DNA of 64,000 nucleotides. Origin: an uncultured Rhodospirillaceae bacterium. GTDB taxonomy: Bacteria > Pseudomonadota > Alphaproteobacteria > Rhodospirillales > Casp-alpha2. Both the position numbers and the translations under genes were made by a program. This document shows positions 1 through 64,000 of this stretch, in pieces. The notes beneath the pieces are model-generated. The model made no database searches, had not been told where the DNA came from, and saw only the letters and a list, made by a program, of their open reading frames with translations. The stretch is taken from positions 1 through 64,000 of the forward strand of contig CAJWCU010000015.1 in the NCBI GenBank assembly GCA_913030825.1, read 5' to 3'. How positions within the stretch are numbered: position 1 is the first letter of the stretch; each line of letters begins with the position of its first letter.

Positions 1-66
1 AACCGGGGCGTTGTCCGCAAAATTGCCGGGCCGATGGCGGGTATTTTTGCGGGCCTTTCCGGGGGA

Positions 67-1449
67 TCAGGCGGCGGCCGGCCGGTGCCCCGCCCGGGCC
101 GTCGCCAGGGCAAAGGCGCCGCAGCTTCCCACCAGGACCGCGATACAGATCACCAGCAATTTCGAATACTTATGGGCGACGCCCGTCAGCGGTTCGATCA
201 ATTGCACGTGGCCGCCTGCCTCCAGCATGTAGAGCGCGCCGCCTGCGATCGCGAGCGCGAAGGCGAAGCCGAAGGCCCAGGGCCGGACCTGCCGTCCGCC
301 CAGGATGTTGAAGAACACCACCGGGGCCAGGAACATCGATGCCGTGCCCGAAACGGCGACGGCGGCGAACAGGTCCTTGTTGCCGAGGAACAGGAACGCC
401 AATCCGCCCAGCAGAAACCCAGCCATGGCGATCCGCCCGTTGCGCACCGACGGCGCCATCAGGCGCATATCGGCGACGACCAGCTTGGACGCGCTGGCGA
501 AGGTGGAATCCAAGGTCGAGACGGCGGAGACCACCAGCGCCAGATTGAACAGCACCATCGCCGGTTCGCCCAACAGGCGGGTCAGGGCGGCGACCATGGC
601 CTCGCCCTCACCCTTGTTGAGGCCCGCATAAACGCCGATCAGGCCGAAGATCAGAATACCGACGATGGAAATCCAGGCGGCATGCAGGAAGCTTTTGCGC
701 GTTGTTTCGCGGTCCGCCAGGAAGCCCCGGTCCATCATCACCGGATCGTGCAGCGGATAGCTCCAGATCTGCAGGAAGGCGACAGCCAGAAGCACCCATC
801 CGGGGCCGGTGGCGTCGGGGCTGGAGGCGATCACCGCGCCTAGATCGAATTCGGGCCGCATCACGGTCAGGATCAGTAGGACCGCCAGGCCGGCATAGAG
901 CACCGCCGTCTGGAGCACGTCCGTGCGCAACGCGGCGCGCAGGCCGCCGATCATCGAATAGCCCAATGTAAGAACCGCGACGCCGATGACGGCGAACGTG
1001 TATCCCGTCGTCCCTGCCGCGCCGAAGATGATGCCGATGACGAGAAGGTTGGCGAAGACCTCGCTGAGCAGTCGCACGCCGACGACGACGTTATAGGCCC
1101 AGCGCCCCATGGCCCCGTAATGACCGCTCAGGTAGTCCTGCACGCTGGCGGCCCCATGGCGGAACCGGATGCGGTCGACGATCAATCCGCCGGTCAGGAA
1201 GCTCAGGTAATAGGCGGCGTAGGCCAGGGCGCCGGAAATGCCGTAGTAGAAGCCCAGGATCGCCGCGTTCATCAACGACCGCGCGAAGATCCATGTCGTC
1301 ACCTGCGACAGCGCCAGGGTCAGCAGACCGGGCGCGTTACCCGCGTCGTCGGTCCCGCGGAAGAACCCGTCGATGCTGCGCACCCGGGGGGAAATCAGGA
1401 AACTGGCGATGGCGACCGCCGCGATGGCGGGGATGAGGTAGGGCATCAT
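67..1449 (-). CDS. Sodium:solute symporter (SSF family)
   Basis: 460-residue polytopic inner-membrane protein with roughly a dozen hydrophobic segments, starting with a short periplasmic-type N-terminus (MMPYLIPAIAAVAIASF) typical of the SSF/PutP-like family, which couples Na+ entry to uptake of an organic solute. The start is placed at the ATGATG at 1449/1446 because the first transmembrane helix begins there; the open frame further upstream to 1677 has no membrane character and would run through the hemA promoter. The length fits the family. It is divergent from hemA and shares the 1450-1716 intergenic region with it. The substrate cannot be read from the sequence. Family is confident, specificity unknown. 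Bases 1-66 downstream hold no gene that I can see. Confidence 0.8.
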   Translation of the reverse strand: MMPYLIPAIAAVAIASFLISPRVRSIDGFFRGTDDAGNAPGLLTLALSQVTTWIFARSLMNAAILGFYYGISGALAYAAYYLSFLTGGLIVDRIRFRHGAASVQDYLSGHYGAMGRWAYNVVVGVRLLSEVFANLLVIGIIFGAAGTTGYTFAVIGVAVLTLGYSMIGGLRAALRTDVLQTAVLYAGLAVLLILTVMRPEFDLGAVIASSPDATGPGWVLLAVAFLQIWSYPLHDPVMMDRGFLADRETTRKSFLHAAWISIVGILIFGLIGVYAGLNKGEGEAMVAALTRLLGEPAMVLFNLALVVSAVSTLDSTFASASKLVVADMRLMAPSVRNGRIAMAGFLLGGLAFLFLGNKDLFAAVAVSGTASMFLAPVVFFNILGGRQVRPWAFGFAFALAIAGGALYMLEAGGHVQLIEPLTGVAHKYSKLLVICIAVLVGSCGAFALATARAGHRPAAA

Positions 1450-1632
1450 GGGCGGGCGTTCTCCGGTCGGCTGGGATTCGCTGGCCAGATTACGCGGAAG
1501 TCCCCTGTGGCGCGAAAGCACGTTTTCTTGAGCAAGGCGTGAAATCGGCGGCGATGCCCCAATCCGGAAAAGTTGCACAAGATTTTTCTGGGGAATCTCG
1601 GCATCCCTTTGTAAAGTTTGCCACCGGGACGA

Positions 1633-1646
1633 TTGACGTCCGTCAA
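1633..1646. promoter_or_regulatory. FNR/FixK-type box upstream of hemA
   Basis: The sequence TTGACGTCCGTCAA is a perfect 5+4+5 inverted repeat of the form TTGAC-N4-GTCAA, close to the CRP/FNR family consensus TTGAT-N4-ATCAA. A plausible -10 hexamer TAAATT lies at 1669-1674, predicting transcription start near 1681, so the box would be centred at -41.5, the classical class II activator position. FnrL control of hemA is known in Rhodobacter; application here is inference. Confidence 0.6.
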
Positions 1647-1668
1647 GGACGTCCGTTCCCTCCGGCGC

Positions 1669-1674
1669 TAAATT
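1669..1674 (+). promoter_or_regulatory. Putative -10 element of hemA
   Basis: TAAATT matches four of six bases of the TATAAT consensus and sits 22 bases after the FNR-type box. There is no good -35 hexamer, as expected for an activator-dependent promoter. The remaining leader to the ATG at 1717 is about 36 bases and contains a GGAG ribosome-binding site at about 1703-1708. Confidence 0.4.
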
Positions 1675-1716
1675 CAAAGATCAACCTGGGCCGCCGGATT
1701 TTTTGGAGCGATTAAA

Positions 1717-2931
1717 ATGGACTACGAAAAAGTCTTCCAGGACGCGGTCGACAAGGTGAAGGCCGAAGGACGCTATCGCGTTTTCGCCCACTTGGAACGG
1801 CACGCCGGAAATTTCCCCCATGCGACCCGCCATCATGACGACGGTTCGACGTCCGAGGTCGTGGTCTGGTGCTCCAACGACTACCTGGGCCAGGCCCAGA
1901 ACAAAGACGTCTTGGCGGCCTTGTCGGAAGCGGGCGCGCGCATGGGCGTGGGCTCGGGCGGCACGCGCAACATCGCCGGGACGACCTATCTGCATGGCGA
2001 GTTGGAAAAGGAATTGGCCGACCTGCACGGCAAGGAAGCGGCCCTGCTGTTCACGTCGGGCTATGTCTCCAACGACGCCGCGATCTCGACCATCGCGCAG
2101 TTGATGCCGGACTGCATCATTCTGTCGGACGCGTTGAACCATGCCTCGATGATCGCCGGCATCCGCCATTCGGGCTGTGAAAAACGCATCTATCGGCACA
2201 ACGACGTGGCACACCTGGAGGAAATCCTCAAGGAACTGCCGAAAGCGGCGCCGAAGCTGATCGCCTTCGAAAGCGTTTATTCCATGGATGGCGACATTTC
2301 GCCCATGGCGGCGATCTGCGATCTGGCCGACAAATACAACGCCATGACCTATCTGGACGAAGTCCATGCTGTGGGCCTGTATGGCGAACGCGGCGGCGGC
2401 GTGTCCGAACGCGAAGGCGTCGCCCACCGGATTACGGTGATCGAGGGCACCCTGGCCAAGGCGTTCGGCCTGATGGGCGGCTATATCGCCGGATCCGAAG
2501 CCATGGTCGATGCCGTGCGCTGCGCCGCGCCGGGCTTCATCTTCACCACGACCCTGCCGCCGCCTTTGGTGGCCGGGGCCATCACCTCGATCCGCCATGT
2601 GCGGGCGACCAACGACCTGCGCGTGCGCCATCAGGAACGCGCCCAGCGGTTGAAGGACTTGCTGGTCGAGGCCGGCCTGCCGGTCATGCCGTCGGTCACC
2701 CATATCGTGCCGATCATGGTCGGCGACGCACTGCGCTGTAAGCAGGCGACGGACATGTTGCTCGACGATTACGGCGTCTATATCCAGCCGATCAACTATC
2801 CCACCGTGCCGGTCGGGACGGAGCGCCTGCGCATCACGCCGACGCCGTTCCACGACGACGGGGTGATGGACGAACTGGTCGCGGCGTTGAAAGACGTCTG
2901 GATGCGCCTGCAATTGCAGAAGGCCGCTTGA
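1717..2931 (+). CDS. hemA: 5-aminolevulinate synthase
   Basis: PLP enzyme of the alpha-oxoamine synthase family condensing glycine with succinyl-CoA to 5-aminolevulinate, the first step of tetrapyrrole synthesis by the C4 (Shemin) route used by Alphaproteobacteria. The 404-residue length fits the family. Visible active-site features are the N-terminal WCSNDYLG motif, H142 in ALNHAS, D214 and H217 in YLDEVHAVG, and the PLP Schiff-base lysine K248 in [12 protein letters not shown]. The lysine number is the same as I recall for the Rhodobacter capsulatus enzyme. The ATG at 1717 follows a GGAG site. An FNR-type box about 70 bases upstream suggests induction by low oxygen. Identification is very secure. 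Confidence 0.97.
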
Positions 2932-2995
2932 CCTCCGGTCCATCGGCCCTTCATCCTCCGGTGTGAGCGTTCGCCCGATCATACGGAGGTTTCCC

Positions 2996-3769
2996 ATGCG
3001 TCTGCAGCTTTCCACCTGGCCCGAGGTCGAGCGCTATCTCGATACCTCCAAAGGCGTCATCATCCCCGTCGGCTCCACCGAACAGCACGGCCCCACCGGT
3101 TTCATCGGAACGGACGCGCTCTGCCCGGAAATCCTCGCCTATGGATTGTCGGAGAAGCGTGCCGCCGAAGACAATCCGGTGATGATCGCGCCCACGCTCT
3201 CCATCGGCATGGCGCAGCACCACCTGGGCTTCGCGGGCTCGGTGACGCTCCGCCCTTCGACCATGATCGCCATGGTCCAGGACGTCGTGAATTCGCTCGC
3301 CAAGCACGGGTTCGAACGCTTCTTTTTCCTGAACGGCCACGGCGGCAACATCGCAACGCTCAACGCCGCGTTCTCGGAAATTTATGCCGAACATTCCCTG
3401 GGCCGCGCCGGCGACAACCGCCCGCCCGTGCGCTGCACCCTGGTCAACTGGTTCGACTGCAAAAGCGTCATGAAGATCAGCGCCGAACAGTTCGGCGACG
3501 ACGACGGCGCCCATGCGACCTGTGGTGAGGTCTCCTTGACCTACTATGGGTTCCAGAAGGACGCCGCCCGCGTGAAGGACGCCGAAATGGCCGCGGGCCG
3601 GGCCGGCGACGGGCCGATCTTCGATTGCGATGACTACCGCCGCCGGTTCCCCGATGGGCGGATCGGCTCGGACCCGCGCAAGGCGACGATCGAGGCGGGC
3701 GAGCTTCTCTACAATGCCGCCATCGACGAAATCGGCACGCGCTACGACACCTTCCTCGGCGCGGCCTAG
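2996..3769 (+). CDS. Creatininase-family metal-dependent amidohydrolase
   Basis: 257-residue member of the creatinine amidohydrolase family, binuclear metal hydrolases that open cyclic or linear amides (creatinine, formamides in riboflavin and F420 pathways, mycofactocin peptide). Metal ligands are visible: E29, H31 and D40 in VGSTEQHG...GTD, the GHGGN motif at 114-118, and H173/E178 in HATCGEVS. The start at 2996 is chosen because a strong GGAGGT lies at 2985-2990; an upstream in-frame GTG at 2963 has no such site. It is 65 bases after hemA and 18 bases before the phosphoesterase, so these may be co-transcribed. The substrate is not determined by sequence. Confidence 0.85.
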   Translation: MRLQLSTWPEVERYLDTSKGVIIPVGSTEQHGPTGFIGTDALCPEILAYGLSEKRAAEDNPVMIAPTLSIGMAQHHLGFAGSVTLRPSTMIAMVQDVVNSLAKHGFERFFFLNGHGGNIATLNAAFSEIYAEHSLGRAGDNRPPVRCTLVNWFDCKSVMKISAEQFGDDDGAHATCGEVSLTYYGFQKDAARVKDAEMAAGRAGDGPIFDCDDYRRRFPDGRIGSDPRKATIEAGELLYNAAIDEIGTRYDTFLGAA

Positions 3770-3787
3770 GGCTGCCGGTCTCACACG

Positions 3788-4570
3788 ATGGCTGACCCTG
3801 TCCGCATTCTGCATCTGACCGACCTGCACATGCGCCGCGCCTTGGCGGGCTCGGCCAACAAGCCCGAGCGCCTGTCGCGCCAGATGCCTGACAGGGTGCG
3901 CGATCTGGCCGGGCGGCTGGACGATCTGGGGGTTGATCTTGTCCTTGTGACGGGCGACCTGTTGGACGTGCCCGACGAATACATCGACGGCAGCCTGAGC
4001 GATCCGGCGGAACGGGCCGAGATGACCGCCCAAGCCGAGGCTGATTACCGCGAGTTCAAGGATTTGATGGACGCGATGGGCAAACCGTACGTCCTGATCC
4101 CGGGCAACCACGACGATGAGGCTTTGTTCGACAAAGTCTTCGACGGCTGGACGCCGGTCCAGGACAAGGCGGGTCTGCGTTTCGTCTGTTTCCGCGATTT
4201 CCTCAATTCCGACCGCACGCCGGTCCGGGGCAAGGACAATCGGGATCTGTTCGACCGTGTGATCGGCGAGGGCAGAGACGGCCCGCTCCAAATCCACGTT
4301 CAGCATTACATGATCGACCCACCAACCTGGACCAATCTGCAATATCACTACACGGATGCGGAGCGGTATCGAGACCGCATCAACGCCTCCGGCTGCGTCG
4401 CGGCGGCGCTGTCCGGGCATTTCCATCCGGGCAGCCACCTCGTATCGGATACAGGCGTGCTCTATTCCGTGCCGCCGGCGTTCTGTTCGGCGCCGCATCC
4501 GTTCCGACTGGTCGACATCGGACCCGATGGTGTGCTGGGATGTGAAGACCGAAGCCTGGAGGGCGGATGA
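3788..4570 (+). CDS. Calcineurin-like metallophosphoesterase
   Basis: 260-residue cytoplasmic binuclear metallophosphoesterase. All signature blocks are present in order: D12/H14 in LTDLH, D57 in TGDLLD, N107-H108-D109 in PGNHDD, histidines near 170-173 in IHVQHYMI, and H211/H213 in GHFHPG. The spacing resembles the CpdA/class III cyclic nucleotide phosphodiesterase group, which hydrolyses cAMP or other phosphodiesters, but the substrate pocket cannot be judged from here. It follows the creatininase gene closely, and its stop overlaps an alternative ATG for the next gene (ATGA at 4567). Confidence 0.85.
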   Translation: MADPVRILHLTDLHMRRALAGSANKPERLSRQMPDRVRDLAGRLDDLGVDLVLVTGDLLDVPDEYIDGSLSDPAERAEMTAQAEADYREFKDLMDAMGKPYVLIPGNHDDEALFDKVFDGWTPVQDKAGLRFVCFRDFLNSDRTPVRGKDNRDLFDRVIGEGRDGPLQIHVQHYMIDPPTWTNLQYHYTDAERYRDRINASGCVAAALSGHFHPGSHLVSDTGVLYSVPPAFCSAPHPFRLVDIGPDGVLGCEDRSLEGG

Positions 4571-4605
4571 TCCGCGTCCCGGCAGGCCATGGGAGGGCCC
4601 GCAGA

Positions 4606-5094
4606 ATGAAGAAAGCCTTCATCATTTTCCTGACCGGGGGATTCTTGGGATTGGCCGCCGGGTTCGCCGTCGGCATCTTCGCCTATCCCTATATCTTCCT
4701 GGCCGACATCGTCGCCGACGAAGCAGCCCCCGGTGAAGGTGCCGGGGCGGTCGTCGCCAGCGGCACGTTCATCCACGCCAATCCGTCGGACCCGATCCAT
4801 TGGGGCCGGGGCGGGGCCACGGTGCATGAAGGCACGGTCAGGCTCGAGGCCGACTTCGAAGTCGGCCCCGGGCCCAAATACCACGTCTATCTGGTGCCGC
4901 TGAACGAGGTCACGCCTGAAACGGCGGTCGACGAAACCATGTACGTTGACCTGGGCCGCCTGCGCGCTTTCAAGGGCGGGCAGAACTACCAAATCCCCGC
5001 CGGTCTGAACCTGAAGGATTACGGTCACGTCGTGATCTGGTGCGAACAGTTCGACGTCCTGATCTCGCCGGCGCGGTTGACCTTCGGCAATTGA
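4606..5094 (+). CDS. Membrane-anchored DM13-domain protein
   Basis: 162-residue protein with a positively charged N-terminus and one hydrophobic segment (residues 4-30, uncleaved anchor or signal) followed by an extracytoplasmic domain of about 110 residues. The domain resembles DM13: a strand-rich unit beginning ASGTFIHANPSDPIHWGRG, a central YHVYL segment and a C-terminal VVIWCEQFDVLISPA segment with the cysteine typical of DM13. DM13 domains are proposed to bind haem or take part in redox chemistry, but function is not established. The start at 4606 follows GGGAGGG at 4591-4597; the overlapping ATG at 4567 is less well supported. Confidence 0.7.
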   Translation: MKKAFIIFLTGGFLGLAAGFAVGIFAYPYIFLADIVADEAAPGEGAGAVVASGTFIHANPSDPIHWGRGGATVHEGTVRLEADFEVGPGPKYHVYLVPLNEVTPETAVDETMYVDLGRLRAFKGGQNYQIPAGLNLKDYGHVVIWCEQFDVLISPARLTFGN

Positions 5095-5110
5095 CCGTCC
5101 CCACGGGGGG

Positions 5111-6160
5111 TTAGGCCGACGCGCGCGGTACGACCTCGAACCCTACATCGATCGATTTGTGTTGGGGCCGTTCGCCCTGCATGCGTTGCAGGATCAACTC
5201 CGCGGCCCGTTCGCCGATTTCGGTGCCGGCGATGCGGACCGTCGTCAGTTCCAGGCCAGAGTTCCCCGCAAGGTCGAAATCCCCATAGCCGGCAACGGCG
5301 ATGTCCTCCGGGACGCGCAGATTGCGGCGGCGGGCCTCGCTGATCGCGCCGAGAGCGACGGAGTCCGACGAGCAGAAAACGCAATCGGTGTCGGGCCACC
5401 GCTCCAACGCGGTGACGAGGCCCGATGCGCCGCCGTCCGTAAGGCTGGTCACGGCCTCCGGGGCGGTGATGATGCGGGGCGGGAAGGCAGCGCGTTCGGA
5501 GACGACGGCCGCGTAGCCTTCCGACCGGCTTTTCACACGGCCGTCGATGCCCGCGCGCGGGCCGATGAAGGCCGGCCGGCGATATCCCCGGTCGAGCAGG
5601 AAGCCCGTCATCGCCTTACCCGCGCCGAAGTTCGAAAATCCGACGGAAGAATCGATCGGCTTCGGCGGGAGTTCCCAAAGCTCGACCACCGGGATCTGCG
5701 CCCGTTTGAGCAATGCCAACGCATCGGCCGTGTGATGGCTGCTTGTCATGACCAGCCCGTCCGGGCGTTGACGCAGCAGCATCGATAGGATTTCGGCCTC
5801 GCGCTCGGGCGAATAGTCCGTGGTCGCCAGAAGCAATTGGTAGCCTGCGGCACGAAGGTTGCGGGACAGGCCGTCGACGGTGGAGGCGAAGGTCGATCCT
5901 TCGAGGGTCGAGATCAGAGCCGCGACGATCTTGGACGATCGGGTGGTCAGCGCGCCGGCGGCGTCGTCCGGTACATATCCCAGGTCACGGACCGCCGCCA
6001 GAACCCGCTCCCGGGTTTCCGCGCGGACTTTCTCGGGCGCCCTAAGAACGCGCGACACGGTGATCTTGGAGACCTGCGCGCGGATGGCGACGTCTTCCAT
6101 GGTGACCCAATTGGTGCGCGCTTTCGCGCCCTTGGTCGTGGGGGAGAGGGGGGTCGCCAT
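5111..6160 (-). CDS. LacI-family transcriptional regulator
   Basis: 349-residue repressor with an N-terminal LacI helix-turn-helix (VTMEDVAIRAQVSKITVSRVL, residues ~18-38, with the hinge ending DDAAGALTTRS) and a periplasmic-binding-protein-like effector domain from about residue 75. The start at 6160 is preferred over the frame beginning at 6205 because a plausible leftward promoter (TTGTCA, 17-bp spacer, TATCGA) places the transcript start near 6189. It is divergent from the PhyH dioxygenase; an 18-bp perfect palindrome between them is the likely operator, so the regulator probably controls itself and the dioxygenase. The effector is unknown; the operator resembles those of gluconate-type (GntR of E. 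coli) LacI proteins. Confidence 0.92.
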   Translation of the reverse strand: MATPLSPTTKGAKARTNWVTMEDVAIRAQVSKITVSRVLRAPEKVRAETRERVLAAVRDLGYVPDDAAGALTTRSSKIVAALISTLEGSTFASTVDGLSRNLRAAGYQLLLATTDYSPEREAEILSMLLRQRPDGLVMTSSHHTADALALLKRAQIPVVELWELPPKPIDSSVGFSNFGAGKAMTGFLLDRGYRRPAFIGPRAGIDGRVKSRSEGYAAVVSERAAFPPRIITAPEAVTSLTDGGASGLVTALERWPDTDCVFCSSDSVALGAISEARRRNLRVPEDIAVAGYGDFDLAGNSGLELTTVRIAGTEIGERAAELILQRMQGERPQHKSIDVGFEVVPRASA

Positions 6161-6195
6161 GGGCGCCTCAACGTCGCATCGATGAACGAATGATA

Positions 6196-6224
6196 TCGAT
6201 ACCATTGACTCGGGAAATTGACAA
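6196..6224 (-). promoter_or_regulatory. Putative promoter of the lacI-type gene
   Basis: Read on the minus strand, TTGTCA (6219-6224) is followed after exactly 17 bases by TATCGA (6196-6201), matching five and four consensus bases. The -35 element overlaps the first two bases of the 18-bp palindrome, so repressor binding would block it. Confidence 0.45.
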
Positions 6225-6240
6225 TGTTACCGGTAACATT
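6223..6240. promoter_or_regulatory. 18-bp LacI-family operator
   Basis: AATGTTACCGGTAACATT is a perfect 18-bp palindrome with the central CG typical of LacI/GalR-family operators and very close to the ATGTTACC...GGTAACAT form recognised by gluconate-type LacI regulators. It lies between the divergent regulator and the dioxygenase gene. A TTGACA hexamer (6218-6223) abuts it on the plus strand, so it can occlude promoters in both directions. Confidence 0.8.
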
Positions 6241-6302
6241 AAGAAAGCCGGATGCGATGATCGCTGATGGCGCCCGAAGTTTGTGATGACTGGGAGGAAA
6301 TC

Positions 6303-7187
6303 ATGGAAGGACTGGCGACGGCTCCGCAACCGTTGAAGGCGTTGGCCCCCCAACAGGTCGAGGACTACCACGCGACTGGACTTTTGGGTTTGGATTCTTT
6401 CGTCCGCGGCGACTGGCTGGCGAAGTTGCAGGACGCGACGCAGGAGATGGCGGAGGAAAGCCGCACCGTGACCGAAAGCAACGATCAGTTCGATATCGAG
6501 CCCGACCACACGCCGGACAACCCGCGCCTGCGCCGCTTGATGAAGCCGCAGGATCATCACCCGGTGTTTGCCGAATTCGCCATGAACGGACCGATCGTCG
6601 ATCTGGCGGAGGATATTCTCGGCCCGGACCTCAAGTTCCACCACGGCAAGTTGAACTTCAAATGGTCGGGTGGCGGCGCGGAAATCAAATGGCACCAGGA
6701 CATCCCGTTCTGGCCGCATACGGCCTATAACGTTCTAACGATCGGCGTCGCATTGGACGACATCGACGACCAAATGGGCCCCATGGGTGTCGTTCCCGGA
6801 AGCCACAAAGGGCCGATCTACGATCACTACGACTCTGACGGCAACTGGCGCGGCTTCATTGGCGATGCCGACCTTGAGAATGTCGATACGGCCTCGGCGC
6901 ATTACCTCAAGGGACCGGCGGGCAGCATCACCATCCACCACTGCCGCGCGGTCCACGGCTCCATGCCCAACAACCACCCGACGAAGGCGCGCCCCTTCCT
7001 GTTGTTCGCCTATTCGGCGGCGAATTGCCTGCCGCTGATGCCGCACAATCAACAGAGCCGTTTCAATGGTGCGATCGTCCGTGGCCGCCATCCCGACTAT
7101 CCGTTGTTCGAGGGCGAGCCGTGCAAACTGCCGCCCATGCGTTCGAAATCGACGCGCTCCATTTTTCAGGCACAACAGGGCAACTGA
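6303..7187 (+). CDS. Phytanoyl-CoA dioxygenase (PhyH) family protein
   Basis: 294-residue Fe(II)/2-oxoglutarate-dependent oxygenase of the PhyH family. The facial triad is visible as the H-x-D of IKWHQDIPFWPHT and the distal histidine of HHCRAVHGSMPN, with the 2-oxoglutarate-binding arginine in KARPFLLFAY. Such enzymes hydroxylate acyl or small organic substrates; the substrate here is not known. The start at 6303 is set by the strong GGGAGGAAA at 6292-6300; an upstream ATG at 6267 would need to begin in the promoter leader. It is the only target adjacent to the divergent LacI-type regulator, so it is probably induced by a sugar-like or organic-acid effector. Confidence 0.85.
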   Translation: MEGLATAPQPLKALAPQQVEDYHATGLLGLDSFVRGDWLAKLQDATQEMAEESRTVTESNDQFDIEPDHTPDNPRLRRLMKPQDHHPVFAEFAMNGPIVDLAEDILGPDLKFHHGKLNFKWSGGGAEIKWHQDIPFWPHTAYNVLTIGVALDDIDDQMGPMGVVPGSHKGPIYDHYDSDGNWRGFIGDADLENVDTASAHYLKGPAGSITIHHCRAVHGSMPNNHPTKARPFLLFAYSAANCLPLMPHNQQSRFNGAIVRGRHPDYPLFEGEPCKLPPMRSKSTRSIFQAQQGN

Positions 7188-7323
7188 CCCCGGCGCCTCG
7201 GTCGCGCTGGTCAAGGGGCGGGCGACCGGCGCGGGCCCGTCGAAACGCGGGCCTGCATTTGCCTGATCAGGTGGCGGGAAGAGCGATGGCAGGATATGTT
7301 TCCGAACATCAAACCTTCGCTTC

Positions 7324-7343
7324 CAATTCTGAAAACAGAATTG
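7324..7343. repeat. Inverted repeat with 8-base arms upstream of acyl-CoA dehydrogenase
   Basis: CAATTCTG (7324-7331), AAAA spacer, CAGAATTG (7336-7343). The arms are perfectly complementary and the right arm overlaps the left half of the neighbouring GTATAC operator. It could be a second operator or a weak stem; no function can be assigned. Confidence 0.6.
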
Positions 7344-7351
7344 TATACAAT
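7340..7351. promoter_or_regulatory. ATTGTATACAAT operator (site 1, perfect palindrome)
   Basis: Perfect 12-bp palindrome ending 8 bases before the ATG at 7360. It is the best of five related sites in this window and has the form expected of GntR-family (FCD subgroup) operators. Its right half contains TACAAT (7346-7351), a five-of-six match to a -10 hexamer, which would place transcription start at or next to the start codon. Confidence 0.7.
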
Positions 7352-7359
7352 CCGCCATC

Positions 7360-8517
7360 ATGAATTTCGAACTCACCGAAGAACAGCGTCTGTTTCAGGA
7401 CGCGGTACGCGCCTTTGCCCGGGACAACCTGGCCGAAGGGGCGCTTGAACGTGCCCATCAGGGGGAATATCCCCGTGATGTGGCCAAGCTCATGGCCGAA
7501 AACGGCCTGTTGGGCATCACCATCCCGGAAGAGGACGGCGGCCAGGGCGGCAGCCTGATGGACGCGGTCATCGCGATCCAGGAAGTCGCCATGCATTGCC
7601 CGCGTTCCGCCGACGTGATCCAGGCCGGAAGCTTCGGCGCGATCCGCGTGCTGGCGGCCTACGGCACGCCGGATCAGAAGGAACGGTATTTGAAGCCGCT
7701 GCTGGCCGGTGAAAGCCTGATCGCCGTCGGCATGACGGAGCCGGACGCCGGATCGGCGGTGACGGATCTGCGCACCACCGCGACGCCGGACGGCGATGGC
7801 TTGCGGATCAACGGTCAGAAATGCTTCACCAGCCATTCGCCGGAAGCCGACGTATTTTTGGTCTACGTGCGCTACGGCCCGGGCGTGGACGGCATCGGAT
7901 CGGTCCTGATCCCGCGCGACGCGGAAGGCTTGGAATTCGGGCAGGCGACGCCGTTCTTGGGCGGCGACGACTGGGCGCCGCTGTTCTTCACCGACCTTTA
8001 CGTGCCGCCGGAAAACATCCTGCTGCGCGAAGGCGGCTTCAAGAAACAGATCGCCGGATTCAATGTGGAACGCATCGGCAATACGGCGCGGTCCATCGCA
8101 CTCGGCCGTCTGGCCTTCGAGACGGCCCGCGAACATGCTCTGACCCGCAAGCAGTTCGACCGCCCCTTGGCCGAATTCCAGGGCCTGCAATGGAAGTTCG
8201 CGGAAATGCAGATGAAGCTCGACGCCGGGCAGCTGCTGCTCTACCGCGCCGCCGTGAATGCCGACAACGGCTTTCCGTCGGCCCAGGAAACGGCCATCGC
8301 CAAGGCGTTCTGTAACGAAGCCGGGCATTGGATTTCGTCGGAAGCCCTGCAGGTCATGGGCGGCACCGGCTACAGCCAGGAAACGCTGGTCGAATATTGC
8401 TTCCGCCGCACGCGCGGCTGGATGATCGCCGGCGGTTCCATTGAAATCCTCAAGAACCGGATCGCCGAGGGCGTGTTCGACAAGCGTTTCTCGCAACGTC
8501 CGCCCAGAGCGAAATAA
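7360..8517 (+). CDS. Acyl-CoA dehydrogenase family flavoprotein
   Basis: 385-residue acyl-CoA dehydrogenase with the usual N-terminal helical, central beta (MTEPDAGSAVTDL, residues ~127-139) and C-terminal helical domains; oxidises an acyl-CoA to the enoyl-CoA with FAD. The C-terminal motif reads IAGGSIEI where many family members have YEGTxxI, so G358 sits where the medium-chain enzyme has its catalytic Glu; the base must come from elsewhere, as in isovaleryl- or long-chain types. No Shine-Dalgarno sequence precedes the ATG, and a -10-like hexamer lies at leaderless distance. It is followed 33 bases later by an acyl-CoA synthetase, its likely functional partner. Confidence 0.93.
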   Translation: MNFELTEEQRLFQDAVRAFARDNLAEGALERAHQGEYPRDVAKLMAENGLLGITIPEEDGGQGGSLMDAVIAIQEVAMHCPRSADVIQAGSFGAIRVLAAYGTPDQKERYLKPLLAGESLIAVGMTEPDAGSAVTDLRTTATPDGDGLRINGQKCFTSHSPEADVFLVYVRYGPGVDGIGSVLIPRDAEGLEFGQATPFLGGDDWAPLFFTDLYVPPENILLREGGFKKQIAGFNVERIGNTARSIALGRLAFETAREHALTRKQFDRPLAEFQGLQWKFAEMQMKLDAGQLLLYRAAVNADNGFPSAQETAIAKAFCNEAGHWISSEALQVMGGTGYSQETLVEYCFRRTRGWMIAGGSIEILKNRIAEGVFDKRFSQRPPRAK

Positions 8518-8550
8518 GAAGACAAGAAGACCCGAGTAAAGGACCGAACC

Positions 8551-10647
8551 ATGCCCGATACCAATGACCGGACGGCCACCCCGGCGAGCCTCGCCGACGC
8601 CCTGTTCACGCCGCGCGGCGTCGCCCTGATCGGCGCGTCCGGCGACCCGACGAAGAATTCCGGGCGCCCGCAGCGGTTCCTAAAAGCGCACGGGTTCACG
8701 GGCGAGGTCTATCCCATCAATCCCGGCCGTGACGAGGTCCAGGGGGTCAAGGCATATAAGAGCGTCGCAGACGTGCCGGGCCCGGTCGATCACGCCTTCG
8801 TCATGGTTCCGGCCAAATTCGTCGAGGACGCGATCCGCGACTGCGGGGCCAAGGGCGTGCGGGTCGCGACGATCTATTCCGACGGCTTCGCCGAAACCGG
8901 CGACGACGGCCGCAAGATGCAGGAACGCCTGGTCGCTACGGCGCGCGAGGTTGGCGTGCGTCTGATCGGCCCGAATTCCATGGGCGTCATTCATCCGGCT
9001 TCCAGCCTGACGTTGTCGGTCAACGCCGTCCTGGAAATGGAAGGCATCAAGCCGGGCGGTCTGTCGCTGATTTCCCAAAGCGGCACGATCCTGGGCACGC
9101 TGTTGTCGCGTGGTGCGGCGCGGGGCATCGGGTTTGCCCGCATGATCGGCGTCGGCAACGAAAGCGATCTGGCGGTCGGCGAGTTGGTCGATCTGCTGGT
9201 CGACGACCCGGCGACCAAGTCGATCCTGTTGTTCCTGGAAGCCGTGCGCGATGCGGACAAGCTGGCCGCCGCCGCGCGCCGCGCCTACGACGCAGGCAAG
9301 CCGGTCATTACCTATAAGCTAGGCCGGTCGGAAGCGGGCCGGGAATTGGCGCTCAGCCACTCCGGCGCCATCGCCGGCCCGGCCAAGGCCGCCGACGCCT
9401 TCTTCCAGGCCCATGCCATCGCCCGCGTCGAAATGCTGGAAGGTTTGCTGGAAGCGCCGCCCTTGTTCATGGGCCATCCGCCGCCCAAGGGTAAACGCGT
9501 CGCCGTGGTCACCACCACGGGCGGCGGGGCGGCTTCCGTCGCCGACCGCTTAGGAGCCTTGGGTGCCACACTGGCCCCGGCGCCGGAAGCGGTGCGCACG
9601 GCACTGCGAGAGCACGGACTGGAAATCGGTCGTGGGCCGCTGGTCGACTTGACCATGGCCGGCACGCGGGAAGGGGTCTACGGCGCGGCACTGGAACACC
9701 TTTTGGCCGACGACGGCATCGACGCCGTCGTGACGGTTGTCGGCTCGTCCGGGCAGTTCAAACCCGAGTTGGCCGTGGCGCCCATCGTCGAAAAGGCCGC
9801 TGGGTCGGACAAACCTGTCGCCGCCTTCATCGCCCCCCAGGCGGACAAGTCGCTTGCGTTGTTGCAGGAGGCGGGCATCGCCAACTTCCGCACGCCCGAA
9901 GCCTGCGCCGACGCCGTCATGGCGTTTCTCAATCGCCAGGCGCCGCGCCCCGTTCCCGCCGTGGACGATCACGCCAAGGAAAAGGCCGAGGCGATCCTGT
10001 CCCGGGCCCCCGCCGCCAACTTGAACGAACGCGAAGCCTCGCTGGTGTTCGAGGCCCTGGGCCTGCCCATCGCCCCGGCCCAGGTCATCAAGGGGGCGGG
10101 CGAGCCCGTCGCCGTGCCGTTCCCCGTGGCGGTCAAGGTCCTGGCGCGCGACATCCAGCACAAGACCGAACGCGGCCTGGTGCGCCTAGGCATCGACAGC
10201 CCTGAAGAGCTCTGGCAGGCCGCCGAGGAATTGCTGGCGCTCGCCCCCGAGGCCGAAGGCATCCTGGTTCAGTCCATGGCCCAGGGCGTGATGGGCGAGC
10301 TGATCGCCGGCTACCGCCTGGACGCCGAAGCCGGGCCCATCGTCCTGGTCGGGCCGGGCGGTATTCTGGCCGAGGTCTATGACGACGCGGCCGTGCGCAC
10401 GGCGCCCATCGACGCCGCCGAAGCCATGGAAATGATCGAAGAGGTCAAGGGTCTGGCGCCGATCCGGGGGTTCCGTGGCAAGCCGCCGGGCGATCTGAAG
10501 GCATTGGCCGAGGCATTGGCGGCGTTGTCGACGCTGGCGGTTCTCGACGCCTCCGTGCTGGAGGCCGAAATCAATCCGCTGATGGTGCGCGAAGACGGCG
10601 CGGGTGTCGTCGCCGTCGATGCCTTGCTGAGGCTCAAATCCAGCTAA
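8551..10647 (+). CDS. ADP-forming acyl-CoA synthetase (CoA-binding/ATP-grasp fusion)
   Basis: 698-residue single-chain NDP-forming acyl-CoA synthetase of the AcdA-AcdB fused type. Order: CoA-binding Rossmann domain (~15-130, GVALIGASGDPTK), succinyl-CoA-ligase-like domain (~150-290) with the SHSGA segment around H270 that carries the phospho-histidine in this family, a second ligase domain (~315-450) and an ATP-grasp domain (~470-695) ending NPLMVREDGAGVVAVDALL. It interconverts an organic acid, CoA and ATP with acyl-CoA, ADP and phosphate. It follows an acyl-CoA dehydrogenase in the same direction with an AAAGGA site before the ATG at 8551, so it probably activates the acid that the dehydrogenase then oxidises. 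Confidence 0.88.
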   Translation: MPDTNDRTATPASLADALFTPRGVALIGASGDPTKNSGRPQRFLKAHGFTGEVYPINPGRDEVQGVKAYKSVADVPGPVDHAFVMVPAKFVEDAIRDCGAKGVRVATIYSDGFAETGDDGRKMQERLVATAREVGVRLIGPNSMGVIHPASSLTLSVNAVLEMEGIKPGGLSLISQSGTILGTLLSRGAARGIGFARMIGVGNESDLAVGELVDLLVDDPATKSILLFLEAVRDADKLAAAARRAYDAGKPVITYKLGRSEAGRELALSHSGAIAGPAKAADAFFQAHAIARVEMLEGLLEAPPLFMGHPPPKGKRVAVVTTTGGGAASVADRLGALGATLAPAPEAVRTALREHGLEIGRGPLVDLTMAGTREGVYGAALEHLLADDGIDAVVTVVGSSGQFKPELAVAPIVEKAAGSDKPVAAFIAPQADKSLALLQEAGIANFRTPEACADAVMAFLNRQAPRPVPAVDDHAKEKAEAILSRAPAANLNEREASLVFEALGLPIAPAQVIKGAGEPVAVPFPVAVKVLARDIQHKTERGLVRLGIDSPEELWQAAEELLALAPEAEGILVQSMAQGVMGELIAGYRLDAEAGPIVLVGPGGILAEVYDDAAVRTAPIDAAEAMEMIEEVKGLAPIRGFRGKPPGDLKALAEALAALSTLAVLDASVLEAEINPLMVREDGAGVVAVDALLRLKSS

Positions 10648-10756
10648 CGCTGCCTTGAGGTAAGCTTACTTTGAACCGTCATGGGTTCGGCGTATCCTGA
10701 TCGGCATAACATCGCCGAAAGGGGCCGATTGGGCCATCCAAGGGAGGGAGGCACCC

Positions 10757-11125
10757 ATGACCACGCAGAACAAATCCATCGAACGCCGCCACGCCAACGC
10801 GCGGATGAGCCAAGTCGTCGCCACGGCCGATACGGTGTATCTGGCCGGACAGGTCGCCTCGGGCGATGCCCGGGGTGCCAGCGTGGCCGAACAGACGCGG
10901 GAAATCCTCGGCAATATCGACGCCTACCTGGCCGAAATGGGCACGGACAAATCCAATCTTCTGCAGGCGCAGATCTGGATCACCGACATGGCCAACTTCG
11001 CCGAAATGAACGAGATCTGGGACGCCTGGGTCGATCCCGAGGCCAAGCCCGTGCGCGCCTGTGTCCAGGCGATCCTGGCGGCGCCGGATCTTAAGGTCGA
11101 AATCATGGTCACGGCGGCCCGCTGA
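10757..11125 (+). CDS. RidA-family deaminase-like protein
   Basis: 122-residue RidA/YER057c/UK114-family protein. The conserved arginine is seen in KPVRACVQAILA and the family core in TVYLAGQVASG and LGNIDAYLAEMG. RidA proteins are trimeric and hydrolyse reactive enamine/imine intermediates from PLP enzymes; members of neighbouring subgroups act in specific catabolic pathways. A GGGAGGGAGG site at 10742-10751 precedes the ATG. It stands between the acyl-CoA synthetase and a phosphodiesterase-like gene and may belong to a catabolic operon. The subgroup is not resolved. Confidence 0.88.
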   Translation: MTTQNKSIERRHANARMSQVVATADTVYLAGQVASGDARGASVAEQTREILGNIDAYLAEMGTDKSNLLQAQIWITDMANFAEMNEIWDAWVDPEAKPVRACVQAILAAPDLKVEIMVTAAR

Positions 11126-11173
11126 GCCGGTCCGGCTCCTTCGTCAAATATATTAAGAGAAGAGACGACATCC

Positions 11174-12439
11174 ATGCCCAATGAGAAACGCGCGGTTGTG
11201 GTGATCTGCGACGGCCTTCGCGCCGACCTGATCAATCCGGAATGGACCCCGAACCTGTGGCGCTTGAAGGAACGGTTCCGTACCTACGGCAATCATCGCA
11301 GCGTCTTTCCCTCGACGACGCGGACCAACGCGGCCTCCATTGCGACGGGCTGTTTCCCGGCACGTCATGGCCTGGAAGGCAACGCCATGGCGTTGGAGGA
11401 GAACGGCCGGTTCGAGGTTCTGAGTGTCGGCCCCCCCGATTTCCGCGACCGATTGGAAAAGGCGCGCGGCCGGACCTTGACCATGCCGACCCTGGCGGAA
11501 CGGGTGACCGGTGCCGGCGGACAAGCCGTTGTCTATTCCAACGTCTCGCCGGGGGCGGCGATGTTCCATGATCCGGACGGTCATGGCGTCATCGTTCATC
11601 GCGTCTTCGGCCAGGGGCCGGGGCGGACCGAGATCGAACCGCTGGGCACCGAGCATTCGGCGGCGGGCGATACGGTGATGACCGACCGCTTCCTGGATGA
11701 AATCCTGATCCCGGGCGGGCCTGCCTATTCCCTGATTTGGCAATGCGAGCCGGATCATACCCAACACGAAGTGAAGCTGGGGTCGCCTAAACATCTGGAA
11801 GTCATTGCCGCCGCCGACGCCAACGCCGGGCGCATCGCGGCGCGTGTCGAAGAACTGGATCCCACGGGCGAGAACATTCTGTTGATCATCGGATCGGACC
11901 ACGGCCATGAGACGACGACCGAGATCGTCGACATGGACGACATGCTGGTCGCCGCGGGCCTGAAAGACAGCCCGGACAGCCGCGAGGTCGCCATCGCGCC
12001 GCAGGGCACCTCCGTGACCATCTACTTGGCACCGGAAGCCATGGACCGCGAAGGGGCCATCGTCGAATTCCTGAAAGGTCAGCCTTATGTCGGCGGCATC
12101 ACCCACGGTGCAGATCTGGCCAAGCTGGGCATGCCCGTGGACGAATTGGCGCCGCGCATCGCGGTGACCGGTGCGGCGACGGAGGAGCCGAACGAATTCG
12201 GGGTCAAGGGTGGCTCCGTCGCCTTCCAGGGCACCTTGAAGATTTCCAACAACCAGGGCTGCGGCCAGCACGGCGGCCTCGGTACCTATGAACAGAGCCC
12301 CTTCGCCATGGCCCGCGGGCCGCTCTATCAGGGCGGGACGAAAAGCGGCGACCCGACCTGCACGGTCGATCTGGCGCCGACGGTTCTGCGTCACCTGGGC
12401 CTGGATTACGGGGATGTAGACGGCGCCCCCTTGCCCTAA
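11174..12439 (+). CDS. Alkaline-phosphatase-superfamily hydrolase (type I phosphodiesterase/nucleotide pyrophosphatase-like)
   Basis: 421-residue cytoplasmic member of the alkaline phosphatase superfamily. The metal and nucleophile residues are recognisable: the Asp of VICDGLRAD near residue 15, the Thr nucleophile region PSTTRTNAASIATG (~46-59), the Asp/His of QCEPDHTQHE (~193-202), and the SDHGHET motif (~240). It matches the type I phosphodiesterase/nucleotide pyrophosphatase and phosphonoacetate hydrolase group. No signal peptide is present. It lies in a rightward run with RidA, a binding-protein-like gene and an MFS carrier. The substrate could be a phosphonate, phosphodiester or sulfate ester; the sequence alone does not decide. 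Confidence 0.8.
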   Translation: MPNEKRAVVVICDGLRADLINPEWTPNLWRLKERFRTYGNHRSVFPSTTRTNAASIATGCFPARHGLEGNAMALEENGRFEVLSVGPPDFRDRLEKARGRTLTMPTLAERVTGAGGQAVVYSNVSPGAAMFHDPDGHGVIVHRVFGQGPGRTEIEPLGTEHSAAGDTVMTDRFLDEILIPGGPAYSLIWQCEPDHTQHEVKLGSPKHLEVIAAADANAGRIAARVEELDPTGENILLIIGSDHGHETTTEIVDMDDMLVAAGLKDSPDSREVAIAPQGTSVTIYLAPEAMDREGAIVEFLKGQPYVGGITHGADLAKLGMPVDELAPRIAVTGAATEEPNEFGVKGGSVAFQGTLKISNNQGCGQHGGLGTYEQSPFAMARGPLYQGGTKSGDPTCTVDLAPTVLRHLGLDYGDVDGAPLP

Positions 12440-12521
12440 CCGAATTCTTCCTGTCAGCCCACCGACGGGCGCGGGACAATCATCGACGACAATTCATCAA
12501 GGACCATTCGGAAAGAATTCC

Positions 12522-13409
12522 ATGAGCAAAATTCATATTCAGTTTTCCCGTTTCTCCGCCTTCTACACGCCGCTGATCGCGACCATGGCCGGCGGCTTCC
12601 TCGACGACGAAGGGTTGGAATACGAATGGTCGAAGGCGGCCAATAACGATGATGCCATCGCCAAGCTGACGGACGGCACGACCCATGTCGCCCAATCGGC
12701 GGTGGGTGTCAGCATCGCGCAGCTGGCGCGCGGTGAAACACCGGCCCCCCGTCATTTCGCCCAGATCAATGAAAAGGACGGTTTCTTCATTTCGGGCCGC
12801 CATGCCGATCCGGACTTCGAATGGGCAAAGCTGGAGGGGGCTGAGGTCCTGGTCGATCACGGCATTCAGCCGCTGGCCATGTTCAAATACGCCTGCATGA
12901 AGGCGGGCATCGACTACGGCAAGCTGACGGTCAGCAACGTCGGCGGCGGGCCCGACATGGAAAAGGCGTTTCGCGGCGGGCAAGGCGATTACGTCGTGCT
13001 GCAGGGACCGGCGCCGCAGAACCTGGAATACGAAGGCGTGAGCCATGTCGTCGCCGAGGTCGGCCGTCCGATCGGTCCGTTGGCCTTCTCGTCGCTGGCG
13101 GCCATGCCGGAATGGTTGGAAACCGACATGGCGGCGGCCTTCACCCGGGCCTATGCCAAGACGCGGGTTTGGCTGAACGAAACCCCGGCGGACGAGATCG
13201 CGCTCAAGGTCGGTGAATACTTCCCCGACATTCATGCGTCGGTCCTGGCCAAATGCGTTCTTGCCTACCAGGGCCTGGGAAACTGGTCGCCGCATGTGGA
13301 GATCACCGAAGAAGCGCTCGCCGTTGCCCAGGACGTCTTCGTCAAGGCCGGGATGATCACGAAGCCTTATGCCTACGACCTGCTCTGCGCCAAGCCGCCG
13401 GCCCATTGA
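12522..13409 (+). CDS. NMT1/THI5-like substrate-binding-fold protein without signal peptide
   Basis: 295-residue protein with the two-lobed NMT1/SsuA/THI5-like fold: start IHIQFSRFSAFYTPLIA, central GxDYGKLTVSNVGGGPDMEKAF and a C-terminal helical segment. Relatives are usually periplasmic receptors of sulfonate or pyrimidine ABC transporters, but this protein starts directly in the first strand with no signal peptide or lipobox, and no ABC permease or ATPase is adjacent. It may be a cytoplasmic enzyme or sensor using this fold (as THI5 is), or the true start may be misjudged, although no upstream in-frame start adds a leader. A GGACC/GGAAAG region precedes the ATG. The next gene is an MFS transporter. 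Confidence 0.65.
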   Translation: MSKIHIQFSRFSAFYTPLIATMAGGFLDDEGLEYEWSKAANNDDAIAKLTDGTTHVAQSAVGVSIAQLARGETPAPRHFAQINEKDGFFISGRHADPDFEWAKLEGAEVLVDHGIQPLAMFKYACMKAGIDYGKLTVSNVGGGPDMEKAFRGGQGDYVVLQGPAPQNLEYEGVSHVVAEVGRPIGPLAFSSLAAMPEWLETDMAAAFTRAYAKTRVWLNETPADEIALKVGEYFPDIHASVLAKCVLAYQGLGNWSPHVEITEEALAVAQDVFVKAGMITKPYAYDLLCAKPPAH

Positions 13410-13476
13410 CGCCCGGTAGGTTGCCCGCACCTCGGCGGCGTTCCGCCGCCGCCATTCGAAAGACTTGCCCAGGCCC

Positions 13477-14730
13477 ATGACCGATAATCCCGACATGACC
13501 GGCGCGCCCCCGCCACCGCCGCCTGACACCAGTGGTGTGAACCCTTGGAAAACCCGCCTGCCGATCCTGATCGGCGCCCATGCCACGGGAACCACCAACA
13601 GCGTCGCGGTGCTGTCCATGGCGCCGGTGATTTCCGCTGCCTTCAACCTGACGGCGACGCAATTCGGAATATTCGTGTCTTGTTATTATGGCGGACAGGC
13701 TTTGTGGTCCGTCCCGTCCGGTGGCATGACCGACCGGCTGGGGGTTGGCTGGGCACTGGTGATCGGGCATGCGATCATGGCTGCGGCTGCGGTTCTGATG
13801 AGTTATTCGCCCGATTTCACGACCTGCATGGTCGCGGCATTCTTCATGGGGATCGGTTATTCGATGCTGAACCCGTCGACGGCGCGCGGCGTCTTCGAAT
13901 GGTTCCCAGCGCACCGGCGGGGCGCCGCCATGGGGATCAAGCAGGTCGGGGTGCCGATCGGCGGCATGATCGGCGCCGGCTGTGGTTTTCTCGCGGCCTA
14001 TTACGATTGGCATCTTCTGATGCTGGGGGTCGCCTTGATCATCACGATCAACGGCCTGGCCTGCCTGACGCTGGTGCCCATATCGACGCGCGGACGCGGG
14101 GCCGGCAAGAACATCGCCGACGTGATGAAGGACGGCCGGGTCAACGCTTTTGCCATCAGCGGCGGCATCATCAACATGGGGCAGGCGAACTTCTTCGGCT
14201 TTTTGACCTTGTTCCTGGTCGAGGCCGCGCGCATGGGCCAGCAGACCGTTTCCTTCGCCATGGCCGTCGCGCAAGGGACCAGCGCCATCGGTCGAATGGG
14301 CTGGGGTGCCGTTTCGGATAAGGCGTTCGGTGGGCGGCGAATCGTCACCATGGCCTGGATGTGCGCGGCGGCGGTCCTGTTCTTGGCCCTGATGCCGCTG
14401 GTCAACGAGACCTGGGGCTATGTCCTGGGGTTCGGCTTGGCGACCTGCCTGGGATTGACCATCGCCAGCTTCGCGCCGGTCGCCCAGGCGATCCAGGTCG
14501 AAATGGTTTCGCCCCATCTGGCGGGCTCGGCCGTCGGCTACAACATGCTCTGGACCCATAGCTGCGCGACCTTGGCGCCGGCGGTGTTCGGTTTCGCCGT
14601 CGACAACCTGGGCGGTTTCACGGCCGGCTGGCTGGTCACCGCGGGCTGCGTCGTTATCGGCATGGTTATTCTTTATTTCCTGGTTCGTACCGGGCCGAAG
14701 CGCAGAACCTACGACACCGGAACGGAATGA
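13477..14730 (+). CDS. Major facilitator superfamily transporter
   Basis: 417-residue, twelve-helix MFS carrier with a proline-rich cytoplasmic N-terminus (APPPPPPDTSG) before the first helix. The loop 2-3 motif appears as GGMTDRLGVGWALVIG and the helix 5 region as GIKQVGVPIGGMIGAG, which is like organic-anion or oxalate/formate and nitrate-type carriers. The start is the ATG at 13477; the open frame reaches a TTG at 13465, with no ribosome-binding site for it. It ends the rightward run of catabolic genes from 7.3 kb and probably imports the substrate for that run, which is inference from position only. Confidence 0.85.
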   Translation: MTDNPDMTGAPPPPPPDTSGVNPWKTRLPILIGAHATGTTNSVAVLSMAPVISAAFNLTATQFGIFVSCYYGGQALWSVPSGGMTDRLGVGWALVIGHAIMAAAAVLMSYSPDFTTCMVAAFFMGIGYSMLNPSTARGVFEWFPAHRRGAAMGIKQVGVPIGGMIGAGCGFLAAYYDWHLLMLGVALIITINGLACLTLVPISTRGRGAGKNIADVMKDGRVNAFAISGGIINMGQANFFGFLTLFLVEAARMGQQTVSFAMAVAQGTSAIGRMGWGAVSDKAFGGRRIVTMAWMCAAAVLFLALMPLVNETWGYVLGFGLATCLGLTIASFAPVAQAIQVEMVSPHLAGSAVGYNMLWTHSCATLAPAVFGFAVDNLGGFTAGWLVTAGCVVIGMVILYFLVRTGPKRRTYDTGTE

Positions 14731-14764
14731 CTCGCAGTAATAACGGCGCGGGACGTCCGGGCCC

Positions 14765-16453
14765 CTAGGCGGCCCGGACTTCGTTGAGGAATTTCTCGAC
14801 GACGCTTTTCAAGTTCTGGGCCTTGGCCGTCAGTTCGCGCGAGACGCCGAGAACCTGCTCCGATGCGTTGCCGGTATCGTTCGCGGCCTGATTCACGGCG
14901 ACGATGGTCGAGGTCATCTCGCGGGTGCCCATGGCGGCCTGTTCGACATTCCGCGCGATTTCCTGGGTTGCCGCCTGCTGTTCCTCGATCGCGGCCGCGA
15001 TGCCGGTGGCGATGTCGTTGATTTCCGTGATGATGCCGCTGACGCCCTCGGTCGCCGAGACGGCCCGGTCCGTGGTTTCGCGGATGCCGGAAATCTGCTG
15101 CGCGATTTCCTCGGTCGCGCGGGCGGTCTGATTGGCCAGGTTCTTGACCTCGCTGGCGACCACGGCGAAGCCTTTGCCGGCCTCGCCGGCACGGGCCGCT
15201 TCGATCGTCGCGTTGAGGGCCAGGAGGTTCGTCTTCTCCGCGATATCCGTGATCAGCGAAAGAACTTCGCCGATCCGCTGGGCAGAGGCCGCCAGATCGG
15301 AGACGGTCCGGCGGGTGACTTCGGTCTGGTCCACGGCGTCGCGGGTGATCTGGCTGGACCGCGTGACCTGGCGGCTGATTTCCTGGATCGAACTGGTCAG
15401 TTCCTCGGTCGCGCTGGCGACGGTCGTGACGTTGTCGGACGTCTGTTCAGACGCCGTCGCGACGGTGCCTGCCTGATGGGCGGTATTGTCGGCTGTCCGC
15501 GACATGGCCTGGGCCGTTGTTTCCATATCGCTGGTCGAAGAGGTGACGACGGTCAGGACCTCGGTGACGGACGAATCGAAGGCCCGGGTCAGCTCATCTA
15601 TCCGGCGGGTCCGCTGTTCGCGGGCCTGTTGTTCCTTGCGTTGTTCCAGCGCCAGGCGATCGGCCTCGCTCATGGCGTCCTTGAACACCTGAACGGCGGC
15701 GGCCATGCGGCCGATTTCATCGCCGCGGTCGGTGCCCGGAACGGCTTTGCCGGTCTCGCCCGCCGCGAGATCTCCCATGAATTCGGTCATGGCGGCGATC
15801 GGCCGGGAGATCGATCGCGATACCAGCCATAGAACAAGCGCCATCAGGCCGATCACGACGGTGCCGGCGCCGACCAACTGCATCACGTGCTGGCGGAACG
15901 CGGCCTCGACGTCGTCGACGTAGACGCCGGTGCCGATCACCCAGCCCCAGGGCTGGAAGCCGCTGACGAAGGAAATCTTCGCCACGGGGTTTTCGAACCC
16001 GGGTTTCGGCCAGTGGTAATTAACCGTCCCCGCCCCCTCTGCCTTGACGATATCGACCATGTTCTTGAACAGGGCCACGCCGTTCGGGTCCTTGAAGTCG
16101 ATCAAGTTCTTGCCGTCCAATTGCGGTTTGATCGGATGCATCAGCATCACGCCCGCCAGATCGTTGACCCAGAAATATTCTTTCCCGCCATAGCGCAACT
16201 TTTTGATCTCGCCCAAGGCCAGGGTTCGGGCGGTTTCGTCGGTCATCTCGCCTGCCTGAGCGCGGTCGTAGTGGCTCTGCGCGATGCTTTCCGCCAATTC
16301 GACCGAATGCCGGATGTCGGTGCTCCGCGATTCGTAGAGGCGTTCGTGAAATTCGTAGAGGTTGAATGCGAATAGAGAGACGGTGCCGACGATGACCAGG
16401 GGAATGACCAGGTAGAGCTTGGCGCTGATGGTGAGGCGGGAGAGGTGGGGCAT
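14765..16453 (-). CDS. Methyl-accepting chemotaxis protein with Cache sensor domain
   Basis: 562-residue transmembrane chemoreceptor: TM1 (~10-30), periplasmic single-Cache domain (~35-185; [19 protein letters not shown] and [14 protein letters not shown] are characteristic of sCache_2), TM2 (~187-207), HAMP (~208-262) and a cytoplasmic MA domain with the conserved hairpin tip [19 protein letters not shown]. Senses a small organic ligand and signals to CheA/CheW; sCache_2 receptors often bind carboxylates. The start [15 protein letters not shown] gives a normal membrane insertion signal. It is a monocistronic leftward gene; the preceding 100 bases contain no recognised sigma28 promoter. No other che genes are nearby. 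Confidence 0.93.
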
Positions 16454-16574
16454 TTTATTGTCTCCAAAGGTTTTTTGACGGATGCCGAACAGCAGCCGAA
16501 GCTGGCTGGCGCATAGGAATCGGTCCGTAAGAACGGAACATACGTTGCTATGCTGACAGGAAGTTTGCAGTGCA

Positions 16575-16602
16575 CAAAAAAGCCCGCCATTCGGCGGGCT
16601 TT
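16575..16602 (-). terminator. Intrinsic terminator after the ABM-family gene
   Basis: Perfect ten-base stem AAAGCCCGCC (16579-16588) / GGCGGGCTTT (16593-16602) with the loop ATTC. On the minus strand it ends in a run of U from 16575-16581, directly downstream of the leftward gene ending at 16635. Confidence 0.85.
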
Positions 16603-16634
16603 CGTTGTTCAGATTGGTTTCAGCGAGAAACGGA

Positions 16635-16931
16635 TCAGATATGGACGGTGGTCATTTGGATTTGGCGATCTTCGATTAAGTCGGCGCCGGCGTCGCGGAA
16701 CTTGATGTAGTGGGGTTCCTCCCGGTGCGAATCCAACGCGGCTTCGTTGGTATAGACCTCATAGAAGAAGAAGGTGTCCGGATCGTCCTTCGCGGTCATG
16801 ACGCGGAATTCGTGGCAGTTGGGTTCATCCCGGCGGGCCGCGACGGCGTTCTCCATGATGATCGGCATGAAGTCCTTCCCTTTGCCGGGCTTGCATTTGA
16901 TGGTGACGATGATGGCGAATTTTCCGGCCAT
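16635..16931 (-). CDS. Antibiotic biosynthesis monooxygenase (ABM)-family protein
   Basis: 98-residue ferredoxin-like-fold dimer protein of the ABM/quinol monooxygenase family ([49 protein letters not shown]). Small members oxidise quinols or act as stress-related monooxygenases without cofactor; others have no demonstrated activity. The start at 16931 is fixed by GGAGGAA just upstream (minus strand); the frame continues to 17027 but would cross the operator region. Divergent from the RraA-type gene, with a GTATAC-type operator (site 2) between them, and followed by a strong terminator. Confidence 0.82.
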
Positions 16932-16986
16932 GGTTGGAGTTCCTCCTGGGACAAATGAAATGGTGCCGCCCATTAGTGGGTGACAG

Positions 16987-16998
16987 ATTGTGTACAAT
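16987..16998. promoter_or_regulatory. ATTGTGTACAAT operator (site 2)
   Basis: Eleven of twelve bases match the ATTGTATACAAT palindrome; the arms ATTGT/ACAAT are intact. It lies between the divergent ABM gene (55 bases upstream of its ATG) and the RraA-type gene (78 bases upstream), so one bound regulator could control both directions. Confidence 0.65.
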
Positions 16999-17076
16999 TT
17001 CCCAATATGCGCGCCGTAACACAACAAACAAAACCGTCGACATTAAGAATCGACCCGACCCGGAGGACTCCCAAGA

Positions 17077-17565
17077 ATGAGCGACAAGCCGTTGCTGACG
17101 GCGGACCTATGCGACGACCATCCGGACGTTCGCGTCTGTCAAATGACTTTCACCGATTTCGCCAAACGCACCCACTTCCACGGCCAGATCACGACCTTTT
17201 CCACGTTCGAGGACAACAAAGGTATCCGCGAAATCCTTGCCGAAGGCGGCAAGGGTCGGGTTCTGGTCGTCGATGGCCGGGGCTCGCGCCGCCGCGCTTT
17301 GACAGGCGGCAACATCGCCGCCGAGGCCGAACAGTATGGCTGGGAAGGTCTGGTCTATAACGGTTGCATCCGCGACCAGCACGAATTCACCGACCTAGAC
17401 CTTGGCGTCAAGGCGATGGCTGCGACGCCCATGCGCCCGCGCACGGACGGCATTGGCCTGAAGGACGTGGATGTGAATTTCGGGGGGATCGTGATCCGCC
17501 CCGGTGAATGGCTCTATGCCGACCTGGACGGCGTTATCGTATCGGAGAAGAAACTTCATGACTGA
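17077..17565 (+). CDS. RraA-family protein, probable 2-oxoacid aldolase
   Basis: 162-residue protein with the length and order of E. coli RraA (FEDNKGIREIL, GRVLVVDGRGSRRRALTGGNIA, VNFGGIVIRPGEWLYADLDGVIVSE). Unlike E. coli RraA, which as I recall has AVRQ, this protein has R99-D100 in NGCIRD, the pair needed for metal binding and catalysis in 4-hydroxy-4-methyl-2-oxoglutarate/oxaloacetate aldolases of the same family. I therefore favour an aldolase or decarboxylase over an RNase E regulator. A GGAGGA site precedes the ATG. Its last 8 bases overlap the next gene, implying translational coupling with the hydroxy-acid dehydrogenase. Confidence 0.8.
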   Translation: MSDKPLLTADLCDDHPDVRVCQMTFTDFAKRTHFHGQITTFSTFEDNKGIREILAEGGKGRVLVVDGRGSRRRALTGGNIAAEAEQYGWEGLVYNGCIRDQHEFTDLDLGVKAMAATPMRPRTDGIGLKDVDVNFGGIVIRPGEWLYADLDGVIVSEKKLHD

Positions 17566-18667
17566 CAAACAACAAGACCTGCCCGCGGAGATCATTGAGA
17601 AGTTCCAGGTCCTGCATGAATTCGCCAAGGCGGCGAAGAACAACCTGAATAAGAACATCTACGACTATGTCTTCGGCGGCGCCGAAACCGAAACCACGGT
17701 CAGGCGCAACCGCATGGCCATCGAAACCCATGCCCTGCGTCCGCGCGTCATGCGCGACGTTTCGAAAATGAACGCCGGGGTCGACCGTTTCGGCATGCGG
17801 CTCAAGCTGCCGGTCTGCCTGGCGCCGATCGGATCGCTTCAGCAGATTTCGTCCGGCGGCGGTGCCGCGGCGGCCTCGGGCGCCGGTCGCTTCGGCTGTG
17901 CCCATATGCTGTCGAGCGTCTGCGAGCCCGGCATGGATGCCGTGGCCGAGGCCGCGCCGGACGCCTGCCGTATCTTCCAGCTTTACGTGCGCGGCGACGA
18001 GGACTGGGTCGACGACAAGGTCCGCCAGGCCCAGGACCTGGGCTACAAGGCCTTTGCCGTGACTATCGATCTGGACGCCTATTCGCGGCGTGAACGGGAT
18101 ATCTCGAAGCGCTTCGTCACCGCCGGCCGGCAGGCCGCCGTGGGCGAGACCCATCAGGCCCGATTCGACTGGTCCGATGTCGATCGGATCAAGAAGATCT
18201 GCAAGATCCCCTTCATCCTGAAGGGCATCGCGACGGCCGAGGATTCCAAGCTGGCCGTCGAGCACGGCGTTGATGTGGTCTATGTCTCGAATCATGGCGG
18301 GCGGCAGCTCGACCATGGCCGCGGCGGGCTCGACGTGCTGCCGGAATGCGTGGAGGCTGTGAACGGTCAGGCGCAGGTCTGGATCGACGGCGGCTTCATG
18401 CGCGGCACGGACATCGTCAAGGCGATGGCATTGGGCGCCGACATGGTCGGTCTGGGTCGTCTGCAGGCGCTGGCGCTGGCCGCCGGCGGCGAGGACGCCC
18501 TGGTGCGTATGCTGGAGATCCTGGAGCATGAGGTGCAGATCGCCCTCATGCTACTGGGCGTCACCGGCTATGACGAACTGGGCCCCGAGTATGTTTATAA
18601 GGAGCCCTTGGCGGTTGCGGACCCGCACCAGTTCTCGGGCTTCCCGCTGCTCGGCGAGGGGTACTGA
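17558..18667 (+). CDS. FMN-dependent alpha-hydroxy-acid dehydrogenase/oxidase
   Basis: 369-residue TIM-barrel flavoprotein of the lactate/glycolate oxidase family. Family motifs are the N-terminal YDYVFGGAETETTVRRNR, LPVCLAPIGSLQ, FQLYVRGDEDW, the FMN/active-site segment LKGIATAEDSKLA and the catalytic-histidine motif YVSNHGGRQLDHG. It oxidises an L-2-hydroxy acid to the 2-oxo acid, passing electrons to oxygen or the quinone pool. The ATG at 17558 overlaps the stop of the RraA-type gene, so the two proteins are made together; the aldolase and oxidase could act on consecutive hydroxy-oxo acid intermediates. A bidirectional terminator follows. Confidence 0.9.
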   Translation: MTDKQQDLPAEIIEKFQVLHEFAKAAKNNLNKNIYDYVFGGAETETTVRRNRMAIETHALRPRVMRDVSKMNAGVDRFGMRLKLPVCLAPIGSLQQISSGGGAAAASGAGRFGCAHMLSSVCEPGMDAVAEAAPDACRIFQLYVRGDEDWVDDKVRQAQDLGYKAFAVTIDLDAYSRRERDISKRFVTAGRQAAVGETHQARFDWSDVDRIKKICKIPFILKGIATAEDSKLAVEHGVDVVYVSNHGGRQLDHGRGGLDVLPECVEAVNGQAQVWIDGGFMRGTDIVKAMALGADMVGLGRLQALALAAGGEDALVRMLEILEHEVQIALMLLGVTGYDELGPEYVYKEPLAVADPHQFSGFPLLGEGY

Positions 18668-18698
18668 GCCCATTGCCGCATCGGCGGCCCTGAACGGA

Positions 18699-18727
18699 AA
18701 AGGCCGGCCCCGAGGGGGCCGGCCTTT
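18699..18727. terminator. Bidirectional intrinsic terminator
   Basis: Perfect 13-base stem AAAGGCCGGCCCC (18699-18711) / GGGGCCGGCCTTT (18715-18727) with a GAG loop. It separates the convergent hydroxy-acid dehydrogenase and the leftward dehydrogenase gene; the T run on the plus strand is short, so efficiency is inferred from stem strength. Confidence 0.8.
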
Positions 18728-18778
18728 CTCGTTTCCGTACCCGGCCGACAAGGCCGGGCAGGGCGAAGGGGCAGAAGC

Positions 18779-19660
18779 CTAGATCTTCGGCTCGTTGCCT
18801 TCCTCGATGTATTTGTAGACCAACGAGATGTCCGAGCCGGGCCGGTCTTTTTCGGCGCCTTCGAAGATCTGGGTCACCAGGTTGCCGATGGAGTTCGGCG
18901 TGCCGGCCTTCGTTGAGTTTTCGAAGAACAGGCGCACGTCCTTGGCCAACAGCTTGTTGGTAAAGCCGGCGTCCCAGGTGCCGGACATGATGCGGTTGGG
19001 CAGCTTGTCCAGGGTCGCCGTGTTCATGCCGGTCGAGACGTTGACCACGTCCAGGATCGCCTGTGCCTCAAGGCCCTGGGACAGGCCGAACAGCATGGCT
19101 TCGGACGAGGCGGCGAGAGCGGTCGCCGACAGGAAGTTGTTGAGCATCTTGACGACCTGGCCCTGGCCCGGTTCCTCGCCGACGTGGAACGGATTCTTGG
19201 CGAATGCCTTGAAGACTTCCAAGTGATCGTCATAGACCGCCTTCGGCCCGCCGACCATCACGGCGATGGTGGCGTTGATGGCGCCGCGGCGGCCGCCTGA
19301 GACGGGTGCATCCATATAGGTGATCTTGGCGTCCTTCAGGATGCCGTCGATTTCCTGGGCCGCCGCCGTGCCGATGGTCGACAGGTCGATGACGACCGAG
19401 GTCTTGCGGTCGTTGACCTGGACGATTTCCTTGGCGACGGCAGTGCAGATCGGGCCGTCGGGCAGGGACAGGAAAACCGTATCCGCATTGGCCAACACGC
19501 CGGCCAGCGAATCATGGGCGATGGCCTTTTCATGGGCGCGTTCTTTGGTGCCGGCGGCGTCATAGACGTGGACCGGCAGACCAGCCTTGGCGATGTTTTC
19601 GGCCATCGGGCCGCCCATTGCGCCGAGGCCGATGAAACCGTAGGTGCGTTGTTCAGCCAT
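18779..19660 (-). CDS. 3-hydroxyisobutyrate-dehydrogenase-family NAD(P)-dependent oxidoreductase
   Basis: 293-residue beta-hydroxyacid dehydrogenase with an N-terminal dinucleotide motif GFIGLGAMGGPMAENIAKAG, the substrate-binding block DAPVSGGRRGA and the catalytic lysine block VVKMLNNFLSATALAASSEA. Relatives oxidise 3-hydroxyisobutyrate, tartronate semialdehyde or gamma-hydroxybutyrate; specificity is not obvious. Its ATG at 19660 lies three bases after the stop of the CMD-family gene, with the GGAGG site inside that gene's last codons, so the two are coupled. It lies in the leftward arm of a module that has an operator in front of each arm. Confidence 0.9.
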   Translation of the reverse strand: MAEQRTYGFIGLGAMGGPMAENIAKAGLPVHVYDAAGTKERAHEKAIAHDSLAGVLANADTVFLSLPDGPICTAVAKEIVQVNDRKTSVVIDLSTIGTAAAQEIDGILKDAKITYMDAPVSGGRRGAINATIAVMVGGPKAVYDDHLEVFKAFAKNPFHVGEEPGQGQVVKMLNNFLSATALAASSEAMLFGLSQGLEAQAILDVVNVSTGMNTATLDKLPNRIMSGTWDAGFTNKLLAKDVRLFFENSTKAGTPNSIGNLVTQIFEGAEKDRPGSDISLVYKYIEEGNEPKI

Positions 19661-19663
19661 GGG

Positions 19664-20086
19664 TCAATCCTCCAGATCGTGTTTGACGTCGATCGTGGAG
19701 ATATCGATGCCTTCTTCGTTGAACACTTCGCGGGCCAGGCGGAAGGCTTCGATGCCCGCGGGAATGCCGCAGTAGATGGCGACCTGGGTGCAGATTTCGC
19801 GCAGGTCCGCGACGGTCAGGCCATTGTTGATGGCGCCGCGGAAATGCAGGCGGAATTCGTGCGGCCGGTTGAGCGCGGCCAGCATGCCTAGGTTGAGAAT
19901 CGAACGGTCGCGCTTGGACAGGATTCCTCGGCCCCAGCTGCCGCCCCAGCAATACTCAGTCACGAATTCCTGGAAGCCGCGATTGAAATCGTCGGCGCCG
20001 CCCATGGATTTATCGACATAGGCATCGCCCAGCACTTCGCGCCGGTATTTCATCCCCATGTCGTGCATTTTAGTCGAGTTCGTCAT
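19664..20086 (-). CDS. Carboxymuconolactone decarboxylase (CMD)-family protein
   Basis: 140-residue helical CMD/AhpD-fold protein (FNRGFQEFVTEYCWGGSWGR, LGMLAALNRPHEFRLHFRGAINNGL, EICTQVAIYCGIPAGIEAFRLA). The decarboxylase group usually acts on 4-carboxymuconolactone in the protocatechuate 3,4-pathway, but many catabolic clusters carry a CMD protein of unknown role. The CxxC of AhpD-type peroxidases is absent. The start at 20086 follows AGGGAGAA; in-frame sequence up to 20122 is less likely. A GTATAC-type operator (site 3) is 37 bases upstream. Confidence 0.87.
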   Translation of the reverse strand: MTNSTKMHDMGMKYRREVLGDAYVDKSMGGADDFNRGFQEFVTEYCWGGSWGRGILSKRDRSILNLGMLAALNRPHEFRLHFRGAINNGLTVADLREICTQVAIYCGIPAGIEAFRLAREVFNEEGIDISTIDVKHDLED

Positions 20087-20122
20087 TGTCGGATGTTCTC
20101 CCTGGTGGGTTATCTCAGTCAC

Positions 20123-20134
20123 TTTGTATACATT
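20123..20134. promoter_or_regulatory. TTTGTATACATT operator (site 3)
   Basis: The core TTGTATACA is intact and ten of twelve bases match ATTGTATACAAT. It lies 37 bases upstream of the CMD-family start codon on the leftward arm of the 16.6-20.1 kb module. Confidence 0.6.
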
Positions 20135-20249
20135 CCTGATAGGGGTGGCATATACCAGAACCCCCCGGCGCGCCGAGAAATATTTTAATACCGCACCGCA
20201 ACACGCCGGATGCCTTGATGTGAAAATACGAAACCTGTTTGTGAACCCG

Positions 20250-20278
20250 TTGACAACGGCAGGGGGGGCTTCTAGGTT
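20250..20278 (+). promoter_or_regulatory. Putative promoter of the peptide ABC transporter operon
   Basis: Perfect -35 hexamer TTGACA (20250-20255), a 17-base spacer, and TAGGTT (20273-20278) as a weak -10. It lies 70 bases before the first transporter gene and 115 bases from operator site 3, so the two directions may be regulated separately. Confidence 0.4.
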
Positions 20279-20347
20279 TCACGCGTAACCCAGGGAGAAA
20301 AATAAAAAACTCCCGCACCTAAGAAAACAGTGGGAAGGAAACATTCT

Positions 20348-21340
20348 GTGGGGGCACTCCTCGAGATTGATAATCTCCAGACGCACTTCTTCACGTCTGG
20401 GGGAACCGTTAAAGCTGTTGATGGCGTTTCCTACGATGTCAACGCTGGTGAAACCGTCGCCGTTGTGGGCGAGTCCGGTTCCGGCAAGTCCGTTACCGCG
20501 CTCAGCATCCTTCGGCTGATCCCCAAACCGCCCGGCGAAATCGTCGGCGGCGAAATTCGTTTCCAAGGTAAGAACTTGGCGTTCTGTTCCGAAGACGAGA
20601 TCCGTGAGATCCGTGGCCGGGACATCTCCATGATCTTCCAGGAGCCGATGACGTCGCTGAACCCGGTTCTTTCCATCGGCATGCAGCTGACGGAACCGAT
20701 GCTGGCGCATATGAACATGTCCGAAGCGGACGCCAAGGAACGGGCGGTCAAGCTTCTGGAAATGGTCGGGATCAACGAACCCCGTCGGCGTATCGACCAA
20801 TACCCGCACCACCTGTCCGGTGGCATGCGCCAGCGCGTCATGATCGCCATGTCGCTGGCCTGCGAGCCGAAGCTGATCATCGCGGACGAGCCGACCACGG
20901 CCCTCGACGTGACGATCCAGGCGCAGATTCTCGAACTGATGAAGAATCTGACCCGCGACATGGGTGTGGCGATGATCATCATCACCCACAACCTGGGTGT
21001 GGTCGCGCGCTATGCGGACCGGGTCAACGTGATGTATGCCGGGCGGATCGTCGAATCCGGTTCGGCCACGGACATCTATCACCGTCCGCGTCATCCCTAT
21101 ACCCTGGCTCTGCTCAAGTCCGTGCCCCGCATGGACCGTCCGCGCCAGGCCAAGCTGGATCCTGTTGAAGGCCAGCCGCCGGATTTGACACGGCTCGACG
21201 GCGGATGTTCGTTCCGCCCGCGCTGCAAATTCGCGGTGGAGGAATGCGCCAAGTCGTACCCGGCTCTCGAAGACGTGGGCGGATCGCACTTCAGCGCTTG
21301 TTTCCGGTCTAAAGAGAATCTCGCGGAGATCGAACTATGA
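20348..21340 (+). CDS. Oligopeptide/dipeptide ABC transporter ATP-binding protein (DppD/OppD type)
   Basis: 330-residue ATPase with Walker [10 protein letters not shown]-loop [10 protein letters not shown], signature LSGGMRQRV, Walker [15 protein letters not shown]-loop ITHNLGVV and the C-terminal oligo_HPY extension with cysteines ([16 protein letters not shown]) typical of DppD/OppD. The start is taken as the GTG at 20348 because GGAAGGAA lies eight bases upstream; an in-frame GTG at 20330 has no such site. It powers import of peptides or other small polar compounds with DppF. First gene of a five-gene transporter operon; overlaps the next by 4 bases. Confidence 0.93.
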
Positions 21341-22374
21341 GTGAAGCTCAGGCAACGGCCGGACAGGATTCCGGCGCCCAGTTTCGTGGACAGGTTTCCG
21401 ATGAAGTCCTGATCACGGTTAAAGGGCTTAAGATGCACTTCCCGATCACGGAAGGTGTCATCATCCCGCGCAAAGTCGCCGACGTGAAGGCGGTCGACGG
21501 CGTCGACTTCTACATTCGCAAAGGTGAAACCCTCGGCCTGGTCGGTGAATCGGGCTGTGGCAAGACGACCACGGGGCGCTGCATTCTGCGCCTTGAGGAT
21601 CCGACGGCGGGCGAAATCATCTACGACGGCAAAGATATCTGTCAGCTCAACAACAACGAGCTGATCGACATCCGCAAGAAGATCCAGGTCATCTTCCAGG
21701 ACCCGTACAGCTCGTTGAACCCGCGTATGAAGATCGGCGAGATCATCGGCGAGCCGCTGCGCGTGCACGGCATCATCACCGATGAAGCCAAGCGCCGCGA
21801 GCGCATCGGCTACCTGCTTGGCCGCTGCGGTCTGCACCCGGACTTCGCCGACCGTTACCCGCATGAAATGTCGGGTGGTCAGCGCCAGCGCGTGGGCATC
21901 GCCCGTGCTCTGGCCATGGAGCCGGAATTCATCATCTGCGACGAGGCCGTTTCGGCCCTCGACGTGTCGATTCAGGCACAGGTCATCAACCTTCTGGAAG
22001 AGCTCCGTGACGAGTTCAACCTGACCTACCTGTTCATCAGTCATGACCTCTCGGTGGTGCGTCATATCTGCCACCGCGTTGCGGTCATGTATCTTGGTCA
22101 CATGGTGGAATTGGCGGACTGCGACGAGCTGTTCGACCACGCCATGCATCCGTACTCTCAGGCCCTGCTTGCCGCGGTCCCGATCCCAGATCCCGAACTT
22201 GAAAAAACCCGGGGACATCAGATCATTAAGGGAGAAATCCCCAGCCCGATCAATCCTCCTTCCGGCTGCGTATTTCACCCGCGTTGTCCATTAGCTGTGG
22301 ACTCATGCAGCCAAAAGATTCCAGACTTTAGAGAGGTGCGCAAAGGCCACTGGGTGGCCTGCACGGAAGTGTGA
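21337..22374 (+). CDS. Oligopeptide/dipeptide ABC transporter ATP-binding protein (DppF/OppF type)
   Basis: 345-residue second ATPase of the transporter, with Walker [22 protein letters not shown], signature MSGGQRQRV, Walker [15 protein letters not shown]-loop ISHDLSVV and the C-terminal oligo_HPY domain with [15 protein letters not shown]. The ATG overlaps the DppD stop (ATGA), which indicates coupled synthesis of the heterodimer. Cysteines in the C-terminal extension may hold an Fe-S cluster, as reported for some members. Confident family call. Confidence 0.94.
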
Positions 22375-22454
22375 TCTCCCCCTCAGAGGGAGGACACAGA
22401 AGAGTGGGGGAGGAAAGAACTTCCCCCGAACATAAATGGGTAAGGAGACTTCAC

Positions 22455-24071
22455 ATGAGTAAATACGCAGGTTTCGCGTTTGCTCTCGCGGCGGGCGTTG
22501 GCCTGGCCGTCGGGGCTGGCGGATCGGCAAAGGCGGAGACGCCGAAGAAGGGGGGCATCCTCAACTTCATCGTCGCTGCTGAATCCCCGTCTTACGACGG
22601 TCACAAGGAATCGACCTTCGCCATGGTCCATCCGACGCGGCCGTTCTACAGCTTGCTGATTCGTGTCAACCCGGATAACCCGTCCTCGCCGACGGATTTC
22701 CAGTGTGACCTTTGCGTCGGCAGCGTTCCGAAGCCGACCGACGGCGGCAAGACCTACACCTTCAAGATCAAGAAGGGTGTCAAGTTTCACGACGGTCAGA
22801 CTCTGACCGCGAACGACTTGGTCGCCACCTACAACAAGATCATCTTCCCGCCCGACGGGGTTTCTTCCGCTCGTAAGGCCTTCTTCAAGATGGTCGATGC
22901 GGTCGAGGCGCCCGATGACGAAACGCTCGTCTTCAAGCTGAAGTTCGCGACCGGTGCCTTCATTCCGGCACTTGCCACGCCCTTCAACTACACCTATTCC
23001 GCCAAGGATTTGAAGGAACACGGCTACGACTGGCATGAAAAGAACGTGAACGGCACCGGTGCCTTCAAGTTCAAGGAAGCCGTTGCCGGTTCCCACGTCG
23101 AAGCGGTCAAGTTCGATGACTTCCACGTGGACGGCAAGCCGTACCTGGATGGCTATAAGGCGCTGATCTCGCGTAAAATGGCCATTCGCGTTCAGGCGAT
23201 CCGTGGTGACCGTGCCTCCATCGAATTCCGTGGTTTCCCGCCGAAGCAGCGTGACGACCTGGTCAAAGCCCTGGGCAAAGACATCACCGTCCAGGAAAGC
23301 GACTGGAACTGCGTCCTGCTGTACACGCCGAACCACGGCCGTCCGATCATGCAGGACCCGCGGGTTCGTCAGGCTCTGACCCTGGCCGTTGACCGTTGGG
23401 GCGGCTCGCAGCACCTGAGCCGGATCGCCATCGTCAAGACCGTCGGCGGCATCGCCTTCCCGAACCACCCGCTGGCCGCCACCAAGGCCGAGCTGGTTCG
23501 CCTGAAAGGCTATGGCACCGACATCAAGGCCGCGCGTGAAGAAGCCAAGAAGCTTCTCGCCGAGGCCGGCAAGGCGGGCATCAAGTTCGAACTGCTGAAC
23601 CGCGGTACGGACCAGCCGTACAAGATCGTCGGCACCTGGCTGATCGGCCAGTGGCGTCAGATCGGTGCGCAGGTCACCCAGCGCGTGGAACCGACCAAGT
23701 CGTTCTACAACTCGCTGCGTAAGACCCACGACTTCGACGTGTCGGTCGACTTCAACTGCCAGTCGGTCATCAACCCGATCGTCGACGTGTCCAAGTACAT
23801 CGGTTCCGCCGGTAACAACTATGGCAACTACGCCGGTCAGGATCAGGAGCTGGAAGACATCTACAACCAGCTGGTCCAGGAAGGCGATGAAGCCAAACAG
23901 CGTGAAATCATGCGTGTCATGGAAAAGCGGGCTCTGTCCGACCAGGCGCACGAAGGCATCACGTTGTGGTGGTACAAGATCAACCCGCACCGTTCCTATG
24001 TGAAGGGCTGGAAGATCGCGCCGAGCCACTATCTGAACCAGTCCCTGGATCAGGTTTGGCTCGACAAGTAA
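22455..24071 (+). CDS. Peptide-type ABC transporter periplasmic substrate-binding protein (SBP_bac_5)
   Basis: 538-residue cluster C binding protein with a Sec signal peptide (residues ~1-27, ending GGSAKA) and no lipobox, so it is soluble in the periplasm. Family features include VKFHDGQTLTANDLVATYNKI and the C-terminal DPRVRQALTLAVDR block. Ligands of this family range from peptides to opines, glutathione and nickel; nothing here fixes it. The start at 22455 follows AAGGAGA at 22442-22448. It lies between the ATPase genes and permease genes, an order seen in several alphaproteobacterial uptake operons. Confidence 0.93.
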   Translation: MSKYAGFAFALAAGVGLAVGAGGSAKAETPKKGGILNFIVAAESPSYDGHKESTFAMVHPTRPFYSLLIRVNPDNPSSPTDFQCDLCVGSVPKPTDGGKTYTFKIKKGVKFHDGQTLTANDLVATYNKIIFPPDGVSSARKAFFKMVDAVEAPDDETLVFKLKFATGAFIPALATPFNYTYSAKDLKEHGYDWHEKNVNGTGAFKFKEAVAGSHVEAVKFDDFHVDGKPYLDGYKALISRKMAIRVQAIRGDRASIEFRGFPPKQRDDLVKALGKDITVQESDWNCVLLYTPNHGRPIMQDPRVRQALTLAVDRWGGSQHLSRIAIVKTVGGIAFPNHPLAATKAELVRLKGYGTDIKAAREEAKKLLAEAGKAGIKFELLNRGTDQPYKIVGTWLIGQWRQIGAQVTQRVEPTKSFYNSLRKTHDFDVSVDFNCQSVINPIVDVSKYIGSAGNNYGNYAGQDQELEDIYNQLVQEGDEAKQREIMRVMEKRALSDQAHEGITLWWYKINPHRSYVKGWKIAPSHYLNQSLDQVWLDK

Positions 24072-24159
24072 GTTGCGCCTGACGCAGCACTAACAACAAC
24101 AAACGGGGACCGCCCGCCGCCGGTCAAGGCGGTGGGCGGTCAACCCGATAGAGGAAGAC

Positions 24160-25131
24160 ATGGGCAAGTATATCTTCAAACGCGTACTCCTAATGATCCC
24201 GACGCTGATCGGCGCCGCGATCCTGGTATTCTTGCTGTTGCGCATGGCCCCCGGCGACATCTGCGCCGTGCGGTACTTGGGATCCGGTCTCGCCATCGAC
24301 GAGTCGCAGATCGAGCTATGCCGCGAACAGTTGGGGCTCAATAAGCCACAGATCGTGCAATTCTTTGATTTCATCTGGGGCTACGTCGTTTTTGACCTTG
24401 GTGACTCCATGTGGACCGGCCAGCCCGTGACCCACGAGATCGCCATCCGCTTCGAACTGTCCTTGCAGATCGCGATCATGGCGACGCTGGTTGCCACGAT
24501 CATCGCCATTCCGCTGGGCATCATCTCCGCCGTTCGTCAGAACACGATCACCGACTATGTGGTTCGTGGCTTCGCCATCGCAGGGATTGCAATTCCCTCC
24601 TTCTGGCTTGGTCTGATGATCATCTTGGGGCTGTTGATTGTCACACAATCATGGCTCGGCGAACCTTGGATGCCTCCCATCGAGTTCAAATCGATCTGGG
24701 AAGACCCGATCCACAACATGGCCCAGCTGATCTGGCCTGCCGTCGCCACCGGTTACCGTTATTCGGCGGTCGCGACGCGTATGACCCGCTCGGCGATGCT
24801 CGAGGTGCTGCGTGAGGACTATGTCCGCACCGCCCGCGCCAAGGGTATGGTCGAAAAGATCGTCATTAACCGCCATGCGTTGAAAAACGCGCTGTTGCCG
24901 GTGGTTACCATCCTGGCGCTTGAGTTTGCGTTCCTGATGGGCGGTCTGGTCGTGACGGAGCAGGTCTTTAACCTGAACGGTCTCGGGAACTTGATGGTCG
25001 ATGGTGTCGAGCGTCAGGACTTTGCGATGACCCAGAACCTGGTGATGCTGGTCGTAATCATCTACGTCTTCATCAACCTTCTTACCGACTTGGCCTATGC
25101 GTGGCTTGATCCGCGCATTCGCTACTCTTGA
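24160..25131 (+). CDS. Peptide-type ABC transporter permease (DppB/OppB type)
   Basis: 323-residue inner-membrane permease with six predicted helices; first helix YIFKRVLLMIPTLIGAAILVF and the EAA loop ...YVRTARAKGMVEKIVINRHALKNAL that contacts the ATPase. The N-terminal RMAPGDI is characteristic of DppB/OppB. GAGGAAG precedes the ATG. It pairs with the next gene. Confidence 0.94.
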   Translation: MGKYIFKRVLLMIPTLIGAAILVFLLLRMAPGDICAVRYLGSGLAIDESQIELCREQLGLNKPQIVQFFDFIWGYVVFDLGDSMWTGQPVTHEIAIRFELSLQIAIMATLVATIIAIPLGIISAVRQNTITDYVVRGFAIAGIAIPSFWLGLMIILGLLIVTQSWLGEPWMPPIEFKSIWEDPIHNMAQLIWPAVATGYRYSAVATRMTRSAMLEVLREDYVRTARAKGMVEKIVINRHALKNALLPVVTILALEFAFLMGGLVVTEQVFNLNGLGNLMVDGVERQDFAMTQNLVMLVVIIYVFINLLTDLAYAWLDPRIRYS

Positions 25132-25143
25132 TGAGGAGAGTAG

Positions 25144-26049
25144 ATGATGGTTACCGTATCTGAAGTTCAAACCGAAGCCGACTTCGAAGAAGTCGCCCCG
25201 AAGAAAGCCTGGACGCAGGTCGCAATGGACCTGTCCCGCAAGCAGCCGCTCGGCGTGTTCGGCCTGGCGATCGTGCTTGCCATGGTCGTCGCCGCGGCGC
25301 TGGCCAACGTGGTTTCTCCCTTCAACCCGCTGCAAGAGCATTTCGATGCCATGCTGGTGCCCCCGGGCACGGACAGCTACCTGCTGGGCACGGACGAGTT
25401 CGGCCGCGACATTCTGTCGCGACTGATCTACGGCTCGCGCACGGCGCTGCTGGTTGGTTTCGTCTGCGCCATCGTGGGCTCGACCGCCGGTCTCGTCCTT
25501 GGCGTCGCCAGTGCCTATTTCGGGGGCCTGTTCGACCTCATCCTGCAGCGTGTGCTTGACGTCTTCATGGCATTCCCGCTGATCATCCTGGCCCTCGCCG
25601 TCGTCGCGACCTTGGGCCCGGGGATCGAGAACGTCATGATCGCGATCATCCTGCCCTTCGTGCCGCAGTGTGCACGCGTGGTTCGGTCGAACGCCCTGGC
25701 GATCCGTGAAATCCCGTATGTGGACGCGGCTCGCGCGCTCGGCTTCTCCAACGCCCGCATCATCCTGCGTCACATGGTGCCGAACGTCATGGCTCCGTAC
25801 CTGATCATGCTGACCACGTTCTTGGGTCAGGCGATCCTGTTGGAAGCCTCGCTGTCGTTCCTCGGCCTGGGCGTTCAGGATCCGATCCCGGCCTGGGGCC
25901 TAATGCTGACCAACGCGTCCGAGTTCTTCGAGGGCTCGCCGTGGGTTGCCATCTACCCGGGTGTTGCGATCTCGCTCAGCGTGTTCGGCTTCAACCTGTT
26001 CGGGGACGCCGTCCGCGACACGTTGGATCCGAAACTGCGCTCGCGGTGA
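25144..26049 (+). CDS. Peptide-type ABC transporter permease (DppC/OppC type)
   Basis: 301-residue permease with an extended cytoplasmic N-terminus before the first helix (GVFGLAIVLAMVVAAALANVV), the LLGTDEFGRDILSRLIYGSRTAL block of DppC/OppC proteins and an EAA loop (YVDAARALGFSNARIILRHMVPN). The start is one of two tandem ATGs (25144 or 25147) after GAGGAGAG. Last gene of the transporter operon, followed by a clear terminator. Confidence 0.94.
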   Translation: MMVTVSEVQTEADFEEVAPKKAWTQVAMDLSRKQPLGVFGLAIVLAMVVAAALANVVSPFNPLQEHFDAMLVPPGTDSYLLGTDEFGRDILSRLIYGSRTALLVGFVCAIVGSTAGLVLGVASAYFGGLFDLILQRVLDVFMAFPLIILALAVVATLGPGIENVMIAIILPFVPQCARVVRSNALAIREIPYVDAARALGFSNARIILRHMVPNVMAPYLIMLTTFLGQAILLEASLSFLGLGVQDPIPAWGLMLTNASEFFEGSPWVAIYPGVAISLSVFGFNLFGDAVRDTLDPKLRSR

Positions 26050-26076
26050 CGCAAGCGTCCAACGTTACATCTTAGG

Positions 26077-26100
26077 AAAGGGCGGCTTCGGCCGCCCTTT
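26077..26100 (+). terminator. Intrinsic terminator of the peptide transporter operon
   Basis: Stem AAAGGGCGGC (26077-26086) / GCCGCCCTTT (26091-26100) closed by the very stable TTCG tetraloop, 28 bases after the last permease gene. Confidence 0.88.
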
Positions 26101-26157
26101 CTGATGGTGCCCCCCCCGATCACTTTGAATGACCTTCAGAACAAGACGGACCCACCC

Positions 26158-27693
26158 ATGACCAAACGCATCGCCATCCTGGGCTTTCTTTTGGAAAGTA
26201 ACGCCTTCGCGCCGCTGACGACCCGTGAGGATTACGAACGCCGTTGCCTGATCGGTGGCGAGGATATCCTCGACGAACTGGCCAAGCCCAATCCGCGCCT
26301 GCCGTTGGAGGCCAATGCGTTCTGTCAGCAGATGGAAAAATTGCGGCCCGACGCCTGGGTGCCGGTGCCGATCCTGATCGGCGATGCCGAGCCGGGTGGC
26401 CCGGTTGAGCACGGGTTCTTCCAATGGTTCGTGTCCGAAGTTGAACGGCGGCTCAAGGAAGCCGGGCCGGTCGACGGCGTCTATATCATCAGCCATGGCG
26501 CGATGCGGGCCGAGCGGGAGAACGATCCGGACGGTTTGCTTTATGGCCGTGTGCGCGACATCGTCGGCCCCGATGTGCCGATCCTGGCGACGTTGGACCT
26601 GCACACCAACATCTCCCGGGAAATGTCGGATCGGGCGGACGTCCTGATCGCCTACCTCACCAACCCGCATGTCGACCAACGCGAACGGGCGGGCGAAGCG
26701 GCCCGTGCGATGGACGAAATGTTCAAGGGAATGAAGCCGCAGACGGCTTTCGTGAAGGTGCCGATAGCGGCACCTTCGGTGGTGCTTTTGAGCGCCGAAG
26801 GGCCCTATGCCGATATCATTAATGCCGGGCAGGCGGCGCAGGAAGCCTCCGGCGGCAAGATTCTCAACGTGTCCGTCGCGGCCGGGTTCATTTATTCCGA
26901 CAGCCCCAAATGCGGCATGACGGTCGTTGTGACCGCGCGTGACGATTTGGAGGCGGCGCGAGCCCTCGCCGGAGATTTGGCGGAGCGGCTTTGGGCCGAT
27001 CATGAACGGTATCAGAAGGCGCTAACGCCGCTGGCCGATGCGGTTGGCATGGCGGTCGCGAACGGGAAGGACGCCGCTCGTTCCGCGCAAATCCTGGCGG
27101 ACGTCGCCGATAATCCCGGCGGCGGCGGCACGGGCAGCACAATCTATCTTCTCAAAGGCCTGGTCGAGGCCGGAGCCGACGGTGTCGTCATGGGGATCGT
27201 GATCGACGGCGGCGTCGCCGACGATGCGCATGCGGCCGGCGAGGGGGCAACCTTCACCGCGCGTTTCAACCGGTCGCCGAAAACAGCCTTCGAGGAAGCG
27301 TTCGAGGTCGAGGCCGAAGTGCTCAAGCTGACCGACGGCTCCTTCGTCGGCCGGCGGGGTATCCTGCGCGGGCGCGCCCTGACCGTCGGTCCGGCGGCGC
27401 TGTTGCGGGTCGGCGGCATTCGTGTCGCCGTCGGGACGTTCCGTAAACAATGCGCCGATCCCGCGATGCTGGAGATGTTCGGTGTCGATATCGCCGAGGT
27501 CCGCACGGTGGTTGTCAAATCTCGCGGCCACTTCCGCGCCGGGTTCGACGAGTACTTCCCGCCGGAACAGGTGATCGAGGTCGATTGCCCGGGGCTGACG
27601 TCGCCGGTGTTCTCCAATTTCGAATGGGGCGATCTGTGCCGGCCGGTCTTTCCGTTGGATCAGGACACGACCTGGAAACTGCCCCCGTGGTGA
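26158..27693 (+). CDS. M81-family (MlrC-like) metallo-hydrolase
   Basis: 511-residue protein of the M81/MlrC family: N-terminal FLLESNAFAP, ISHGAMRAE, the zinc-ligand block LDLHTNIS and the DVADNPGGGGTGST loop, then the MlrC C-terminal domain. The founding member hydrolyses linearised microcystin fragments; most bacterial relatives sit in amino-acid or amide catabolic operons and their substrates are unknown. The start at 26158 begins the first strand (MTKRIAILGF); the open frame back to 26104 lacks support. It follows the transporter after a terminator, so it needs its own promoter, but a role in hydrolysing the imported compound is a reasonable inference. Confidence 0.87.
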   Translation: MTKRIAILGFLLESNAFAPLTTREDYERRCLIGGEDILDELAKPNPRLPLEANAFCQQMEKLRPDAWVPVPILIGDAEPGGPVEHGFFQWFVSEVERRLKEAGPVDGVYIISHGAMRAERENDPDGLLYGRVRDIVGPDVPILATLDLHTNISREMSDRADVLIAYLTNPHVDQRERAGEAARAMDEMFKGMKPQTAFVKVPIAAPSVVLLSAEGPYADIINAGQAAQEASGGKILNVSVAAGFIYSDSPKCGMTVVVTARDDLEAARALAGDLAERLWADHERYQKALTPLADAVGMAVANGKDAARSAQILADVADNPGGGGTGSTIYLLKGLVEAGADGVVMGIVIDGGVADDAHAAGEGATFTARFNRSPKTAFEEAFEVEAEVLKLTDGSFVGRRGILRGRALTVGPAALLRVGGIRVAVGTFRKQCADPAMLEMFGVDIAEVRTVVVKSRGHFRAGFDEYFPPEQVIEVDCPGLTSPVFSNFEWGDLCRPVFPLDQDTTWKLPPW

Positions 27694-27748
27694 CAATTTG
27701 GGCCGGAAAGCGTATGATTTCCGCCTCTTTAACCGCGAGGTCACGGTG

Positions 27749-27994
27749 ATGTTTCGTCCCGCCGCCTGGTTGCTGACAGTCTTCGTTCTGGTGTCGCCGT
27801 TGACGGCGCGGGCCGGTGACGCGTCGACGGCCCCCGCCGAAGGAGAAGCGGCCCAGCAAAGCGGGGCGGGGACGCGGGCCGTGAACGACTTCGTTTCCGG
27901 TATCACCGATTGGGCGGGCCGTCCGGCCGAAGCCTGCTATGAAGCCGACGAAAAAGAGGACCGCCCCGATCTGGCCGGCCGGCCGCAATCATAA
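27749..27994 (+). CDS. Small secreted protein of unknown function
   Basis: 81-residue protein with a clear Sec signal peptide (MFRPAAWLLTVFVLVSPLTARA, cleavage near residue 22) and a short acidic mature part with one cysteine (EACYEADEKEDRPDL). GCGAGGTCACGGTG before the ATG supplies a ribosome-binding site. I recognise no family. It lies between the M81 enzyme and the CitE-like lyase in the same direction. Confidence 0.5.
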   Translation: MFRPAAWLLTVFVLVSPLTARAGDASTAPAEGEAAQQSGAGTRAVNDFVSGITDWAGRPAEACYEADEKEDRPDLAGRPQS

Positions 27995-28063
27995 CTCCGC
28001 GCGTGACGCTCGCCGCCGCGCCTTCACCCCACCATCCAACCATAAGAAAACACGGAACATCTC

Positions 28064-28933
28064 ATGGCCGTTCACCGCACCTACCTGTTTGCGCCCGGTA
28101 ACCATCCCCGCCGGGTCGAGAAAGCCTTCACCCTGGACTGCGACGCCGTCATCCTGGATCTCGAAGACGCCGTCGCCGTCGCCGAAAAACCGGCGACCCG
28201 CGCGTTGGTCGTCGAGGCATTGAAACAGCAAACCGGCAAACGCGGTTATGTCCGGGTCAATGCCTGGGATACGGATTTTTGCTTCAACGACATTCTGGCC
28301 GTTACCGGGCCTTGGCTGACGGGCATCATCCTGCCGAAGGTCGAAGAGGCGGCGCAGTTGATCGCCGTCGATTGGATTTTGGCGAGCATCGAGCGCGATA
28401 AGGGCATGGAGCCCGGCGCCATCGATCTGATCCCGATCCTGGAGACCGGCAAGGGTATCGCCAACGCCCGCGCCATCGCCGCCGCCGATACGCGCGTCAA
28501 GCGTCTCAGCTTCGGGGCGGGTGATTACACCAAGGACATGGGCATGCGCTGGACGCTGGAAGAAACCGAGATCGATCACGCCCGGGCCGAGGTGGCGCTG
28601 GCGTCCCGCGCCGAAGGGCTGGAGCCGCCCGTCGATTCCGTCTGGATCCATATCAAGGACCAGGACGGCCTGACCCGTTCGGCGGAAAAAGTCCGCGACA
28701 TGGGATTTCAGGGCAAACTCTGCATTCACCCCGATCAGATCGGCCCGACCAATGCCGTGTTCACGCCGACGGAAGAGCAGGTCGCCTTCGCGGAGAAGGT
28801 GGTTGCCGCCTTCGAGGAAGCCGAAGCCCAGGGCCTCGCATCCATTCAATTGGACGGCTACTTCATCGACTATCCGATCGTCGATCAGGCGCGGCGTACG
28901 CTCGGTCAGTGGAACGATATCCAGAACCGATAA
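28064..28933 (+). CDS. HpcH/HpaI aldolase/citrate lyase beta-subunit (CitE-like) family protein
   Basis: 289-residue TIM-barrel lyase of the CitE/malyl-CoA lyase group. Seen: ILDLEDAVAVAEK (metal-binding acidic residues), YVRVNAW, ILPKVEE, IPILETGKGI and LSFGAGDYTKDMG, and C-terminal GKLCIHPDQI. These enzymes cleave beta-hydroxyacyl-CoA or acid substrates such as malyl-CoA, citramalyl-CoA or citryl-CoA into acetyl-CoA and an oxo acid. With no CitF/CitD nearby, a stand-alone CoA-ester lyase is more likely than a citrate lyase subunit. The ribosome-binding site is weak (GGAAC). Followed by a terminator. Confidence 0.87.
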   Translation: MAVHRTYLFAPGNHPRRVEKAFTLDCDAVILDLEDAVAVAEKPATRALVVEALKQQTGKRGYVRVNAWDTDFCFNDILAVTGPWLTGIILPKVEEAAQLIAVDWILASIERDKGMEPGAIDLIPILETGKGIANARAIAAADTRVKRLSFGAGDYTKDMGMRWTLEETEIDHARAEVALASRAEGLEPPVDSVWIHIKDQDGLTRSAEKVRDMGFQGKLCIHPDQIGPTNAVFTPTEEQVAFAEKVVAAFEEAEAQGLASIQLDGYFIDYPIVDQARRTLGQWNDIQNR

Positions 28934-28938
28934 TGAAA

Positions 28939-28967
28939 CGGCCCGGGGCCATGAGGCACCCGGGCCG
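28939..28967 (+). terminator. Putative terminator between convergent CitE-like and SDR genes
   Basis: Nine-base GC stem CGGCCCGGG (28939-28947) / CCCGGGCCG (28959-28967) with an eleven-base loop, followed by ATCATTTTGTT. The T run is interrupted, so termination is probable rather than certain; it lies between convergent genes. Confidence 0.6.
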
Positions 28968-28996
28968 ATCATTTTGTTCTACTGCATCCAGGCGTG

Positions 28997-29752
28997 TCAG
29001 GTGCCGTAGTACAGACCACCGTTCACGTGGACGGTCTGGCCGGTGATGTACGCGGCCTCCGGCTGACACAGGAAACGGATGGTCGCCGCCATCTCCTTCA
29101 CATCACCCAATCGGCCGACCGGAATGTTCATGGCGGCCCGGTTGTTGCCTGCCCCGGCCGAGGCGGGGCGGACCGTTTCCGTCGCCCCCGGTGCGACCAC
29201 GTTCGCGGTCACGCCGTCGGCGGCGAATTCACGGGCGATCCCGCGGGTGAAGCCGACGATCGCCGCCTTTCCCGCCAGGTTGTGAATGCGATCGGGCATG
29301 CCGACGTAGGTCGATACACCACCCAGGGTGACGACCCGGCCCCATCCGGCCTTCTGCATGTAGGGCACGGCTGCCTGGCAAAGGAAGAAGGCGCTGTCCA
29401 ACGTCAGGTCGATGACGGTGCGGAATTCTTCGTGGCTCATTTCCAGGAACGGCTTCTGGCCGCGTGTCGAGGCGTTGACGACGACGATATCGACGCCGCC
29501 GAAGGTATCGGCCGCCGTGCCGATCAGGGTGTCGCAGCCGTCCTTGGTCGATGCGTCGGACAGGATGCCGATGGCCGTGCCGCCGGCGGCTTCGATTTCC
29601 TTCACCGTGGCGTTCAGAGTTTCTTGATCGCTGATACCGTTGACGACGACGTTGGCGCCGTCGGCGGCGAGGGCAAGCGCGGTGGCTTTCCCGATGTTGC
29701 GGGACGATCCCGTGATGACGGCGGTCTTGCCCGCCAATGATTTGTCGGTCAT
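28997..29752 (-). CDS. SDR-family protein with degenerate catalytic residues
   Basis: 251-residue Rossmann protein of the classical SDR type: cofactor motif TGSSRNIGKA (14-23), VNAS at ~93-96 and the C-terminal ITGQTVHVNGGL. In the active site, counting back from K162, the usual Tyr (YxxxK) is N158 (NLAGK) and the usual Ser is G145, so only Lys remains of the Ser-Tyr-Lys triad. It may catalyse a reaction not needing the Tyr acid, may be structural, or may belong to a divergent subgroup with other catalytic residues. GGGGAGAGG precedes the ATG at 29752. It is the last gene of a leftward catabolic operon with LigK- and LigJ-like genes. Confidence 0.85.
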   Translation of the reverse strand: MTDKSLAGKTAVITGSSRNIGKATALALAADGANVVVNGISDQETLNATVKEIEAAGGTAIGILSDASTKDGCDTLIGTAADTFGGVDIVVVNASTRGQKPFLEMSHEEFRTVIDLTLDSAFFLCQAAVPYMQKAGWGRVVTLGGVSTYVGMPDRIHNLAGKAAIVGFTRGIAREFAADGVTANVVAPGATETVRPASAGAGNNRAAMNIPVGRLGDVKEMAATIRFLCQPEAAYITGQTVHVNGGLYYGT

Positions 29753-29889
29753 GTCGTTTCCTCTCCCCGGTCGTCCGGGTTCACGTTTATTGGCCTATGG
29801 GCATGCGCCCACCATTGCCCACCATCTTATGAAGGATGGCGGGCTTTGTCTCGTGGCGAAGGCGGATGGGGGCGGAAGTGGGCCGGGCC

Positions 29890-30567
29890 TCAGTCGATGA
29901 ATTCGCAGCCGCGATCCTTCAACGTCTTGTCGACCCAGGCTCGGTCGATGGAGCCGTCGGCGATTTCCTTCATGGTCTGCTCTTCGGCGTCGTTCTTGGC
30001 CTGGGCGGCGGCGAGAACCGTCTCGGCCTCTTCCCGAGGCACGCAGAGCACGCCGTCGCAATCGCCCAGGATCAGGTCGCCCGGCTTCACCGGCATGCCG
30101 TAGAGGCTGATCGGGAAGCCGATCTCGCCCGGGCCGTCCTTGAACGGGCCGCGGTGGCTGACGCCTGCCGCATAGGTCGGGAAGTTGTGTTCCAGGAACG
30201 CATCGCGGTCGCGGATGGCGCCGTTGAACACGAGGCCCGCGATCCCGCGTTTCATGGCCTGCAGCAGCATCAGTTCGCCGAACAGCGAATTGGTCAGGTC
30301 GCCGCCGCCGTCACAGACGATGACGTCGCCCGGCTGCGCCGTGTCGATGGCTTTGTGCAGCATCAGGTTGTCGCCGGGCCGGGTCAGCACCGTATAGGCC
30401 GGGCCGGCCAATACGCCGTCCTTATGCATGGGGCGGAGGGCGTTCGACCCGGCGTACATGCGCCACATGCAGTCGCCGACGTTGGCCACGGGGATCGATT
30501 TGAATTTCTCGATCAGGGCCGGGTCGATACGGTCCCAGGATTGTTTGATGCGAAATCCGACAGTCAT
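29890..30567 (-). CDS. RraA-fold aldolase, LigK-like (4-carboxy-4-hydroxy-2-oxoadipate aldolase type)
   Basis: 225-residue protein matching the class II HMG/CHA aldolase group in length and motifs: GDxxWRMY near 31-38, DGGGDLTNSLFGELMLLQAM (pyruvate-binding segment, 86-105), GLVFNGAIRDRD with catalytic R119 and metal-binding D120, and GDLILGDCDGVLCVPR. These enzymes split 4-carboxy-4-hydroxy-2-oxoadipate into pyruvate and oxaloacetate in the protocatechuate 4,5-cleavage and gallate routes. The gene immediately upstream in the operon is a LigJ-like hydratase, the preceding step, which strengthens the call. Specificity for the methyl analogue is possible. Confidence 0.82.
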   Translation of the reverse strand: MTVGFRIKQSWDRIDPALIEKFKSIPVANVGDCMWRMYAGSNALRPMHKDGVLAGPAYTVLTRPGDNLMLHKAIDTAQPGDVIVCDGGGDLTNSLFGELMLLQAMKRGIAGLVFNGAIRDRDAFLEHNFPTYAAGVSHRGPFKDGPGEIGFPISLYGMPVKPGDLILGDCDGVLCVPREEAETVLAAAQAKNDAEEQTMKEIADGSIDRAWVDKTLKDRGCEFID

Positions 30568-30601
30568 TTGGATGGTCTCCTTGAGGTCTGCTTGGCGGCT
30601 C

Positions 30602-31615
30602 TTAGGCGGCCGCGAGCTTGAGTTTCGTGAATACCTTTAAGGCGTTCTTGTAGAACACCTTGTCCTTTTCCTCGGCCGAGAGGTGCGGCGTCGCTTCGAT
30701 ATAGCGCCGGGTATCGTCGAACCATTGGCCGGTGTCCGGGTCCTTGCAGCGCACGGCGCCGTGCAGTTCGGACGCGAACAGGATGTTGTCCACGGGAACG
30801 ACCTCGGTCATCAGGTTGATGCCCGGCTGGTGATAGACGCAGGTGTCGAAGAACAGGTTGTCGCCCATCATGTCCTTGGGTTCCGGCCGGTCCATGCCCA
30901 TGGCGATGCCCCGGTAGCGGCCCCAGTGATAGGGCACGGCGCCGCCGCCGTGAGGAATGATCAACTTCAGTCCCGGGAACCGTTCGAACAGGTCCGATTG
31001 CAGCAACTGCATGAAGGCCGCCGTATCGGCGTTGATGTAATGGGCGCCCGTGAAATGGAAGTTCGGATTGCAGGATTGGCTGACGTGGATCATCGCCGGG
31101 ACCTGCAGTTCTTCAAGCTTGGCGTAGAGATCGAACCACCAGGGGTCGGTCAGGGGCGGGTCGGTCCAATTCCCGCCCGACGGGTCCGGGTTCAGGTTGA
31201 CGCCGATGAAGCCCAGTTCGTTGACCAGGCGCTCCAGTTCCGGGATGGAGTTCGACGGCGAGCAGCCGGGCGATTGCGGCAACTGGCCGACCGGCGCGAA
31301 GTTGTTGGGGAAGATGTCGCAGATACGTTTGATCTGGTCGTTGCAGATGCGCGACCACTGCATGCTCATCTTCTCGTCGCCGACATGGTGGCCCATGCCG
31401 CCGGCGCGAGGCGAGAAGATAGTCATGTCCGTGCCGCGTTCCTGCTGCAGGCGGAGTTGCGTGTTGGCGACGCTTTCCTTGAGTTCGTCGTCGGAGATTT
31501 GCGGCTCCTTGGCGCTCATCTTTGACAGGTCGCCGTTGGCGTCGATCTGTTCCTTGCGCCAGGCCGTATGGGCCTCGGGTGCTGTCGTATAGTGACCGTG
31601 GCAATCGATGATCAT
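30602..31615 (-). CDS. Amidohydrolase-family hydratase, 4-oxalomesaconate hydratase (LigJ)-like
   Basis: 337-residue amidohydrolase-fold TIM barrel beginning MIIDCHGHYTTAP with H6 and H8 as metal ligands, further His in MIHVSQSC and LIIPHGGGAVPYHWGR, and a C-terminal NILFASELHG segment. The start sequence and length are those of LigJ, which hydrates 4-oxalomesaconate to 4-carboxy-4-hydroxy-2-oxoadipate; relatives in the ACMSD group decarboxylate. The LigK-like aldolase directly downstream favours the hydratase role. The start is at 31615 after GGGGGAG; longer frames upstream would overlap the enoyl-CoA hydratase gene. Confidence 0.82.
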   Translation of the reverse strand: MIIDCHGHYTTAPEAHTAWRKEQIDANGDLSKMSAKEPQISDDELKESVANTQLRLQQERGTDMTIFSPRAGGMGHHVGDEKMSMQWSRICNDQIKRICDIFPNNFAPVGQLPQSPGCSPSNSIPELERLVNELGFIGVNLNPDPSGGNWTDPPLTDPWWFDLYAKLEELQVPAMIHVSQSCNPNFHFTGAHYINADTAAFMQLLQSDLFERFPGLKLIIPHGGGAVPYHWGRYRGIAMGMDRPEPKDMMGDNLFFDTCVYHQPGINLMTEVVPVDNILFASELHGAVRCKDPDTGQWFDDTRRYIEATPHLSAEEKDKVFYKNALKVFTKLKLAAA

Positions 31616-31622
31616 CGGAAAT

Positions 31623-32438
31623 CTACTCCCCCTTGAAGTCCGGCTTGCGCTTTTCCGCAAAGGCGCTGACGCCTTCGTAGAAATCGGCGGTCCGCGTATT
31701 GCGGATGAAGGCGGCCTTCTCCGCGTCCAGCTGCTCCGCCAGGCTGTTGTGCCAGGACGCATTGAGGAGTGCCTTGGCCTCGGCATTGGCGCGGCCGGCG
31801 GCCTTGGCCAGGCGCCCGGCCAGCTTGTCCGTCTCGGCCTCCAGGTCCGCCGCGGGCACGATGCGGTTGATCAGGCCCCAGTCGAGGGCATCCTGTGCCG
31901 TGAAGCGGTCGCCCAGCAAGGCGATTTCCATCGCCTTCTTCATGCCGACGGTGCGCGGTAGGGAATAGGTCGACCCACCGTCGGGGCTGGTGCCGATGTG
32001 GCAATAGGCGAGGGTGAAGAACGCGTCTTCGGCAACCAATGCCAGGTCGCAGGCCAGCATCAGGCTGACGCCCGCGCCCGCGGCGGCCCCCCGCACCGAA
32101 GCGATGATCGGCTGCGGCAGGGCGCGCATGTTTTCGACCGTGGCATGAACGCGGGTCAGGCGGGCGTCGAACTGTTCCGCCGTCTTGTCGCGATCCGGTT
32201 CCTCGTCCAGCATGGTCTTGAAGGCCTTCACGTCGCCGCCGGCCATGAAGTGGTCTCCCTGACCTTTCAGGATGACGACCCGCACGTCGGTCGCCGTGCG
32301 CAACTGATCGGTGATCTCCTTCATCGCCTTCATGACGTCGATGCTGATGGCGTTCAACGCCTCGGGCCGGTTGAAGGTGATGCGGCAAACGCCGTCGCGG
32401 ACCTCGGTGAGGACCGTTTCATTGGGGGACGTAACCAT
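31623..32438 (-). CDS. Enoyl-CoA hydratase/isomerase (crotonase) family, PaaG-like
   Basis: 271-residue crotonase with the oxyanion-hole segments GDHFMAGGDVKAF and RGAAAGAGVSLMLACDL. The acidic residue region reads IGTSPDGGSTYSLPR, which has an Asp as in PaaG-type isomerases rather than the two Glu of canonical hydratases, so an isomerase or ring-opening type reaction is possible. The start MVTSPNE at 32438 removes a spurious overlap with the GNAT gene. It lies 7 bases upstream of the LigJ-like gene, which makes co-translation likely. Confidence 0.88.
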   Translation of the reverse strand: MVTSPNETVLTEVRDGVCRITFNRPEALNAISIDVMKAMKEITDQLRTATDVRVVILKGQGDHFMAGGDVKAFKTMLDEEPDRDKTAEQFDARLTRVHATVENMRALPQPIIASVRGAAAGAGVSLMLACDLALVAEDAFFTLAYCHIGTSPDGGSTYSLPRTVGMKKAMEIALLGDRFTAQDALDWGLINRIVPAADLEAETDKLAGRLAKAAGRANAEAKALLNASWHNSLAEQLDAEKAAFIRNTRTADFYEGVSAFAEKRKPDFKGE

Positions 32439-32505
32439 GGATGAAGGCTCCCTGATGTCTTGCGGCTTATGGCGGCCGCCTTTGTTGATTGTCGGTGGAC
32501 GCAGG

Positions 32506-32976
32506 TTAAAGCTCTTTGCGGTAGACGACAAAGCCCGAGTGCGTCGCGACCTGATCGTAGAGGCGCATCGCCGTCGCGTTGGTTTCGTGGGTATGCCAAT
32601 AGACGCGGGGCGACCCGGCTTCGCGGGCCCGCTCGTAGACCTCCTCGATCAGGGCCTTGCCGATACCCTGTCCGCGCAGGTCCGGATCGGTGAACAGATC
32701 GTGCAGATAGCAGATCGGTCCCCGCATGATGGAATGACGGTGGAAAACATAATGGACGAGGCCGACCAGCCGGCCCTCTGCCTCGGCAACGATCGCGTGG
32801 ATCGGCTCGTACCCGTCGAAAAAGCGGTCCCAGGTCAGTCGGGTCATTTCCTCTGAAACGGTGAGGGGGCCGGTGCGTTTATAGAAGGCGTTGTAGCCGT
32901 CCCACAGCCGGTGCCAGGCCTCGTACTCGTCGGACTTGGGTGGGCGCAGGGTCAGTTCGATGGTCATGGTGGTCAT
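32506..32976 (-). CDS. GNAT-family N-acetyltransferase
   Basis: 156-residue acetyltransferase with the acetyl-CoA motif A around DLRGQGIGKALIEEV (residues ~93-107) preceded by the beta-4 segment ICYLHDLFTDP. GNAT enzymes acetylate amines or N-termini; the acceptor is unknown. The start may be 32976 or the in-frame ATG at 32967. It is the first gene of the leftward operon or a separate unit; it is divergent from the HAD gene with about 96 bases between them. Confidence 0.88.
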   Translation of the reverse strand: MTTMTIELTLRPPKSDEYEAWHRLWDGYNAFYKRTGPLTVSEEMTRLTWDRFFDGYEPIHAIVAEAEGRLVGLVHYVFHRHSIMRGPICYLHDLFTDPDLRGQGIGKALIEEVYERAREAGSPRVYWHTHETNATAMRLYDQVATHSGFVVYRKEL

Positions 32977-33072
32977 CCGAATGGGTTTGTAGGGGGGGAG
33001 GGGACTGTGGTGAGATTAGCCCAGAGCCCCTTTCAGGGGCCAATAAAACACGCCAAGGAACAGGAAACAGCC

Positions 33073-33789
33073 ATGCCCAGCCCAGACGTAAAGGTCATCT
33101 TCTTCGATGTTTTCGGCACGGTCGTCGATTGGCGGTCGAGCCTGCTGCGCCTTTTGGCGGAATACGGTGAGAAACAAGGGATCGAAGCCGATTGGCCGGG
33201 TTTCCTGACGGCCTGGAAGGCCGGTTACCGTCCCGCCATGGACGCCGTGATTTCGGGGGCCAGGCCCTATTTCAATCTGGATGAGATGTATCTGGAACGC
33301 ATGAACCAAGTGATTGGCGATTTCGGCTTGGACGGGCTCTCCGAGGCGCAAAAGCAGGACATCCTGCATCTCTGGCTGAAGATCGATCCTTGGCCCGATG
33401 CAGTCGAGGGCCTGAGGCGGCTGGCGTCCAAATACACGTTGGTGACCCTATCCAACGGCTCCTTCGCCTGGCTGACGGCCATCGCCAAGCACGGAAACTT
33501 GCCGTTCGATGCAATCCTGACGGCCGAGAACGCCGGGGTCTATAAACCGCACCCCAACGTCTATCTGAAGGCCATCGAACTGATGGGCATGAAGGCAACG
33601 CCGGAGATGTGCATGCTGACGGCCTGCCACAACTACGACCTGGAGGCCGCGCGCAGCCACGGCATGAAGACGGCCTTTCTGCCGAGGAAGGAATACGGCC
33701 CCGACCAGGAAGCCGACCAGGCGCCGGAAAGCGACTGGGAGGTCGTGGCGAAGGATTTGATCGGCGTCGCGGAGGCGATGGGCTGCTAG
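33073..33789 (+). CDS. HAD-superfamily hydrolase, haloacid dehalogenase type II-like
   Basis: 238-residue HAD hydrolase with nucleophile D12 in FFDVFGTVVDWR, motif II LSNGS, motif III lysine in YKPHPNVY and motif IV ACHNYDLEAA. The DVFGT motif, single nucleophilic Asp without the DxD pair and the KPxPxxY/HNxDLxAA blocks are those of L-2-haloacid dehalogenases, though such relatives can also be phosphatases. AAGGAACAGGAAAC precedes the ATG at 33073; the longer frame from 32911 would cover the divergent promoter region. Confidence 0.85.
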   Translation: MPSPDVKVIFFDVFGTVVDWRSSLLRLLAEYGEKQGIEADWPGFLTAWKAGYRPAMDAVISGARPYFNLDEMYLERMNQVIGDFGLDGLSEAQKQDILHLWLKIDPWPDAVEGLRRLASKYTLVTLSNGSFAWLTAIAKHGNLPFDAILTAENAGVYKPHPNVYLKAIELMGMKATPEMCMLTACHNYDLEAARSHGMKTAFLPRKEYGPDQEADQAPESDWEVVAKDLIGVAEAMGC

Positions 33790-33864
33790 CGGTAATCCGG
33801 GAGCATGGTTGTGGGTTTCAACGGCTGATCGGCGTTTGATGATAGGTTATCTCAACCAGATATT

Positions 33865-34008
33865 TTGAGGTAAAATTCTTTAATTCCGAAAATTTTCCTA
33901 TGTATTGAGTCTGCCGATCGTCACAGATGCGCCTTTGTTTCTGTAGCGGCAATTCGCAGACCGCTTATCGCTATATGACCGCCGCCCGCAAGGGCTGGCG
34001 GTTTTTTC
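33865..34008 (+). ncRNA. Candidate small RNA or transcribed leader between HAD and PG-binding genes
   Basis: A promoter-like pair, TTGAGG (33865-33870) and GAAAAT (33888-33893), with a 17-base spacer would start a transcript near 33900 that ends about 109 bases later at the intrinsic terminator at 33978-34008. The region has no supported ORF and is AT-richer than the surroundings. The alternative is that the terminator simply ends the HAD transcript or forms an attenuator for the next gene. Confidence 0.25.
33978..34008 (+). terminator. Intrinsic terminator with GNRA loop
   Basis: Outer stem ACCGCC (33978-33983)/GGCGGT (33997-34002), inner GCCC/GGGC pairing with a bulged T and a GCAA tetraloop, then six T. 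It lies 40 bases upstream of the PG-binding-like gene and 190 bases after the HAD gene. Confidence 0.8.
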
Positions 34009-34048
34009 ATGGGCGGTTGTCTTTCCTTGAAAATAAAGGAACTTTCCC

Positions 34049-34627
34049 ATGCAGTATGTCTTCAAGCTGAACCGAACCGTCGGGCCCGACGTGAACCACG
34101 ATTTATCAGACGTTCTCAAGGTCAAAACCGCGCTCGGCCGATTGGGTTTATTCGAAACACCAGAGTACGGCATCGACGAATTCCCTGACCAGCCCATGCT
34201 CGACGGTATCAAGCGCTTTCAAGTGACCGAGAATTTAGCGGCTGACAAGGTCATGAAGTCGGATGGTCCGACTTATCACCGGATGGCCGAGCGGTTGCGT
34301 GAGCAAGATTTGTACGATGCTCCGACGCCACCGATATATGGTGGTGAAGAGCCGAATGCCCCTTCGTCTGGAGACCGTCCGTCGAACGAAGAGTTCTTCG
34401 GAGACGAGAAAGCAACGTTCGACCCGAGAGGTGCATTGAAAGCCGCAACAGACAGGGCGAGGGAAGCAGGTAGCTTGGGCGAAGCAATTGGCGCCGGCTT
34501 GCCAGGTGGAGCCCGTATTGGCAAGGCCGTAGGAACGGCACTAGGAGGAGCTGGTGGCTTCCTCTTGGGAGGATTTGGAAATCGAACAGGAAACATTGGT
34601 CTGGTTGACCCAGCCGCCGGTCCTTAG
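34049..34627 (+). CDS. Peptidoglycan-binding-like domain protein with glycine-rich tail
   Basis: 192-residue protein without signal peptide. Residues ~18-85 resemble a PG_binding_1 domain (VLKVKTALGRLGLF ... DEFPDQPMLDGIKRFQV ... GPTYHRMAE). Residues ~95-145 are low-complexity and acidic/proline-containing; residues ~150-185 are Gly/Ala-rich and hydrophobic (GLPGGARIGKAVGTALGGAGGFLLGG), which could insert in a membrane. Such one-domain PG-binding proteins occur in alphaproteobacterial genomes, often singly. Base composition is visibly less GC-rich than the flanks, hinting at acquired DNA. AAGGAA precedes the ATG; a terminator follows. Function unknown. Confidence 0.65.
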   Translation: MQYVFKLNRTVGPDVNHDLSDVLKVKTALGRLGLFETPEYGIDEFPDQPMLDGIKRFQVTENLAADKVMKSDGPTYHRMAERLREQDLYDAPTPPIYGGEEPNAPSSGDRPSNEEFFGDEKATFDPRGALKAATDRAREAGSLGEAIGAGLPGGARIGKAVGTALGGAGGFLLGGFGNRTGNIGLVDPAAGP

Positions 34628-34651
34628 TCGTTCTGTTTGCAAGTAAGAGAT

Positions 34652-34677
34652 GCCGGGAGGCTGCGACGGCTCCCGGC
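34652..34677. terminator. Intrinsic terminator between convergent genes
   Basis: Eight-base stem GCCGGGAG (34652-34659) / CTCCCGGC (34670-34677) with a ten-base loop followed by CTTT, just after the PG-binding-like gene and before the end of the leftward small ORF. Confidence 0.65.
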
Positions 34678-34684
34678 CTTTCAT

Positions 34685-34999
34685 CTATTCGCCGCCGCCG
34701 GAAAAATCACCACCTACGTCTGTGGGAACGCCGACAGTGTCTGGAAGGCTGCTGGCATCGGAATTCCCGTACCCCTGCTTTTCCGCGCCGGACCAACTGT
34801 GCTGCCCGAAATTGTCCGCGTCAGAGCGATATGGGTTCATCCGCGCGGCCTCGGTGCCTTTGTCACCTGCGGTATTTCTCGCGTTGAATGGCCAATAAGC
34901 CGATAGCAGATCAAGCGGTGCCAAACACAATTGCTTCGCGAGAGCCCGTAGGCGCGTCACAGGTTGCTCTCCATCATTGAACTTATCGTAAATTTTCAC
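34685..34999 (-). CDS. Small hypothetical protein with Gly-rich C-terminus
   Basis: Possible 104-residue protein starting at a GTG (34999), ending TDVGGDFSGGGE. It is hydrophilic with a central hydrophobic patch (CLAPLDLLSAYWPF). There is no good ribosome-binding site, so the start is uncertain. In its favour, the frame fills the gap between two terminator-bounded units, is convergent with the PG-binding-like gene, and its Gly-rich C-terminus resembles that of the next leftward small gene. I recognise no family. It may be non-coding. Confidence 0.35.
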   Translation of the reverse strand: MKIYDKFNDGEQPVTRLRALAKQLCLAPLDLLSAYWPFNARNTAGDKGTEAARMNPYRSDADNFGQHSWSGAEKQGYGNSDASSLPDTVGVPTDVGGDFSGGGE

Positions 35000-35049
35000 A
35001 CAATATGAGAATCGTTGGAAAATTTTTTTTATGGATCAGTGAAAGCGAC

Positions 35050-35352
35050 CTAGAAACCGCCCGAACCACCGCCGCCGATGTCACCGCCGCCGTGATCGCC
35101 GAAGCCGCCGTCGAGGTGGCTGGGGCTGTCCAATGGGCCGTGGTAGCCGCCTTCATAGCCACCTTCATAGCCGCCGGCACTGGTCCCGTCGCCGCGCGGG
35201 CCCAGACCGAACGGGATCAGGAACCAGACCGGCAGCCAATTCAGCCATGCGCGCAGACGTTCGCGGGGGGAATTCGGGTCGATCGGCGTTTCCGCCGTCG
35301 CCCCCGTTTCCTGGCTCGGCGCTCCCGCGTCCGGTGTCTTGGTATCCGTCAT
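35050..35352 (-). CDS. Small membrane-associated hypothetical protein with Gly-rich tail
   Basis: 100-residue protein: hydrophilic N-terminus (1-30), one hydrophobic, tryptophan-rich segment (LRAWLNWLPVWFLIPFGLG, ~33-51), and a glycine-rich tail with three GGY-type repeats (GGYEGGYEGGYHG) and a terminal GGGDIGGGGSGGF. The ATG lies five bases upstream of the stop of the secreted protein gene 35357-36229, so the two are translated together. No family recognised; the layout suggests a membrane-anchored protein with a flexible exposed tail. Confidence 0.6.
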   Translation of the reverse strand: MTDTKTPDAGAPSQETGATAETPIDPNSPRERLRAWLNWLPVWFLIPFGLGPRGDGTSAGGYEGGYEGGYHGPLDSPSHLDGGFGDHGGGDIGGGGSGGF

Positions 35353-35356
35353 GGTG

Positions 35357-36229
35357 TCAGCTTCCGGGCTTGTGATTCCAATAGTCGATGTTGAGGTCGC
35401 GCATCAGGTCGCCGTGACGGTATTCCAGGCAGGATTTCACGCCGGCCATGGAATGGTGATGGCCGGGCCGGGCACAGCGGTCGATCTCCCGCCGGGCGGC
35501 GCCGACCGCGCCGGCGCCTTGGTCCTTGAGGACGGGCGCCATGTCGTCGACGACGTCGTTCCATAGCCTTTCGACATTGGCGGGTGTGGGGGCGGCCCGG
35601 TAATCGACGATGGCCGACGCGACGCGCCCGACCAGCCGGGCAGAGGTCGCGAGAGGCTGGCCGTCGACCATCTCTTCCCCAACGGCACGCAGGCTTCGGG
35701 TGACGTATTCGGCTTCCGCCGGGGTGATCGGGTCCGGATCGCCCGCCAGCGGGGTGGGGAGCAGGGAGGCCTGGCGAGTTACCACCAGACGCACGCTGGC
35801 TGCGCCCAATTGGGCCAAATGCCCGGCTGTCATGCTGACCCGCACATGGGTGAAGCCACGGCCGCTGGTGAAGGTCACATTGTTCGCGGGAATATCGCGC
35901 TGGGCCCCCGCCGCGTCGGTCAGGCGCAATAGGAAGTGGCTTGCCTCGGCGGGTGTATAGGCCGTCCCGGACCGGGGGCTGTCCCGGTCCTGTTGCAGGC
36001 AGAAGGTGGTGATATCGGTTTCGCAGGTGCCGCCGTCGCAGATGAAGGGCATGCCTTCCTGGGTTTCCAAGGCGGCGAGAATCTGTGGCGCGGCTTGGGC
36101 GCTTTGCAGCGGTGCGAAGAGCGTAAACAGCAGGACGGCGGCAGCAAGCCGGAAACCGTCAGTATTGATGACGTTACGGGTTAGGTCGTGGGGAAGGTTT
36201 AGGACGAGGGAAACGCGTCGAAGAGTCAT
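35357..36229 (-). CDS. Secreted protein of unknown function
   Basis: 290-residue protein with an N-terminal extension then a hydrophobic signal segment (GFRLAAAVLLFTLFAPL, cleavage near SAQA, ~residue 46). The mature part has a strand-rich N-terminal half with a Cys pair (ICDGGTCETD, plus FCLQQDR) and a helical C-terminal half (PITPAEAEYVTRSLRAVGEEM ... RLWNDVVDDMAPVLKDQG) ending with Cys/His (RCARPGHHHSM, CLEYRHGDLMRDLN). Cysteines are likely disulfide-bonded in the periplasm. A shorter start inside the frame is possible because the signal segment begins late. No family recognised; coupled to the small Gly-rich protein. Confidence 0.65.
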   Translation of the reverse strand: MTLRRVSLVLNLPHDLTRNVINTDGFRLAAAVLLFTLFAPLQSAQAAPQILAALETQEGMPFICDGGTCETDITTFCLQQDRDSPRSGTAYTPAEASHFLLRLTDAAGAQRDIPANNVTFTSGRGFTHVRVSMTAGHLAQLGAASVRLVVTRQASLLPTPLAGDPDPITPAEAEYVTRSLRAVGEEMVDGQPLATSARLVGRVASAIVDYRAAPTPANVERLWNDVVDDMAPVLKDQGAGAVGAARREIDRCARPGHHHSMAGVKSCLEYRHGDLMRDLNIDYWNHKPGS

Positions 36230-36669
36230 GTCGATACCTCCTTGATATCAGCAACATGCCTTCTTCGGGCCCGGCTTATCACGCAGCCGCGCCGACCGTC
36301 TCTGGCCGGTGGCGGAGAAGCGCCCGGTGCAGCAAATCCGGGTCGCGTGGGCCGGGCTTCTCCAGAAATGCCTAATGTATTCTGCGCCGCAACCTGTTTG
36401 GGCGCAAGCGCCTGCATGCGGGTCGTGCCACAGGCGGCTCCGGCAAAACAGGCAGAAAGCCTACGCCTTATTACAACAAAATTAATATGTATATTTAAAT
36501 GCGTATATTTTCCGTGGTGAAACATTGCTGCCGCGCTAATGCAACTTATTCAAAAGAGCCGGTTTTTATGACTTTGGTCAAGGTATGAATAAAAATTCCA
36601 ATGTTATAGCGTTATTCATTCACCCGTACCTTGGGGGGACAGGTCCGGGGTAAAAAATGAGGGTGTGCT
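36230..36669. other. 440-base divergent intergenic region
   Basis: Separates the leftward secreted-protein gene from the rightward chemoreceptor operon. The left half is GC-rich with no convincing ORF; the right part (36470-36620) is AT-rich with several TATATT/TATTCA-like stretches, where the chemoreceptor promoter probably lies, but I could not assign a clear -35/-10 or sigma28 pair. No RNA gene or repeat was recognised. Confidence 0.6.
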
Positions 36670-38208
36670 ATGAGCTTTTTTGGATCCTCCTCCGGCGGGC
36701 TGTCCGCTTCGGACATGCGCAGCGTACTAGAGAATCTACCCAGCGCCGTGATGGCCTGTGATACCCGCGATTTCAAGATTGTCTACGCCAATCGGAAAAG
36801 CCGCGAGACCCTGAACGAAATTTCTCACCTGTTGCCCGAAGGCGTGAATGGCGATTCGATCATCGGCCGATCGATCGACGTCTTTCATAAAAATCCCGAA
36901 CATCAGCGGAAATTGCTGTCCGATCCCAAGAACCTGCCGCACCACGCGATCATCCGCGTCGGCCCGGAACTTTTGGAATTGGATATCGCCGCCATCGAAA
37001 CCTCCGGCGGCAAGGTGACCAAGGTGATGCTCAACTGGAGCGTCGTGACCGAGCGGGAAAACCTAGCGTTGATGGTCAACAACCTGCCCATCAACGTGAT
37101 GACCTGCGATCGCGATACGCTGGAGCTGAACTACCTCAACGATACGAGCATGAAAACCCTGAAGGAGATCGAACATCTGCTGCCGGTGAAGGCGACCGAT
37201 CTCTTCGGTACCTGTATCGACGTCTTCCACAAGCATCCGGAACACCAACGCAAGCTGCTTGCCGATCCCAAGAACCTGCCGCACCGGGCGAAAATCCAGC
37301 TTGGCGATGAAATGCTCGATCTCAACGTCGCGGCGATGATCGACAGCACCGGCTACTACGTCGGGCCGATGGTCACCTGGAGCGTCGTCACCGAGCAGGT
37401 CGCCATCACCAAGAAGGCGACCGAGGTCACCAGTCTTGTCGGTAGGTCCGCGCAGGACGTTTTGAAAACCGCGGAAAGCATGGTGCAGGGCTCGGAAGCC
37501 AGCTCCAACCGGTCGGTCGATGTGGCCGATCTGGCACAGGAAACCCTGGATCGAATTACCGCCGTTGCGGCCGCGGCCGAGGAACTCGCCAGTTCCGTCA
37601 GCGAAGTGGAAAGCCAGGTCGTTCGATCCTCCGAAGTGGCCCAGGCCGCCGTTCAGCGCGCCGACGACGCCAACAACCGGGTAACTGGCCTGGCCGAGGC
37701 GGCGAACCGGATCGGCAACGTGGTCGAATTGATCCGCGACGTCGCCGAACAAACCAACCTGTTGGCCCTGAACGCCACGATCGAGGCCGCCCGCGCCGGC
37801 GATGCCGGCAAGGGCTTCGCCGTCGTCGCGTCTGAGGTCAAGAACCTTGCCAATCAAACGACCAAGGCGACGGAGGAGATTTCCAGCCAGATCATCGCCG
37901 TCCAGAACGAGACCAAGGAATCGGTCGAGGCGATCAAGGAGATTTCCCAGATCATCCGCGATATCGACAATATGACCAGCGAGGTGCGTTCGGCGATTTC
38001 GCAACAAACCGATGCGACGCAGGAAATCAGCGCCAACGTCCAGGAATCGACCGCCGCGATGAACAAGGTGACGGACAACGTCTCCGACGTCACGCAGCGC
38101 AACCTTCTCGGCATGGGGTCGGCGATCAAGGTTATCTGGAAAACAAGAAAACTGCTCGATCCGGTCGGTGAACTGCAATCCAGTATTGAGCGTTTCCTCA
38201 AGAGCTAG
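36670..38208 (+). CDS. Soluble methyl-accepting chemotaxis protein with two tandem PAS-like domains
   Basis: 512-residue cytoplasmic receptor with no transmembrane segment. Two copies of a PAS-like sensor domain (~12-120 and ~128-235) share a nearly identical block: [20 protein letters not shown] in the first and [20 protein letters not shown] in the second, each followed by NLPH. The C-terminal MA domain (~270-500) has the conserved tip [24 protein letters not shown]. It could sense an internal redox or ligand signal. It heads an operon with a STAS protein and an ATPase-REC-PP2C fusion. No cheW/cheA gene is near, so it may signal to a distant array or to the partner-switch proteins. Confidence 0.9.
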
Positions 38209-38274
38209 TGGCTCTGGCGTTTTTTATGTCGCGCCTGCCGCGCGGCGAAACATCAAATTACCGGAGTTCGAAAA

Positions 38275-38580
38275 TTGGAATACACAATCAATGAAGCGGG
38301 TGATGCCCACGAAGTTATGATGCAGGGAACCTTCGGGTTCGCCGACAACGTGAGCGTGGAGCAATTGGTCGAATCCCTCGTCGACAAACGCGCTGGGTCC
38401 GTTGTTTTGAACCTGAGCAGTGTCGAAAAAATCGATTCCGCGGGTCTTGGCATGATTGTCCTGATCAAGGATGAGATCGAAGACAGTGGCGGCAAGTTCG
38501 CTGTCCGCGGTGCCTCGGGCCAGGTCAAAAAGATGTTAGACATTTCGCGGTTCGATCAGTTGATGAACGTCGAGGGCTGA
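38275..38580 (+). CDS. STAS-domain anti-anti-sigma-type protein
   Basis: 101-residue single STAS domain (SpoIIAA/RsbV type). The phosphorylatable serine is S55 in EKIDSAGLGMIVLIKDE. In partner switching the unphosphorylated STAS protein binds an ATPase partner; phosphorylation releases it. The start is a TTG at 38275 with CCGGAG upstream. A 5-bp hairpin followed by six T (38201-38225) lies between the chemoreceptor and this gene and might reduce readthrough. The neighbouring fusion protein contains both a kinase-like ATPase and a PP2C phosphatase, the expected enzymes for adding and removing the phosphate. Confidence 0.88.
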   Translation: MEYTINEAGDAHEVMMQGTFGFADNVSVEQLVESLVDKRAGSVVLNLSSVEKIDSAGLGMIVLIKDEIEDSGGKFAVRGASGQVKKMLDISRFDQLMNVEG

Positions 38581-38605
38581 TCGCCCTCGACGCGGATTTT
38601 CCGGC

Positions 38606-40528
38606 GTGAAGGTCATCTCAGCAGGTCTTTCCAGCGGTTTCGCCGATCAGCTTGGCGTCGCGCTGGCAGAATTGGGTGGCGGACGGGTTGCTCCGGGGGT
38701 CGTTGTGTTTCACGGCGCCCCGGCGCCGGTCGCGGATGCGATGGCCGACACATCTTCGTCGGGTGTGATCGAAGTCTCCGATGAAGAAGACGTTGCGGCT
38801 GTTCTAGATGAAGCGCGTTGGGGCCGTGCGACCGGCGCGTGGTTCGCGTCGGTAAGAAGCGCCAGTTGCCTGGATTTCGACTTTCCGGACATCGTCGCCC
38901 AAGGGGCGCTCGGCCAATTGGGGATCGCCGAAGAGCTGGGTGAGCGCCGGCTTCAGGATATCTCGACCGCCCTGCGCGAGATTCTGGTCAATGCGGCGGT
39001 TCACGGCAATATGGAGCTACCGTCGCCGGAGAAAACGTCCGAGGGACTTAAGGCGTTTCATTCCAGCGTCAACGCGCGTGCATCCGAACTGCCTTATGCG
39101 GCGCGGCGGGTTCGGGTCACGGCCACGTTGCGTCCCGATGCGGTGACCTTTGCCGTGATCGACGAAGGGCCGGGTTATACACCGTCTTCGAGCGACAAGT
39201 CCGGGGATGGGTACACCGGCCGCGGACTGGACATCGTGCGCGCCTTGGTCGGGGAAATGCGGGTGGCAGATGGCGGCCGGCGGACCGAATTGTCGTTTCG
39301 CCGCCGTGTCGAGCCGCGCTCTAGGGACACATCACCCGACAGCCCGGCCGGCGATGTGGTTGCGCGTTTGCATGGATCGGTTTTCGATTGTCCGATCCTG
39401 ATCGTGGACGACGAGGAAATTCTGGTCGAAATGACCGCCTTTCAGTTGCAGGACGCCGGGTTCAAACGGATCGATACGGCCTCGAACGGGTCGGACGCCT
39501 GGGCCAAGATCAACGCCGATAATCCCGATTTCGTCATCTTGGATCATAGCATGCCGGACATGACCGGCCTGGACGTGATCGCGAAAGTGCGGGAACAGGA
39601 GAAAACACGCGAACTTCCCGTGCTATTGGTCAGCGCCCATGAGGATCGGGCATTTCGGGCCGATGCCCTGCGGGCCGGCGCGACCAACGTCATGACCAAG
39701 CCGGTCGATCCGGACCTTTTGATCCACCGGACGCGGCAACTTCTCGAGAAGCTTTTGGCGGTTCGCCAACTTCGCGCCTATCAACGCCGCGTGACGGTCG
39801 AATTGCGCCAGGCCCAACGCATGCAGGAAGAATTGATGCCGTCTCACGACGCGATGGCGGCGGTCTCGGAAGCCACCGGCATCCAATTGTCCGCCCGCTT
39901 CCAGATGTCCTCCGAATTGGGCGGCGATTGGTGGGGGCTGAGCGATTTCGGCGACGGTTTGTTCGGCCTCTACATGGTGGATTTTTCCGGGCATGGCGTC
40001 GGGCCCGCGATCAATACCTTCCGGCTGCACACCTTGATGCGGGACAACCCACCGCCGCTGGACGGGCCGGGCGGTTATTTGACCCGCTTGAACAGCCGGA
40101 TCTGTTCCATTTTGCCGAGGGGTCAGTACGCGACGATGCTCTATGGAATATTTGATGTCGCGGAGCGGCGTTTTACCTATGCCGCGACGGGCTGTCCGCC
40201 GATCATTTTCGGCAAGGCCGACGGGACGATCCTGGCGGCCGGTGAGACGTCAGGCGTGCCGCTGGGCCTGTCGCGGAAGTCGACATTCGAAGACCGGGTC
40301 ATCGATATTCCCGAGGCCGGGTTCATGTTGCTGTACAGCGATGCCTTGCTCGAATGCCCGTCACCGGGCGGCGACATGCTGGGCGACGACGGGCTCATGA
40401 AACTGGTTCAGTCAATACTTGAGGTGCCCGGGGCCGAGCCGCCGCTCGATCGATTGGTGGATCGGTTTATGGCTCGGACCCGTTTGCCGTTGGACGATGA
40501 TTTGACGGCCGTTTGGTTGGGGCTTTGA
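38606..40528 (+). CDS. HATPase-REC-PP2C fusion regulator (anti-sigma kinase plus SpoIIE/RsbU-type phosphatase)
   Basis: 640-residue three-part protein. Residues ~100-235: GHKL ATPase of the RsbW type with N129 in LREILVNAAVHGN and the G1 box DEGPG (186-190). Residues ~262-382: receiver domain with D268/D269, phospho-acceptor D313 in ILDHSMPDMTG and K365. Residues ~430-640: PP2C-like SpoIIE domain with D441 (GGDWW), D459 (VDFSGHG) and the C-terminal DDDLTAVWL. The N-terminal ~95 residues are unassigned. REC-PP2C proteins are common, but kinase and phosphatase in one chain in this order is unusual. The start is a GTG at 38606. The substrate is most simply the STAS protein encoded just upstream. 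Confidence 0.9.
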   Translation: MKVISAGLSSGFADQLGVALAELGGGRVAPGVVVFHGAPAPVADAMADTSSSGVIEVSDEEDVAAVLDEARWGRATGAWFASVRSASCLDFDFPDIVAQGALGQLGIAEELGERRLQDISTALREILVNAAVHGNMELPSPEKTSEGLKAFHSSVNARASELPYAARRVRVTATLRPDAVTFAVIDEGPGYTPSSSDKSGDGYTGRGLDIVRALVGEMRVADGGRRTELSFRRRVEPRSRDTSPDSPAGDVVARLHGSVFDCPILIVDDEEILVEMTAFQLQDAGFKRIDTASNGSDAWAKINADNPDFVILDHSMPDMTGLDVIAKVREQEKTRELPVLLVSAHEDRAFRADALRAGATNVMTKPVDPDLLIHRTRQLLEKLLAVRQLRAYQRRVTVELRQAQRMQEELMPSHDAMAAVSEATGIQLSARFQMSSELGGDWWGLSDFGDGLFGLYMVDFSGHGVGPAINTFRLHTLMRDNPPPLDGPGGYLTRLNSRICSILPRGQYATMLYGIFDVAERRFTYAATGCPPIIFGKADGTILAAGETSGVPLGLSRKSTFEDRVIDIPEAGFMLLYSDALLECPSPGGDMLGDDGLMKLVQSILEVPGAEPPLDRLVDRFMARTRLPLDDDLTAVWLGL

Positions 40529-40617
40529 AGCGTTCGCCGTGGTGGCAATTGTGCCTCCAATGGGGGAGATGATCGATATATAATTCAACCATATGACACA
40601 CGAAGGGATTTACCGAG

Positions 40618-41205
40618 GTGCGGATAAAGGAACGGTCGGGGCCGTCAGGCGCGAAGGAACGGATCGATCAGGATGTTCGCCGTGCGCGCACGGAAGGCCC
40701 GTTGCAGGCGCCGGTCTGCGTTGACGCCTGCCCGGATTACGACCTTCGGGCCGGCTGCCGCCGGGATTGCGCCAAGGCACCCGCCCGGTTGTCCAGCGAC
40801 CCGGATCGTTTTCCCGTCGAGGAAAAGATCGCCCCTCTGGTCTTCGAGTTGAAGAAGCTCGGCGTGTTCTTTCCCTGTTGGTCGTGCGAGGGGCACAACG
40901 ATCCCTCCGGCAAATTATGGAAACTGCCGCGCGTCTGGTTTTACGCCGATTCCGTGGTTCATCTGCGCCTGCTCTCCGATGCGATCAACGAAATGTCGGT
41001 GCGCGGGGTGTTGTCGACCCGTTGGCAGGTGACCGTGACGTTCTCAGACGACGCCAACGCGGATACCACTTTCAGCCTGGAACCCGGCGCCGACGCCCAT
41101 GGTGTCGGTCTCGAACGCCTGCAATCGGATATCGCAACGATCAGTGCCGGCCTGGAGGCGGAGTTCAACCGAGCCTGCGAGAAATTGAGCCCGGGCGGCG
41201 GTTGA
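40618..41205 (+). CDS. Cysteine-containing protein of unknown function
   Basis: 195-residue hydrophilic protein from a GTG at 40618 (site ACCGAGG). An N-terminal cysteine cluster CVDACPDYDLRAGCRRDC (residues ~34-51) and a second pair in FPCWSCEGHND (~85-95) could bind metal. The rest looks alpha/beta, with LPRVWFYADSVVHLRLL and TRWQVTVTFSD. No signal peptide. I do not recognise the family. It ends 4 bases before the next gene, so the two form an operon, and that gene resembles an oxygenase. Possibly a conserved alphaproteobacterial pair. Confidence 0.6.
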   Translation: MRIKERSGPSGAKERIDQDVRRARTEGPLQAPVCVDACPDYDLRAGCRRDCAKAPARLSSDPDRFPVEEKIAPLVFELKKLGVFFPCWSCEGHNDPSGKLWKLPRVWFYADSVVHLRLLSDAINEMSVRGVLSTRWQVTVTFSDDANADTTFSLEPGADAHGVGLERLQSDIATISAGLEAEFNRACEKLSPGGG

Positions 41206-41209
41206 GCCC

Positions 41210-41932
41210 ATGGGGTGTCTGGAACCCGATGTCATCAAGCGGCTGATCGCCCGACCCGACGAACCCGTGCGGGGCAGATCCGCGGGACAGGGCTTCACGG
41301 CGACCGTCCTGATCCCCGATATCGCTCAGGCCGCCCGTGGGTACTATGCCGATGTGCCGGGCCTGGAAAAAGAACTGGCGGAGATGCCGTTCCGGACGTT
41401 CGGGCTCGCGGTGCGCTTCGATGCGCCGCATCGGTTGGAAGCCTTCGGCGAGGACCTATGTCTGGCCTCGGATTATCGGCGTGCCGTGGACCAGTTCGGC
41501 GTCTGTACCTTTTCCAACGTCTCCTTGCCCGTACCGCCGGACAAGGAATTTCAGAAGAACATCTTTCCCGATCTCAAGTTCCACACGGACCGGGGCGCGT
41601 TGTTCGAAAATCAGGTGTCCTTATTCTATCGAAACCCGGCGGACCCGGATCATCGCCCACCTCGGCGGACTTCGACGTTGATCATTCCGAACGCCGTCTT
41701 CTTCCTGCAGGCAGAACGGGAAGGGCAGCGCGATGCGGCCGGGGCACGGAACCTCGTGTTGTTCCAACCGGAAACGGCGGCGGCGGCGCTCGGCAAGGTG
41801 ATGGTCCGGATGGCCTGGGACGGGCCCCCGGGGACGGGCGAAGTCTGCCTGTTCGACAACCGGACGGTCGTACATGCCAGTCATCACAACGGTGAGCGCC
41901 ATTATCCGATTGCCGTGCAATACCTGACTTAG
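41210..41932 (+). CDS. Putative 2-oxoglutarate/Fe(II) oxygenase-like protein
   Basis: 240-residue cytoplasmic protein. An H-x-D motif in LKFHTDRG (~residues 122-129) and a distal His in DNRTVVHASHHNGERHYPIAVQYL near the C-terminus, with an Arg in the right place to bind 2-oxoglutarate, suggest a double-stranded beta-helix dioxygenase. The rest does not match a subfamily I know, so the call is tentative. It follows the Cys-rich protein with a 4-base gap, suggesting joint function. Confidence 0.5.
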   Translation: MGCLEPDVIKRLIARPDEPVRGRSAGQGFTATVLIPDIAQAARGYYADVPGLEKELAEMPFRTFGLAVRFDAPHRLEAFGEDLCLASDYRRAVDQFGVCTFSNVSLPVPPDKEFQKNIFPDLKFHTDRGALFENQVSLFYRNPADPDHRPPRRTSTLIIPNAVFFLQAEREGQRDAAGARNLVLFQPETAAAALGKVMVRMAWDGPPGTGEVCLFDNRTVVHASHHNGERHYPIAVQYLT

Positions 41933-42205
41933 AGACACCTGACTTAGCGACGGGTGTTGTCCGCCGCCCTCAAGCAATGGTCTGAATTCCGTACCAAAAA
42001 TATTGGCAATCGCCGGATGGTCTGACTACGTCATGGGTCAAGCGCGATATGTCGGGGCGCGTCCCCGATCGATGCGGGGGCAATGTTCATACCCCGCCAG
42101 GCCGCTGATCTTTCCGGATTACATTGGCCTGCCGCCGTCCGAGCCGCCCTGCCTGACAGGGCAACGGCTGCGGCGCGCGCTGTTCATAGAGCAAGGAGAT
42201 TCCCC

Positions 42206-42388
42206 ATGCTGAGATGGGCCGTAACCTTTTTGATTATTGCAATGATTGCCGCGGTGTTCGGCTTCGGCGGCATTGCCGCCACGGCGGTCGATATCGCGCA
42301 GCTTCTATTCTTCGTCTTCATCGTGCTGTTCGCGCTCGCCCTGATCGCACACTTGATCAAGGGCCGGGGCGCGCCACCGGCGCCGTGA
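42206..42388 (+). CDS. DUF1328-like small membrane protein
   Basis: 60-residue protein made of two hydrophobic helices ([22 protein letters not shown] and [21 protein letters not shown]) with a short basic tail, matching the DUF1328/YtjA pattern. Proteins of this type are small inner-membrane proteins often linked to stress responses; function unknown. AAGGAGA precedes the ATG. A terminator follows. The 273 bases upstream (41933-42205) hold no supported gene. Confidence 0.85.
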
Positions 42389-42414
42389 CGGCGTTTGCCG
42401 ACAACCCAAAATGC

Positions 42415-42442
42415 GAAACGGCCCCTGCTGAGGGGCCGTTTC
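42415..42442. terminator. Intrinsic terminator, probably bidirectional
   Basis: Perfect twelve-base stem GAAACGGCCCCT (42415-42426) / AGGGGCCGTTTC (42431-42442), GCTG loop, followed by TTCG on the plus strand and AAACCC-type sequence on the other. It separates the DUF1328-like gene from the convergent PrpB-like gene. Confidence 0.85.
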
Positions 42443-42478
42443 TTCGTTTGATGCCTTGATCGGCTTACTTGCGCCGGC

Positions 42479-43390
42479 TTACTTGCCGTATTCGGGCAGT
42501 ACCGTACGGGCGACCGACTGGTCGAGCGCTTCGTAATCGTAATAGGCCAGGGTGTCGTACTGTTCGCCGCGCGACATCACTTTGTCCATGAAGCCTTCGG
42601 TGCCGTCATGTTCCTTCATATGGCCGTAGAGGTCCTGGAACAGTTTGGCGGCGGCGCGCATGGAAGTCGCCGGCCAGATCACGATGTCGAAGCCCATGTC
42701 CTCGAACTCCTGGCCGGTGAAGAAGGGCGTGCGGCCATATTCGGTCATGTTGGCCATCTTCAGGCCCGGGACCTTCTTGGCGTATTCCACATGGTCCTCG
42801 GCCGACGGCAGGCCGTCGGGGAAGGACACGTCGGCGCCGGCTTCACGGTACAGGTTGGACCGCTTGATGGCGGCGTCCAGGCCTTCGACGCCGGCGGCGT
42901 CCGTACGCGCGATGATGACCAGATCGGACGACGCCTTCTTGGCGGCGGCGATCTTGGTCGCCGCTTCTTCCGGATCGACCAGGCGCTTGTCGTTCAAGTG
43001 GCCGCATTTCTTGGGCAGCATCTGATCCTCGATATGGATCGCGCCGGCGCCGGCCAATTCCATTTCCTGCACCACGCGCATGGCGTTCAGGGTGCCGCCG
43101 TAGCCGGTGTCGCCGTCGACGATCAAGGGCAGGTCCGTGGTCCGCGACACGCTTCGCACGACGCCGCACATTTCATCCAGCGTCATGATGCCCAGGTCCG
43201 GCAGGCCCAAGGAGGCCGTTACCGCGCCGCCCGAGATATAAAGCGCGTCGAACCCGGCTTGTTTGGCGATCATGCCCGCGAAGGCGTTATGCGCCCCCGG
43301 CACGCGGAGAATTTCCTTGCGGTCCAAAAGTTCGCGCAGTCGTGCGCCGGCGGGGCGTTTGTCGCGGGCGTTGCCTTCAAGCCAAGTCAT
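42479..43390 (-). CDS. Isocitrate lyase/PEP mutase family lyase, methylisocitrate lyase (PrpB)-like
   Basis: 303-residue TIM-barrel lyase with the catalytic loop KKCGHLNDK, the metal-binding VDGDTGYGG and the partner block HIEDQMLPKKCGH. The Cys in KKCGH is the general acid/base of isocitrate and 2-methylisocitrate lyases and separates them from PEP mutase. Such enzymes split 2-methylisocitrate to pyruvate and succinate, or other 2-hydroxy diacids such as 2,3-dimethylmalate. No prpC is nearby, so the substrate is open. GGAGGACTCCC precedes the ATG at 43390. Operator site 4 lies 47 bases upstream. Confidence 0.87.
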   Translation of the reverse strand: MTWLEGNARDKRPAGARLRELLDRKEILRVPGAHNAFAGMIAKQAGFDALYISGGAVTASLGLPDLGIMTLDEMCGVVRSVSRTTDLPLIVDGDTGYGGTLNAMRVVQEMELAGAGAIHIEDQMLPKKCGHLNDKRLVDPEEAATKIAAAKKASSDLVIIARTDAAGVEGLDAAIKRSNLYREAGADVSFPDGLPSAEDHVEYAKKVPGLKMANMTEYGRTPFFTGQEFEDMGFDIVIWPATSMRAAAKLFQDLYGHMKEHDGTEGFMDKVMSRGEQYDTLAYYDYEALDQSVARTVLPEYGK

Positions 43391-43437
43391 GGGAGTCCTC
43401 CGTTCGGGTGTGTCGATTTGGGAGTTAAGTTTGTCGA

Positions 43438-43449
43438 ACTGTATACAAT
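43438..43449. promoter_or_regulatory. ACTGTATACAAT operator (site 4)
   Basis: Eleven of twelve bases match ATTGTATACAAT. It sits between the divergent PrpB-like lyase (47 bases from its ATG) and the DOPA-dioxygenase-like gene (66-96 bases from its candidate starts), so both may be controlled. Confidence 0.65.
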
Positions 43450-43545
43450 TTCATGCCAAATGCCGCACCCGTTTAATTCGATCGGCGTTGCAAAAACCGC
43501 GGCGGTTTGCCATCTATGAAGGACATCCTTTTCCGAAAGTCGCCC

Positions 43546-43926
43546 ATGACGGACCACGGTCCAACGTCCATTTCCGAATTCCACGCCCACATCTATTTCG
43601 AGGGCGCGACGGCGCGCGACCATGCCTATGCTCTGCGCGCGGCCTTGCTGTCGGAGTTCGGTGGAACGCCGGGCGGCATTCGGGAAGAGCCGGGCGGCCC
43701 GCATCCGCTGCCCGATATCCTGGTGCATATTCCGGTCGACCGCTTCGCCAACGCGGTGCCGTATCTGATGCTGAACCGGGCGGGGTTGAGCATTCTGGTC
43801 CATCCCGAAACCGGATCGCCCGTGGCCGACCATACGGAAAACGCCCTTTGGCTGGGCGCACCCTTGGCGATCGATGTCGAATTTCTGAAAGCGTTCGAGA
43901 AACGCGCGGCGCAACGGACCGCGTGA
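43546..43926 (+). CDS. DOPA 4,5-dioxygenase family protein
   Basis: 126-residue (from ATG 43546; an in-frame ATG at 43516 is also possible) member of the small DOPA 4,5-dioxygenase-like family. Conserved His-containing blocks are EFHAHIYFEG, GGPHPLPDILVHIP and LSILVHPETGSPVADHTENALWLG. Relatives open catechol rings at the extradiol position in plants, fungi and bacteria; many bacterial ones are uncharacterised. It is divergent from the PrpB-like lyase across operator site 4 and 31 bases before the TauD-like oxygenase, likely one transcript. Confidence 0.8.
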   Translation: MTDHGPTSISEFHAHIYFEGATARDHAYALRAALLSEFGGTPGGIREEPGGPHPLPDILVHIPVDRFANAVPYLMLNRAGLSILVHPETGSPVADHTENALWLGAPLAIDVEFLKAFEKRAAQRTA

Positions 43927-43957
43927 CGACGCCCCCACCACACAACGGAACATCCCC

Positions 43958-44992
43958 ATGATCGAATATCCCCTGACCCCCGTAACCGAAAAATCCGCCT
44001 GGACCGCCGCCGACATGGCCGCCGACCGTAGTTGGACCCGCCATCTTTCCGGCGACGAGATCGGCGAACTTGAGCGGGTCGCCCGCGAGCTTCTGGATGC
44101 CGGAAAGCGGGCGCCGAACTTCGGTCTTGCCGACGTTCAATCGGCGACGCTCAAATCCCTGGCCGATTGGATCGCCAACGAACTGGAACACGGCCGCGGT
44201 TGTGCGGTGCTTCGCGGGCTGGAGGTCGACCGCTACGCACGGGACGAGATCGAAGCCATGTACTGGGCGCTGACGTTGCTGTTCGCCGTGCCCATGCATC
44301 AGAACCCGGACGGCGACTTGATTGGCGAGGTCACGGACAAGGGGCTCGATTACAACGATCCGCTGATCCGAGGCTACAAGACGAAACAGAAACTGTTCTT
44401 CCACTGCGACGGGATGGATCTGGTCAGCCTGCTTTGTCTGCAGCCGTCCATGTCGGGCGGCGAAAGCCAGATCGCGTCGAGCATGGCCGTATATAACGAA
44501 ATCCTCGCCACTCATCCCGAATACCTGCCGCCGCTGTTGGAAGGTTTTCATTTCAACCTGCGCGGCGAAGGCGAAGCGGGAGAGACCCATCCGGTAACCC
44601 GTCACAAGGTGCCGGTCTATAGCTGGTGCGACGGACGGCTCAGCTGCCGCTATCTGCGCAAGGCCATCGTCGAAGGGCAGCAATTCGTGGGCGAGCCGGT
44701 TTCCGATTTGGCCCTGGCGGCGCTCGACTACATGCAGGAGCTTTGCGTCAGCGACAAATTCCGCTTCGACATGGACTTCCAGCCGGGCGACATTCAGATC
44801 CTCAACAACTACGTGACCTTACATTCGCGGGGGGCGTTCGAGGATTGGCCGGAACCCGATCGTAAGCGCAACCTGCTGCGGATCTGGATGAACATGCGGG
44901 AAGGCGCCCGCCAACTCGATCCGCAGTTCGCGGACCACTACAACATGGGCCCGCGCACGCCGATGCGTCTGCGCGACGACCGCGCCGCCTGA
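43958..44992 (+). CDS. TauD/TfdA-family 2-oxoglutarate-dependent dioxygenase
   Basis: 344-residue Fe(II)/2-oxoglutarate oxygenase of the TauD fold. The triad is seen as H-x-D in KLFFHCDGMDLVS and the distal His in NNYVTLHSRGAFEDW; the 2-oxoglutarate-binding Arg is in KRNLLRIWMNM. It is longer than TauD (~280) and matches the subgroup annotated as TauD/TfdA-like or gamma-butyrobetaine-like. Substrate unknown. It sits directly behind the DOPA-dioxygenase-like gene and may act on an aromatic or carboxylate substrate of the same route. Confidence 0.87.
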   Translation: MIEYPLTPVTEKSAWTAADMAADRSWTRHLSGDEIGELERVARELLDAGKRAPNFGLADVQSATLKSLADWIANELEHGRGCAVLRGLEVDRYARDEIEAMYWALTLLFAVPMHQNPDGDLIGEVTDKGLDYNDPLIRGYKTKQKLFFHCDGMDLVSLLCLQPSMSGGESQIASSMAVYNEILATHPEYLPPLLEGFHFNLRGEGEAGETHPVTRHKVPVYSWCDGRLSCRYLRKAIVEGQQFVGEPVSDLALAALDYMQELCVSDKFRFDMDFQPGDIQILNNYVTLHSRGAFEDWPEPDRKRNLLRIWMNMREGARQLDPQFADHYNMGPRTPMRLRDDRAA

Positions 44993-45036
44993 CCGGCGGA
45001 CGGCCGGCTCGGATTCAAGTTAACTGATTGGAGGGC

Positions 45037-45975
45037 TTAGCCCTCGACGGCCTTGCGCCGTTTGGTCGGGATCGGCGACGCCTTGGTCGCGCGGTTCCGG
45101 CCGGCATGCTTGGAATGATAGAGCGCCGCATCGGCGCGGCCCAGCGTGCCTTCGATGGTGTTGTCCGCGTCTTCCGCTTCGGCGACGCCAATCGAAACGG
45201 TGACGTCGATTTCGCCGTCGATGGTGTCGAACGGCGCGTCGTCGATCACCGCGCGCAGCCGTTCCGCCACGATCATCGCGGCATCGGCATCGGCGCCCGG
45301 CAATAGAATGGCGAATTCCTCGCCGCCGATACGGCCCAGGGTGTCGAACGGCCGGCGGCCTTTCTGCCAGCGTTGAACGGCTTCCTTCAGCACTTCGTCG
45401 CCGGCCTGGTGGCCATGCGTGTCGTTGACTTGTTTGAAATGGTCGAGGTCCAGCAGCGCCACGGAAAACGGCACCCGGTGACGGCGCAGGCGATGAACTT
45501 CCAGTTCGGCGCGTTCCATGAAGTGGCGGCGGTTCTTGGCGCCGGTCAGATCGTCGGTGGTGGCGAGAGAGAGTAATTCTTCTTCGCGTTCCACGTTTTC
45601 GGTGACGTCGCGCTGGATCGCGGCGATATGGGTCAACTTGCCGTCAGTGCCGAACAGCGGCATGACGTTCATATCCACCCAATAGGTTTCGCCGGTCTTG
45701 GTGTATTGCAGAAGGCGCGTACGGGTGTGGCGACCGGCCTTGATGGCGTCATTGATCTTGTCCCGGGTCTCGGCATCCGTCTCGGCGCCGTCCTGGAAAT
45801 TAGGCAATTTGCCGATCGCTTCCTTTTCCGAATAACCGGAAAGGCGACAGAAGGCTTCGTTGACGTAGCTGATTTTCGGCTTTGCGCCTGCTTGGTCCGA
45901 GATCGTGGCGACGAAAACGGCGTCGTTTGCCTTAGCGACGATGTCCGAAAAGGAAAAATCCGCGTCCAATTTCAT
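45037..45975 (-). CDS. Diguanylate cyclase with LOV-like PAS domain lacking the photoactive cysteine
   Basis: 312-residue protein: N-terminal PAS domain (~8-128) and GGDEF domain (~140-300) with active GGEEF at 217-221 and an RxxD inhibitory site (R208-D211) five residues before it, so it should make cyclic di-GMP under product inhibition. The PAS domain follows the LOV pattern throughout: YVNEAFCRLSGYSEKEAIG, then GKLPNFQDGAETD in place of GRNCRFLQGPETD, and the C-terminal IQRDVTE. The adduct Cys is Pro58, so classical LOV photochemistry is excluded; it may still bind flavin. The start is taken at ATG 45975; a GTG at 45996 is possible. Monocistronic. Confidence 0.88.
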   Translation of the reverse strand: MKLDADFSFSDIVAKANDAVFVATISDQAGAKPKISYVNEAFCRLSGYSEKEAIGKLPNFQDGAETDAETRDKINDAIKAGRHTRTRLLQYTKTGETYWVDMNVMPLFGTDGKLTHIAAIQRDVTENVEREEELLSLATTDDLTGAKNRRHFMERAELEVHRLRRHRVPFSVALLDLDHFKQVNDTHGHQAGDEVLKEAVQRWQKGRRPFDTLGRIGGEEFAILLPGADADAAMIVAERLRAVIDDAPFDTIDGEIDVTVSIGVAEAEDADNTIEGTLGRADAALYHSKHAGRNRATKASPIPTKRRKAVEG

Positions 45976-46211
45976 GGCTGAGCCCTGCTTTCGCACCCGT
46001 GGAGCTTTTTTGGTTTTTAGATGGTTTCCCCGGGGGGAATACTTGCAATATCCGTAACATAAACGCCAGACCTTATATAAACCTGACGCCCTAAGAAGGG
46101 CTTAATGCCTTGCTGTGGCGCCTTGGGTCTGGCCATATCCTGCGGAAAGACCGAATCAGGCCGGATACGACCGCCAGGCCGGACAGCAATAATTTAAGAG
46201 GAAACGACACG

Positions 46212-47174
46212 ATGACGCGAATCGCGATCCTGGACGATTATCAGAATGTGGCCTTGGACCTGGCCGATTGGGACAGCCTGGGCCCCGACGTGGAGGTCAC
46301 CGCCTTCAACGAATTCCTGCAAACCGATGAAGACCGTTTGGCCCAGGCTCTGGCCGGGTACGACGTCGTCGTCGGCATGCGGGAACGTACGCGGTTTCCC
46401 GCGTCGCAGTTGGAGAAACTGCCGGATCTCAAGATGATGGTGACCACCGGCATGCGGAACCTGGCCTGGGACATGGACAAGGCCCGTGAGATGGGCATCC
46501 CCGTCTGCGGCACCTCGATCCTGCCCTATCCGGCGTTTGAGCAGACCTGGGCCCTGATCTTCGCCGTGACCAAGGAAATTCCCAAGGAAGACCGCTGCAT
46601 GAAGGCGGGCGGCTGGCAGGAGAGTTTCCCCGTCGGCCTGCGGGAGAAGACCCTGGGGGTGGTCGGCCTGGGCAAGCTGGGCGCGCAATCGGCGGCGCTC
46701 GGCCAGGCCTTGGGGATGAAGGTCATCGCCTGGTCGGAAAACCTGACCGAAGCCCGCGCCGCCGAATGCGGTGCCGTTCGCGTGTCCAAGGAAAACCTGT
46801 TCAAGCAGGCGGACGTCATCACCATCCACGTCCTGCTGTCCGACCGCACACGCGGTCTGGTCGGGGCCGACGAACTGGCGCTGATGAAGCCCTCGGCCTA
46901 TCTGGTGAATACCTCGCGCGGGCCCATCGTCGACGAGGCGGCGTTGATCGACGCGCTCAAGACGAACAAGATCAAGGGGGCCGGGCTGGACGTGTTCGAT
47001 GTCGAGCCGCTGCCCGCCGATCATGAATTACGCAAATTGGACAACGCGGTGCTGACCGGGCACCTGGGCTATGTCATGCGCGAAAACTACGAACAGATGT
47101 ATCCCGACGCCGTGGAATGCATCAAAGGCTGGATGGACGGCGCGCCGGTGCGCGTGCTCAACGCCGCCGACTGA
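46212..47174 (+). CDS. D-isomer-specific 2-hydroxyacid dehydrogenase
   Basis: 320-residue NAD-dependent dehydrogenase of the phosphoglycerate/glycerate dehydrogenase type. NAD motif GVVGLGKLGAQSA, catalytic Arg in VNTSRGPIVDE, catalytic Glu in FDVEPLPADH and catalytic His in LTGHLGYV. It interconverts a D-2-hydroxy acid and the 2-oxo acid. No ACT domain, so not a full SerA. The start MTRIAILDDYQN at 46212 follows GAGGAAAC. It forms a rightward set with an enoyl-CoA hydratase and a PrpB-like lyase. Confidence 0.9.
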   Translation: MTRIAILDDYQNVALDLADWDSLGPDVEVTAFNEFLQTDEDRLAQALAGYDVVVGMRERTRFPASQLEKLPDLKMMVTTGMRNLAWDMDKAREMGIPVCGTSILPYPAFEQTWALIFAVTKEIPKEDRCMKAGGWQESFPVGLREKTLGVVGLGKLGAQSAALGQALGMKVIAWSENLTEARAAECGAVRVSKENLFKQADVITIHVLLSDRTRGLVGADELALMKPSAYLVNTSRGPIVDEAALIDALKTNKIKGAGLDVFDVEPLPADHELRKLDNAVLTGHLGYVMRENYEQMYPDAVECIKGWMDGAPVRVLNAAD

Positions 47175-47213
47175 CGACCAATCACCACGACCAAGACGAA
47201 AGACCTGACCATA

Positions 47214-47993
47214 ATGACCGACGACATCATCCGTTTGGAAAAGAACGGGGCGATTGCGACCCTGATCCTGAACAACCCGCAAAAGCGCAACGCGCTCAAC
47301 CTGGATGCCTGGCGGCGCTTGACCGAGTTAGCGGCGGAACTGGAAGCCGACGACGACCTGCGCTGTGTTCTGGTGACCGGCGCGGGCGAGCATTTCGCCG
47401 CCGGTGCCGATATCTCCGAATTCCCGGAAAAGCGCATGAGTGCGGCCCAGGCCGAGGAATACGGCGCCGTCGTCGCCGATGCCCTGGACCGGTTCGCCAA
47501 CCTGCGCCATCCCACGGTGGCGGTGATCCGGGGGGCGTGCACCGGCGGTGGGCTGGAAATCGCCTGTTGTTGCGATCTCCGACTGGCGGCCGAAGGCTCG
47601 CGCTTCGGTATTCCCATCAATCGGCTGGGCCATGCCTTCGCCTATCCGGAAATGGCGGCGGCGCTGTCGGTCATCCCGGCATCGGTGATCATGGAATTGT
47701 TGTTGGAAGGCCGTATCCTTGAAAGCGACGAAGCCTACGCCAAGGGCATCGTCACGCGCCTGGTGCCGGTCGAGCAACTGGACGACGAGGCCGAGACCCT
47801 GGCCTGGCGGATCGCCAAGGGCGCACCCTTGGCCGCGCGTGGGTCGAAAAAGATTCTGCGCCGTCTGCTGCAGCCGGCGCCGATCACCCCGGACGAGGTG
47901 AAATCCAGCTACGCGTTGTGTGATTCCGCCGACTACAAGGAAGGCGTGCGCGCCTTCCTGGCCAAGGAAAAACCCGCGTTCAAGGCACAGTGA
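47214..47993 (+). CDS. Enoyl-CoA hydratase/isomerase family protein
   Basis: 259-residue crotonase with oxyanion-hole segments GEHFAAGADISEF and GACTGGGLEIACCCDLRLA. The second acidic region is divergent (INRLGHAFAYPEMAAAL), so the exact reaction (hydratase, isomerase or decarboxylase-like) is uncertain. It lies 39 bases after the hydroxyacid dehydrogenase gene in the same direction. Confidence 0.88.
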   Translation: MTDDIIRLEKNGAIATLILNNPQKRNALNLDAWRRLTELAAELEADDDLRCVLVTGAGEHFAAGADISEFPEKRMSAAQAEEYGAVVADALDRFANLRHPTVAVIRGACTGGGLEIACCCDLRLAAEGSRFGIPINRLGHAFAYPEMAAALSVIPASVIMELLLEGRILESDEAYAKGIVTRLVPVEQLDDEAETLAWRIAKGAPLAARGSKKILRRLLQPAPITPDEVKSSYALCDSADYKEGVRAFLAKEKPAFKAQ

Positions 47994-48102
47994 TCCGGCA
48001 TAGGATCATGTGGGCGGCGGGCGTTGGATTCGCAGCGAAGCTGGCGTAATCTGCGGCCAAACAACACCCGAACGAATTTGCAAACTCCTTGGAGGAAGAA
48101 AA

Positions 48103-48969
48103 ATGAGCACCCAATCCCGCGCCGATAAACTGCGCGAACTTCTCGAACGCCCCGGCTGCCGGACCCTGCCCGGCGTGTACGACGCCATGTCGGCCATGCT
48201 GGTCGAGCGCGCCGGTTTCGAGGCCGCCTTCATGACCGGCTTCGGCGTTTCGGCCGCCCGCATCGGCCTGCCCGACACGGGCCTGATCAGCTATGCCGAA
48301 ATGGTCGATCAGGGCCGCAATATGGCGGCGGTCACCTCGATCCCGATCATCGGCGACGGCGATACCGGCTTCGGCAACGCGATCAACGTCAAGCGCACGG
48401 TTCAGGGCTTCGCCCAGGCCGGGATGGCTTGCGTGATGATCGAAGACCAGGTCGCGCCCAAGCGCTGCGGTCATACCCGTGGCAAATCCATCGTGTCGCG
48501 CGAAGAAGCGTTTCAGCGCATTCAGGCAGCCGTCGACGCCCGTAACGACGGCGCCGACATCCTGATCATGGCGCGCACGGACGCCAACTGGACCGACGGC
48601 ATCGAAGAAGCGATCGACCGCTGCAACGCCTTCCGCGAGATCGGCGTCGACATCACCTTCCTGGAAGCGCCCTTGGACAAGGACCAGATGCGCCGCTACT
48701 GCAAGGAAGTGGACGGCCCCAAGATGGCCAACATGGTGGAACAGGGCGATACGCCTTATCTGCTCGAGGATGAATTGGGCGAGATGGGCTACAAGATCGC
48801 CATCTATCCGGTGTCCATGATGCTGGCCTCGATCAAGGCGATGGAAGGCGTGCTGGCCAACCTCAAGTCCGGCAAGAACCCGGAAGGTCAGATCACTTTC
48901 CCGGAACTGCGCGACATCGTCGGTTTCCCTGAATACTACGAAGCGGAAAAGAAATACGCCGCCGAGTAA
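48103..48969 (+). CDS. Isocitrate lyase/PEP mutase family lyase (second copy, PrpB-like)
   Basis: 288-residue relative of the lyase at 42.5 kb, with GDGDTGFGN (metal ligands), EDQVAPKRCGH (catalytic Cys loop) and MARTDANWTDG. The two are clearly different proteins, so they are paralogues rather than a recent duplication. The loop is that of Cys-containing lyases (2-methylisocitrate, dimethylmalate or related 2-hydroxydiacid cleavage), releasing pyruvate. The start at 48103 follows TTGGAGGAAG. It closes a rightward set with the hydroxyacid dehydrogenase and enoyl-CoA hydratase and is followed by a strong hairpin. Confidence 0.87.
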   Translation: MSTQSRADKLRELLERPGCRTLPGVYDAMSAMLVERAGFEAAFMTGFGVSAARIGLPDTGLISYAEMVDQGRNMAAVTSIPIIGDGDTGFGNAINVKRTVQGFAQAGMACVMIEDQVAPKRCGHTRGKSIVSREEAFQRIQAAVDARNDGADILIMARTDANWTDGIEEAIDRCNAFREIGVDITFLEAPLDKDQMRRYCKEVDGPKMANMVEQGDTPYLLEDELGEMGYKIAIYPVSMMLASIKAMEGVLANLKSGKNPEGQITFPELRDIVGFPEYYEAEKKYAAE

Positions 48970-48991
48970 TCGGACCTGTTTTCCCCGTTTT

Positions 48992-49027
48992 CCCGGGCGG
49001 CCCTGGGGCCGTCCGGGCGGGGAGTTT
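48992..49027 (+). terminator. Probable intrinsic terminator after the second PrpB-like gene
   Basis: Long stem formed by 48992-49003 (CCCGGGCGGCCC) and 49006-49017 (GGGCCGTCCGGG, one G-U pair), followed by CGGGGAGTTTT. The T tract is short and displaced, but stem stability and position support termination. Confidence 0.65.
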
Positions 49028-49116
49028 TGCCTTGCATACGCCTGGGCCTCGGGCATTATCGGGGCCGCCGAACGCCTTTGCATAAATTGAATACGAGAGG
49101 CCGGATACGGTATGGA

Positions 49117-49133
49117 GGCGGGATCAACCCGCC
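49117..49133 (+). repeat. Leader hairpin upstream of the ammonium transporter gene
   Basis: GGCGGG (49117-49122), ATCAA, CCCGCC (49128-49133), 84 bases before the amt start codon. A small stem-loop in the putative leader; regulatory significance unknown. Confidence 0.35.
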
Positions 49134-49216
49134 CCGCCGAAACCGTCAACCGGTCCATATCGGCTAAGAAGATTTCGCAAGGACGCGAAATCGCCAACCC
49201 AACGACGGGGAGATAC

Positions 49217-50539
49217 ATGTCCAAGTCTTATCGCCGGCTGGCCGCGCCGGCATTGTCGCTCGTGGCCGTTCTCCTGACTCTTTTCCCTTCACATTCCGCT
49301 TTTGCCGCCGATCAGCTTAATTCGGGCGATACGGCCTGGATTTTGACGGCCACCGCCTTGGTCCTGTTCATGACCCTGCCGGGGCTGGCGCTGTTCTACG
49401 GCGGCTTGGTTCAAAGCCGGAACGTGCTGAGCGTCCTGATGCACTGCGTTGCGATCGCCTGCTTGATGAGCGTCCTGTGGCTGATGGTCGGCTACAGCCT
49501 GGCGTTCACCGACGGCGCAGGGGCGAACCAATTGATCGGCGGCCTGTCGCGTCTGTTCCTGGATGGCGTCGGCACCGACACCCTGGCGGGCTCGATTCCC
49601 GAGAACGTGTTCTTTTCCTTCCAGATGACCTTCGCCGTGATTACCCCGGCGCTGATGGTCGGCGCCTATGTGGAGCGCATCAAGTTCTCCGCCGTGCTGA
49701 TCCTGTCCGGTCTCTGGCTGATCGTCGTTTACGCGCCGGTCACCCATTGGGTCTGGGGCGGCGGCTGGCTCGCCGATATGGGCGTGATGGATTTCGCGGG
49801 CGGCCTGGTCGTCCATGCGACGGCGGGCATTTCGTCGCTGGTTATCGTCCGTGCCTTGGGTGCGCGCCACGGCTTCCCCAACGATTCCGCGCCGCCGCAT
49901 AACCCCGGCATGGTCGCCATGGGGGCCTGCATGCTCTGGGTCGGTTGGTTCGGTTTCAACGGCGGCTCGGCCCTGGCGGCCGACGGTTCGGCCGGCATGG
50001 CCTTGACCGTCACCCATATCGCGGCCGCCACGGCGTCGCTGGTCTGGATGCTGATCGAATGGAAAAAGTACGGCAAACCGTCCTTGGTCGGCCTCGTCAC
50101 CGGGACCATTGCGGGTCTCGCGACGATCACCCCGGCGTCGGGCTTTGTCGGCCCGCTGGGCGCGTTGATCATCGGTGTCGCCGCCGGCTTCGTCTGCTTC
50201 AAGATGGTGCAGATCGTGAAACAGGCGTGGAAACTGGATGATTCCCTCGACGTCTTCGCCGTGCACGGTGTCGGCGGCTCGCTGGGCACCTTGCTGGTCG
50301 CGTTCCTTTGCGCTCCGGAATTCGGCGGTCTCGGCCTGCCGGAAGGCAAGACCATGTGGGACGCCTTCGGTGTGCAGGCCATCGGCCTTGCGGCGACGGT
50401 CGCTTGGTCGGCGGTCGCGACCTTTATCCTGGTCAAGATCACCGCCGGTCTGACCAGCGGCATCCGCGTGCGCGAGGACGACGAGCTGGAAGGCCTCGAC
50501 ATCACCGCGCATGGTGAGACTGCCTATCGGCTTGACTGA
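49217..50539 (+). CDS. amtB: Ammonium transporter (Amt family)
   Basis: 440-residue Amt/Rh channel with an N-terminal cleavable signal (YRRLAAPALSLVAVLLTLFPSHSAFAA) and eleven predicted helices. The twin-His pore residues are seen in DFAGGLVVHATAG and FAVHGVGGSLGT; the family signature FYGGLVQSRNVLSVLMH is present. Conducts NH4+/NH3 into the cell when nitrogen is scarce. The start MSKSYRRL at 49217 follows GGGGAGAT; the frame extends further upstream without support. The PII gene follows at once, opposite to the common glnK-amtB order. I could not find a good sigma54 promoter upstream. Confidence 0.95.
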   Translation: MSKSYRRLAAPALSLVAVLLTLFPSHSAFAADQLNSGDTAWILTATALVLFMTLPGLALFYGGLVQSRNVLSVLMHCVAIACLMSVLWLMVGYSLAFTDGAGANQLIGGLSRLFLDGVGTDTLAGSIPENVFFSFQMTFAVITPALMVGAYVERIKFSAVLILSGLWLIVVYAPVTHWVWGGGWLADMGVMDFAGGLVVHATAGISSLVIVRALGARHGFPNDSAPPHNPGMVAMGACMLWVGWFGFNGGSALAADGSAGMALTVTHIAAATASLVWMLIEWKKYGKPSLVGLVTGTIAGLATITPASGFVGPLGALIIGVAAGFVCFKMVQIVKQAWKLDDSLDVFAVHGVGGSLGTLLVAFLCAPEFGGLGLPEGKTMWDAFGVQAIGLAATVAWSAVATFILVKITAGLTSGIRVREDDELEGLDITAHGETAYRLD

Positions 50540-50550
50540 CGTGCTATAAC

Positions 50551-50574
50551 GGGCGGAGCAACGATGCTCCGCCC
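50551..50574 (+). repeat. Intergenic stem-loop between amtB and glnK
   Basis: Perfect nine-base stem GGGCGGAGC (50551-50559) / GCTCCGCCC (50566-50574) with loop AACGAT and no T tract. It may reduce readthrough or protect the upstream mRNA end, giving different levels of channel and PII protein. Confidence 0.6.
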
Positions 50575-50633
50575 ATCAGACCAACCAAAAACCAAGACCA
50601 AGAAAAACAAGACCAAGATTAGGAGAGGACAAC

Positions 50634-50972
50634 ATGAAGTTCGTCATGGCGGTGATCAAACCGCATAAGCTGGACGCCGTCCGCGAGGCGCTGGGCGCCA
50701 CCGGGGTCGAAGGCATGACCGTTTCCGAAGTGAAGGGCTACGGCCGCCAGCGCGGCCAGACGGAAATCTACCGCGGCGCCGAATATCAGGTGCATTTCCT
50801 GCCCAAGGTGAAGGTCGAGATCGCGGTCGCCGACGACAAGGTCGCCCAAGTCGTCGAGGCCATTCAGACCTCGGCCAACACGGGCAAGATCGGCGACGGC
50901 AAGGTCTTCGTCTACAACATGGACTCCGCCGTGCGCATCCGTACGGGCGAACAGGACAACGACGCCCTGTAA
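50634..50972 (+). CDS. glnK: Nitrogen regulatory protein P-II
   Basis: 112-residue PII signal protein with Y51 in the T-loop (RGQTEIYRGAEY) as the uridylylation site, and the B- and C-loop blocks TGKIGDGKVFV and AVRIRTGE. It binds ATP/ADP and 2-oxoglutarate and, when deuridylylated, plugs the ammonium channel. Pairing with the amtB gene just upstream favours GlnK over GlnB. GGAGAGGA precedes the ATG. Confidence 0.95.
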   Translation: MKFVMAVIKPHKLDAVREALGATGVEGMTVSEVKGYGRQRGQTEIYRGAEYQVHFLPKVKVEIAVADDKVAQVVEAIQTSANTGKIGDGKVFVYNMDSAVRIRTGEQDNDAL

Positions 50973-50999
50973 TCCAGGCCCGACGGAGCCCGCCCGACC

Positions 51000-51806
51000 A
51001 TGCCCAAGTTCGCCGCCAATATCGGCTGGCTGGCTCAGGAAGTGCCCATGCTGGAAAGATTCCAGTTGGTCCGCGACCTGGGCTTCGCCGCCGTCGAATG
51101 CCCGATCTCCGTCTACGACGAAGAGGCATCGGCGATGGGCGATGCGGCAAAGGCCGCCGGGGTCGAATTCGTTCTGTTCAATTCGCCGCCGGGCAGCGGC
51201 GACGATTCCTACGGCATCGCGGGGCTGAAGGGCAGGGAAGCGGAATTCCAGGACACCATCGGCACGGCCATCGACTACGCCAATGAACTGGGATCGACCT
51301 ACCTGCATGTCCTGTCGGGATGGCAATCCGGCGATTGGGACCGCGAGGAAGGCTTCGCAACCTTCATCGACAATCTGAAATGGGCCTGCCCGGTCCTGGC
51401 CGAGGCTGGGCTGGTCGCCCTGACCGAGCCCATCAACTGGCACGCCCGCCCGGGCTATCTGGTCGGCACGACGGCCGAGGGCCAGCGGGTGGTCGATGCC
51501 GTCAAATCGGCCGGCCACGACAACATCGGCATTCAGTACGATTTCCATAACGCCCAGATCATGGAAGGCGATTTGGCCCGGACCTTTGAGAAGCACCTGC
51601 CCGATATCCGTCACGTGCAGATCGCGGGCAACCCGGGCCGTTTGCCGCCGGACGAGGGGGAAATCAATTACCCGTTCGTCTTCGATCTTTGCGACCGGCT
51701 CGGTTTCGACGGTTGGTTGGGCTTGGAATACGCGGCGCACGACAAAACCCAGCCGGGGGCGACCAAGGCATCGCTTAAATGGGCGACGGCTTACGGGCTG
51801 GGTTAG
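51000..51806 (+). CDS. Hydroxypyruvate isomerase-like sugar-phosphate isomerase/epimerase family protein
   Basis: 268-residue TIM barrel of the AP-endonuclease-2 fold, Hyi group: start FAANIGWLAQEVPMLERF, a central TEPINWHARPGYLV (metal-ligand Glu), IGIQYDFHNAQIMEG (Asp/His ligands), HVQIAGNPGR and a C-terminal WLGLEYAAH (Glu ligand). Hyi converts hydroxypyruvate to tartronate semialdehyde in glyoxylate metabolism. No gcl or glxR is adjacent, although a 3-hydroxyisobutyrate/tartronate-semialdehyde reductase-like gene exists at 18.8 kb. It starts 27 bases after glnK, probably by chance. Confidence 0.85.
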   Translation: MPKFAANIGWLAQEVPMLERFQLVRDLGFAAVECPISVYDEEASAMGDAAKAAGVEFVLFNSPPGSGDDSYGIAGLKGREAEFQDTIGTAIDYANELGSTYLHVLSGWQSGDWDREEGFATFIDNLKWACPVLAEAGLVALTEPINWHARPGYLVGTTAEGQRVVDAVKSAGHDNIGIQYDFHNAQIMEGDLARTFEKHLPDIRHVQIAGNPGRLPPDEGEINYPFVFDLCDRLGFDGWLGLEYAAHDKTQPGATKASLKWATAYGLG

Positions 51807-51816
51807 GCCCGGCCTT

Positions 51817-52566
51817 TTAAGCGGCCGGGGCGTTCGCGCCCAGGAACATGCGGATGTGCCGCAGGGCCAGTTCGATCTTACGGTCGTTTTCTTTCCACGG
51901 ATACAGGCTGACCTGTGAATTGGGGGCGAGCAAAGCCGCTTCCATCGCCGTCGCGTAAGGATGGGACGGAATGTCGTCGGGCAAGATTAGCACCGGCGTC
52001 TGGCAGTTGCGCACGAAATCGCGGTCGACTGTGAACACGAAATCCGCGCGCTTCGTGTACATATTGTTCAGATAGTCCTCGACCATCTGCTGCGTGATCT
52101 CCGGCCGCCGTTCGCGGAAGACGGGGGCCCAGCCCTTGATGTTGTTGTTGTAGAAATTATTGGGGTGGCTCGAGGTATAGCCGCTGGGATGCACCAGGGT
52201 CGCCGCGACCACGCGGTCGCCCGCGTGCTTGATCAGGTTCCAGATCATCGGCCCGCCGATGCAGAACCCGAGGACCATGAATTTATCGACGCCCAGGTGA
52301 CCCAGCAGCGCCAATTGGTCGTCGACCAGGGCGTCCCAGGGGCGATCGACATCCAATGGCCCTTCCGTCTGGCCGCCGTTGGCGTTGCGGATATCGAGGG
52401 CGATGACGCGGTATCTGTCGCTGAACGCCTCCAGCGGATCGAAGGCATGCTTGGCCATGCCGGCGATGGTCGCGTTCAGGCCGCCGCCGGGCAGCACCAG
52501 TAGGGGAAAGCCGGAGCCGGCTTCCTCGTAATGAATTTTGACGTCGCCGTTCTCGAAGATGGGCAT
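51817..52566 (-). CDS. Alpha/beta hydrolase with cysteine nucleophile position
   Basis: 249-residue alpha/beta-hydrolase fold: oxyanion region VLPGGGLNATI, nucleophile elbow GFCIGG with C102 where most hydrolases have Ser, and cap region with YNNNIKGWAPVFRERRP. Cys nucleophiles occur in dienelactone hydrolases (GYCLGG). I cannot find the usual catalytic His near the C-terminus (YPWKENDRKIELALRH), so the triad is incomplete or unusual. GGAGG lies upstream of the ATG at 52566. It is immediately upstream of, and transcribed with or after, the aconitase gene, 49 bases away. Confidence 0.8.
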   Translation of the reverse strand: MPIFENGDVKIHYEEAGSGFPLLVLPGGGLNATIAGMAKHAFDPLEAFSDRYRVIALDIRNANGGQTEGPLDVDRPWDALVDDQLALLGHLGVDKFMVLGFCIGGPMIWNLIKHAGDRVVAATLVHPSGYTSSHPNNFYNNNIKGWAPVFRERRPEITQQMVEDYLNNMYTKRADFVFTVDRDFVRNCQTPVLILPDDIPSHPYATAMEAALLAPNSQVSLYPWKENDRKIELALRHIRMFLGANAPAA

Positions 52567-52614
52567 GGTCGGTCCTCCCTATTGCATCGACCGTGAAGCG
52601 GAATGCGAAACGCG

Positions 52615-55281
52615 TCAGGCGGCGTTGGCGCCCCTGAATTTCTCCAGCACGTAGGGCATGACCCCGCCGTTTTCGAACCAGGCGACCTCGCGTGCCGTAT
52701 CCAGACGGCAGAGAACGTCGGTCTCGATCACCGTGCCGTCCGGTTTGGTGAAGCGGACCTGCGCCGTCTGACCTGGGGTGATCGTGCCGCCGAAACCCGT
52801 GATGTCCACGGTCTCCGTGCCGTCCAGGCCCAGCGTCTTGCGCGTCGTCCCCGCCGGGAACTGCAGCGGCATGATCCCCATGCCGATCAGGTTCGAGCGG
52901 TGGATGCGCTCCACGTCCTCGGCGATGATCGCGCGCACGCCCAACAGGTGCGGGCCGCGCGCGGCCCCGTCGCGCGACGATCCGATGCCGTATCCGGTCC
53001 CGGCGACGACGACCGCCGGGCGGCCTTCGGCGGCGTAGCGCCCAGCCGCGTCGAAGATCGTCGTTTCCTCGCCTGTCGGCTGATACCGGGTCCAGCCGCC
53101 CCGCCGGTCCGGCGTCATTTCGTTCTGGACGTAGGGGTTGTTGAAGGCGCCGCGCAGAATGATTTCATGATTGGCGCGGCGTTGCAGGAAACCGGAATAG
53201 TCGGCGGGTGCGACGCCCTGGGCGGACAGATGATCGCCCGCGAGACTGCCTTCCTGAATGCGGCTGCCGGGTGAGATGTGGTCGGTGGTGACGTTGTCGC
53301 CCAGCATCGCCAGGATCGCGGCCCCTTCGACGCCCGGGAACGGTACCTGTCGGCGGGCCGTTTCCAGATAGGGCGGCTTGACGATGTAGGTGCTGTCGTC
53401 GTCCCAGTCGAAGGCTCCGGCGTCGCCCGGGTCGATGTCGTCCCACATGGGGTTTGCGTCCTCCGGGCGGGAGAGACGATCCAGGTAAAGGCCCTGGGTG
53501 ATGTTATCGCGGATCGCGGCCTCCACGTCCTGGGCGCTGGGCCAGATATCGGCGAGGTAAACCGGATTGCCGTCGGCGTCATCGCCCAGCGGCGCGGTGG
53601 TGATGTCTTTCAGAACCGTGCCGAGGATCGCATAGGCGACGACCAGCGGCGGCGAGCCCAGGTAGTTGAGTTTGACCTGCGGATGGACGCGGCCTTCGAA
53701 ATTGCGGTTGCCCGACAGCACGGCGGCGACGCTCAGGTTGTCGGCCTTGATCGCCTGGGCGATGTCGTCGCGTAGGCCGCCCGACCCGCCGCAGCAAGTC
53801 ATGCAGCCGTAGCCCGCAATGTGGAATCCCAATTCTTCCAGCGGTTCGATCAGGCCCGCCCGGGTCAGGTAGTCGCCGACCGCGCGCGATCCCGGCGACA
53901 GCGAGGTCTTGATCCAGGGCTTGGCCGTAAGACCCTTCGCCCGCGCGTTCTTCGCCAACAGACCGGCGGCGATCATGACACTGGGGTTCGAGGTATTGGT
54001 GCAAGAGGTAATCGCCGCGATGGCGAGGTCACCATCGTGAATCGGGCCGTCTGCCGGCTCGGCGGCGGGATCGCCGCCGTTTTCCCGGATCGCCGCTTCG
54101 GCGGATTGCGGCGCGGTGCTGAGGGGCACCCGGCTTTGCGGCAGTTTCGGCCCGGCAAGACAGGCTTCGACCTGGTCCAGGTCGAATTCGATGACGTCGG
54201 AATAGACGACCTCGGCCCTATCGTCGCGCCACATGCCTTGGGCCTTGGCATAGGCTTCGACCAAGGGCACCTGATCGCCGCGCCCGGTCAATTCCAGATA
54301 GGCGAGGGCTTTCTCGTCGATGGGGAAGAAGGCGACGCTGGCGCCGTATTCCGGCGCCATGTTCGAAAGCGTCGCCCGTTCCGGCAGGCTGAGGATGTCG
54401 AGGGCAGGGCCCGTGAATTCGACGAACTTCTGCACCACGCCGTAGTCGCGGAGCGCCTTGGTCAGGGACAGCACCAGATCGGTCGTCGTCGTGCCTTCGC
54501 GCATTCGGCCGGTAAGGCGCACGCCGACGACGTCGGGGATCAGCATGCTGACCGGCTCGCCCAGGGTCGCGGACAGGGCCTCGATCGCGCCGACGCCCCA
54601 GCCGAGAACGGCCAACGCGTTGATCATCGGGGTATGGCTGTCGCAGGCGAGCAGACTGTCGGGGAAGGCGACCGGCCCCAATTCGGGGTCGTCTTCCGAC
54701 CAGACGACGCGGGCCAGGCGTTCCAAGTTGATCTGATGGCAGATGCCTTGGCCCGGCGGCAGGACGCGCAGATTGCGGAAGGCCTTCTGCGCCCATTTGG
54801 CGACCCGGTAGCGTTCGGCGTTCTGTTCGAATTCGGCCGCCATGTTGCGGGTCAGGGCATCGGCCTGTCCGGCGACGTTGACGATCACCGAATGGTCGGT
54901 GACGTAATCCAGTGGCCGCACCGGATTGACCAGCGAAGGATCCTTGCCCATGGCCTGCATGTGTTCGCGCATGGCGGCCAAATCCGTCAGCAACGGGATG
55001 CCCGAAACGTCATGCACCATGATGCGGGTGGGGAAGAAGCTGATCTCCGCCGGGTTGCCCGCGTTGTCGACCCAGGTCTTGAAGGCTTCTGCGGTTTCCG
55101 TCGTCACCGTCTCGCCGTCTTCGTGGCGCAGGACGTTTTCCAACAGCACCTTCAGGCAATAGGGCAGGCGGGATGTGCCGGAAAGGCCGGCGGCCTCGGC
55201 CTGAGGCAGGCTGAAATAGGTGTAATCGGTGCCGTTCGCGGAAAGGGCCGCGCGCGCATTGAAGCTGTTGGGATGCGTCAT
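52615..55281 (-). CDS. Aconitase-family hydratase (AcnA/AcnD-like, divergent)
   Basis: 888-residue monomeric aconitase with [4Fe-4S] ligands C427 (SCTNTSNP), C493 and C496 (GYGCMTCCGG), NMAPEYGASVAFFPID, and swivel-domain block GSSRDGAARGPHLLGVRAIIAE. The standard AcnA reads GCTTCIGNSG and GSSRDWAAKG here, so substrate-proximal loops differ and the substrate may be 2-methylcitrate or another tricarboxylate. The start is MTHPNSFN at 55281 after an AGGACGAGG region; the frame to 55374 overlaps the operator. Operator site 5 is 83 bases upstream, grouping it with catabolic genes. Iron-sulfur, cytoplasmic. Confidence 0.9.
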   Translation of the reverse strand: MTHPNSFNARAALSANGTDYTYFSLPQAEAAGLSGTSRLPYCLKVLLENVLRHEDGETVTTETAEAFKTWVDNAGNPAEISFFPTRIMVHDVSGIPLLTDLAAMREHMQAMGKDPSLVNPVRPLDYVTDHSVIVNVAGQADALTRNMAAEFEQNAERYRVAKWAQKAFRNLRVLPPGQGICHQINLERLARVVWSEDDPELGPVAFPDSLLACDSHTPMINALAVLGWGVGAIEALSATLGEPVSMLIPDVVGVRLTGRMREGTTTTDLVLSLTKALRDYGVVQKFVEFTGPALDILSLPERATLSNMAPEYGASVAFFPIDEKALAYLELTGRGDQVPLVEAYAKAQGMWRDDRAEVVYSDVIEFDLDQVEACLAGPKLPQSRVPLSTAPQSAEAAIRENGGDPAAEPADGPIHDGDLAIAAITSCTNTSNPSVMIAAGLLAKNARAKGLTAKPWIKTSLSPGSRAVGDYLTRAGLIEPLEELGFHIAGYGCMTCCGGSGGLRDDIAQAIKADNLSVAAVLSGNRNFEGRVHPQVKLNYLGSPPLVVAYAILGTVLKDITTAPLGDDADGNPVYLADIWPSAQDVEAAIRDNITQGLYLDRLSRPEDANPMWDDIDPGDAGAFDWDDDSTYIVKPPYLETARRQVPFPGVEGAAILAMLGDNVTTDHISPGSRIQEGSLAGDHLSAQGVAPADYSGFLQRRANHEIILRGAFNNPYVQNEMTPDRRGGWTRYQPTGEETTIFDAAGRYAAEGRPAVVVAGTGYGIGSSRDGAARGPHLLGVRAIIAEDVERIHRSNLIGMGIMPLQFPAGTTRKTLGLDGTETVDITGFGGTITPGQTAQVRFTKPDGTVIETDVLCRLDTAREVAWFENGGVMPYVLEKFRGANAA

Positions 55282-55363
55282 GGATGCCTCGTCCTGGGAT
55301 GTTTCCGGCGTCGTTCGGGCGCGCCGTTCGGGGGGTGTTTCGGTCACTCTGAGGCAAAACGGC

Positions 55364-55375
55364 TTTGTATACAAT
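55364..55375. promoter_or_regulatory. TTTGTATACAAT operator (site 5)
   Basis: Eleven of twelve bases match ATTGTATACAAT and the inner TTGTATACAA palindrome is perfect. It lies 83 bases upstream of the aconitase start codon and 20 bases from the end of the LysR gene, so it most likely controls the aconitase. Confidence 0.7.
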
Positions 55376-55395
55376 CCGGCGTTGGCCAGGAGCCG

Positions 55396-56292
55396 TCAGG
55401 TGGTGGCACCCGTCTCGGCGATCAGGTCGGCAAGGGCCTGTGCGCCCGGCGGCAGCGTCTGGCCGCGCAGGGTGATGATGCCGATGCGCCGGGTCAGGTC
55501 CGGATGGTCGATCCGGGCCGCCCAATATCCGCCGTCGCGTGACGGCGGCACGGCGGTTTCCGGCAGGATGGCGGCACCTAAGCCCTCTTCGGCCAGGGAG
55601 ATCAGGGTCTGGTGGTGGAGCATCTCGAAATGCGGCACCAGGGTCATGCCGACGGACTGAAACGCCGTTTCGACCTGGCCTCGGGTTCGCGACGGCGCGG
55701 GCAGGGCGAGGATCGTCTCATCCCGTAAGGCATCCAGCGGGATATCCGTTTTTCCGGCCAACGGATGATCCGGCGCGACAACGGCGACATAGCCGTCTTC
55801 GAGGAACTGATGAAATTCGAATTCGCGTTGCTGGCGTTCCATGGGGCCGATGCCGAAATCGGCGTCGCCGCGCCGCACGATATCCAGAATGTCGGCGCCG
55901 TAGGCTTCGCGCACCTGCACCGTGATGTTGCGGTTGAGGTCGCGGAACCGCGCCAGAATGCGGGGCAGGCGCGTCGCCGCGAAACTGGGGGCCGAGGTCA
56001 GCAGCACGCGGCCCCGGGTCATCGTCGCTTCGTCATGAAACACGCGGACGATGTCTTCCAGTCCGTCCAGGATGCGGCCCGTGCGGCGGTAGAGGTTTTC
56101 TCCCGCTTCGGTCAGGCGGATCGATCGCGTCGTCCGGTGAAACAGCGATACCCCCAGATGGGTTTCCAGCAGCTTGATATGCGCCGTCACCGCCGACTGG
56201 CTGAGGTTCAGGCTCTCCGAGGCCCGCCGGAAGCCGTTGTGCTCCGCCACGGCGACGAAAATCTCCAACTGTTTCAGGGTCATGGGCAGCAT
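55396..56292 (-). CDS. LysR-family transcriptional regulator
   Basis: 298-residue LTTR with an N-terminal winged HTH (MTLKQLEIFVAVAEHNGFRR, ASESLNLSQSAVTAHIKLLE) and a LysR substrate-binding domain from ~residue 95. The start is MLPMTLKQ at 56292 (or 56283); the frame to 56382 would cover the promoter region. It is divergent from the MmgE/PrpD operon and faces a palindrome at 56344-56360, so it probably activates that operon in response to a pathway metabolite. Confidence 0.93.
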   Translation of the reverse strand: MLPMTLKQLEIFVAVAEHNGFRRASESLNLSQSAVTAHIKLLETHLGVSLFHRTTRSIRLTEAGENLYRRTGRILDGLEDIVRVFHDEATMTRGRVLLTSAPSFAATRLPRILARFRDLNRNITVQVREAYGADILDIVRRGDADFGIGPMERQQREFEFHQFLEDGYVAVVAPDHPLAGKTDIPLDALRDETILALPAPSRTRGQVETAFQSVGMTLVPHFEMLHHQTLISLAEEGLGAAILPETAVPPSRDGGYWAARIDHPDLTRRIGIITLRGQTLPPGAQALADLIAETGATT

Positions 56293-56343
56293 GGCGATTG
56301 ATCTTATTTCCAGAACAATGGTGCATATATTTCTATTGGTACT

Positions 56344-56360
56344 ATCACATCCGTTGTGAT
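56344..56360. promoter_or_regulatory. Putative LysR-type binding site
   Basis: ATCACATCCGTTGTGAT: six-base arms ATCACA/TGTGAT perfectly inverted around TCCGT, consistent with the interrupted T-N11-A form of LTTR recognition sites. It lies between lysR (52 bases from its start) and mmgE/prpD (71 bases from its start). Confidence 0.6.
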
Positions 56361-56430
56361 GTAGTCGCCCCTCGTTTTGCAAACCGAGCCGCGATGAAAC
56401 GCGGCGTCATTTCATGGAGGAAACCGGACC

Positions 56431-57816
56431 ATGACGGGCATCACCCGACAGTTGGCCGACTTCGCATCTGACCTTTCCTACGACAAAGTTCCCGCCGACG
56501 TCGCGTCGCGCACCAAACTTCTGATTCTGGATACGGCGGGCATCATGGTCCGCGCCCGGCACGACGCGGAAAGCACGCCGTCGCTGGTCAGTGCGGTCGA
56601 ACGCCTGGGCCTGGCCAAGGGCGAATGCTCGGTCCTCGGCGACGTCAAGGGCTACGCGGCTTCGGCGGCAGCGCTCGTCAACGGCGCCATGGCGCATTCG
56701 CTGGACTTCGACGATACCCATGCGGAAGCCTCGTTGCATTCCTCCGCCCCCATCGTGCCGGCGGTTCTGGCGGCGGCCGAAATGACCGGCGCCAGCGGCA
56801 AGGACGTCATCACCGCCTGCGTCGTCGGCTATGAGGTTCAAATTCGCCTGGCCGAGGCCCTGGTGCCGAAGCTGCATTACGACCGCGGCTATCACCCGAC
56901 GGCGACCTGCGGCACCATGGCGGCGGCGGCGGCGGCGGCCAAGGTTCTGGGCCTGGACGCCGACGGCATCGAAAGTGCGCTTGGCATCGCCTTGTCGCAG
57001 GCCTCCGGCTCGATGCAGTTCCTCGCCGACGGCGCCTGGACCAAGCGGTCCCACGTCGGTCAGGCGGCGCAGAACGGTTTGATCTGTGCGACCATGGCGG
57101 CTGAGGGGTTCAAAGGCCCCAAGGAAGCCATCGAAGGCAAATGGGGCTTCCTGCATTCGTTCTCGCCCGACGCCCGCCCGGAAAAGGCGACCGAGGGCTT
57201 GGGCGCCGATTGGTTGACCCTGGAACTGGGCGTGAAACCCTATCCCAGCTGCCGATACACCCATGCCGCGATGGACGCGATCCGTCAGTTGTCCGCCGAA
57301 CATGGCTTCACCGGTGACGATGTCGCCGAGGCGGCCATCGGCGTACCGGAAACGGGCTGGAAGATCGTCGGCGATAGCGATCCGGAAAAGCAGAACCCGA
57401 AATCCATCGTCGAAGGCCAGTTTTCCATGCCGTTCTGCGCGGCCGTCGTGATGCGTACCGGCAATATGGTTTGGGACGATTACAAGACCCACCTGACGGA
57501 CGCCGCGACCCTGGATCTGACCAAGCGCATTTCCACGGTCGTCGATGCCGACGCCGAAGCCGCCTATCCCGACAACATGGCGGGCAAGGCGACGATCAAG
57601 CTGAAGTCCGGCGAGGTTTTGGAACGGTTCGTTGAAATTCCCAAGGGCGAGCCCGACAACTTCATGAACCCGACCGAATTCCGCGCCAAATTCGACGGCC
57701 TTTGCGCGCCCTACATGAACGCCGATCAGGTCGAAAAATTCGCCGGTGCGCTGCTCAGCCTGGAAGAGGCCAACAGCATGCGTTCCGTCCTTGCCCTCAG
57801 TCACGGAGAAGCCTAA
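56431..57816 (+). CDS. MmgE/PrpD-family dehydratase or decarboxylase
   Basis: 461-residue MmgE/PrpD fold protein: MAHSLDFDDTHAEASLHSSAPIVPA is the conserved D-D-T-H block, followed by YHPTATCGTMAAAAAAAK and KPYPSCRYTHAAMDA. Relatives dehydrate 2-methylcitrate (PrpD) or isomerise or decarboxylate itaconate-type acids. At 461 it is nearer MmgE-like than PrpD. GGAGGAAAC precedes the ATG. First gene of a rightward operon with MaoC, acyl-CoA dehydrogenase, CaiB and LeuCD-like subunits under a divergent LysR, so a dicarboxylate or methyl-branched dicarboxylate substrate is likely. Confidence 0.85.
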   Translation: MTGITRQLADFASDLSYDKVPADVASRTKLLILDTAGIMVRARHDAESTPSLVSAVERLGLAKGECSVLGDVKGYAASAAALVNGAMAHSLDFDDTHAEASLHSSAPIVPAVLAAAEMTGASGKDVITACVVGYEVQIRLAEALVPKLHYDRGYHPTATCGTMAAAAAAAKVLGLDADGIESALGIALSQASGSMQFLADGAWTKRSHVGQAAQNGLICATMAAEGFKGPKEAIEGKWGFLHSFSPDARPEKATEGLGADWLTLELGVKPYPSCRYTHAAMDAIRQLSAEHGFTGDDVAEAAIGVPETGWKIVGDSDPEKQNPKSIVEGQFSMPFCAAVVMRTGNMVWDDYKTHLTDAATLDLTKRISTVVDADAEAAYPDNMAGKATIKLKSGEVLERFVEIPKGEPDNFMNPTEFRAKFDGLCAPYMNADQVEKFAGALLSLEEANSMRSVLALSHGEA

Positions 57817-57819
57817 CCC

Positions 57820-58338
57820 ATGGTTGCCGAAGCAAAAGAAGTCGGACCCAACCGATATCGTGAATCCTATGGACGCAGCCTTGAGGACTTCAAGGTCGGC
57901 GACATCTACGAACACCGTCCCGGCCGGTCCATCACGGAAAGCGACAACACCTGGTTCACGCTTTTGACCATGAACCAGCACCCGCTGCACTTCGACAACG
58001 AATACGCCGCCAAGAGCGAGTTCGGAAAGCCGCTGGTCAATTCTTGTCTGACGCTGTCCATCGTCGCGGGCATGAGCGTGTCGGACGTCAGCCAGAAAGC
58101 CATCGGCAATCTGGGCTGGACCGATATCGTCATGCCGAACCCGGTGTTCGTCGGCGATACGCTCTATGCGGAAAGCGAGGTCCTGGCGGTGCGCGAAAGC
58201 AAGTCGCGCCCGACCCAGGGCATCGTCACCGTCAAGACGACGGCGACCAAGCAGGACGGCTCGGTGGTCATGACCTTCGAGCGCACGATCCTGGTGCCCA
58301 AGCGCGGGCACGCGGTCGACGACAAAGTGAACTACTAG
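57820..58338 (+). CDS. MaoC-family (R)-specific enoyl-CoA hydratase-like protein
   Basis: 172-residue hot-dog-fold MaoC protein. The hydratase-2 motif is visible around NQHPLHFDNEYAAKSEFGKPLVNSC, with the His/Asp pair. Mature C-terminal strands VIVTVKTTATKQDG and MTFERTILVPKRG complete the fold. Hydrates or dehydrates an acyl-CoA; in related pathways members act on mesaconyl-type CoA esters. It begins three bases after the stop of MmgE/PrpD, so it is tightly coupled. Confidence 0.85.
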   Translation: MVAEAKEVGPNRYRESYGRSLEDFKVGDIYEHRPGRSITESDNTWFTLLTMNQHPLHFDNEYAAKSEFGKPLVNSCLTLSIVAGMSVSDVSQKAIGNLGWTDIVMPNPVFVGDTLYAESEVLAVRESKSRPTQGIVTVKTTATKQDGSVVMTFERTILVPKRGHAVDDKVNY

Positions 58339-58354
58339 AAAGAAGGCAAGGCAC

Positions 58355-59524
58355 ATGGCCCCCGACGCGGCGATCGCCGAAGACATGACCGAGGAAGAAC
58401 GGATCATCCTGTCCTCCGTCGATAAATTCATCGAACAGGACGTGCGCCCCTATGCCCACGACCTGGAGGCCAAGGACGAATACCCGACCGAGATCGCCGA
58501 CAAGCTGGCCGAACTGGGCCTGATGGGGGCGACCATCGGCGAGGAATACGGCGGCCTGGGCCTGAGTGCCCGGACCTATTCCAAGATCGTGTCCAAGGTC
58601 GCGTCCTGCTGGATGTCCGTTTCCGGCATCTTCAATTCGCACCTGATCGCCGCCGCCGCCGTCGAACGGTTCGGCACGGAAGAGCAGAAGCAGACCTGGC
58701 TGCCCAAGATGGCGGCAGGCGAGATGCGGGGTGGCATCGCCCTGACCGAGCCCGATTGCGGCACCGACCTTCAGGCCGTTCGTACGACGGCCAAGAAGGA
58801 CGGCAACAAATACGTCCTCACTGGCAACAAGATGTGGATCACCAACTGCGTCCAGGGCAATTTCCTGGCCGTCCTGGCCAAGACCGATCCCGAGGCCGAC
58901 CCCCGCCACAAGGGCATGAGCCTGATCATGGTTGAGAAGGACGCCGGCTATAAGACGTCGAAGCTGGAGAAGCTCGGATACAAAGGCATCGACACCGGCG
59001 AGATCGTGTTCGACGACACCCGCGTGCCGACCATGAACCTGATTGGCCCGGACGAGGGCCGGGGGCTGCAGCAGATTCTGGCTGGCCTGGAACTGGGCCG
59101 GATCAACGTCGCCGCGCGCGGTGTCGGCGTGGCTCAGGCCGCGTTGGACGACGCTGTCGCTTATGCCCTGGACCGTAAGACCTTCGGCAAGCCGATCGCC
59201 GAGCATCAGGCGATCCAGATCAAGCTGGCCGATATGGCGACCCGGGTCGAGGCCGCGCGTCTGTTGGTCGACAGCGCCGCCAAGGCCTATGATGCGGGTC
59301 TGCGCTGTGACATGGAGGCCGGGATGGCCAAGCTGTTCGCGACCGAAGCGGCCCTGGAAAACGCCATCGAGGCGATGCGCATTCATGGTGCTTACGGTTA
59401 TTCCAAGGAATACAACGTGGAACGCTATTTCCGCGACGCGCCGTTGCTCTGCATCGGCGAAGGCACCAACGAACTGCAGCGCATCATCATCGCCCGCCAG
59501 TTGGCCGAACGAGCCGGAAGCTGA
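58355..59524 (+). CDS. Acyl-CoA dehydrogenase
   Basis: 389-residue FAD acyl-CoA dehydrogenase with LTEPDCGTDLQAV, NKMWITNCVQG and the C-terminal GEGTNELQRIIIARQL, where E369 is the canonical catalytic base (EGT). It thus keeps the residue missing in the acyl-CoA dehydrogenase at 7.4 kb. The glutaryl-CoA or short-chain/dicarboxylyl type is plausible given the operon. GAAGGCAAGG precedes the ATG. Ends 2 bases before the CaiB-type gene. Confidence 0.93.
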   Translation: MAPDAAIAEDMTEEERIILSSVDKFIEQDVRPYAHDLEAKDEYPTEIADKLAELGLMGATIGEEYGGLGLSARTYSKIVSKVASCWMSVSGIFNSHLIAAAAVERFGTEEQKQTWLPKMAAGEMRGGIALTEPDCGTDLQAVRTTAKKDGNKYVLTGNKMWITNCVQGNFLAVLAKTDPEADPRHKGMSLIMVEKDAGYKTSKLEKLGYKGIDTGEIVFDDTRVPTMNLIGPDEGRGLQQILAGLELGRINVAARGVGVAQAALDDAVAYALDRKTFGKPIAEHQAIQIKLADMATRVEAARLLVDSAAKAYDAGLRCDMEAGMAKLFATEAALENAIEAMRIHGAYGYSKEYNVERYFRDAPLLCIGEGTNELQRIIIARQLAERAGS

Positions 59525-59526
59525 CC

Positions 59527-60723
59527 ATGCTGTCATTGGACGGTGTCCGCATTCTGGCCGTGGAACAATACGGTGCCGGGCCTTTCGGCACTCAGTTTCT
59601 GGCCGACGCCGGCGCCGAGGTCATCAAGATCGAGGCCCCGGCGACGCAGGGCGCCCCGGGCGGCGACTATGCCCGTGCCCTGGGTCCGCATTTCTTCGAG
59701 AACGGCGAAAGCCAGTTCTTCCATTCCTTCAACCGCAACAAGAAAAGCCTGACCCTGGACCTCAAGAAGCCCGAAGGTCAGGCCGTGTTCCGCGATCTGG
59801 TCAAGACGGCGGATGCCGTTGCGAGCAATTCACGGGGCGACGTCGCGGACCGGCTGGGCATCACCTATGAGCAGTTGAAGGACGTGAACGAGAAAATCGT
59901 CTGCGCCCATCTGTCGGCCTACGGCCGCACGGGCTCGCGGGCATCCTGGCCGGGGTTCGACTTCCTGATGCAGGCCGAGGCGGGGCATTTCTCGGTGACC
60001 GGCGAACCGGGCAGCCCGCCGACACGCCTGGGGCTTTCCGTGGTCGATCTGGCAACGGGCCTGGGACTCGCATTCGCGGTCGCTTCGGGCATCGTCGGCG
60101 CGCGGGCGACGGGCAAGGGTCAGGACCTGGATACGTCGCTGTTCCACATGGCGCATATGCTGAACGTCTATACGTCGACCTGGTATCTGAATTCCGGGCA
60201 TGTCCAGGGCCGCACGGCGCGGTCGGGGCATGCTTCGTTGGTGCCGTGCCAGCTGTACCGGACCAAGGACGGCTGGATTTACATCATGTGCAACAAGGAA
60301 AAGTTCTGGCCGGCGCTCTGCGATGCGATCGGCGAATCCGCCTGGGCGACGGACGAACGGTTCAAGACCTTCAAGGAACGGCTCGCCAACCGCGAACTTG
60401 TTCAGGAACTTTTGGACGAGCGGTTGAGCGAACGGAGCACCGACGACTGGCTCGAGGCTTTTTCCGGCGTCGTCCCGGCGGCGCCTGTCTACGACTTGGC
60501 GCAAGCATTGGAAAACCCGTTCGTCGCCGAACAGAACATCGTTCAGAGCCTCGAACTCGAAGGCCACGGCCAAATTCGCATGGTCGACACACCCGTCCGC
60601 TCGGCCACGCCGACCCCGGCCAAACCGGTCTCGGCGCTGGGTGAGGATACGGAAAAAATTCTCTCGGACCTTGGGTATGAAAAAAATCGTCTCGCCGAAT
60701 TGCGCAAAGCGGGGGTAATCTGA
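59527..60723 (+). CDS. Class III (CaiB/BaiF-type) CoA-transferase
   Basis: 398-residue CoA transferase of the family III type with LSAYGRTG, GFDFLMQAEAGHFSVTG and catalytic D174 in VVDLATG. It moves CoA between a donor CoA ester and the acid substrate, so it probably activates the operon's substrate. The ATG lies 2 bases after the stop of the acyl-CoA dehydrogenase. Confidence 0.93.
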   Translation: MLSLDGVRILAVEQYGAGPFGTQFLADAGAEVIKIEAPATQGAPGGDYARALGPHFFENGESQFFHSFNRNKKSLTLDLKKPEGQAVFRDLVKTADAVASNSRGDVADRLGITYEQLKDVNEKIVCAHLSAYGRTGSRASWPGFDFLMQAEAGHFSVTGEPGSPPTRLGLSVVDLATGLGLAFAVASGIVGARATGKGQDLDTSLFHMAHMLNVYTSTWYLNSGHVQGRTARSGHASLVPCQLYRTKDGWIYIMCNKEKFWPALCDAIGESAWATDERFKTFKERLANRELVQELLDERLSERSTDDWLEAFSGVVPAAPVYDLAQALENPFVAEQNIVQSLELEGHGQIRMVDTPVRSATPTPAKPVSALGEDTEKILSDLGYEKNRLAELRKAGVI

Positions 60724-60772
60724 TTTCTAAGGGGGCTAAGTCTGAAAAGAATACCAATGGGAGGATGCCACC

Positions 60773-62035
60773 TTGGGACAGACAATCAGTGAAAAGATCC
60801 TTGCCCGCGCTTCGGGTCAGGAAACCGTTAAACCTGGAGATATCGTAACCTGTCAGGTCGATCTGGCGATGGTTCACGACTCTTCAGGTCCGCGCACGTC
60901 GGGCAAGAAGCTGGACGAGCTGGGCGTTCCCGTCTGGGACATGAGCAAGCTGGTGGTCATCTCCGACCATTACGTCAACCTAGACGATGCCGCCGCCAAG
61001 AACGTGCAGGACATCTGCGACACCTGGTGCGAAACGCACAAGGTTCAGAATTTCATCCGTAACCAGGGCATCTGCCACATCGTTCTGCCGCAGGAAGGCC
61101 ACGTCAAACCGGGCATGTTCTGCGTCGGCGCCGACAGCCATTCGACCACCGCGGGGGCCTTCGGTGCCTTCATGGTCGGCGTCGGGGCGACGGAAATCAC
61201 CGGTGTCATGGCGACCGGCGAGATTTGGGCCCGCGTGCCCGAGAACGTCCGCATGGAAGTGACCGGCAACCTGAAGCCGGGCGTCGCAGGCAAGGATGTG
61301 ATCCTGAAGATCTGCGGCGACCACGGCATCATGGGCTTCGGCTATCAGGTCGTGGAATTTTGTGGCGAAGGCGTGACCAACATGTCCGCCCAGGATCGCA
61401 TGACCCTGACCAACATGGCGGCCGAGATCGGCGCCAAGACGGGGATCATCGCTCCGGACGCCAAGACGGTCGAATTGCTGGCCGCCTGGGGCGTCACCGG
61501 GATCGACCCGGCGGAATGGCAGTCGGACGCCGACGCGGTCTATGCCAAGCACATCAAGATCGACGGCGACGCCCTGGCGCCGCAGGTCGCGGCCCCGTCC
61601 AGCCCGGAAAACGCCGACGACGTCGGCAACTACAAAAACGTCAAGCTGAACCAGGCTTATCTTGGGGCCTGCACCGGCGCCAAGCTGGAAGACCTACGCA
61701 TGGCCGCCCAGGTCATGAAGGGCAAGAAGGTCGCTTCCGGCACCCGTTTCCTGGTCGCGCCTTCGACCGTAAAGATGCGTGAACTGGCCGCCGCTGAGGG
61801 CACGCTCGGTATTCTCGAAGAAGCCGGGGCGACGATCCTGCCGTCCGGTTGCGGCGGCTGCATCGGCCTGGGCGATGCCCGTCTGGCCGAGGACGCCGTC
61901 GGCATTTCCTCGACCAACCGCAACTTCGTCGGCCGGGCCGGGCCCGCTTCGTCGAAGCTTTATCTGGCCTCGCCGTTCACGGTTGCGGCTTCTGCCGTCG
62001 CCGGCGAGATCGCCGATCCGCGCGACATGATCTGA
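60773..62035 (+). CDS. 3-isopropylmalate dehydratase/homoaconitase-type large subunit (LeuC-like)
   Basis: 420-residue Fe-S hydratase large subunit with cluster ligands C300 (LGACTGAK), C360 and C363 (SGCGGCIG). The HacA/LeuC subgroup of ~420 residues acts on 3-isopropylmalate, citraconate, dimethylmaleate or homoaconitate. Placement with CoA-dependent genes rather than leuB/leuA suggests a catabolic rather than leucine-biosynthetic role. Starts at TTG 60773 with GGGAGG at 60759-60764. Pairs with the small-subunit gene 17 bases downstream. Confidence 0.9.
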   Translation: MGQTISEKILARASGQETVKPGDIVTCQVDLAMVHDSSGPRTSGKKLDELGVPVWDMSKLVVISDHYVNLDDAAAKNVQDICDTWCETHKVQNFIRNQGICHIVLPQEGHVKPGMFCVGADSHSTTAGAFGAFMVGVGATEITGVMATGEIWARVPENVRMEVTGNLKPGVAGKDVILKICGDHGIMGFGYQVVEFCGEGVTNMSAQDRMTLTNMAAEIGAKTGIIAPDAKTVELLAAWGVTGIDPAEWQSDADAVYAKHIKIDGDALAPQVAAPSSPENADDVGNYKNVKLNQAYLGACTGAKLEDLRMAAQVMKGKKVASGTRFLVAPSTVKMRELAAAEGTLGILEEAGATILPSGCGGCIGLGDARLAEDAVGISSTNRNFVGRAGPASSKLYLASPFTVAASAVAGEIADPRDMI

Positions 62036-62052
62036 ACGGGAGGAACAGAACA

Positions 62053-62550
62053 ATGATCCAGAAAGGCAATGCCTGGAAATACGGCTCCAACATCGACACC
62101 GACCTGCTGGCCCCGATTTCGGCGCTGACCGCCGCCAAACCGGAAGAGCAGTACGTTCAGTGCCTGCAGGACGTCGATCCCAACTTCGCCAAAAGCTGCC
62201 AGGTCGGAGACGTCTTCGTCGCCGAGGACAACCTGGGCATCGGATCGTCCCGCGAATGGGCACCGCAATACCTGAGGTCCTGCGGTATCCGGGTGATCCT
62301 GGCGAAATCCTTCGCCCGTATCTTCTACCGAAACTGCTTCAACCTGGCGGTGCCGGCCCTGGTCTGCACCGAGACGCATAAGATTTCCATGGGCGACGAA
62401 TTGGAAGTCGACATGGAAAAGGGCGAGGTCCGCAACCTGACCAAGGGTGAGACCTATGCCTGCGACACCGTCCCGGCGCACCTGATGGAGATGGTCAACG
62501 ACGGCGGCCTGATGGACCATCTGAAGAAGCGTTTTAAGAAGGCAAGCTGA
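62053..62550 (+). CDS. 3-isopropylmalate dehydratase/homoaconitase-type small subunit (LeuD-like)
   Basis: 165-residue small subunit with KYGSNIDTDLLAP, GIGSSREWAPQYLR and IFYRNCFNLAVP, the conserved LeuD blocks that carry the swivel domain contacts to substrate. It completes the active site of the LeuC-like large subunit. Length ~165 is the archaeal/HacB-type size rather than the ~200 of E. coli LeuD. GGGAGGAAC precedes the ATG. Confidence 0.9.
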   Translation: MIQKGNAWKYGSNIDTDLLAPISALTAAKPEEQYVQCLQDVDPNFAKSCQVGDVFVAEDNLGIGSSREWAPQYLRSCGIRVILAKSFARIFYRNCFNLAVPALVCTETHKISMGDELEVDMEKGEVRNLTKGETYACDTVPAHLMEMVNDGGLMDHLKKRFKKAS

Positions 62551-62552
62551 CC

Positions 62553-64000
62553 ATGAGCCAAGCCAAACGTTTGGACGCGGCAACGGTCCGCGAACGCATT
62601 CTCTCGGGCGACGAGATCGCCATTCTCGATCTGCGCGAGTGGGGCGTGTTCGGCGACGGCCATATGCTGTTCGCCATCAGCTGCCCCTTGAGTCATCTGG
62701 AAACCCGGATCGACGATTTCGTGCCGCGCCAGGACACGCCGCTCGTGCTTTGTTCGGAAGGGGCCGCCGACGCCCATCTGGTCGAACTCGGTGCCGAAAG
62801 GCTGATCGCCTGGGGCTACACCGATGTCGCCATTCTCGACGGCGGGCTCGACGGTTGGGAGAAGGCCGGGTTCGAGGTCTTCTCCGGCGTCAACGTGCCG
62901 TCCAAGGCGTTCGGTGAATTCGTCGAACATACCTACGACACGCCGCGCATCCCGCCCGAGGAAGTGAAGGCGATGATCGACCGGGGTGAGAACATGGTCA
63001 TTCTCGACAGCCGCCCCTGGTCCGAATATCACCAGATGAACATCCCCACGGGCGTCGATTGCCCGGGGGCCGAACTGGCGTATCGGGTGCACGACTTGGC
63101 GCCCGATCCGGAAACCACCGTGGTCGTCAACTGCGCCGGGCGCACACGCTCCATCATCGGGGCGCAGTCGCTGATCAACGCCGGTATCCCGAACAAGGTC
63201 GTGGCCTTGGAAAACGGCACCATGGGATGGCATCTGGCGGGGCTGACCCTAGAGTACGGCCAGGAACGGAATTTCCCCGACCTGTCCGAGAACGGCCGCG
63301 CCAAGGCCCGCGAGGTGGCCGACCGGGTCGCCAAACGCTTCGGCGTGCCGACATGTAGTCACGCCCAATTGGATGCTTGGCAGGCCGAGACGGGGCGGAC
63401 GACCTATCTGCTCGATGTGCGCAATCCGGACGAGTTCAAGGCCGGTCACCTGGCCGACAGCCGGCACGCGCCGGGCGGACAGTTGGTTCAAGCCTGGGAT
63501 AAATACATCGCCGTTCTGGGTGCGCGTATCGTCCTGGTCGACGACGACGGCGTGCGCGCCACGATGACGGCCAGCTGGCTGATCCAGATGGGCTGGACCG
63601 AGGTCTATGTGCTTGAGAAGGCGTTGGACGGCCAGCCCCTGGTTCGTGGCCCGCACCGGCCGCGCATCCACGGCCTGGACGCCGCCGCCGCCGAAACGGT
63701 CACGCCGGAAGGACTGGAGCGGATGATCGCCGACAAGGTCTGCGTCGTCATCGATCTGGCCGACAGCCTGACCTACCGCGACGGTCATATCCCGGGTGCA
63801 TGGTTCGCCGTGCGGGCGCGCCTGAAGGACTCGATCAAGAAAATCCCCGACGCCCGCTTCACGGTTCTCACGTCGCCCGATGGCGTGCTGGCGCAATTGG
63901 CCGCTCCTGAGTTGAAGGCCATGGGCCGGCGGGTCGCCGTCCTGGTCGACGGCACCGATGCCTGGAAGGCCGAGCGCCGGGAGCTTGAAAAAGGCTTCAC
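62553..64000 (+). CDS. Multi-domain rhodanese-like protein (3'-truncated by window end)
   Basis: Open for at least 482 residues and still open at the right edge. At least four rhodanese homology domains in tandem. Domain 1 (~1-115) has an active-site Cys in VLCSEGAADA, domain 2 (~125-245) has NCAGRTRS, domain 3 (~260-370) has VDDDGVRAT without Cys and domain 4 (~375 on) has LTSPDGVLA without Cys. The first two could carry sulfur; the others are probably structural. Arrays of rhodanese domains are seen in sulfurtransferases. ATG at 62553 is 2 bases after the LeuD-like stop, so the gene is part of the operon. Confidence 0.85.
   Translation, partial: MSQAKRLDAATVRERILSGDEIAILDLREWGVFGDGHMLFAISCPLSHLETRIDDFVPRQDTPLVLCSEGAADAHLVELGAERLIAWGYTDVAILDGGLDGWEKAGFEVFSGVNVPSKAFGEFVEHTYDTPRIPPEEVKAMIDRGENMVILDSRPWSEYHQMNIPTGVDCPGAELAYRVHDLAPDPETTVVVNCAGRTRSIIGAQSLINAGIPNKVVALENGTMGWHLAGLTLEYGQERNFPDLSENGRAKAREVADRVAKRFGVPTCSHAQLDAWQAETGRTTYLLDVRNPDEFKAGHLADSRHAPGGQLVQAWDKYIAVLGARIVLVDDDGVRATMTASWLIQMGWTEVYVLEKALDGQPLVRGPHRPRIHGLDAAAAETVTPEGLERMIADKVCVVIDLADSLTYRDGHIPGAWFAVRARLKDSIKKIPDARFTVLTSPDGVLAQLAAPELKAMGRRVAVLVDGTDAWKAERRELEKGF

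Follow-up and report, generated by a model that had tools for sequence, protein, structure and literature searches.

A dispersed palindrome and its predicted FCD-type regulator in the genome of an uncultured alphaproteobacterium

An FCD regulator, a palindromic operator, autoregulation and regulon expansion are each of an already known kind. Atu1419 of Agrobacterium fabrum, from the VanR group of FCD/GntR proteins (PDB 6z74), binds ATGTATACAT and has three reported target genes, all in one hydroxycinnamate pathway (PMC7797058). Several FadR-subfamily groups have operators with a two-base spacing between the GT and AC boxes, and the same source also tells of divergent operons that share one site in the interval (PMC4494728). 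GntR-family regulons average 4.4-7.6 genes per genome in the table consulted (PMC5343134). The palindromes analysed below resemble the PMC4494728 systems in operator architecture, and share TGTATACA with the Atu1419 operator. They stand out by the size of the predicted regulon, about 30 promoters against the three target genes given for Atu1419 and 49 first genes at 30 sites against the tabulated family averages, and by a graded series among related genera. A search of the open-licence literature, judged from listings and titles, found no description of such a regulon and none pairing TTGTATACAA with a GntR protein.

The window is the whole 64-kb stretch of DNA analysed; its genome (G000) comprises 3.99 Mb in 68 contigs. 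It holds five matches to ATTGTATACAAT with at most two mismatches (0, 1, 2, 1 and 1), at the positions and with the match counts reported by the first-pass annotation. The palindromes and the genes around them are as follows, with distances to start codons taken from our own gene finder.

5111-6160, LacI regulator gene (Pfam)
7340-7351, no strand, palindrome ATTGTATACAAT (12/12), operator-like, 8 bases 5' of the acyl-CoA dehydrogenase start
7360-8517, plus strand, acyl-CoA dehydrogenase (Pfam)
8551-10647, plus strand, acyl-CoA synthetase-like gene with CoA-binding and ATP-grasp domains (Pfam)
16635-16931, minus strand, ABM (antibiotic biosynthesis monooxygenase-like; Pfam PF03992)
16987-16998, no strand, palindrome ATTGTGTACAAT (11/12), amid the divergent ABM and RraA genes, 55 and 78 bases from their starts
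17077-17565, plus strand, RraA-like aldolase (Pfam)
17558-18667, plus strand, FMN-dependent dehydrogenase (Pfam)
18779-19660, minus strand, 3-hydroxyisobutyrate dehydrogenase-like gene (Pfam)
19664-20086, minus strand, CMD-family gene (Pfam)
20123-20134, no strand, palindrome TTTGTATACATT (10/12), 36 bases 5' of the CMD gene
42479-43390, minus strand, PrpB-like lyase of the PEP-mutase/ICL superfamily (Pfam; TIGR02317, prpB, over cut-off)
43438-43449, no strand, palindrome ACTGTATACAAT (11/12), amid the PrpB-like and DOPA-dioxygenase-like genes, 47 and 66 bases from their starts
43516-43926, plus strand, DOPA-dioxygenase-like gene (Pfam)
43958-44992, plus strand, TauD/TfdA-family oxygenase (Pfam)
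52615-55281, minus strand, accessory aconitase of AcnA type (Pfam, NCBIfam)
55364-55375, no strand, palindrome TTTGTATACAAT (11/12), 82 bases 5' of the accessory aconitase, behind the same-strand LysR gene
55396-56292, minus strand, LysR regulator gene, adjoining the 55364 palindrome

On the side opposite the CMD gene, the 20123 palindrome faces a gene for an ABC transporter ATPase, 213 bases away. The acyl-CoA dehydrogenase and acyl-CoA synthetase-like genes (7360-10647) likely form one operon. Pfam bears out the genes named at the five palindromes by the first-pass annotation (acyl-CoA dehydrogenase, ABM, RraA, CMD, PEP-mutase/ICL family, DOPA dioxygenase and aconitase); the aconitase, which it had called divergent, lies in tandem with the LysR gene, both on the minus strand. 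A PAS-GGDEF protein is encoded among the catabolic genes, at 45037-45975.

The palindromes are more numerous than base composition would predict. One hundred dinucleotide shuffles of the window gave a mean of 0.40 matches at up to two mismatches, with a maximum of 3 and never 5. Intergenic DNA, as delimited by our gene finder, amounts to 6,589 bases (10.3% of the window); it contains all five palindromes against 0.08 in first-order simulations (maximum 1 in 500), and ATTGTATACAAT ranks first there among 384 palindromes of equal G+C content, with four occurrences at up to one mismatch and one for the runner-up. Across G000, 55 matches were found at up to two mismatches, against 10 for the reversed-pattern control. 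At up to one mismatch there are 29 sites, 10 of them perfect, with no control match in either class, and all 29 are intergenic; the chance rate without promoter enrichment that the first-pass annotation named as telling against its motif is thus not what the genome displays. The eight genomes of the window's genus each have 19-31 sites at up to one mismatch, with 0-3 in the controls. Base counts over the 29 sites outline a symmetric 12-base core with G in 29/29, T in 28/29, A in 29/29 and C in 29/29 at a two-base spacing, which agrees with the operators of the FadR subfamily (palindromes rich in A and T whose GT and AC boxes stand 2-3 bases from each other). The flanks share no sequence, and a dispersed DNA repeat was rejected for this reason. 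With no control match against 29 sites, and with the same promoters carrying the site in another species, chance matches or a dispersed repeat have next to no probability as explanations.

Distances to genes were taken over 30 sites, namely the 29 and the 20123 palindrome, which form 49 site-gene pairs with start codons 8-292 bases away. One could suppose that the palindrome is a promoter element, or that it is read by the LacI or LysR protein of the window: its end, TACAAT, is close to a -10 hexamer, and the best predicted -10 coincides with the site end (offset +6) in 9 of the 49 pairs and falls inside the site (offset +4) in 4 more. Such a role is at odds with the two-fold symmetry and the conservation of both half-sites, as well as with the variable distance to the start codon, and the 29 positions lie mostly far from the LacI and LysR genes, so that we hold either version to be very improbable. 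The promoter overlap is weak evidence of repression. LacI and LysR genes are present in the window, as the first-pass annotation had it, and none of the 22 GntR matches in the genome lies on its contig.

The genes adjacent to the sites, classified by Pfam and NCBIfam, are varied. A TauD/TfdA oxygenase is the first gene at four sites, and PhyH also occurs. CoA-linked targets comprise two acyl-CoA dehydrogenases, two enoyl-CoA hydratases and two CoA-transferases III, accompanied by two class II aldolases, TPP enzymes at three sites and an L-arabinonate dehydratase (over cut-off). Further enzymes are MmgE/PrpD, two lyases of the PEP-mutase/ICL family, the accessory aconitase, RraA, CMD, ABM, molybdenum-hydroxylase subunits and an aldehyde ferredoxin oxidoreductase. 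Transport and signalling are represented by an NMT1-like solute receptor, MFS transporters, a membrane-fusion protein and two histidine kinases, and targets lacking an evident catabolic role include rhomboid, EipB-like, trypsin/PDZ and DinB/glutaredoxin genes. On the strength of this mixed list, drawn from 29-30 sites, we reject the proposal of a single pathway shared by the five enzymes. The broader proposal is supported, namely a regulon that is dispersed and for the most part catabolic. The tricarballylate genes tcuA and tcuB, each above its NCBIfam cut-off, stand behind a perfect site; the regulator proposed here for them is of the FCD type, whereas TcuR, the described tricarballylate regulator, is LysR-type.

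Ten of the proteins encoded in G000 match FCD. The candidate reader is one of them:

G000:C18:36404-37120, FCD-A, in a thioesterase/FCD-A/serine-hydrolase-like operon with its own site

FCD-A scores over cut-off for both domains of an FCD-type GntR protein (PF07729, 95.8 bits; PF00392, 66.7 bits) and below cut-off for all 19 named NCBIfam GntR families listed, PhnR, NanR, LldR, PdhR, CsiR and GlcC among them; its best score there is 127.4 bits for phnR_burk, against a cut-off of 271.5. It is only a distant homologue of Atu1419 (phmmer E 9.7e-19; sequence alignment over residues 17-208 with 6z74). The residues reported as DNA contacts in Atu1419 are matched at identical spacing in 24/24 aligned FCD-A sequences (E38, R49, T50 and R53), and occur in several paralogues as well. 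N134, H138, H182 and H204 are invariant in the same 24 sequences and align with 6z74; they fit the Asp/Asn-plus-three-His pattern of metal-binding FCD proteins and make up a predicted metal site. The suggestion that the regulator is unlinked to the window agrees with the position of FCD-A, on another contig in G000 and at 3.016 Mb in the single-contig genome G002 of the same genus, about 0.6 Mb from the region matching the window (2.373-2.425 Mb).

The operons of FCD-A-like genes carry the palindrome themselves. Sites with at most one mismatch are present at 26 of 30 such loci and sites with two mismatches at two more (G009 and G034), while none was found in the stretch examined at G073 and G074. 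All eight genomes of the window's genus have the operon site before the thioesterase gene, with one mismatch (11/12), and in genus g14 it is perfect in 9/9 carriers (12/12, 35-160 bases from the start). In G011, G012, G021, G025, G029 and G031 the site opens a unit of two genes, preceding the gene upstream of FCD-A. Operon heads re-examined at seven seemingly siteless loci revealed a site at five, perfect in G011 and G029, with one mismatch in G021 and G025 and with two in G034. The gene preceding FCD-A encodes an FAD-binding protein in G011, G012 and G031 and exceeds the TcuA cut-off in G011; in G031 the only perfect site of the genome separates MmgE/PrpD from the FAD-binding-protein/FCD-A unit. 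Among named records the closest homologue is L195, from an uncultured alphaproteobacterium (54% identity), and a perfect site lies one gene upstream of it too.

The distribution of perfect sites in the family follows that of FCD-A. Of 48 family genomes, 24 were scored as carriers under a threshold of 50% identity, chosen after a gap was seen between 53% and 42%. A perfect site is present in 23/24 carriers (120 sites) and 5/24 non-carriers (5 sites; Fisher 1e-7), and, leaving out the window's genus, in 15/16 and 5/24 (1e-5), both values ignoring kinship among genomes of one family, which are non-independent samples. The five non-carriers have one perfect site each, and one of these genomes, G047, is 74% complete; G017, whose 120-aa fragment is 51% identical to FCD-A, was scored as a non-carrier. 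Contrasts within genera g5 and g8 agree with the association, with the exception of G034, a carrier lacking a perfect site. Within g2 the contrast carries little weight, since G021 was scored as a carrier with a perfect site although that site fronts a different FCD gene. The number of perfect sites per carrier is 0-2 in g2, g5 and g8, where they usually lie at the TcuA-like/FCD-A unit, 1-5 in g14, 6 in g6 and 7-12 in the window's genus (19-31 with one mismatch included).

Our reading, to which we give a probability of about three in four, is that the five palindromes serve as operators within a single regulon of some 30 promoters bound by FCD-A, a VanR-like FCD/GntR protein. The first-pass annotation had read a GntR/FCD protein from the form of the palindrome. 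Such a reader is probable on the grounds of the co-occurrence and the own-operon sites; the motif alone does not name it, since other FCD genes use the palindrome. The motif was accordingly rejected as proof of FCD-A, and, being generic to FCD proteins, leaves the assignment to these two lines of evidence. Related sites occur upstream of three other FCD genes of G000: ATTGTATACCAC at FCD-B (C5), ATTGCATGCAAT at C12 and TTTTTATACAAT at C6. An FCD gene other than FCD-A is preceded by a perfect site in both G015 and G021, and the Firmicutes FCD genes L219, L247 and L256, 33-34% identical to FCD-A, carry ATTGTATACAAT without mismatch at a distance of 85-128 bases upstream of the match. The 300 bases upstream were searched at 80 FCD-A-homologous loci from the genome collection, and 10 contain a match with at most two mismatches, against 1/80 for the reversed control: 2/18 at 42% identity or more, 4/39 at 36-41% and 4/23 below. 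Within this 300-base span the motif could not be predicted from identity to FCD-A, but the span does not reach far enough for a gene located inside an operon (L195, with its site one gene upstream, scored none).

With ten FCD genes in G000, several paralogues might share the palindrome, each controlling part of the roughly 30 sites, in which case there would be no single regulon; the related sites at C5, C12 and C6 and the FCD genes beside perfect sites in G015 and G021 speak for this. Yet the 300 bases upstream of each of the other nine FCD genes contain none of the 29 sites, and the two paralogues tested, FCD-B and FCD-C32, do not track the sites: their presence (39/48 and 25/30 tested genomes) is unassociated with perfect sites, and both were rejected as readers. 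We therefore regard shared control as unlikely. Of nine G000 FCD proteins compared (of ten, C44 being left out), three have close relatives in both G002 and G012: FCD-A, FCD-B and FCD-C32. FCD-B (L023, G000:C5:157535-158260), kept in 39/48 family genomes at no less than 58% identity and preceded by ATTGTATACCAC in both G000 and G002, appears from these sequences to be another conserved FCD regulator. A different FCD gene, L096 (G002:C1:650322), has two upstream sites, ATTGTATGCAAT and ATTGCATACAAT, which together with ATTGCATGCAAT at G000:C12 may represent a sister operator variant, TTGYATRCAA.

The sites predicted to be bound by FCD-A are largely retained in G002. There, 29 of the 30 sites examined at up to one mismatch are intergenic, and for 23 of the 29 G000 sites (24/30 counting 20123) a relative of the target over 40% identical also has a site. 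Site identity in the 23 pairs is 97.8% against 60.8% in the flanks, a difference inflated by the choice of pairs with a site in both genomes. Gene order in the matching G002 region is collinear with that of the window, four of whose five sites are kept in place: 7340 (L306:8685, 12/12), 16987 (L305:18448), 20123 (L305:15328, the identical 12 bases) and 43438, by the PrpB-like gene (L305:310). The last has a counterpart in G012 (L152), whose CMD/ABC interval (L150) contains ATTGTGTACAAT; these are among the four of 20 examined G012 sites (of 24) that match a G000 target, genes being uncalled at several others. The PrpB-like gene is also adjacent to a site in G027, G036, G046 and G047, of another genus. 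Across three g14 genomes, where 20 of 25 sites were examined and three others are FCD-A's own, the targets common to all are MmgE/PrpD, a TcuA-like gene (34-36% identity), PrpB-like/TauD and a membrane-fusion protein; a sulfopyruvate-decarboxylase-like subunit is a target in one.

The fifth site of the window differs in history. The accessory aconitase is absent from the collinear place in G002 and, among eight genomes of the genus, is found only in G000 and in G007 (98% identical, with the same palindrome at L296:4247), so the palindrome was gained with or after that gene. An operator-like palindrome is therefore not confined to old residents of the genome but accompanies a gene that is new to its place as well. 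The accessory copy is 51% identical to a second G000 aconitase at C1:194026, presumably the housekeeping one, and equally to the single aconitase match of G002; neither has a palindrome in the stretch examined.

In the scheme we infer for binding, repression, ligand and direction of evolutionary change, an FCD-A dimer or tetramer would sit on TTGTATACAA 5' of start codons, near or over the promoter, and keep transcription blocked as long as no organic-acid ligand occupies its effector domain, with its invariant Asn and three His. The short start-codon distances and the single sites in divergent intervals would suit such a ligand-released repressor, as judged from the family. The core genes MmgE/PrpD, TcuA-like and PrpB-like suggest tricarboxylate-type acids as ancestral substrates and a tricarboxylate-like ligand, and FCD-A probably began as a local regulator of tricarballylate/2-methylcitrate-type genes (TcuA-like, MmgE/PrpD). 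In the window's genus the operator stands before many unrelated catabolic operons. The chances seem even that, in a single family, a local repressor of this type grew into a master regulator of catabolism for a whole genus, by stages that are still visible. The proposal offers a concrete regulator, operator and target list, would tie scattered catabolic operons to one signal, and makes growth from about one to about thirty promoters traceable in a series of related genomes.

The comparison with G002 also delimits a segment of about 8.7 kb, at 33790-42470 of the window, that has no counterpart in the collinear region. It includes genes with weak coding scores at 38606-40528 and 40618-41205, and is probably a strain-specific insertion.

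Follow-up and report, generated by a model that had tools for sequence, protein, structure and literature searches.

The 12-bp palindrome ATTGTATACAAT and its close variants, which are dispersed ahead of genes in the genome of an uncultured Rhodospirillaceae bacterium, very probably act as operators of a single GntR-type transcription factor of the FCD class (encoded at G000:C18:36404-37123) that serves approximately 30 units, most likely through repression released by a carboxylate. Here, "the window" denotes the whole 64,000-nt stretch analyzed (positions 1 to 64,000 of contig CAJWCU010000015.1), and the lineage is presumably marine, a label based on the isolate names of close relatives (Rhodospirillaceae/Rhodospirillales MAGs).

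Palindromic sites in the window and the genome

A preliminary description had placed five palindromes in the window close upstream of start codons. We recovered all five, with 0, 1, 2, 1, and 1 mismatches to ATTGTATACAAT, at 9–83 bp from the called starts on the sides named there, and the genes reported beside them were backed by Pfam. Specifically, the perfect site at 7340..7351 (a palindrome, to which strand does not apply) precedes an acyl-CoA dehydrogenase gene (7360..8517, + strand), with a gene for a CoA-ligase-like protein next in order (8551-10647), and ATTGTGTACAAT at 16987..16998 (one mismatch) lies between divergent genes for an ABM-domain protein (16635..16931, − strand) and an RraA-like aldolase (17077..17565, + strand), the latter followed by an FMN-dependent dehydrogenase gene (17558-18667). 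The third site, TTTGTATACATT at 20123..20134, has two mismatches and an unbroken core, TGTATACA; it precedes a CMD-family gene (19664..20086, − strand) that has a 3-hydroxyisobutyrate-dehydrogenase-like gene behind it (18779-19660), and an ABC-transporter gene lies 214 bp away on the opposite side. Divergent genes also flank ACTGTATACAAT at 43438..43449 (one mismatch), namely, that of a PrpB-like lyase of the PEP-mutase/ICL type (42479..43390, − strand), which passed TIGR02317 (369.6 bits; cut-off, 354.4) but not NF008455, and a DOPA-dioxygenase-like gene (DOPA_dioxygen; 43516..43926, + strand) followed by a TauD-family gene (43958-44992). A further lyase gene of the PEP-mutase/ICL family (48103-48969) has no site in front.

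The fifth site, TTTGTATACAAT at 55364..55375 (one mismatch), had been assigned to a divergent aconitase gene. This orientation proved wrong: the gene for the AcnA-type aconitase (52615..55281), which is the second of the genome besides the copy at G000:C1:194026-196689, and the LysR gene (55396-56292) share the (−) strand, and the site lies in the gap that separates the LysR stop from the aconitase start. The LysR gene is itself divergent from genes for MmgE/PrpD, a MaoC/mesaconyl-CoA-hydratase-like protein, and an acyl-CoA dehydrogenase, and this region (55396-59524), which adjoins the second aconitase gene, looks like a separate acid-degradation cluster.

Since the window has a G+C content of 62.4%, an A+T-rich palindrome of this form is rare, and dinucleotide shuffles of the window gave a mean of 0.40 sites (largest, 3), with five or more in 0 of 100 shuffles. 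A chance origin was ruled out by these shuffles together with the genome-wide counts, which reached 29 sites at ≤1 mismatch (0 for the reversed pattern), 55 at ≤2 mismatches (10 for the reversed pattern), and 29 copies of the core TGTATACA (8 in the control). Every one of the 29 sites at ≤1 mismatch falls between genes, with a start no more than 300 bp downstream, and 17 have divergent genes on either side; 28 of the 29 core copies are likewise intergenic, and the coding fraction of the window is 0.911. Thus, the earlier proposal of a dispersed regulon held, with approximately 30 sites ahead of genes throughout the genome, as did the expected enrichment in promoter regions. Four of the 29 sites fall in the window (0.47 expected; Poisson, 0.0014), which was, however, chosen for its sites.

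Genes were called by a simple home-made codon-based script, whose start positions may deviate by a few codons and which miscalled genes at some G006 loci (G006 being a complete genome used for comparison). For the surroundings, we took the 34 sites of the source genome that have ≤1 mismatch or an intact core; one of these, L060 (core TGTATACA, three mismatches), lies inside a called gene and therefore provided no target gene for the G006 comparison. The conserved block spans the 12 bases, with little beyond, and all 12 are kept as a palindrome.

Placement varies from 9 to 293 bp before starts. The ATG follows the 7340 site after 8 bases (5 in G006), and if the palindrome also serves as a −10 box, the mRNA may thus lack a leader. 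On both strands, the palindrome reads TACAAT, which resembles the −10 box consensus, and this likeness, along with tight spacing to some starts (such as the 9 bp at 7340 and the 16 bp ahead of tcuA), would suit a promoter element rather than an operator. That explanation is highly improbable, given the conservation of all 12 bases as a palindrome, the lack of a clear −35 at a fixed distance, the presence of only ~30 copies per genome, and the absence of such a set from most relatives. Around the sites (130 gene sides and 40 other sides), neither a −35 nor a −10 at a fixed distance was clear, and TTG at a spacing of 18 was slightly raised on both kinds of side (0.077 and 0.10, respectively). 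For the sites as operators, the placement before starts fits repression; promoter occlusion receives no support from site geometry, as no fixed promoter distance was found.

A candidate regulator with its own site

All 22 GntR-domain matches in the genome lie on contigs other than that of the window, which rules out a GntR regulator in the window. The LacI (5111-6160) and LysR genes were confirmed by Pfam (the scan covered 40 of the 59 called genes of the window), in agreement with the earlier suggestion that the reader of the sites is unlinked. Our candidate, hereafter the C18 protein, is encoded behind a 4HBT thioesterase gene and opposite a gene for a TAXI/NMT1-type binding protein. An N-terminal GntR winged helix (PF00392; 64.1 bits, with a cut-off of 27) and a C-terminal FCD domain (PF07729; 93.6 bits, with a cut-off of 24.3) place it in the FadR/FCD subfamily, and the GT..AC core of ATTGTATACAAT, with two bases between, has the form of a FadR/FCD operator. 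Against PhnR_burk (TIGR03338), the protein scored 127.4 bits, below the cut-off of 271.5.

Many FCD proteins share operators of this shape, so the motif alone cannot name its binder; the main argument for the C18 protein is a site near its own gene that is kept despite strong divergence of the protein. Specifically, 25 of 48 family genomes have an orthologue (E ≤ 1e-40), and those in other genera are only 42–60% identical to the C18 protein. A site upstream of the orthologue or its gene string is present in 25/25 genomes at ≤2 mismatches (23 at 0–1 and 2 at two mismatches). The self-site is ~530–550 bp off, before a small gene, in the genus of the source genome (8 genomes), 84–132 bp from the regulator in genus g14 (9 genomes), and 94 and 135 bp off, with two mismatches, in G009 and G034. 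Six of the 25 genomes have a tcuA-like gene between the site and the regulator, and the two of these genes that were scanned pass NF006130, not TIGR02485. At L085:1383-1404 and L131 (G031), two palindromes overlap, offset by 10 bases (one helical turn), in front of the regulator or gene string. The preliminary description had attributed the sites to a GntR/FCD protein and proposed a search for such a gene with a site of its own; the C18 gene, in all 25 orthologue genomes, is one, and the family assignment is very probable as judged from sequence.

The motif also co-occurs with the C18 gene. Perfect sites are present in 23 of the 25 genomes with an orthologue versus 5 of the 23 without (Fisher, 8.6e-7, ignoring relatedness), a count to which the self-site and the relatedness of the genomes contribute in part. 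With the genus of the source genome left out, the numbers are 15/17 versus 5/23, and in genera holding both states (g2, g3, g5, g8, and g14), they are 14/16 versus 2/8. The relationship fails in g3, where G009 has an orthologue and no perfect site and G033 a perfect site and no orthologue; in G034, an orthologue is present and a perfect site absent.

The form of the operator is shared more widely. In the literature on which our GntR/FCD comparisons are based (PMC9765439, PMC7797058, PMC4494728, and PMC13086498), FCD proteins often use GT..AC palindromes, with two-base spacing in some FadR-subfamily groups, PrpR included. It might therefore be that several paralogous FCD regulators share the operator and divide the sites among them, in which case there would be no single regulon. 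The use of the same 8-base core by Atu1419 (see below) and the 2-mismatch sites within ~175 bp upstream of four other GntR genes (L019, L023, L026, and L032) are compatible with this idea. We nonetheless consider it unlikely, since only 1 of the 22 GntR loci, C18, has a site at ≤1 mismatch within ~1.5 kb, the sites are mostly far from any GntR gene, and perfect-site counts track the presence of one orthologue. The same restriction to C18 makes another GntR gene less likely as the sole reader. A different perfect palindrome, ATTGCATGCAAT (L067:5369-5380; G000:C12:81368-81379), lies 51 bp upstream of another GntR gene and is perhaps the sister operator of a paralogue.

Comparison with characterized proteins supports the C18 protein as the predicted binder. 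Atu1419 of Agrobacterium fabrum is described as an FCD regulator of hydroxycinnamate degradation that binds ATGTATACAT and zinc, with Ser44, Arg45, Thr46, and Arg49 as DNA contacts and Asn137, His141, His192, and His214 as zinc ligands (PMC7797058). In our alignment, S48, R49, T50, and R53 of the C18 protein line up with the former and N134, H138, H182, and H204 with the latter; the four ligand positions, with Asp/Asn plus three His, form a predicted metal site. Seven of these residues (S48, R49, T50, R53, H138, H182, and H204) are invariant in 14 sequences, and N134 is nearly so. ATGTATACAT shares the core TGTATACA with the sites described here, whereas the inner 10-mer is bounded by A..T there and by T..A here, and the targets differ, with three palindromes in one region described for Atu1419 (PMC7797058). 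A regulator of another family might read the sites, with the C18 gene merely one of its targets, and the GntR unit is itself preceded by a site, as a mere target would be. This is very unlikely: both the motif form and the contact residues fit an FCD protein, and the C18 gene is the one constant target in 25/25 genomes despite changing neighbors.

The second relative of the C18 protein considered here is PrpR/PmiR (PA0797) of Pseudomonas aeruginosa, described as a GntR-FCD repressor of the 2-methylcitrate operon whose own gene has a predicted operator, ATTGTCGACAAT, 84 bp ahead of it (PMC9765439). The best PDB match of the C18 protein (only ~88 bits), 7xp0, is a record that names only a probable regulator; we take it to be PrpR/PmiR because R54, L67, R68, and V80 of PA0797, as numbered in that source (PMC9765439), all recur in the chain with the same shift of 14 positions. 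Both systems have a 12-bp palindrome with identical outer arms and targets of the PrpB and PrpD families. They differ in the site centre (AT here and CG in ATTGTCGACAAT), in the neighbors of the regulator gene (4HBT and TAXI genes here, not prp genes), and in the ~30 sites found here, in a genome with no TIGR01800 match above the cut-off. Among open-licence papers, we did not find ATTGTATACAAT, nor TTGTATACAA together with GntR, and TGTATACA with GntR occurred in the Atu1419 paper only.

Conservation and target genes of the regulon

In a comparison of 61 genomes, those of the source genus (8 genomes, own included) contain 19–31 sites at ≤1 mismatch versus 0–3 control matches, and a further genus, g6, has 24. 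Other family members have 1–10 and order members 0–4, often near the control counts. Counterparts before orthologous genes were found in G006 for 24 of the 34 own sites, all 24 among the 29 at ≤1 mismatch, and they include the sites at 7340, 16987, and 43438; 4 of the 29 G006 sites have no counterpart among own sites. The 24 pairs share a site identity of 0.98, which is biased upward because the G006 loci were picked for carrying the motif, and 20-base flanks of 0.58–0.61 identity. For the remaining 10 of the 34, no counterpart was counted in G006, where the 20123 site still has a 2-mismatch form, one that is kept in 7 of the 8 genomes of the genus, own included. The asparagine synthase site (L041) was not counted as conserved because its G006 match lies inside a gene. 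Six G006 sites seemed intragenic by the gene caller (L113, L114, L117, L119, L124, and L125): by tblastn, the own-genome targets start beside the site at L114, L117, L124, and L125, the L119 site is inside the gene, and L113 has no counterpart. The L128 site lies inside a short called frame, and tblastn places a tcuA-like gene after it; L136 has no start within 320 bp, and the L158 site is inside a called gene.

Within the genus, the 55364 site was found only in the source genome and G007. The other genomes have a single aconitase match of 50–52% identity, and G001 has none at the threshold used. As the source genome and one near relative alone, within the genus, have the second aconitase copy, it is not a conserved regulon member.

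Flanking genes with a start ≤320 bp from a site number 54, of which 47 were scanned with Pfam (all but those of L064-L066 and one of L043). Among the 47 are four TauD-family genes, two PrpB-like lyases, one MmgE/PrpD gene, and tcuA with tcuB behind it, as well as two acyl-CoA dehydrogenases, a class III CoA-transferase, two class II aldolases, IlvD/Edd, FAH-family, and PhyH genes, MFS and EmrAB-type efflux genes, and a TPP-enzyme/UbiX pair. For others, such as a rhomboid protease, an asparagine synthase, and a PDZ protease, a connection to carboxylates is not apparent. At L057:3722-4966, split sulfopyruvate/phosphonopyruvate-decarboxylase-like subunits, with NCBIfam scores below the cut-offs, lie behind a site kept in G006. 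The tcuA-tcuB pair is preceded by a perfect site at 16 bp; TcuA passes both NCBIfam models, and TcuB passes TIGR02484, not NF011607. The candidate regulator here is a GntR protein, whereas Salmonella TcuR, the regulator of tricarballylate genes, is LysR-type. Of the six MmgE/PrpD genes in the genome, coordinates place three in gene strings that begin with a site: the one on C8, the one on C1 that follows a TauD gene, and C15:73088, which follows an enoyl-CoA hydratase gene. The canonical 2-methylcitrate cycle is unsupported, since citrate/methylcitrate synthase (TIGR01800) had no genome match above the cut-off (best, 339.9 of 421.3 bits).

In genus g14, sites fetched from four genomes separate tcuA-like from MmgE/PrpD genes, the regulator from an amidase, and, in a relative of the 43438 locus, a PrpB-like lyase from a TauD-family gene; others precede further MmgE/PrpD genes or an EmrA/HlyD gene. 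A site also precedes a 68–71% identical relative of the 43438 PrpB-like lyase in three g14 genomes. The g14 set looks like an older core, to which the genus of the source genome added. The initial idea that the enzymes act in one pathway was not supported by the range of targets, from TauD to efflux to rhomboid protease, and one linear pathway was rejected as the targets are too diverse, which implies that the switch serves more than one route. The data support a broad regulon that expanded in one genus.

Proposed control and its significance

We propose that a C18 dimer binds the 12-bp ATTGTATACAAT near the promoters of approximately 30 units and its own unit, and that these units serve mostly the uptake, efflux, and breakdown of organic acids. 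The protein would keep them repressed in the absence of a small tri- or dicarboxylate, whose binding in the metal-containing FCD pocket would free it from the DNA. By analogy with PrpR/PmiR, derepression by a carboxylate is the most likely mode; judging by the title of a paper on it, PmiR reportedly senses 2-methylisocitrate. The PrpB-, PrpD-, aconitase-, and TcuAB-like targets, together with the TauD family, suggest a tri- or dicarboxylate inducer, and such a theme for the regulon is plausible.

In other genera, perfect sites number 0–6 per genome (41 in 17 genomes with the orthologue), in comparison with 7–12 in the genus of the source genome, and these counts illustrate how a locally used regulator gained a wide role. 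It is possible, if doubtful, that in one marine genus an FCD regulator with a local role, over a small tricarballylate/methylcitrate-like gene set, evolved into a global tricarboxylate sensor that controls approximately 30 units jointly, among them an undescribed route joining TauD-family oxygenases and a PrpB-like lyase with PrpD-like and TcuA-like enzymes. FCD-operator systems of this kind are already known; the regulon is new. It assigns an operator, a candidate regulator, and approximately 30 target units in an uncultured marine lineage of the Rhodospirillaceae type, where the genes are otherwise annotated singly, and the shared switch may guide which orphan enzymes respond to related substrates.
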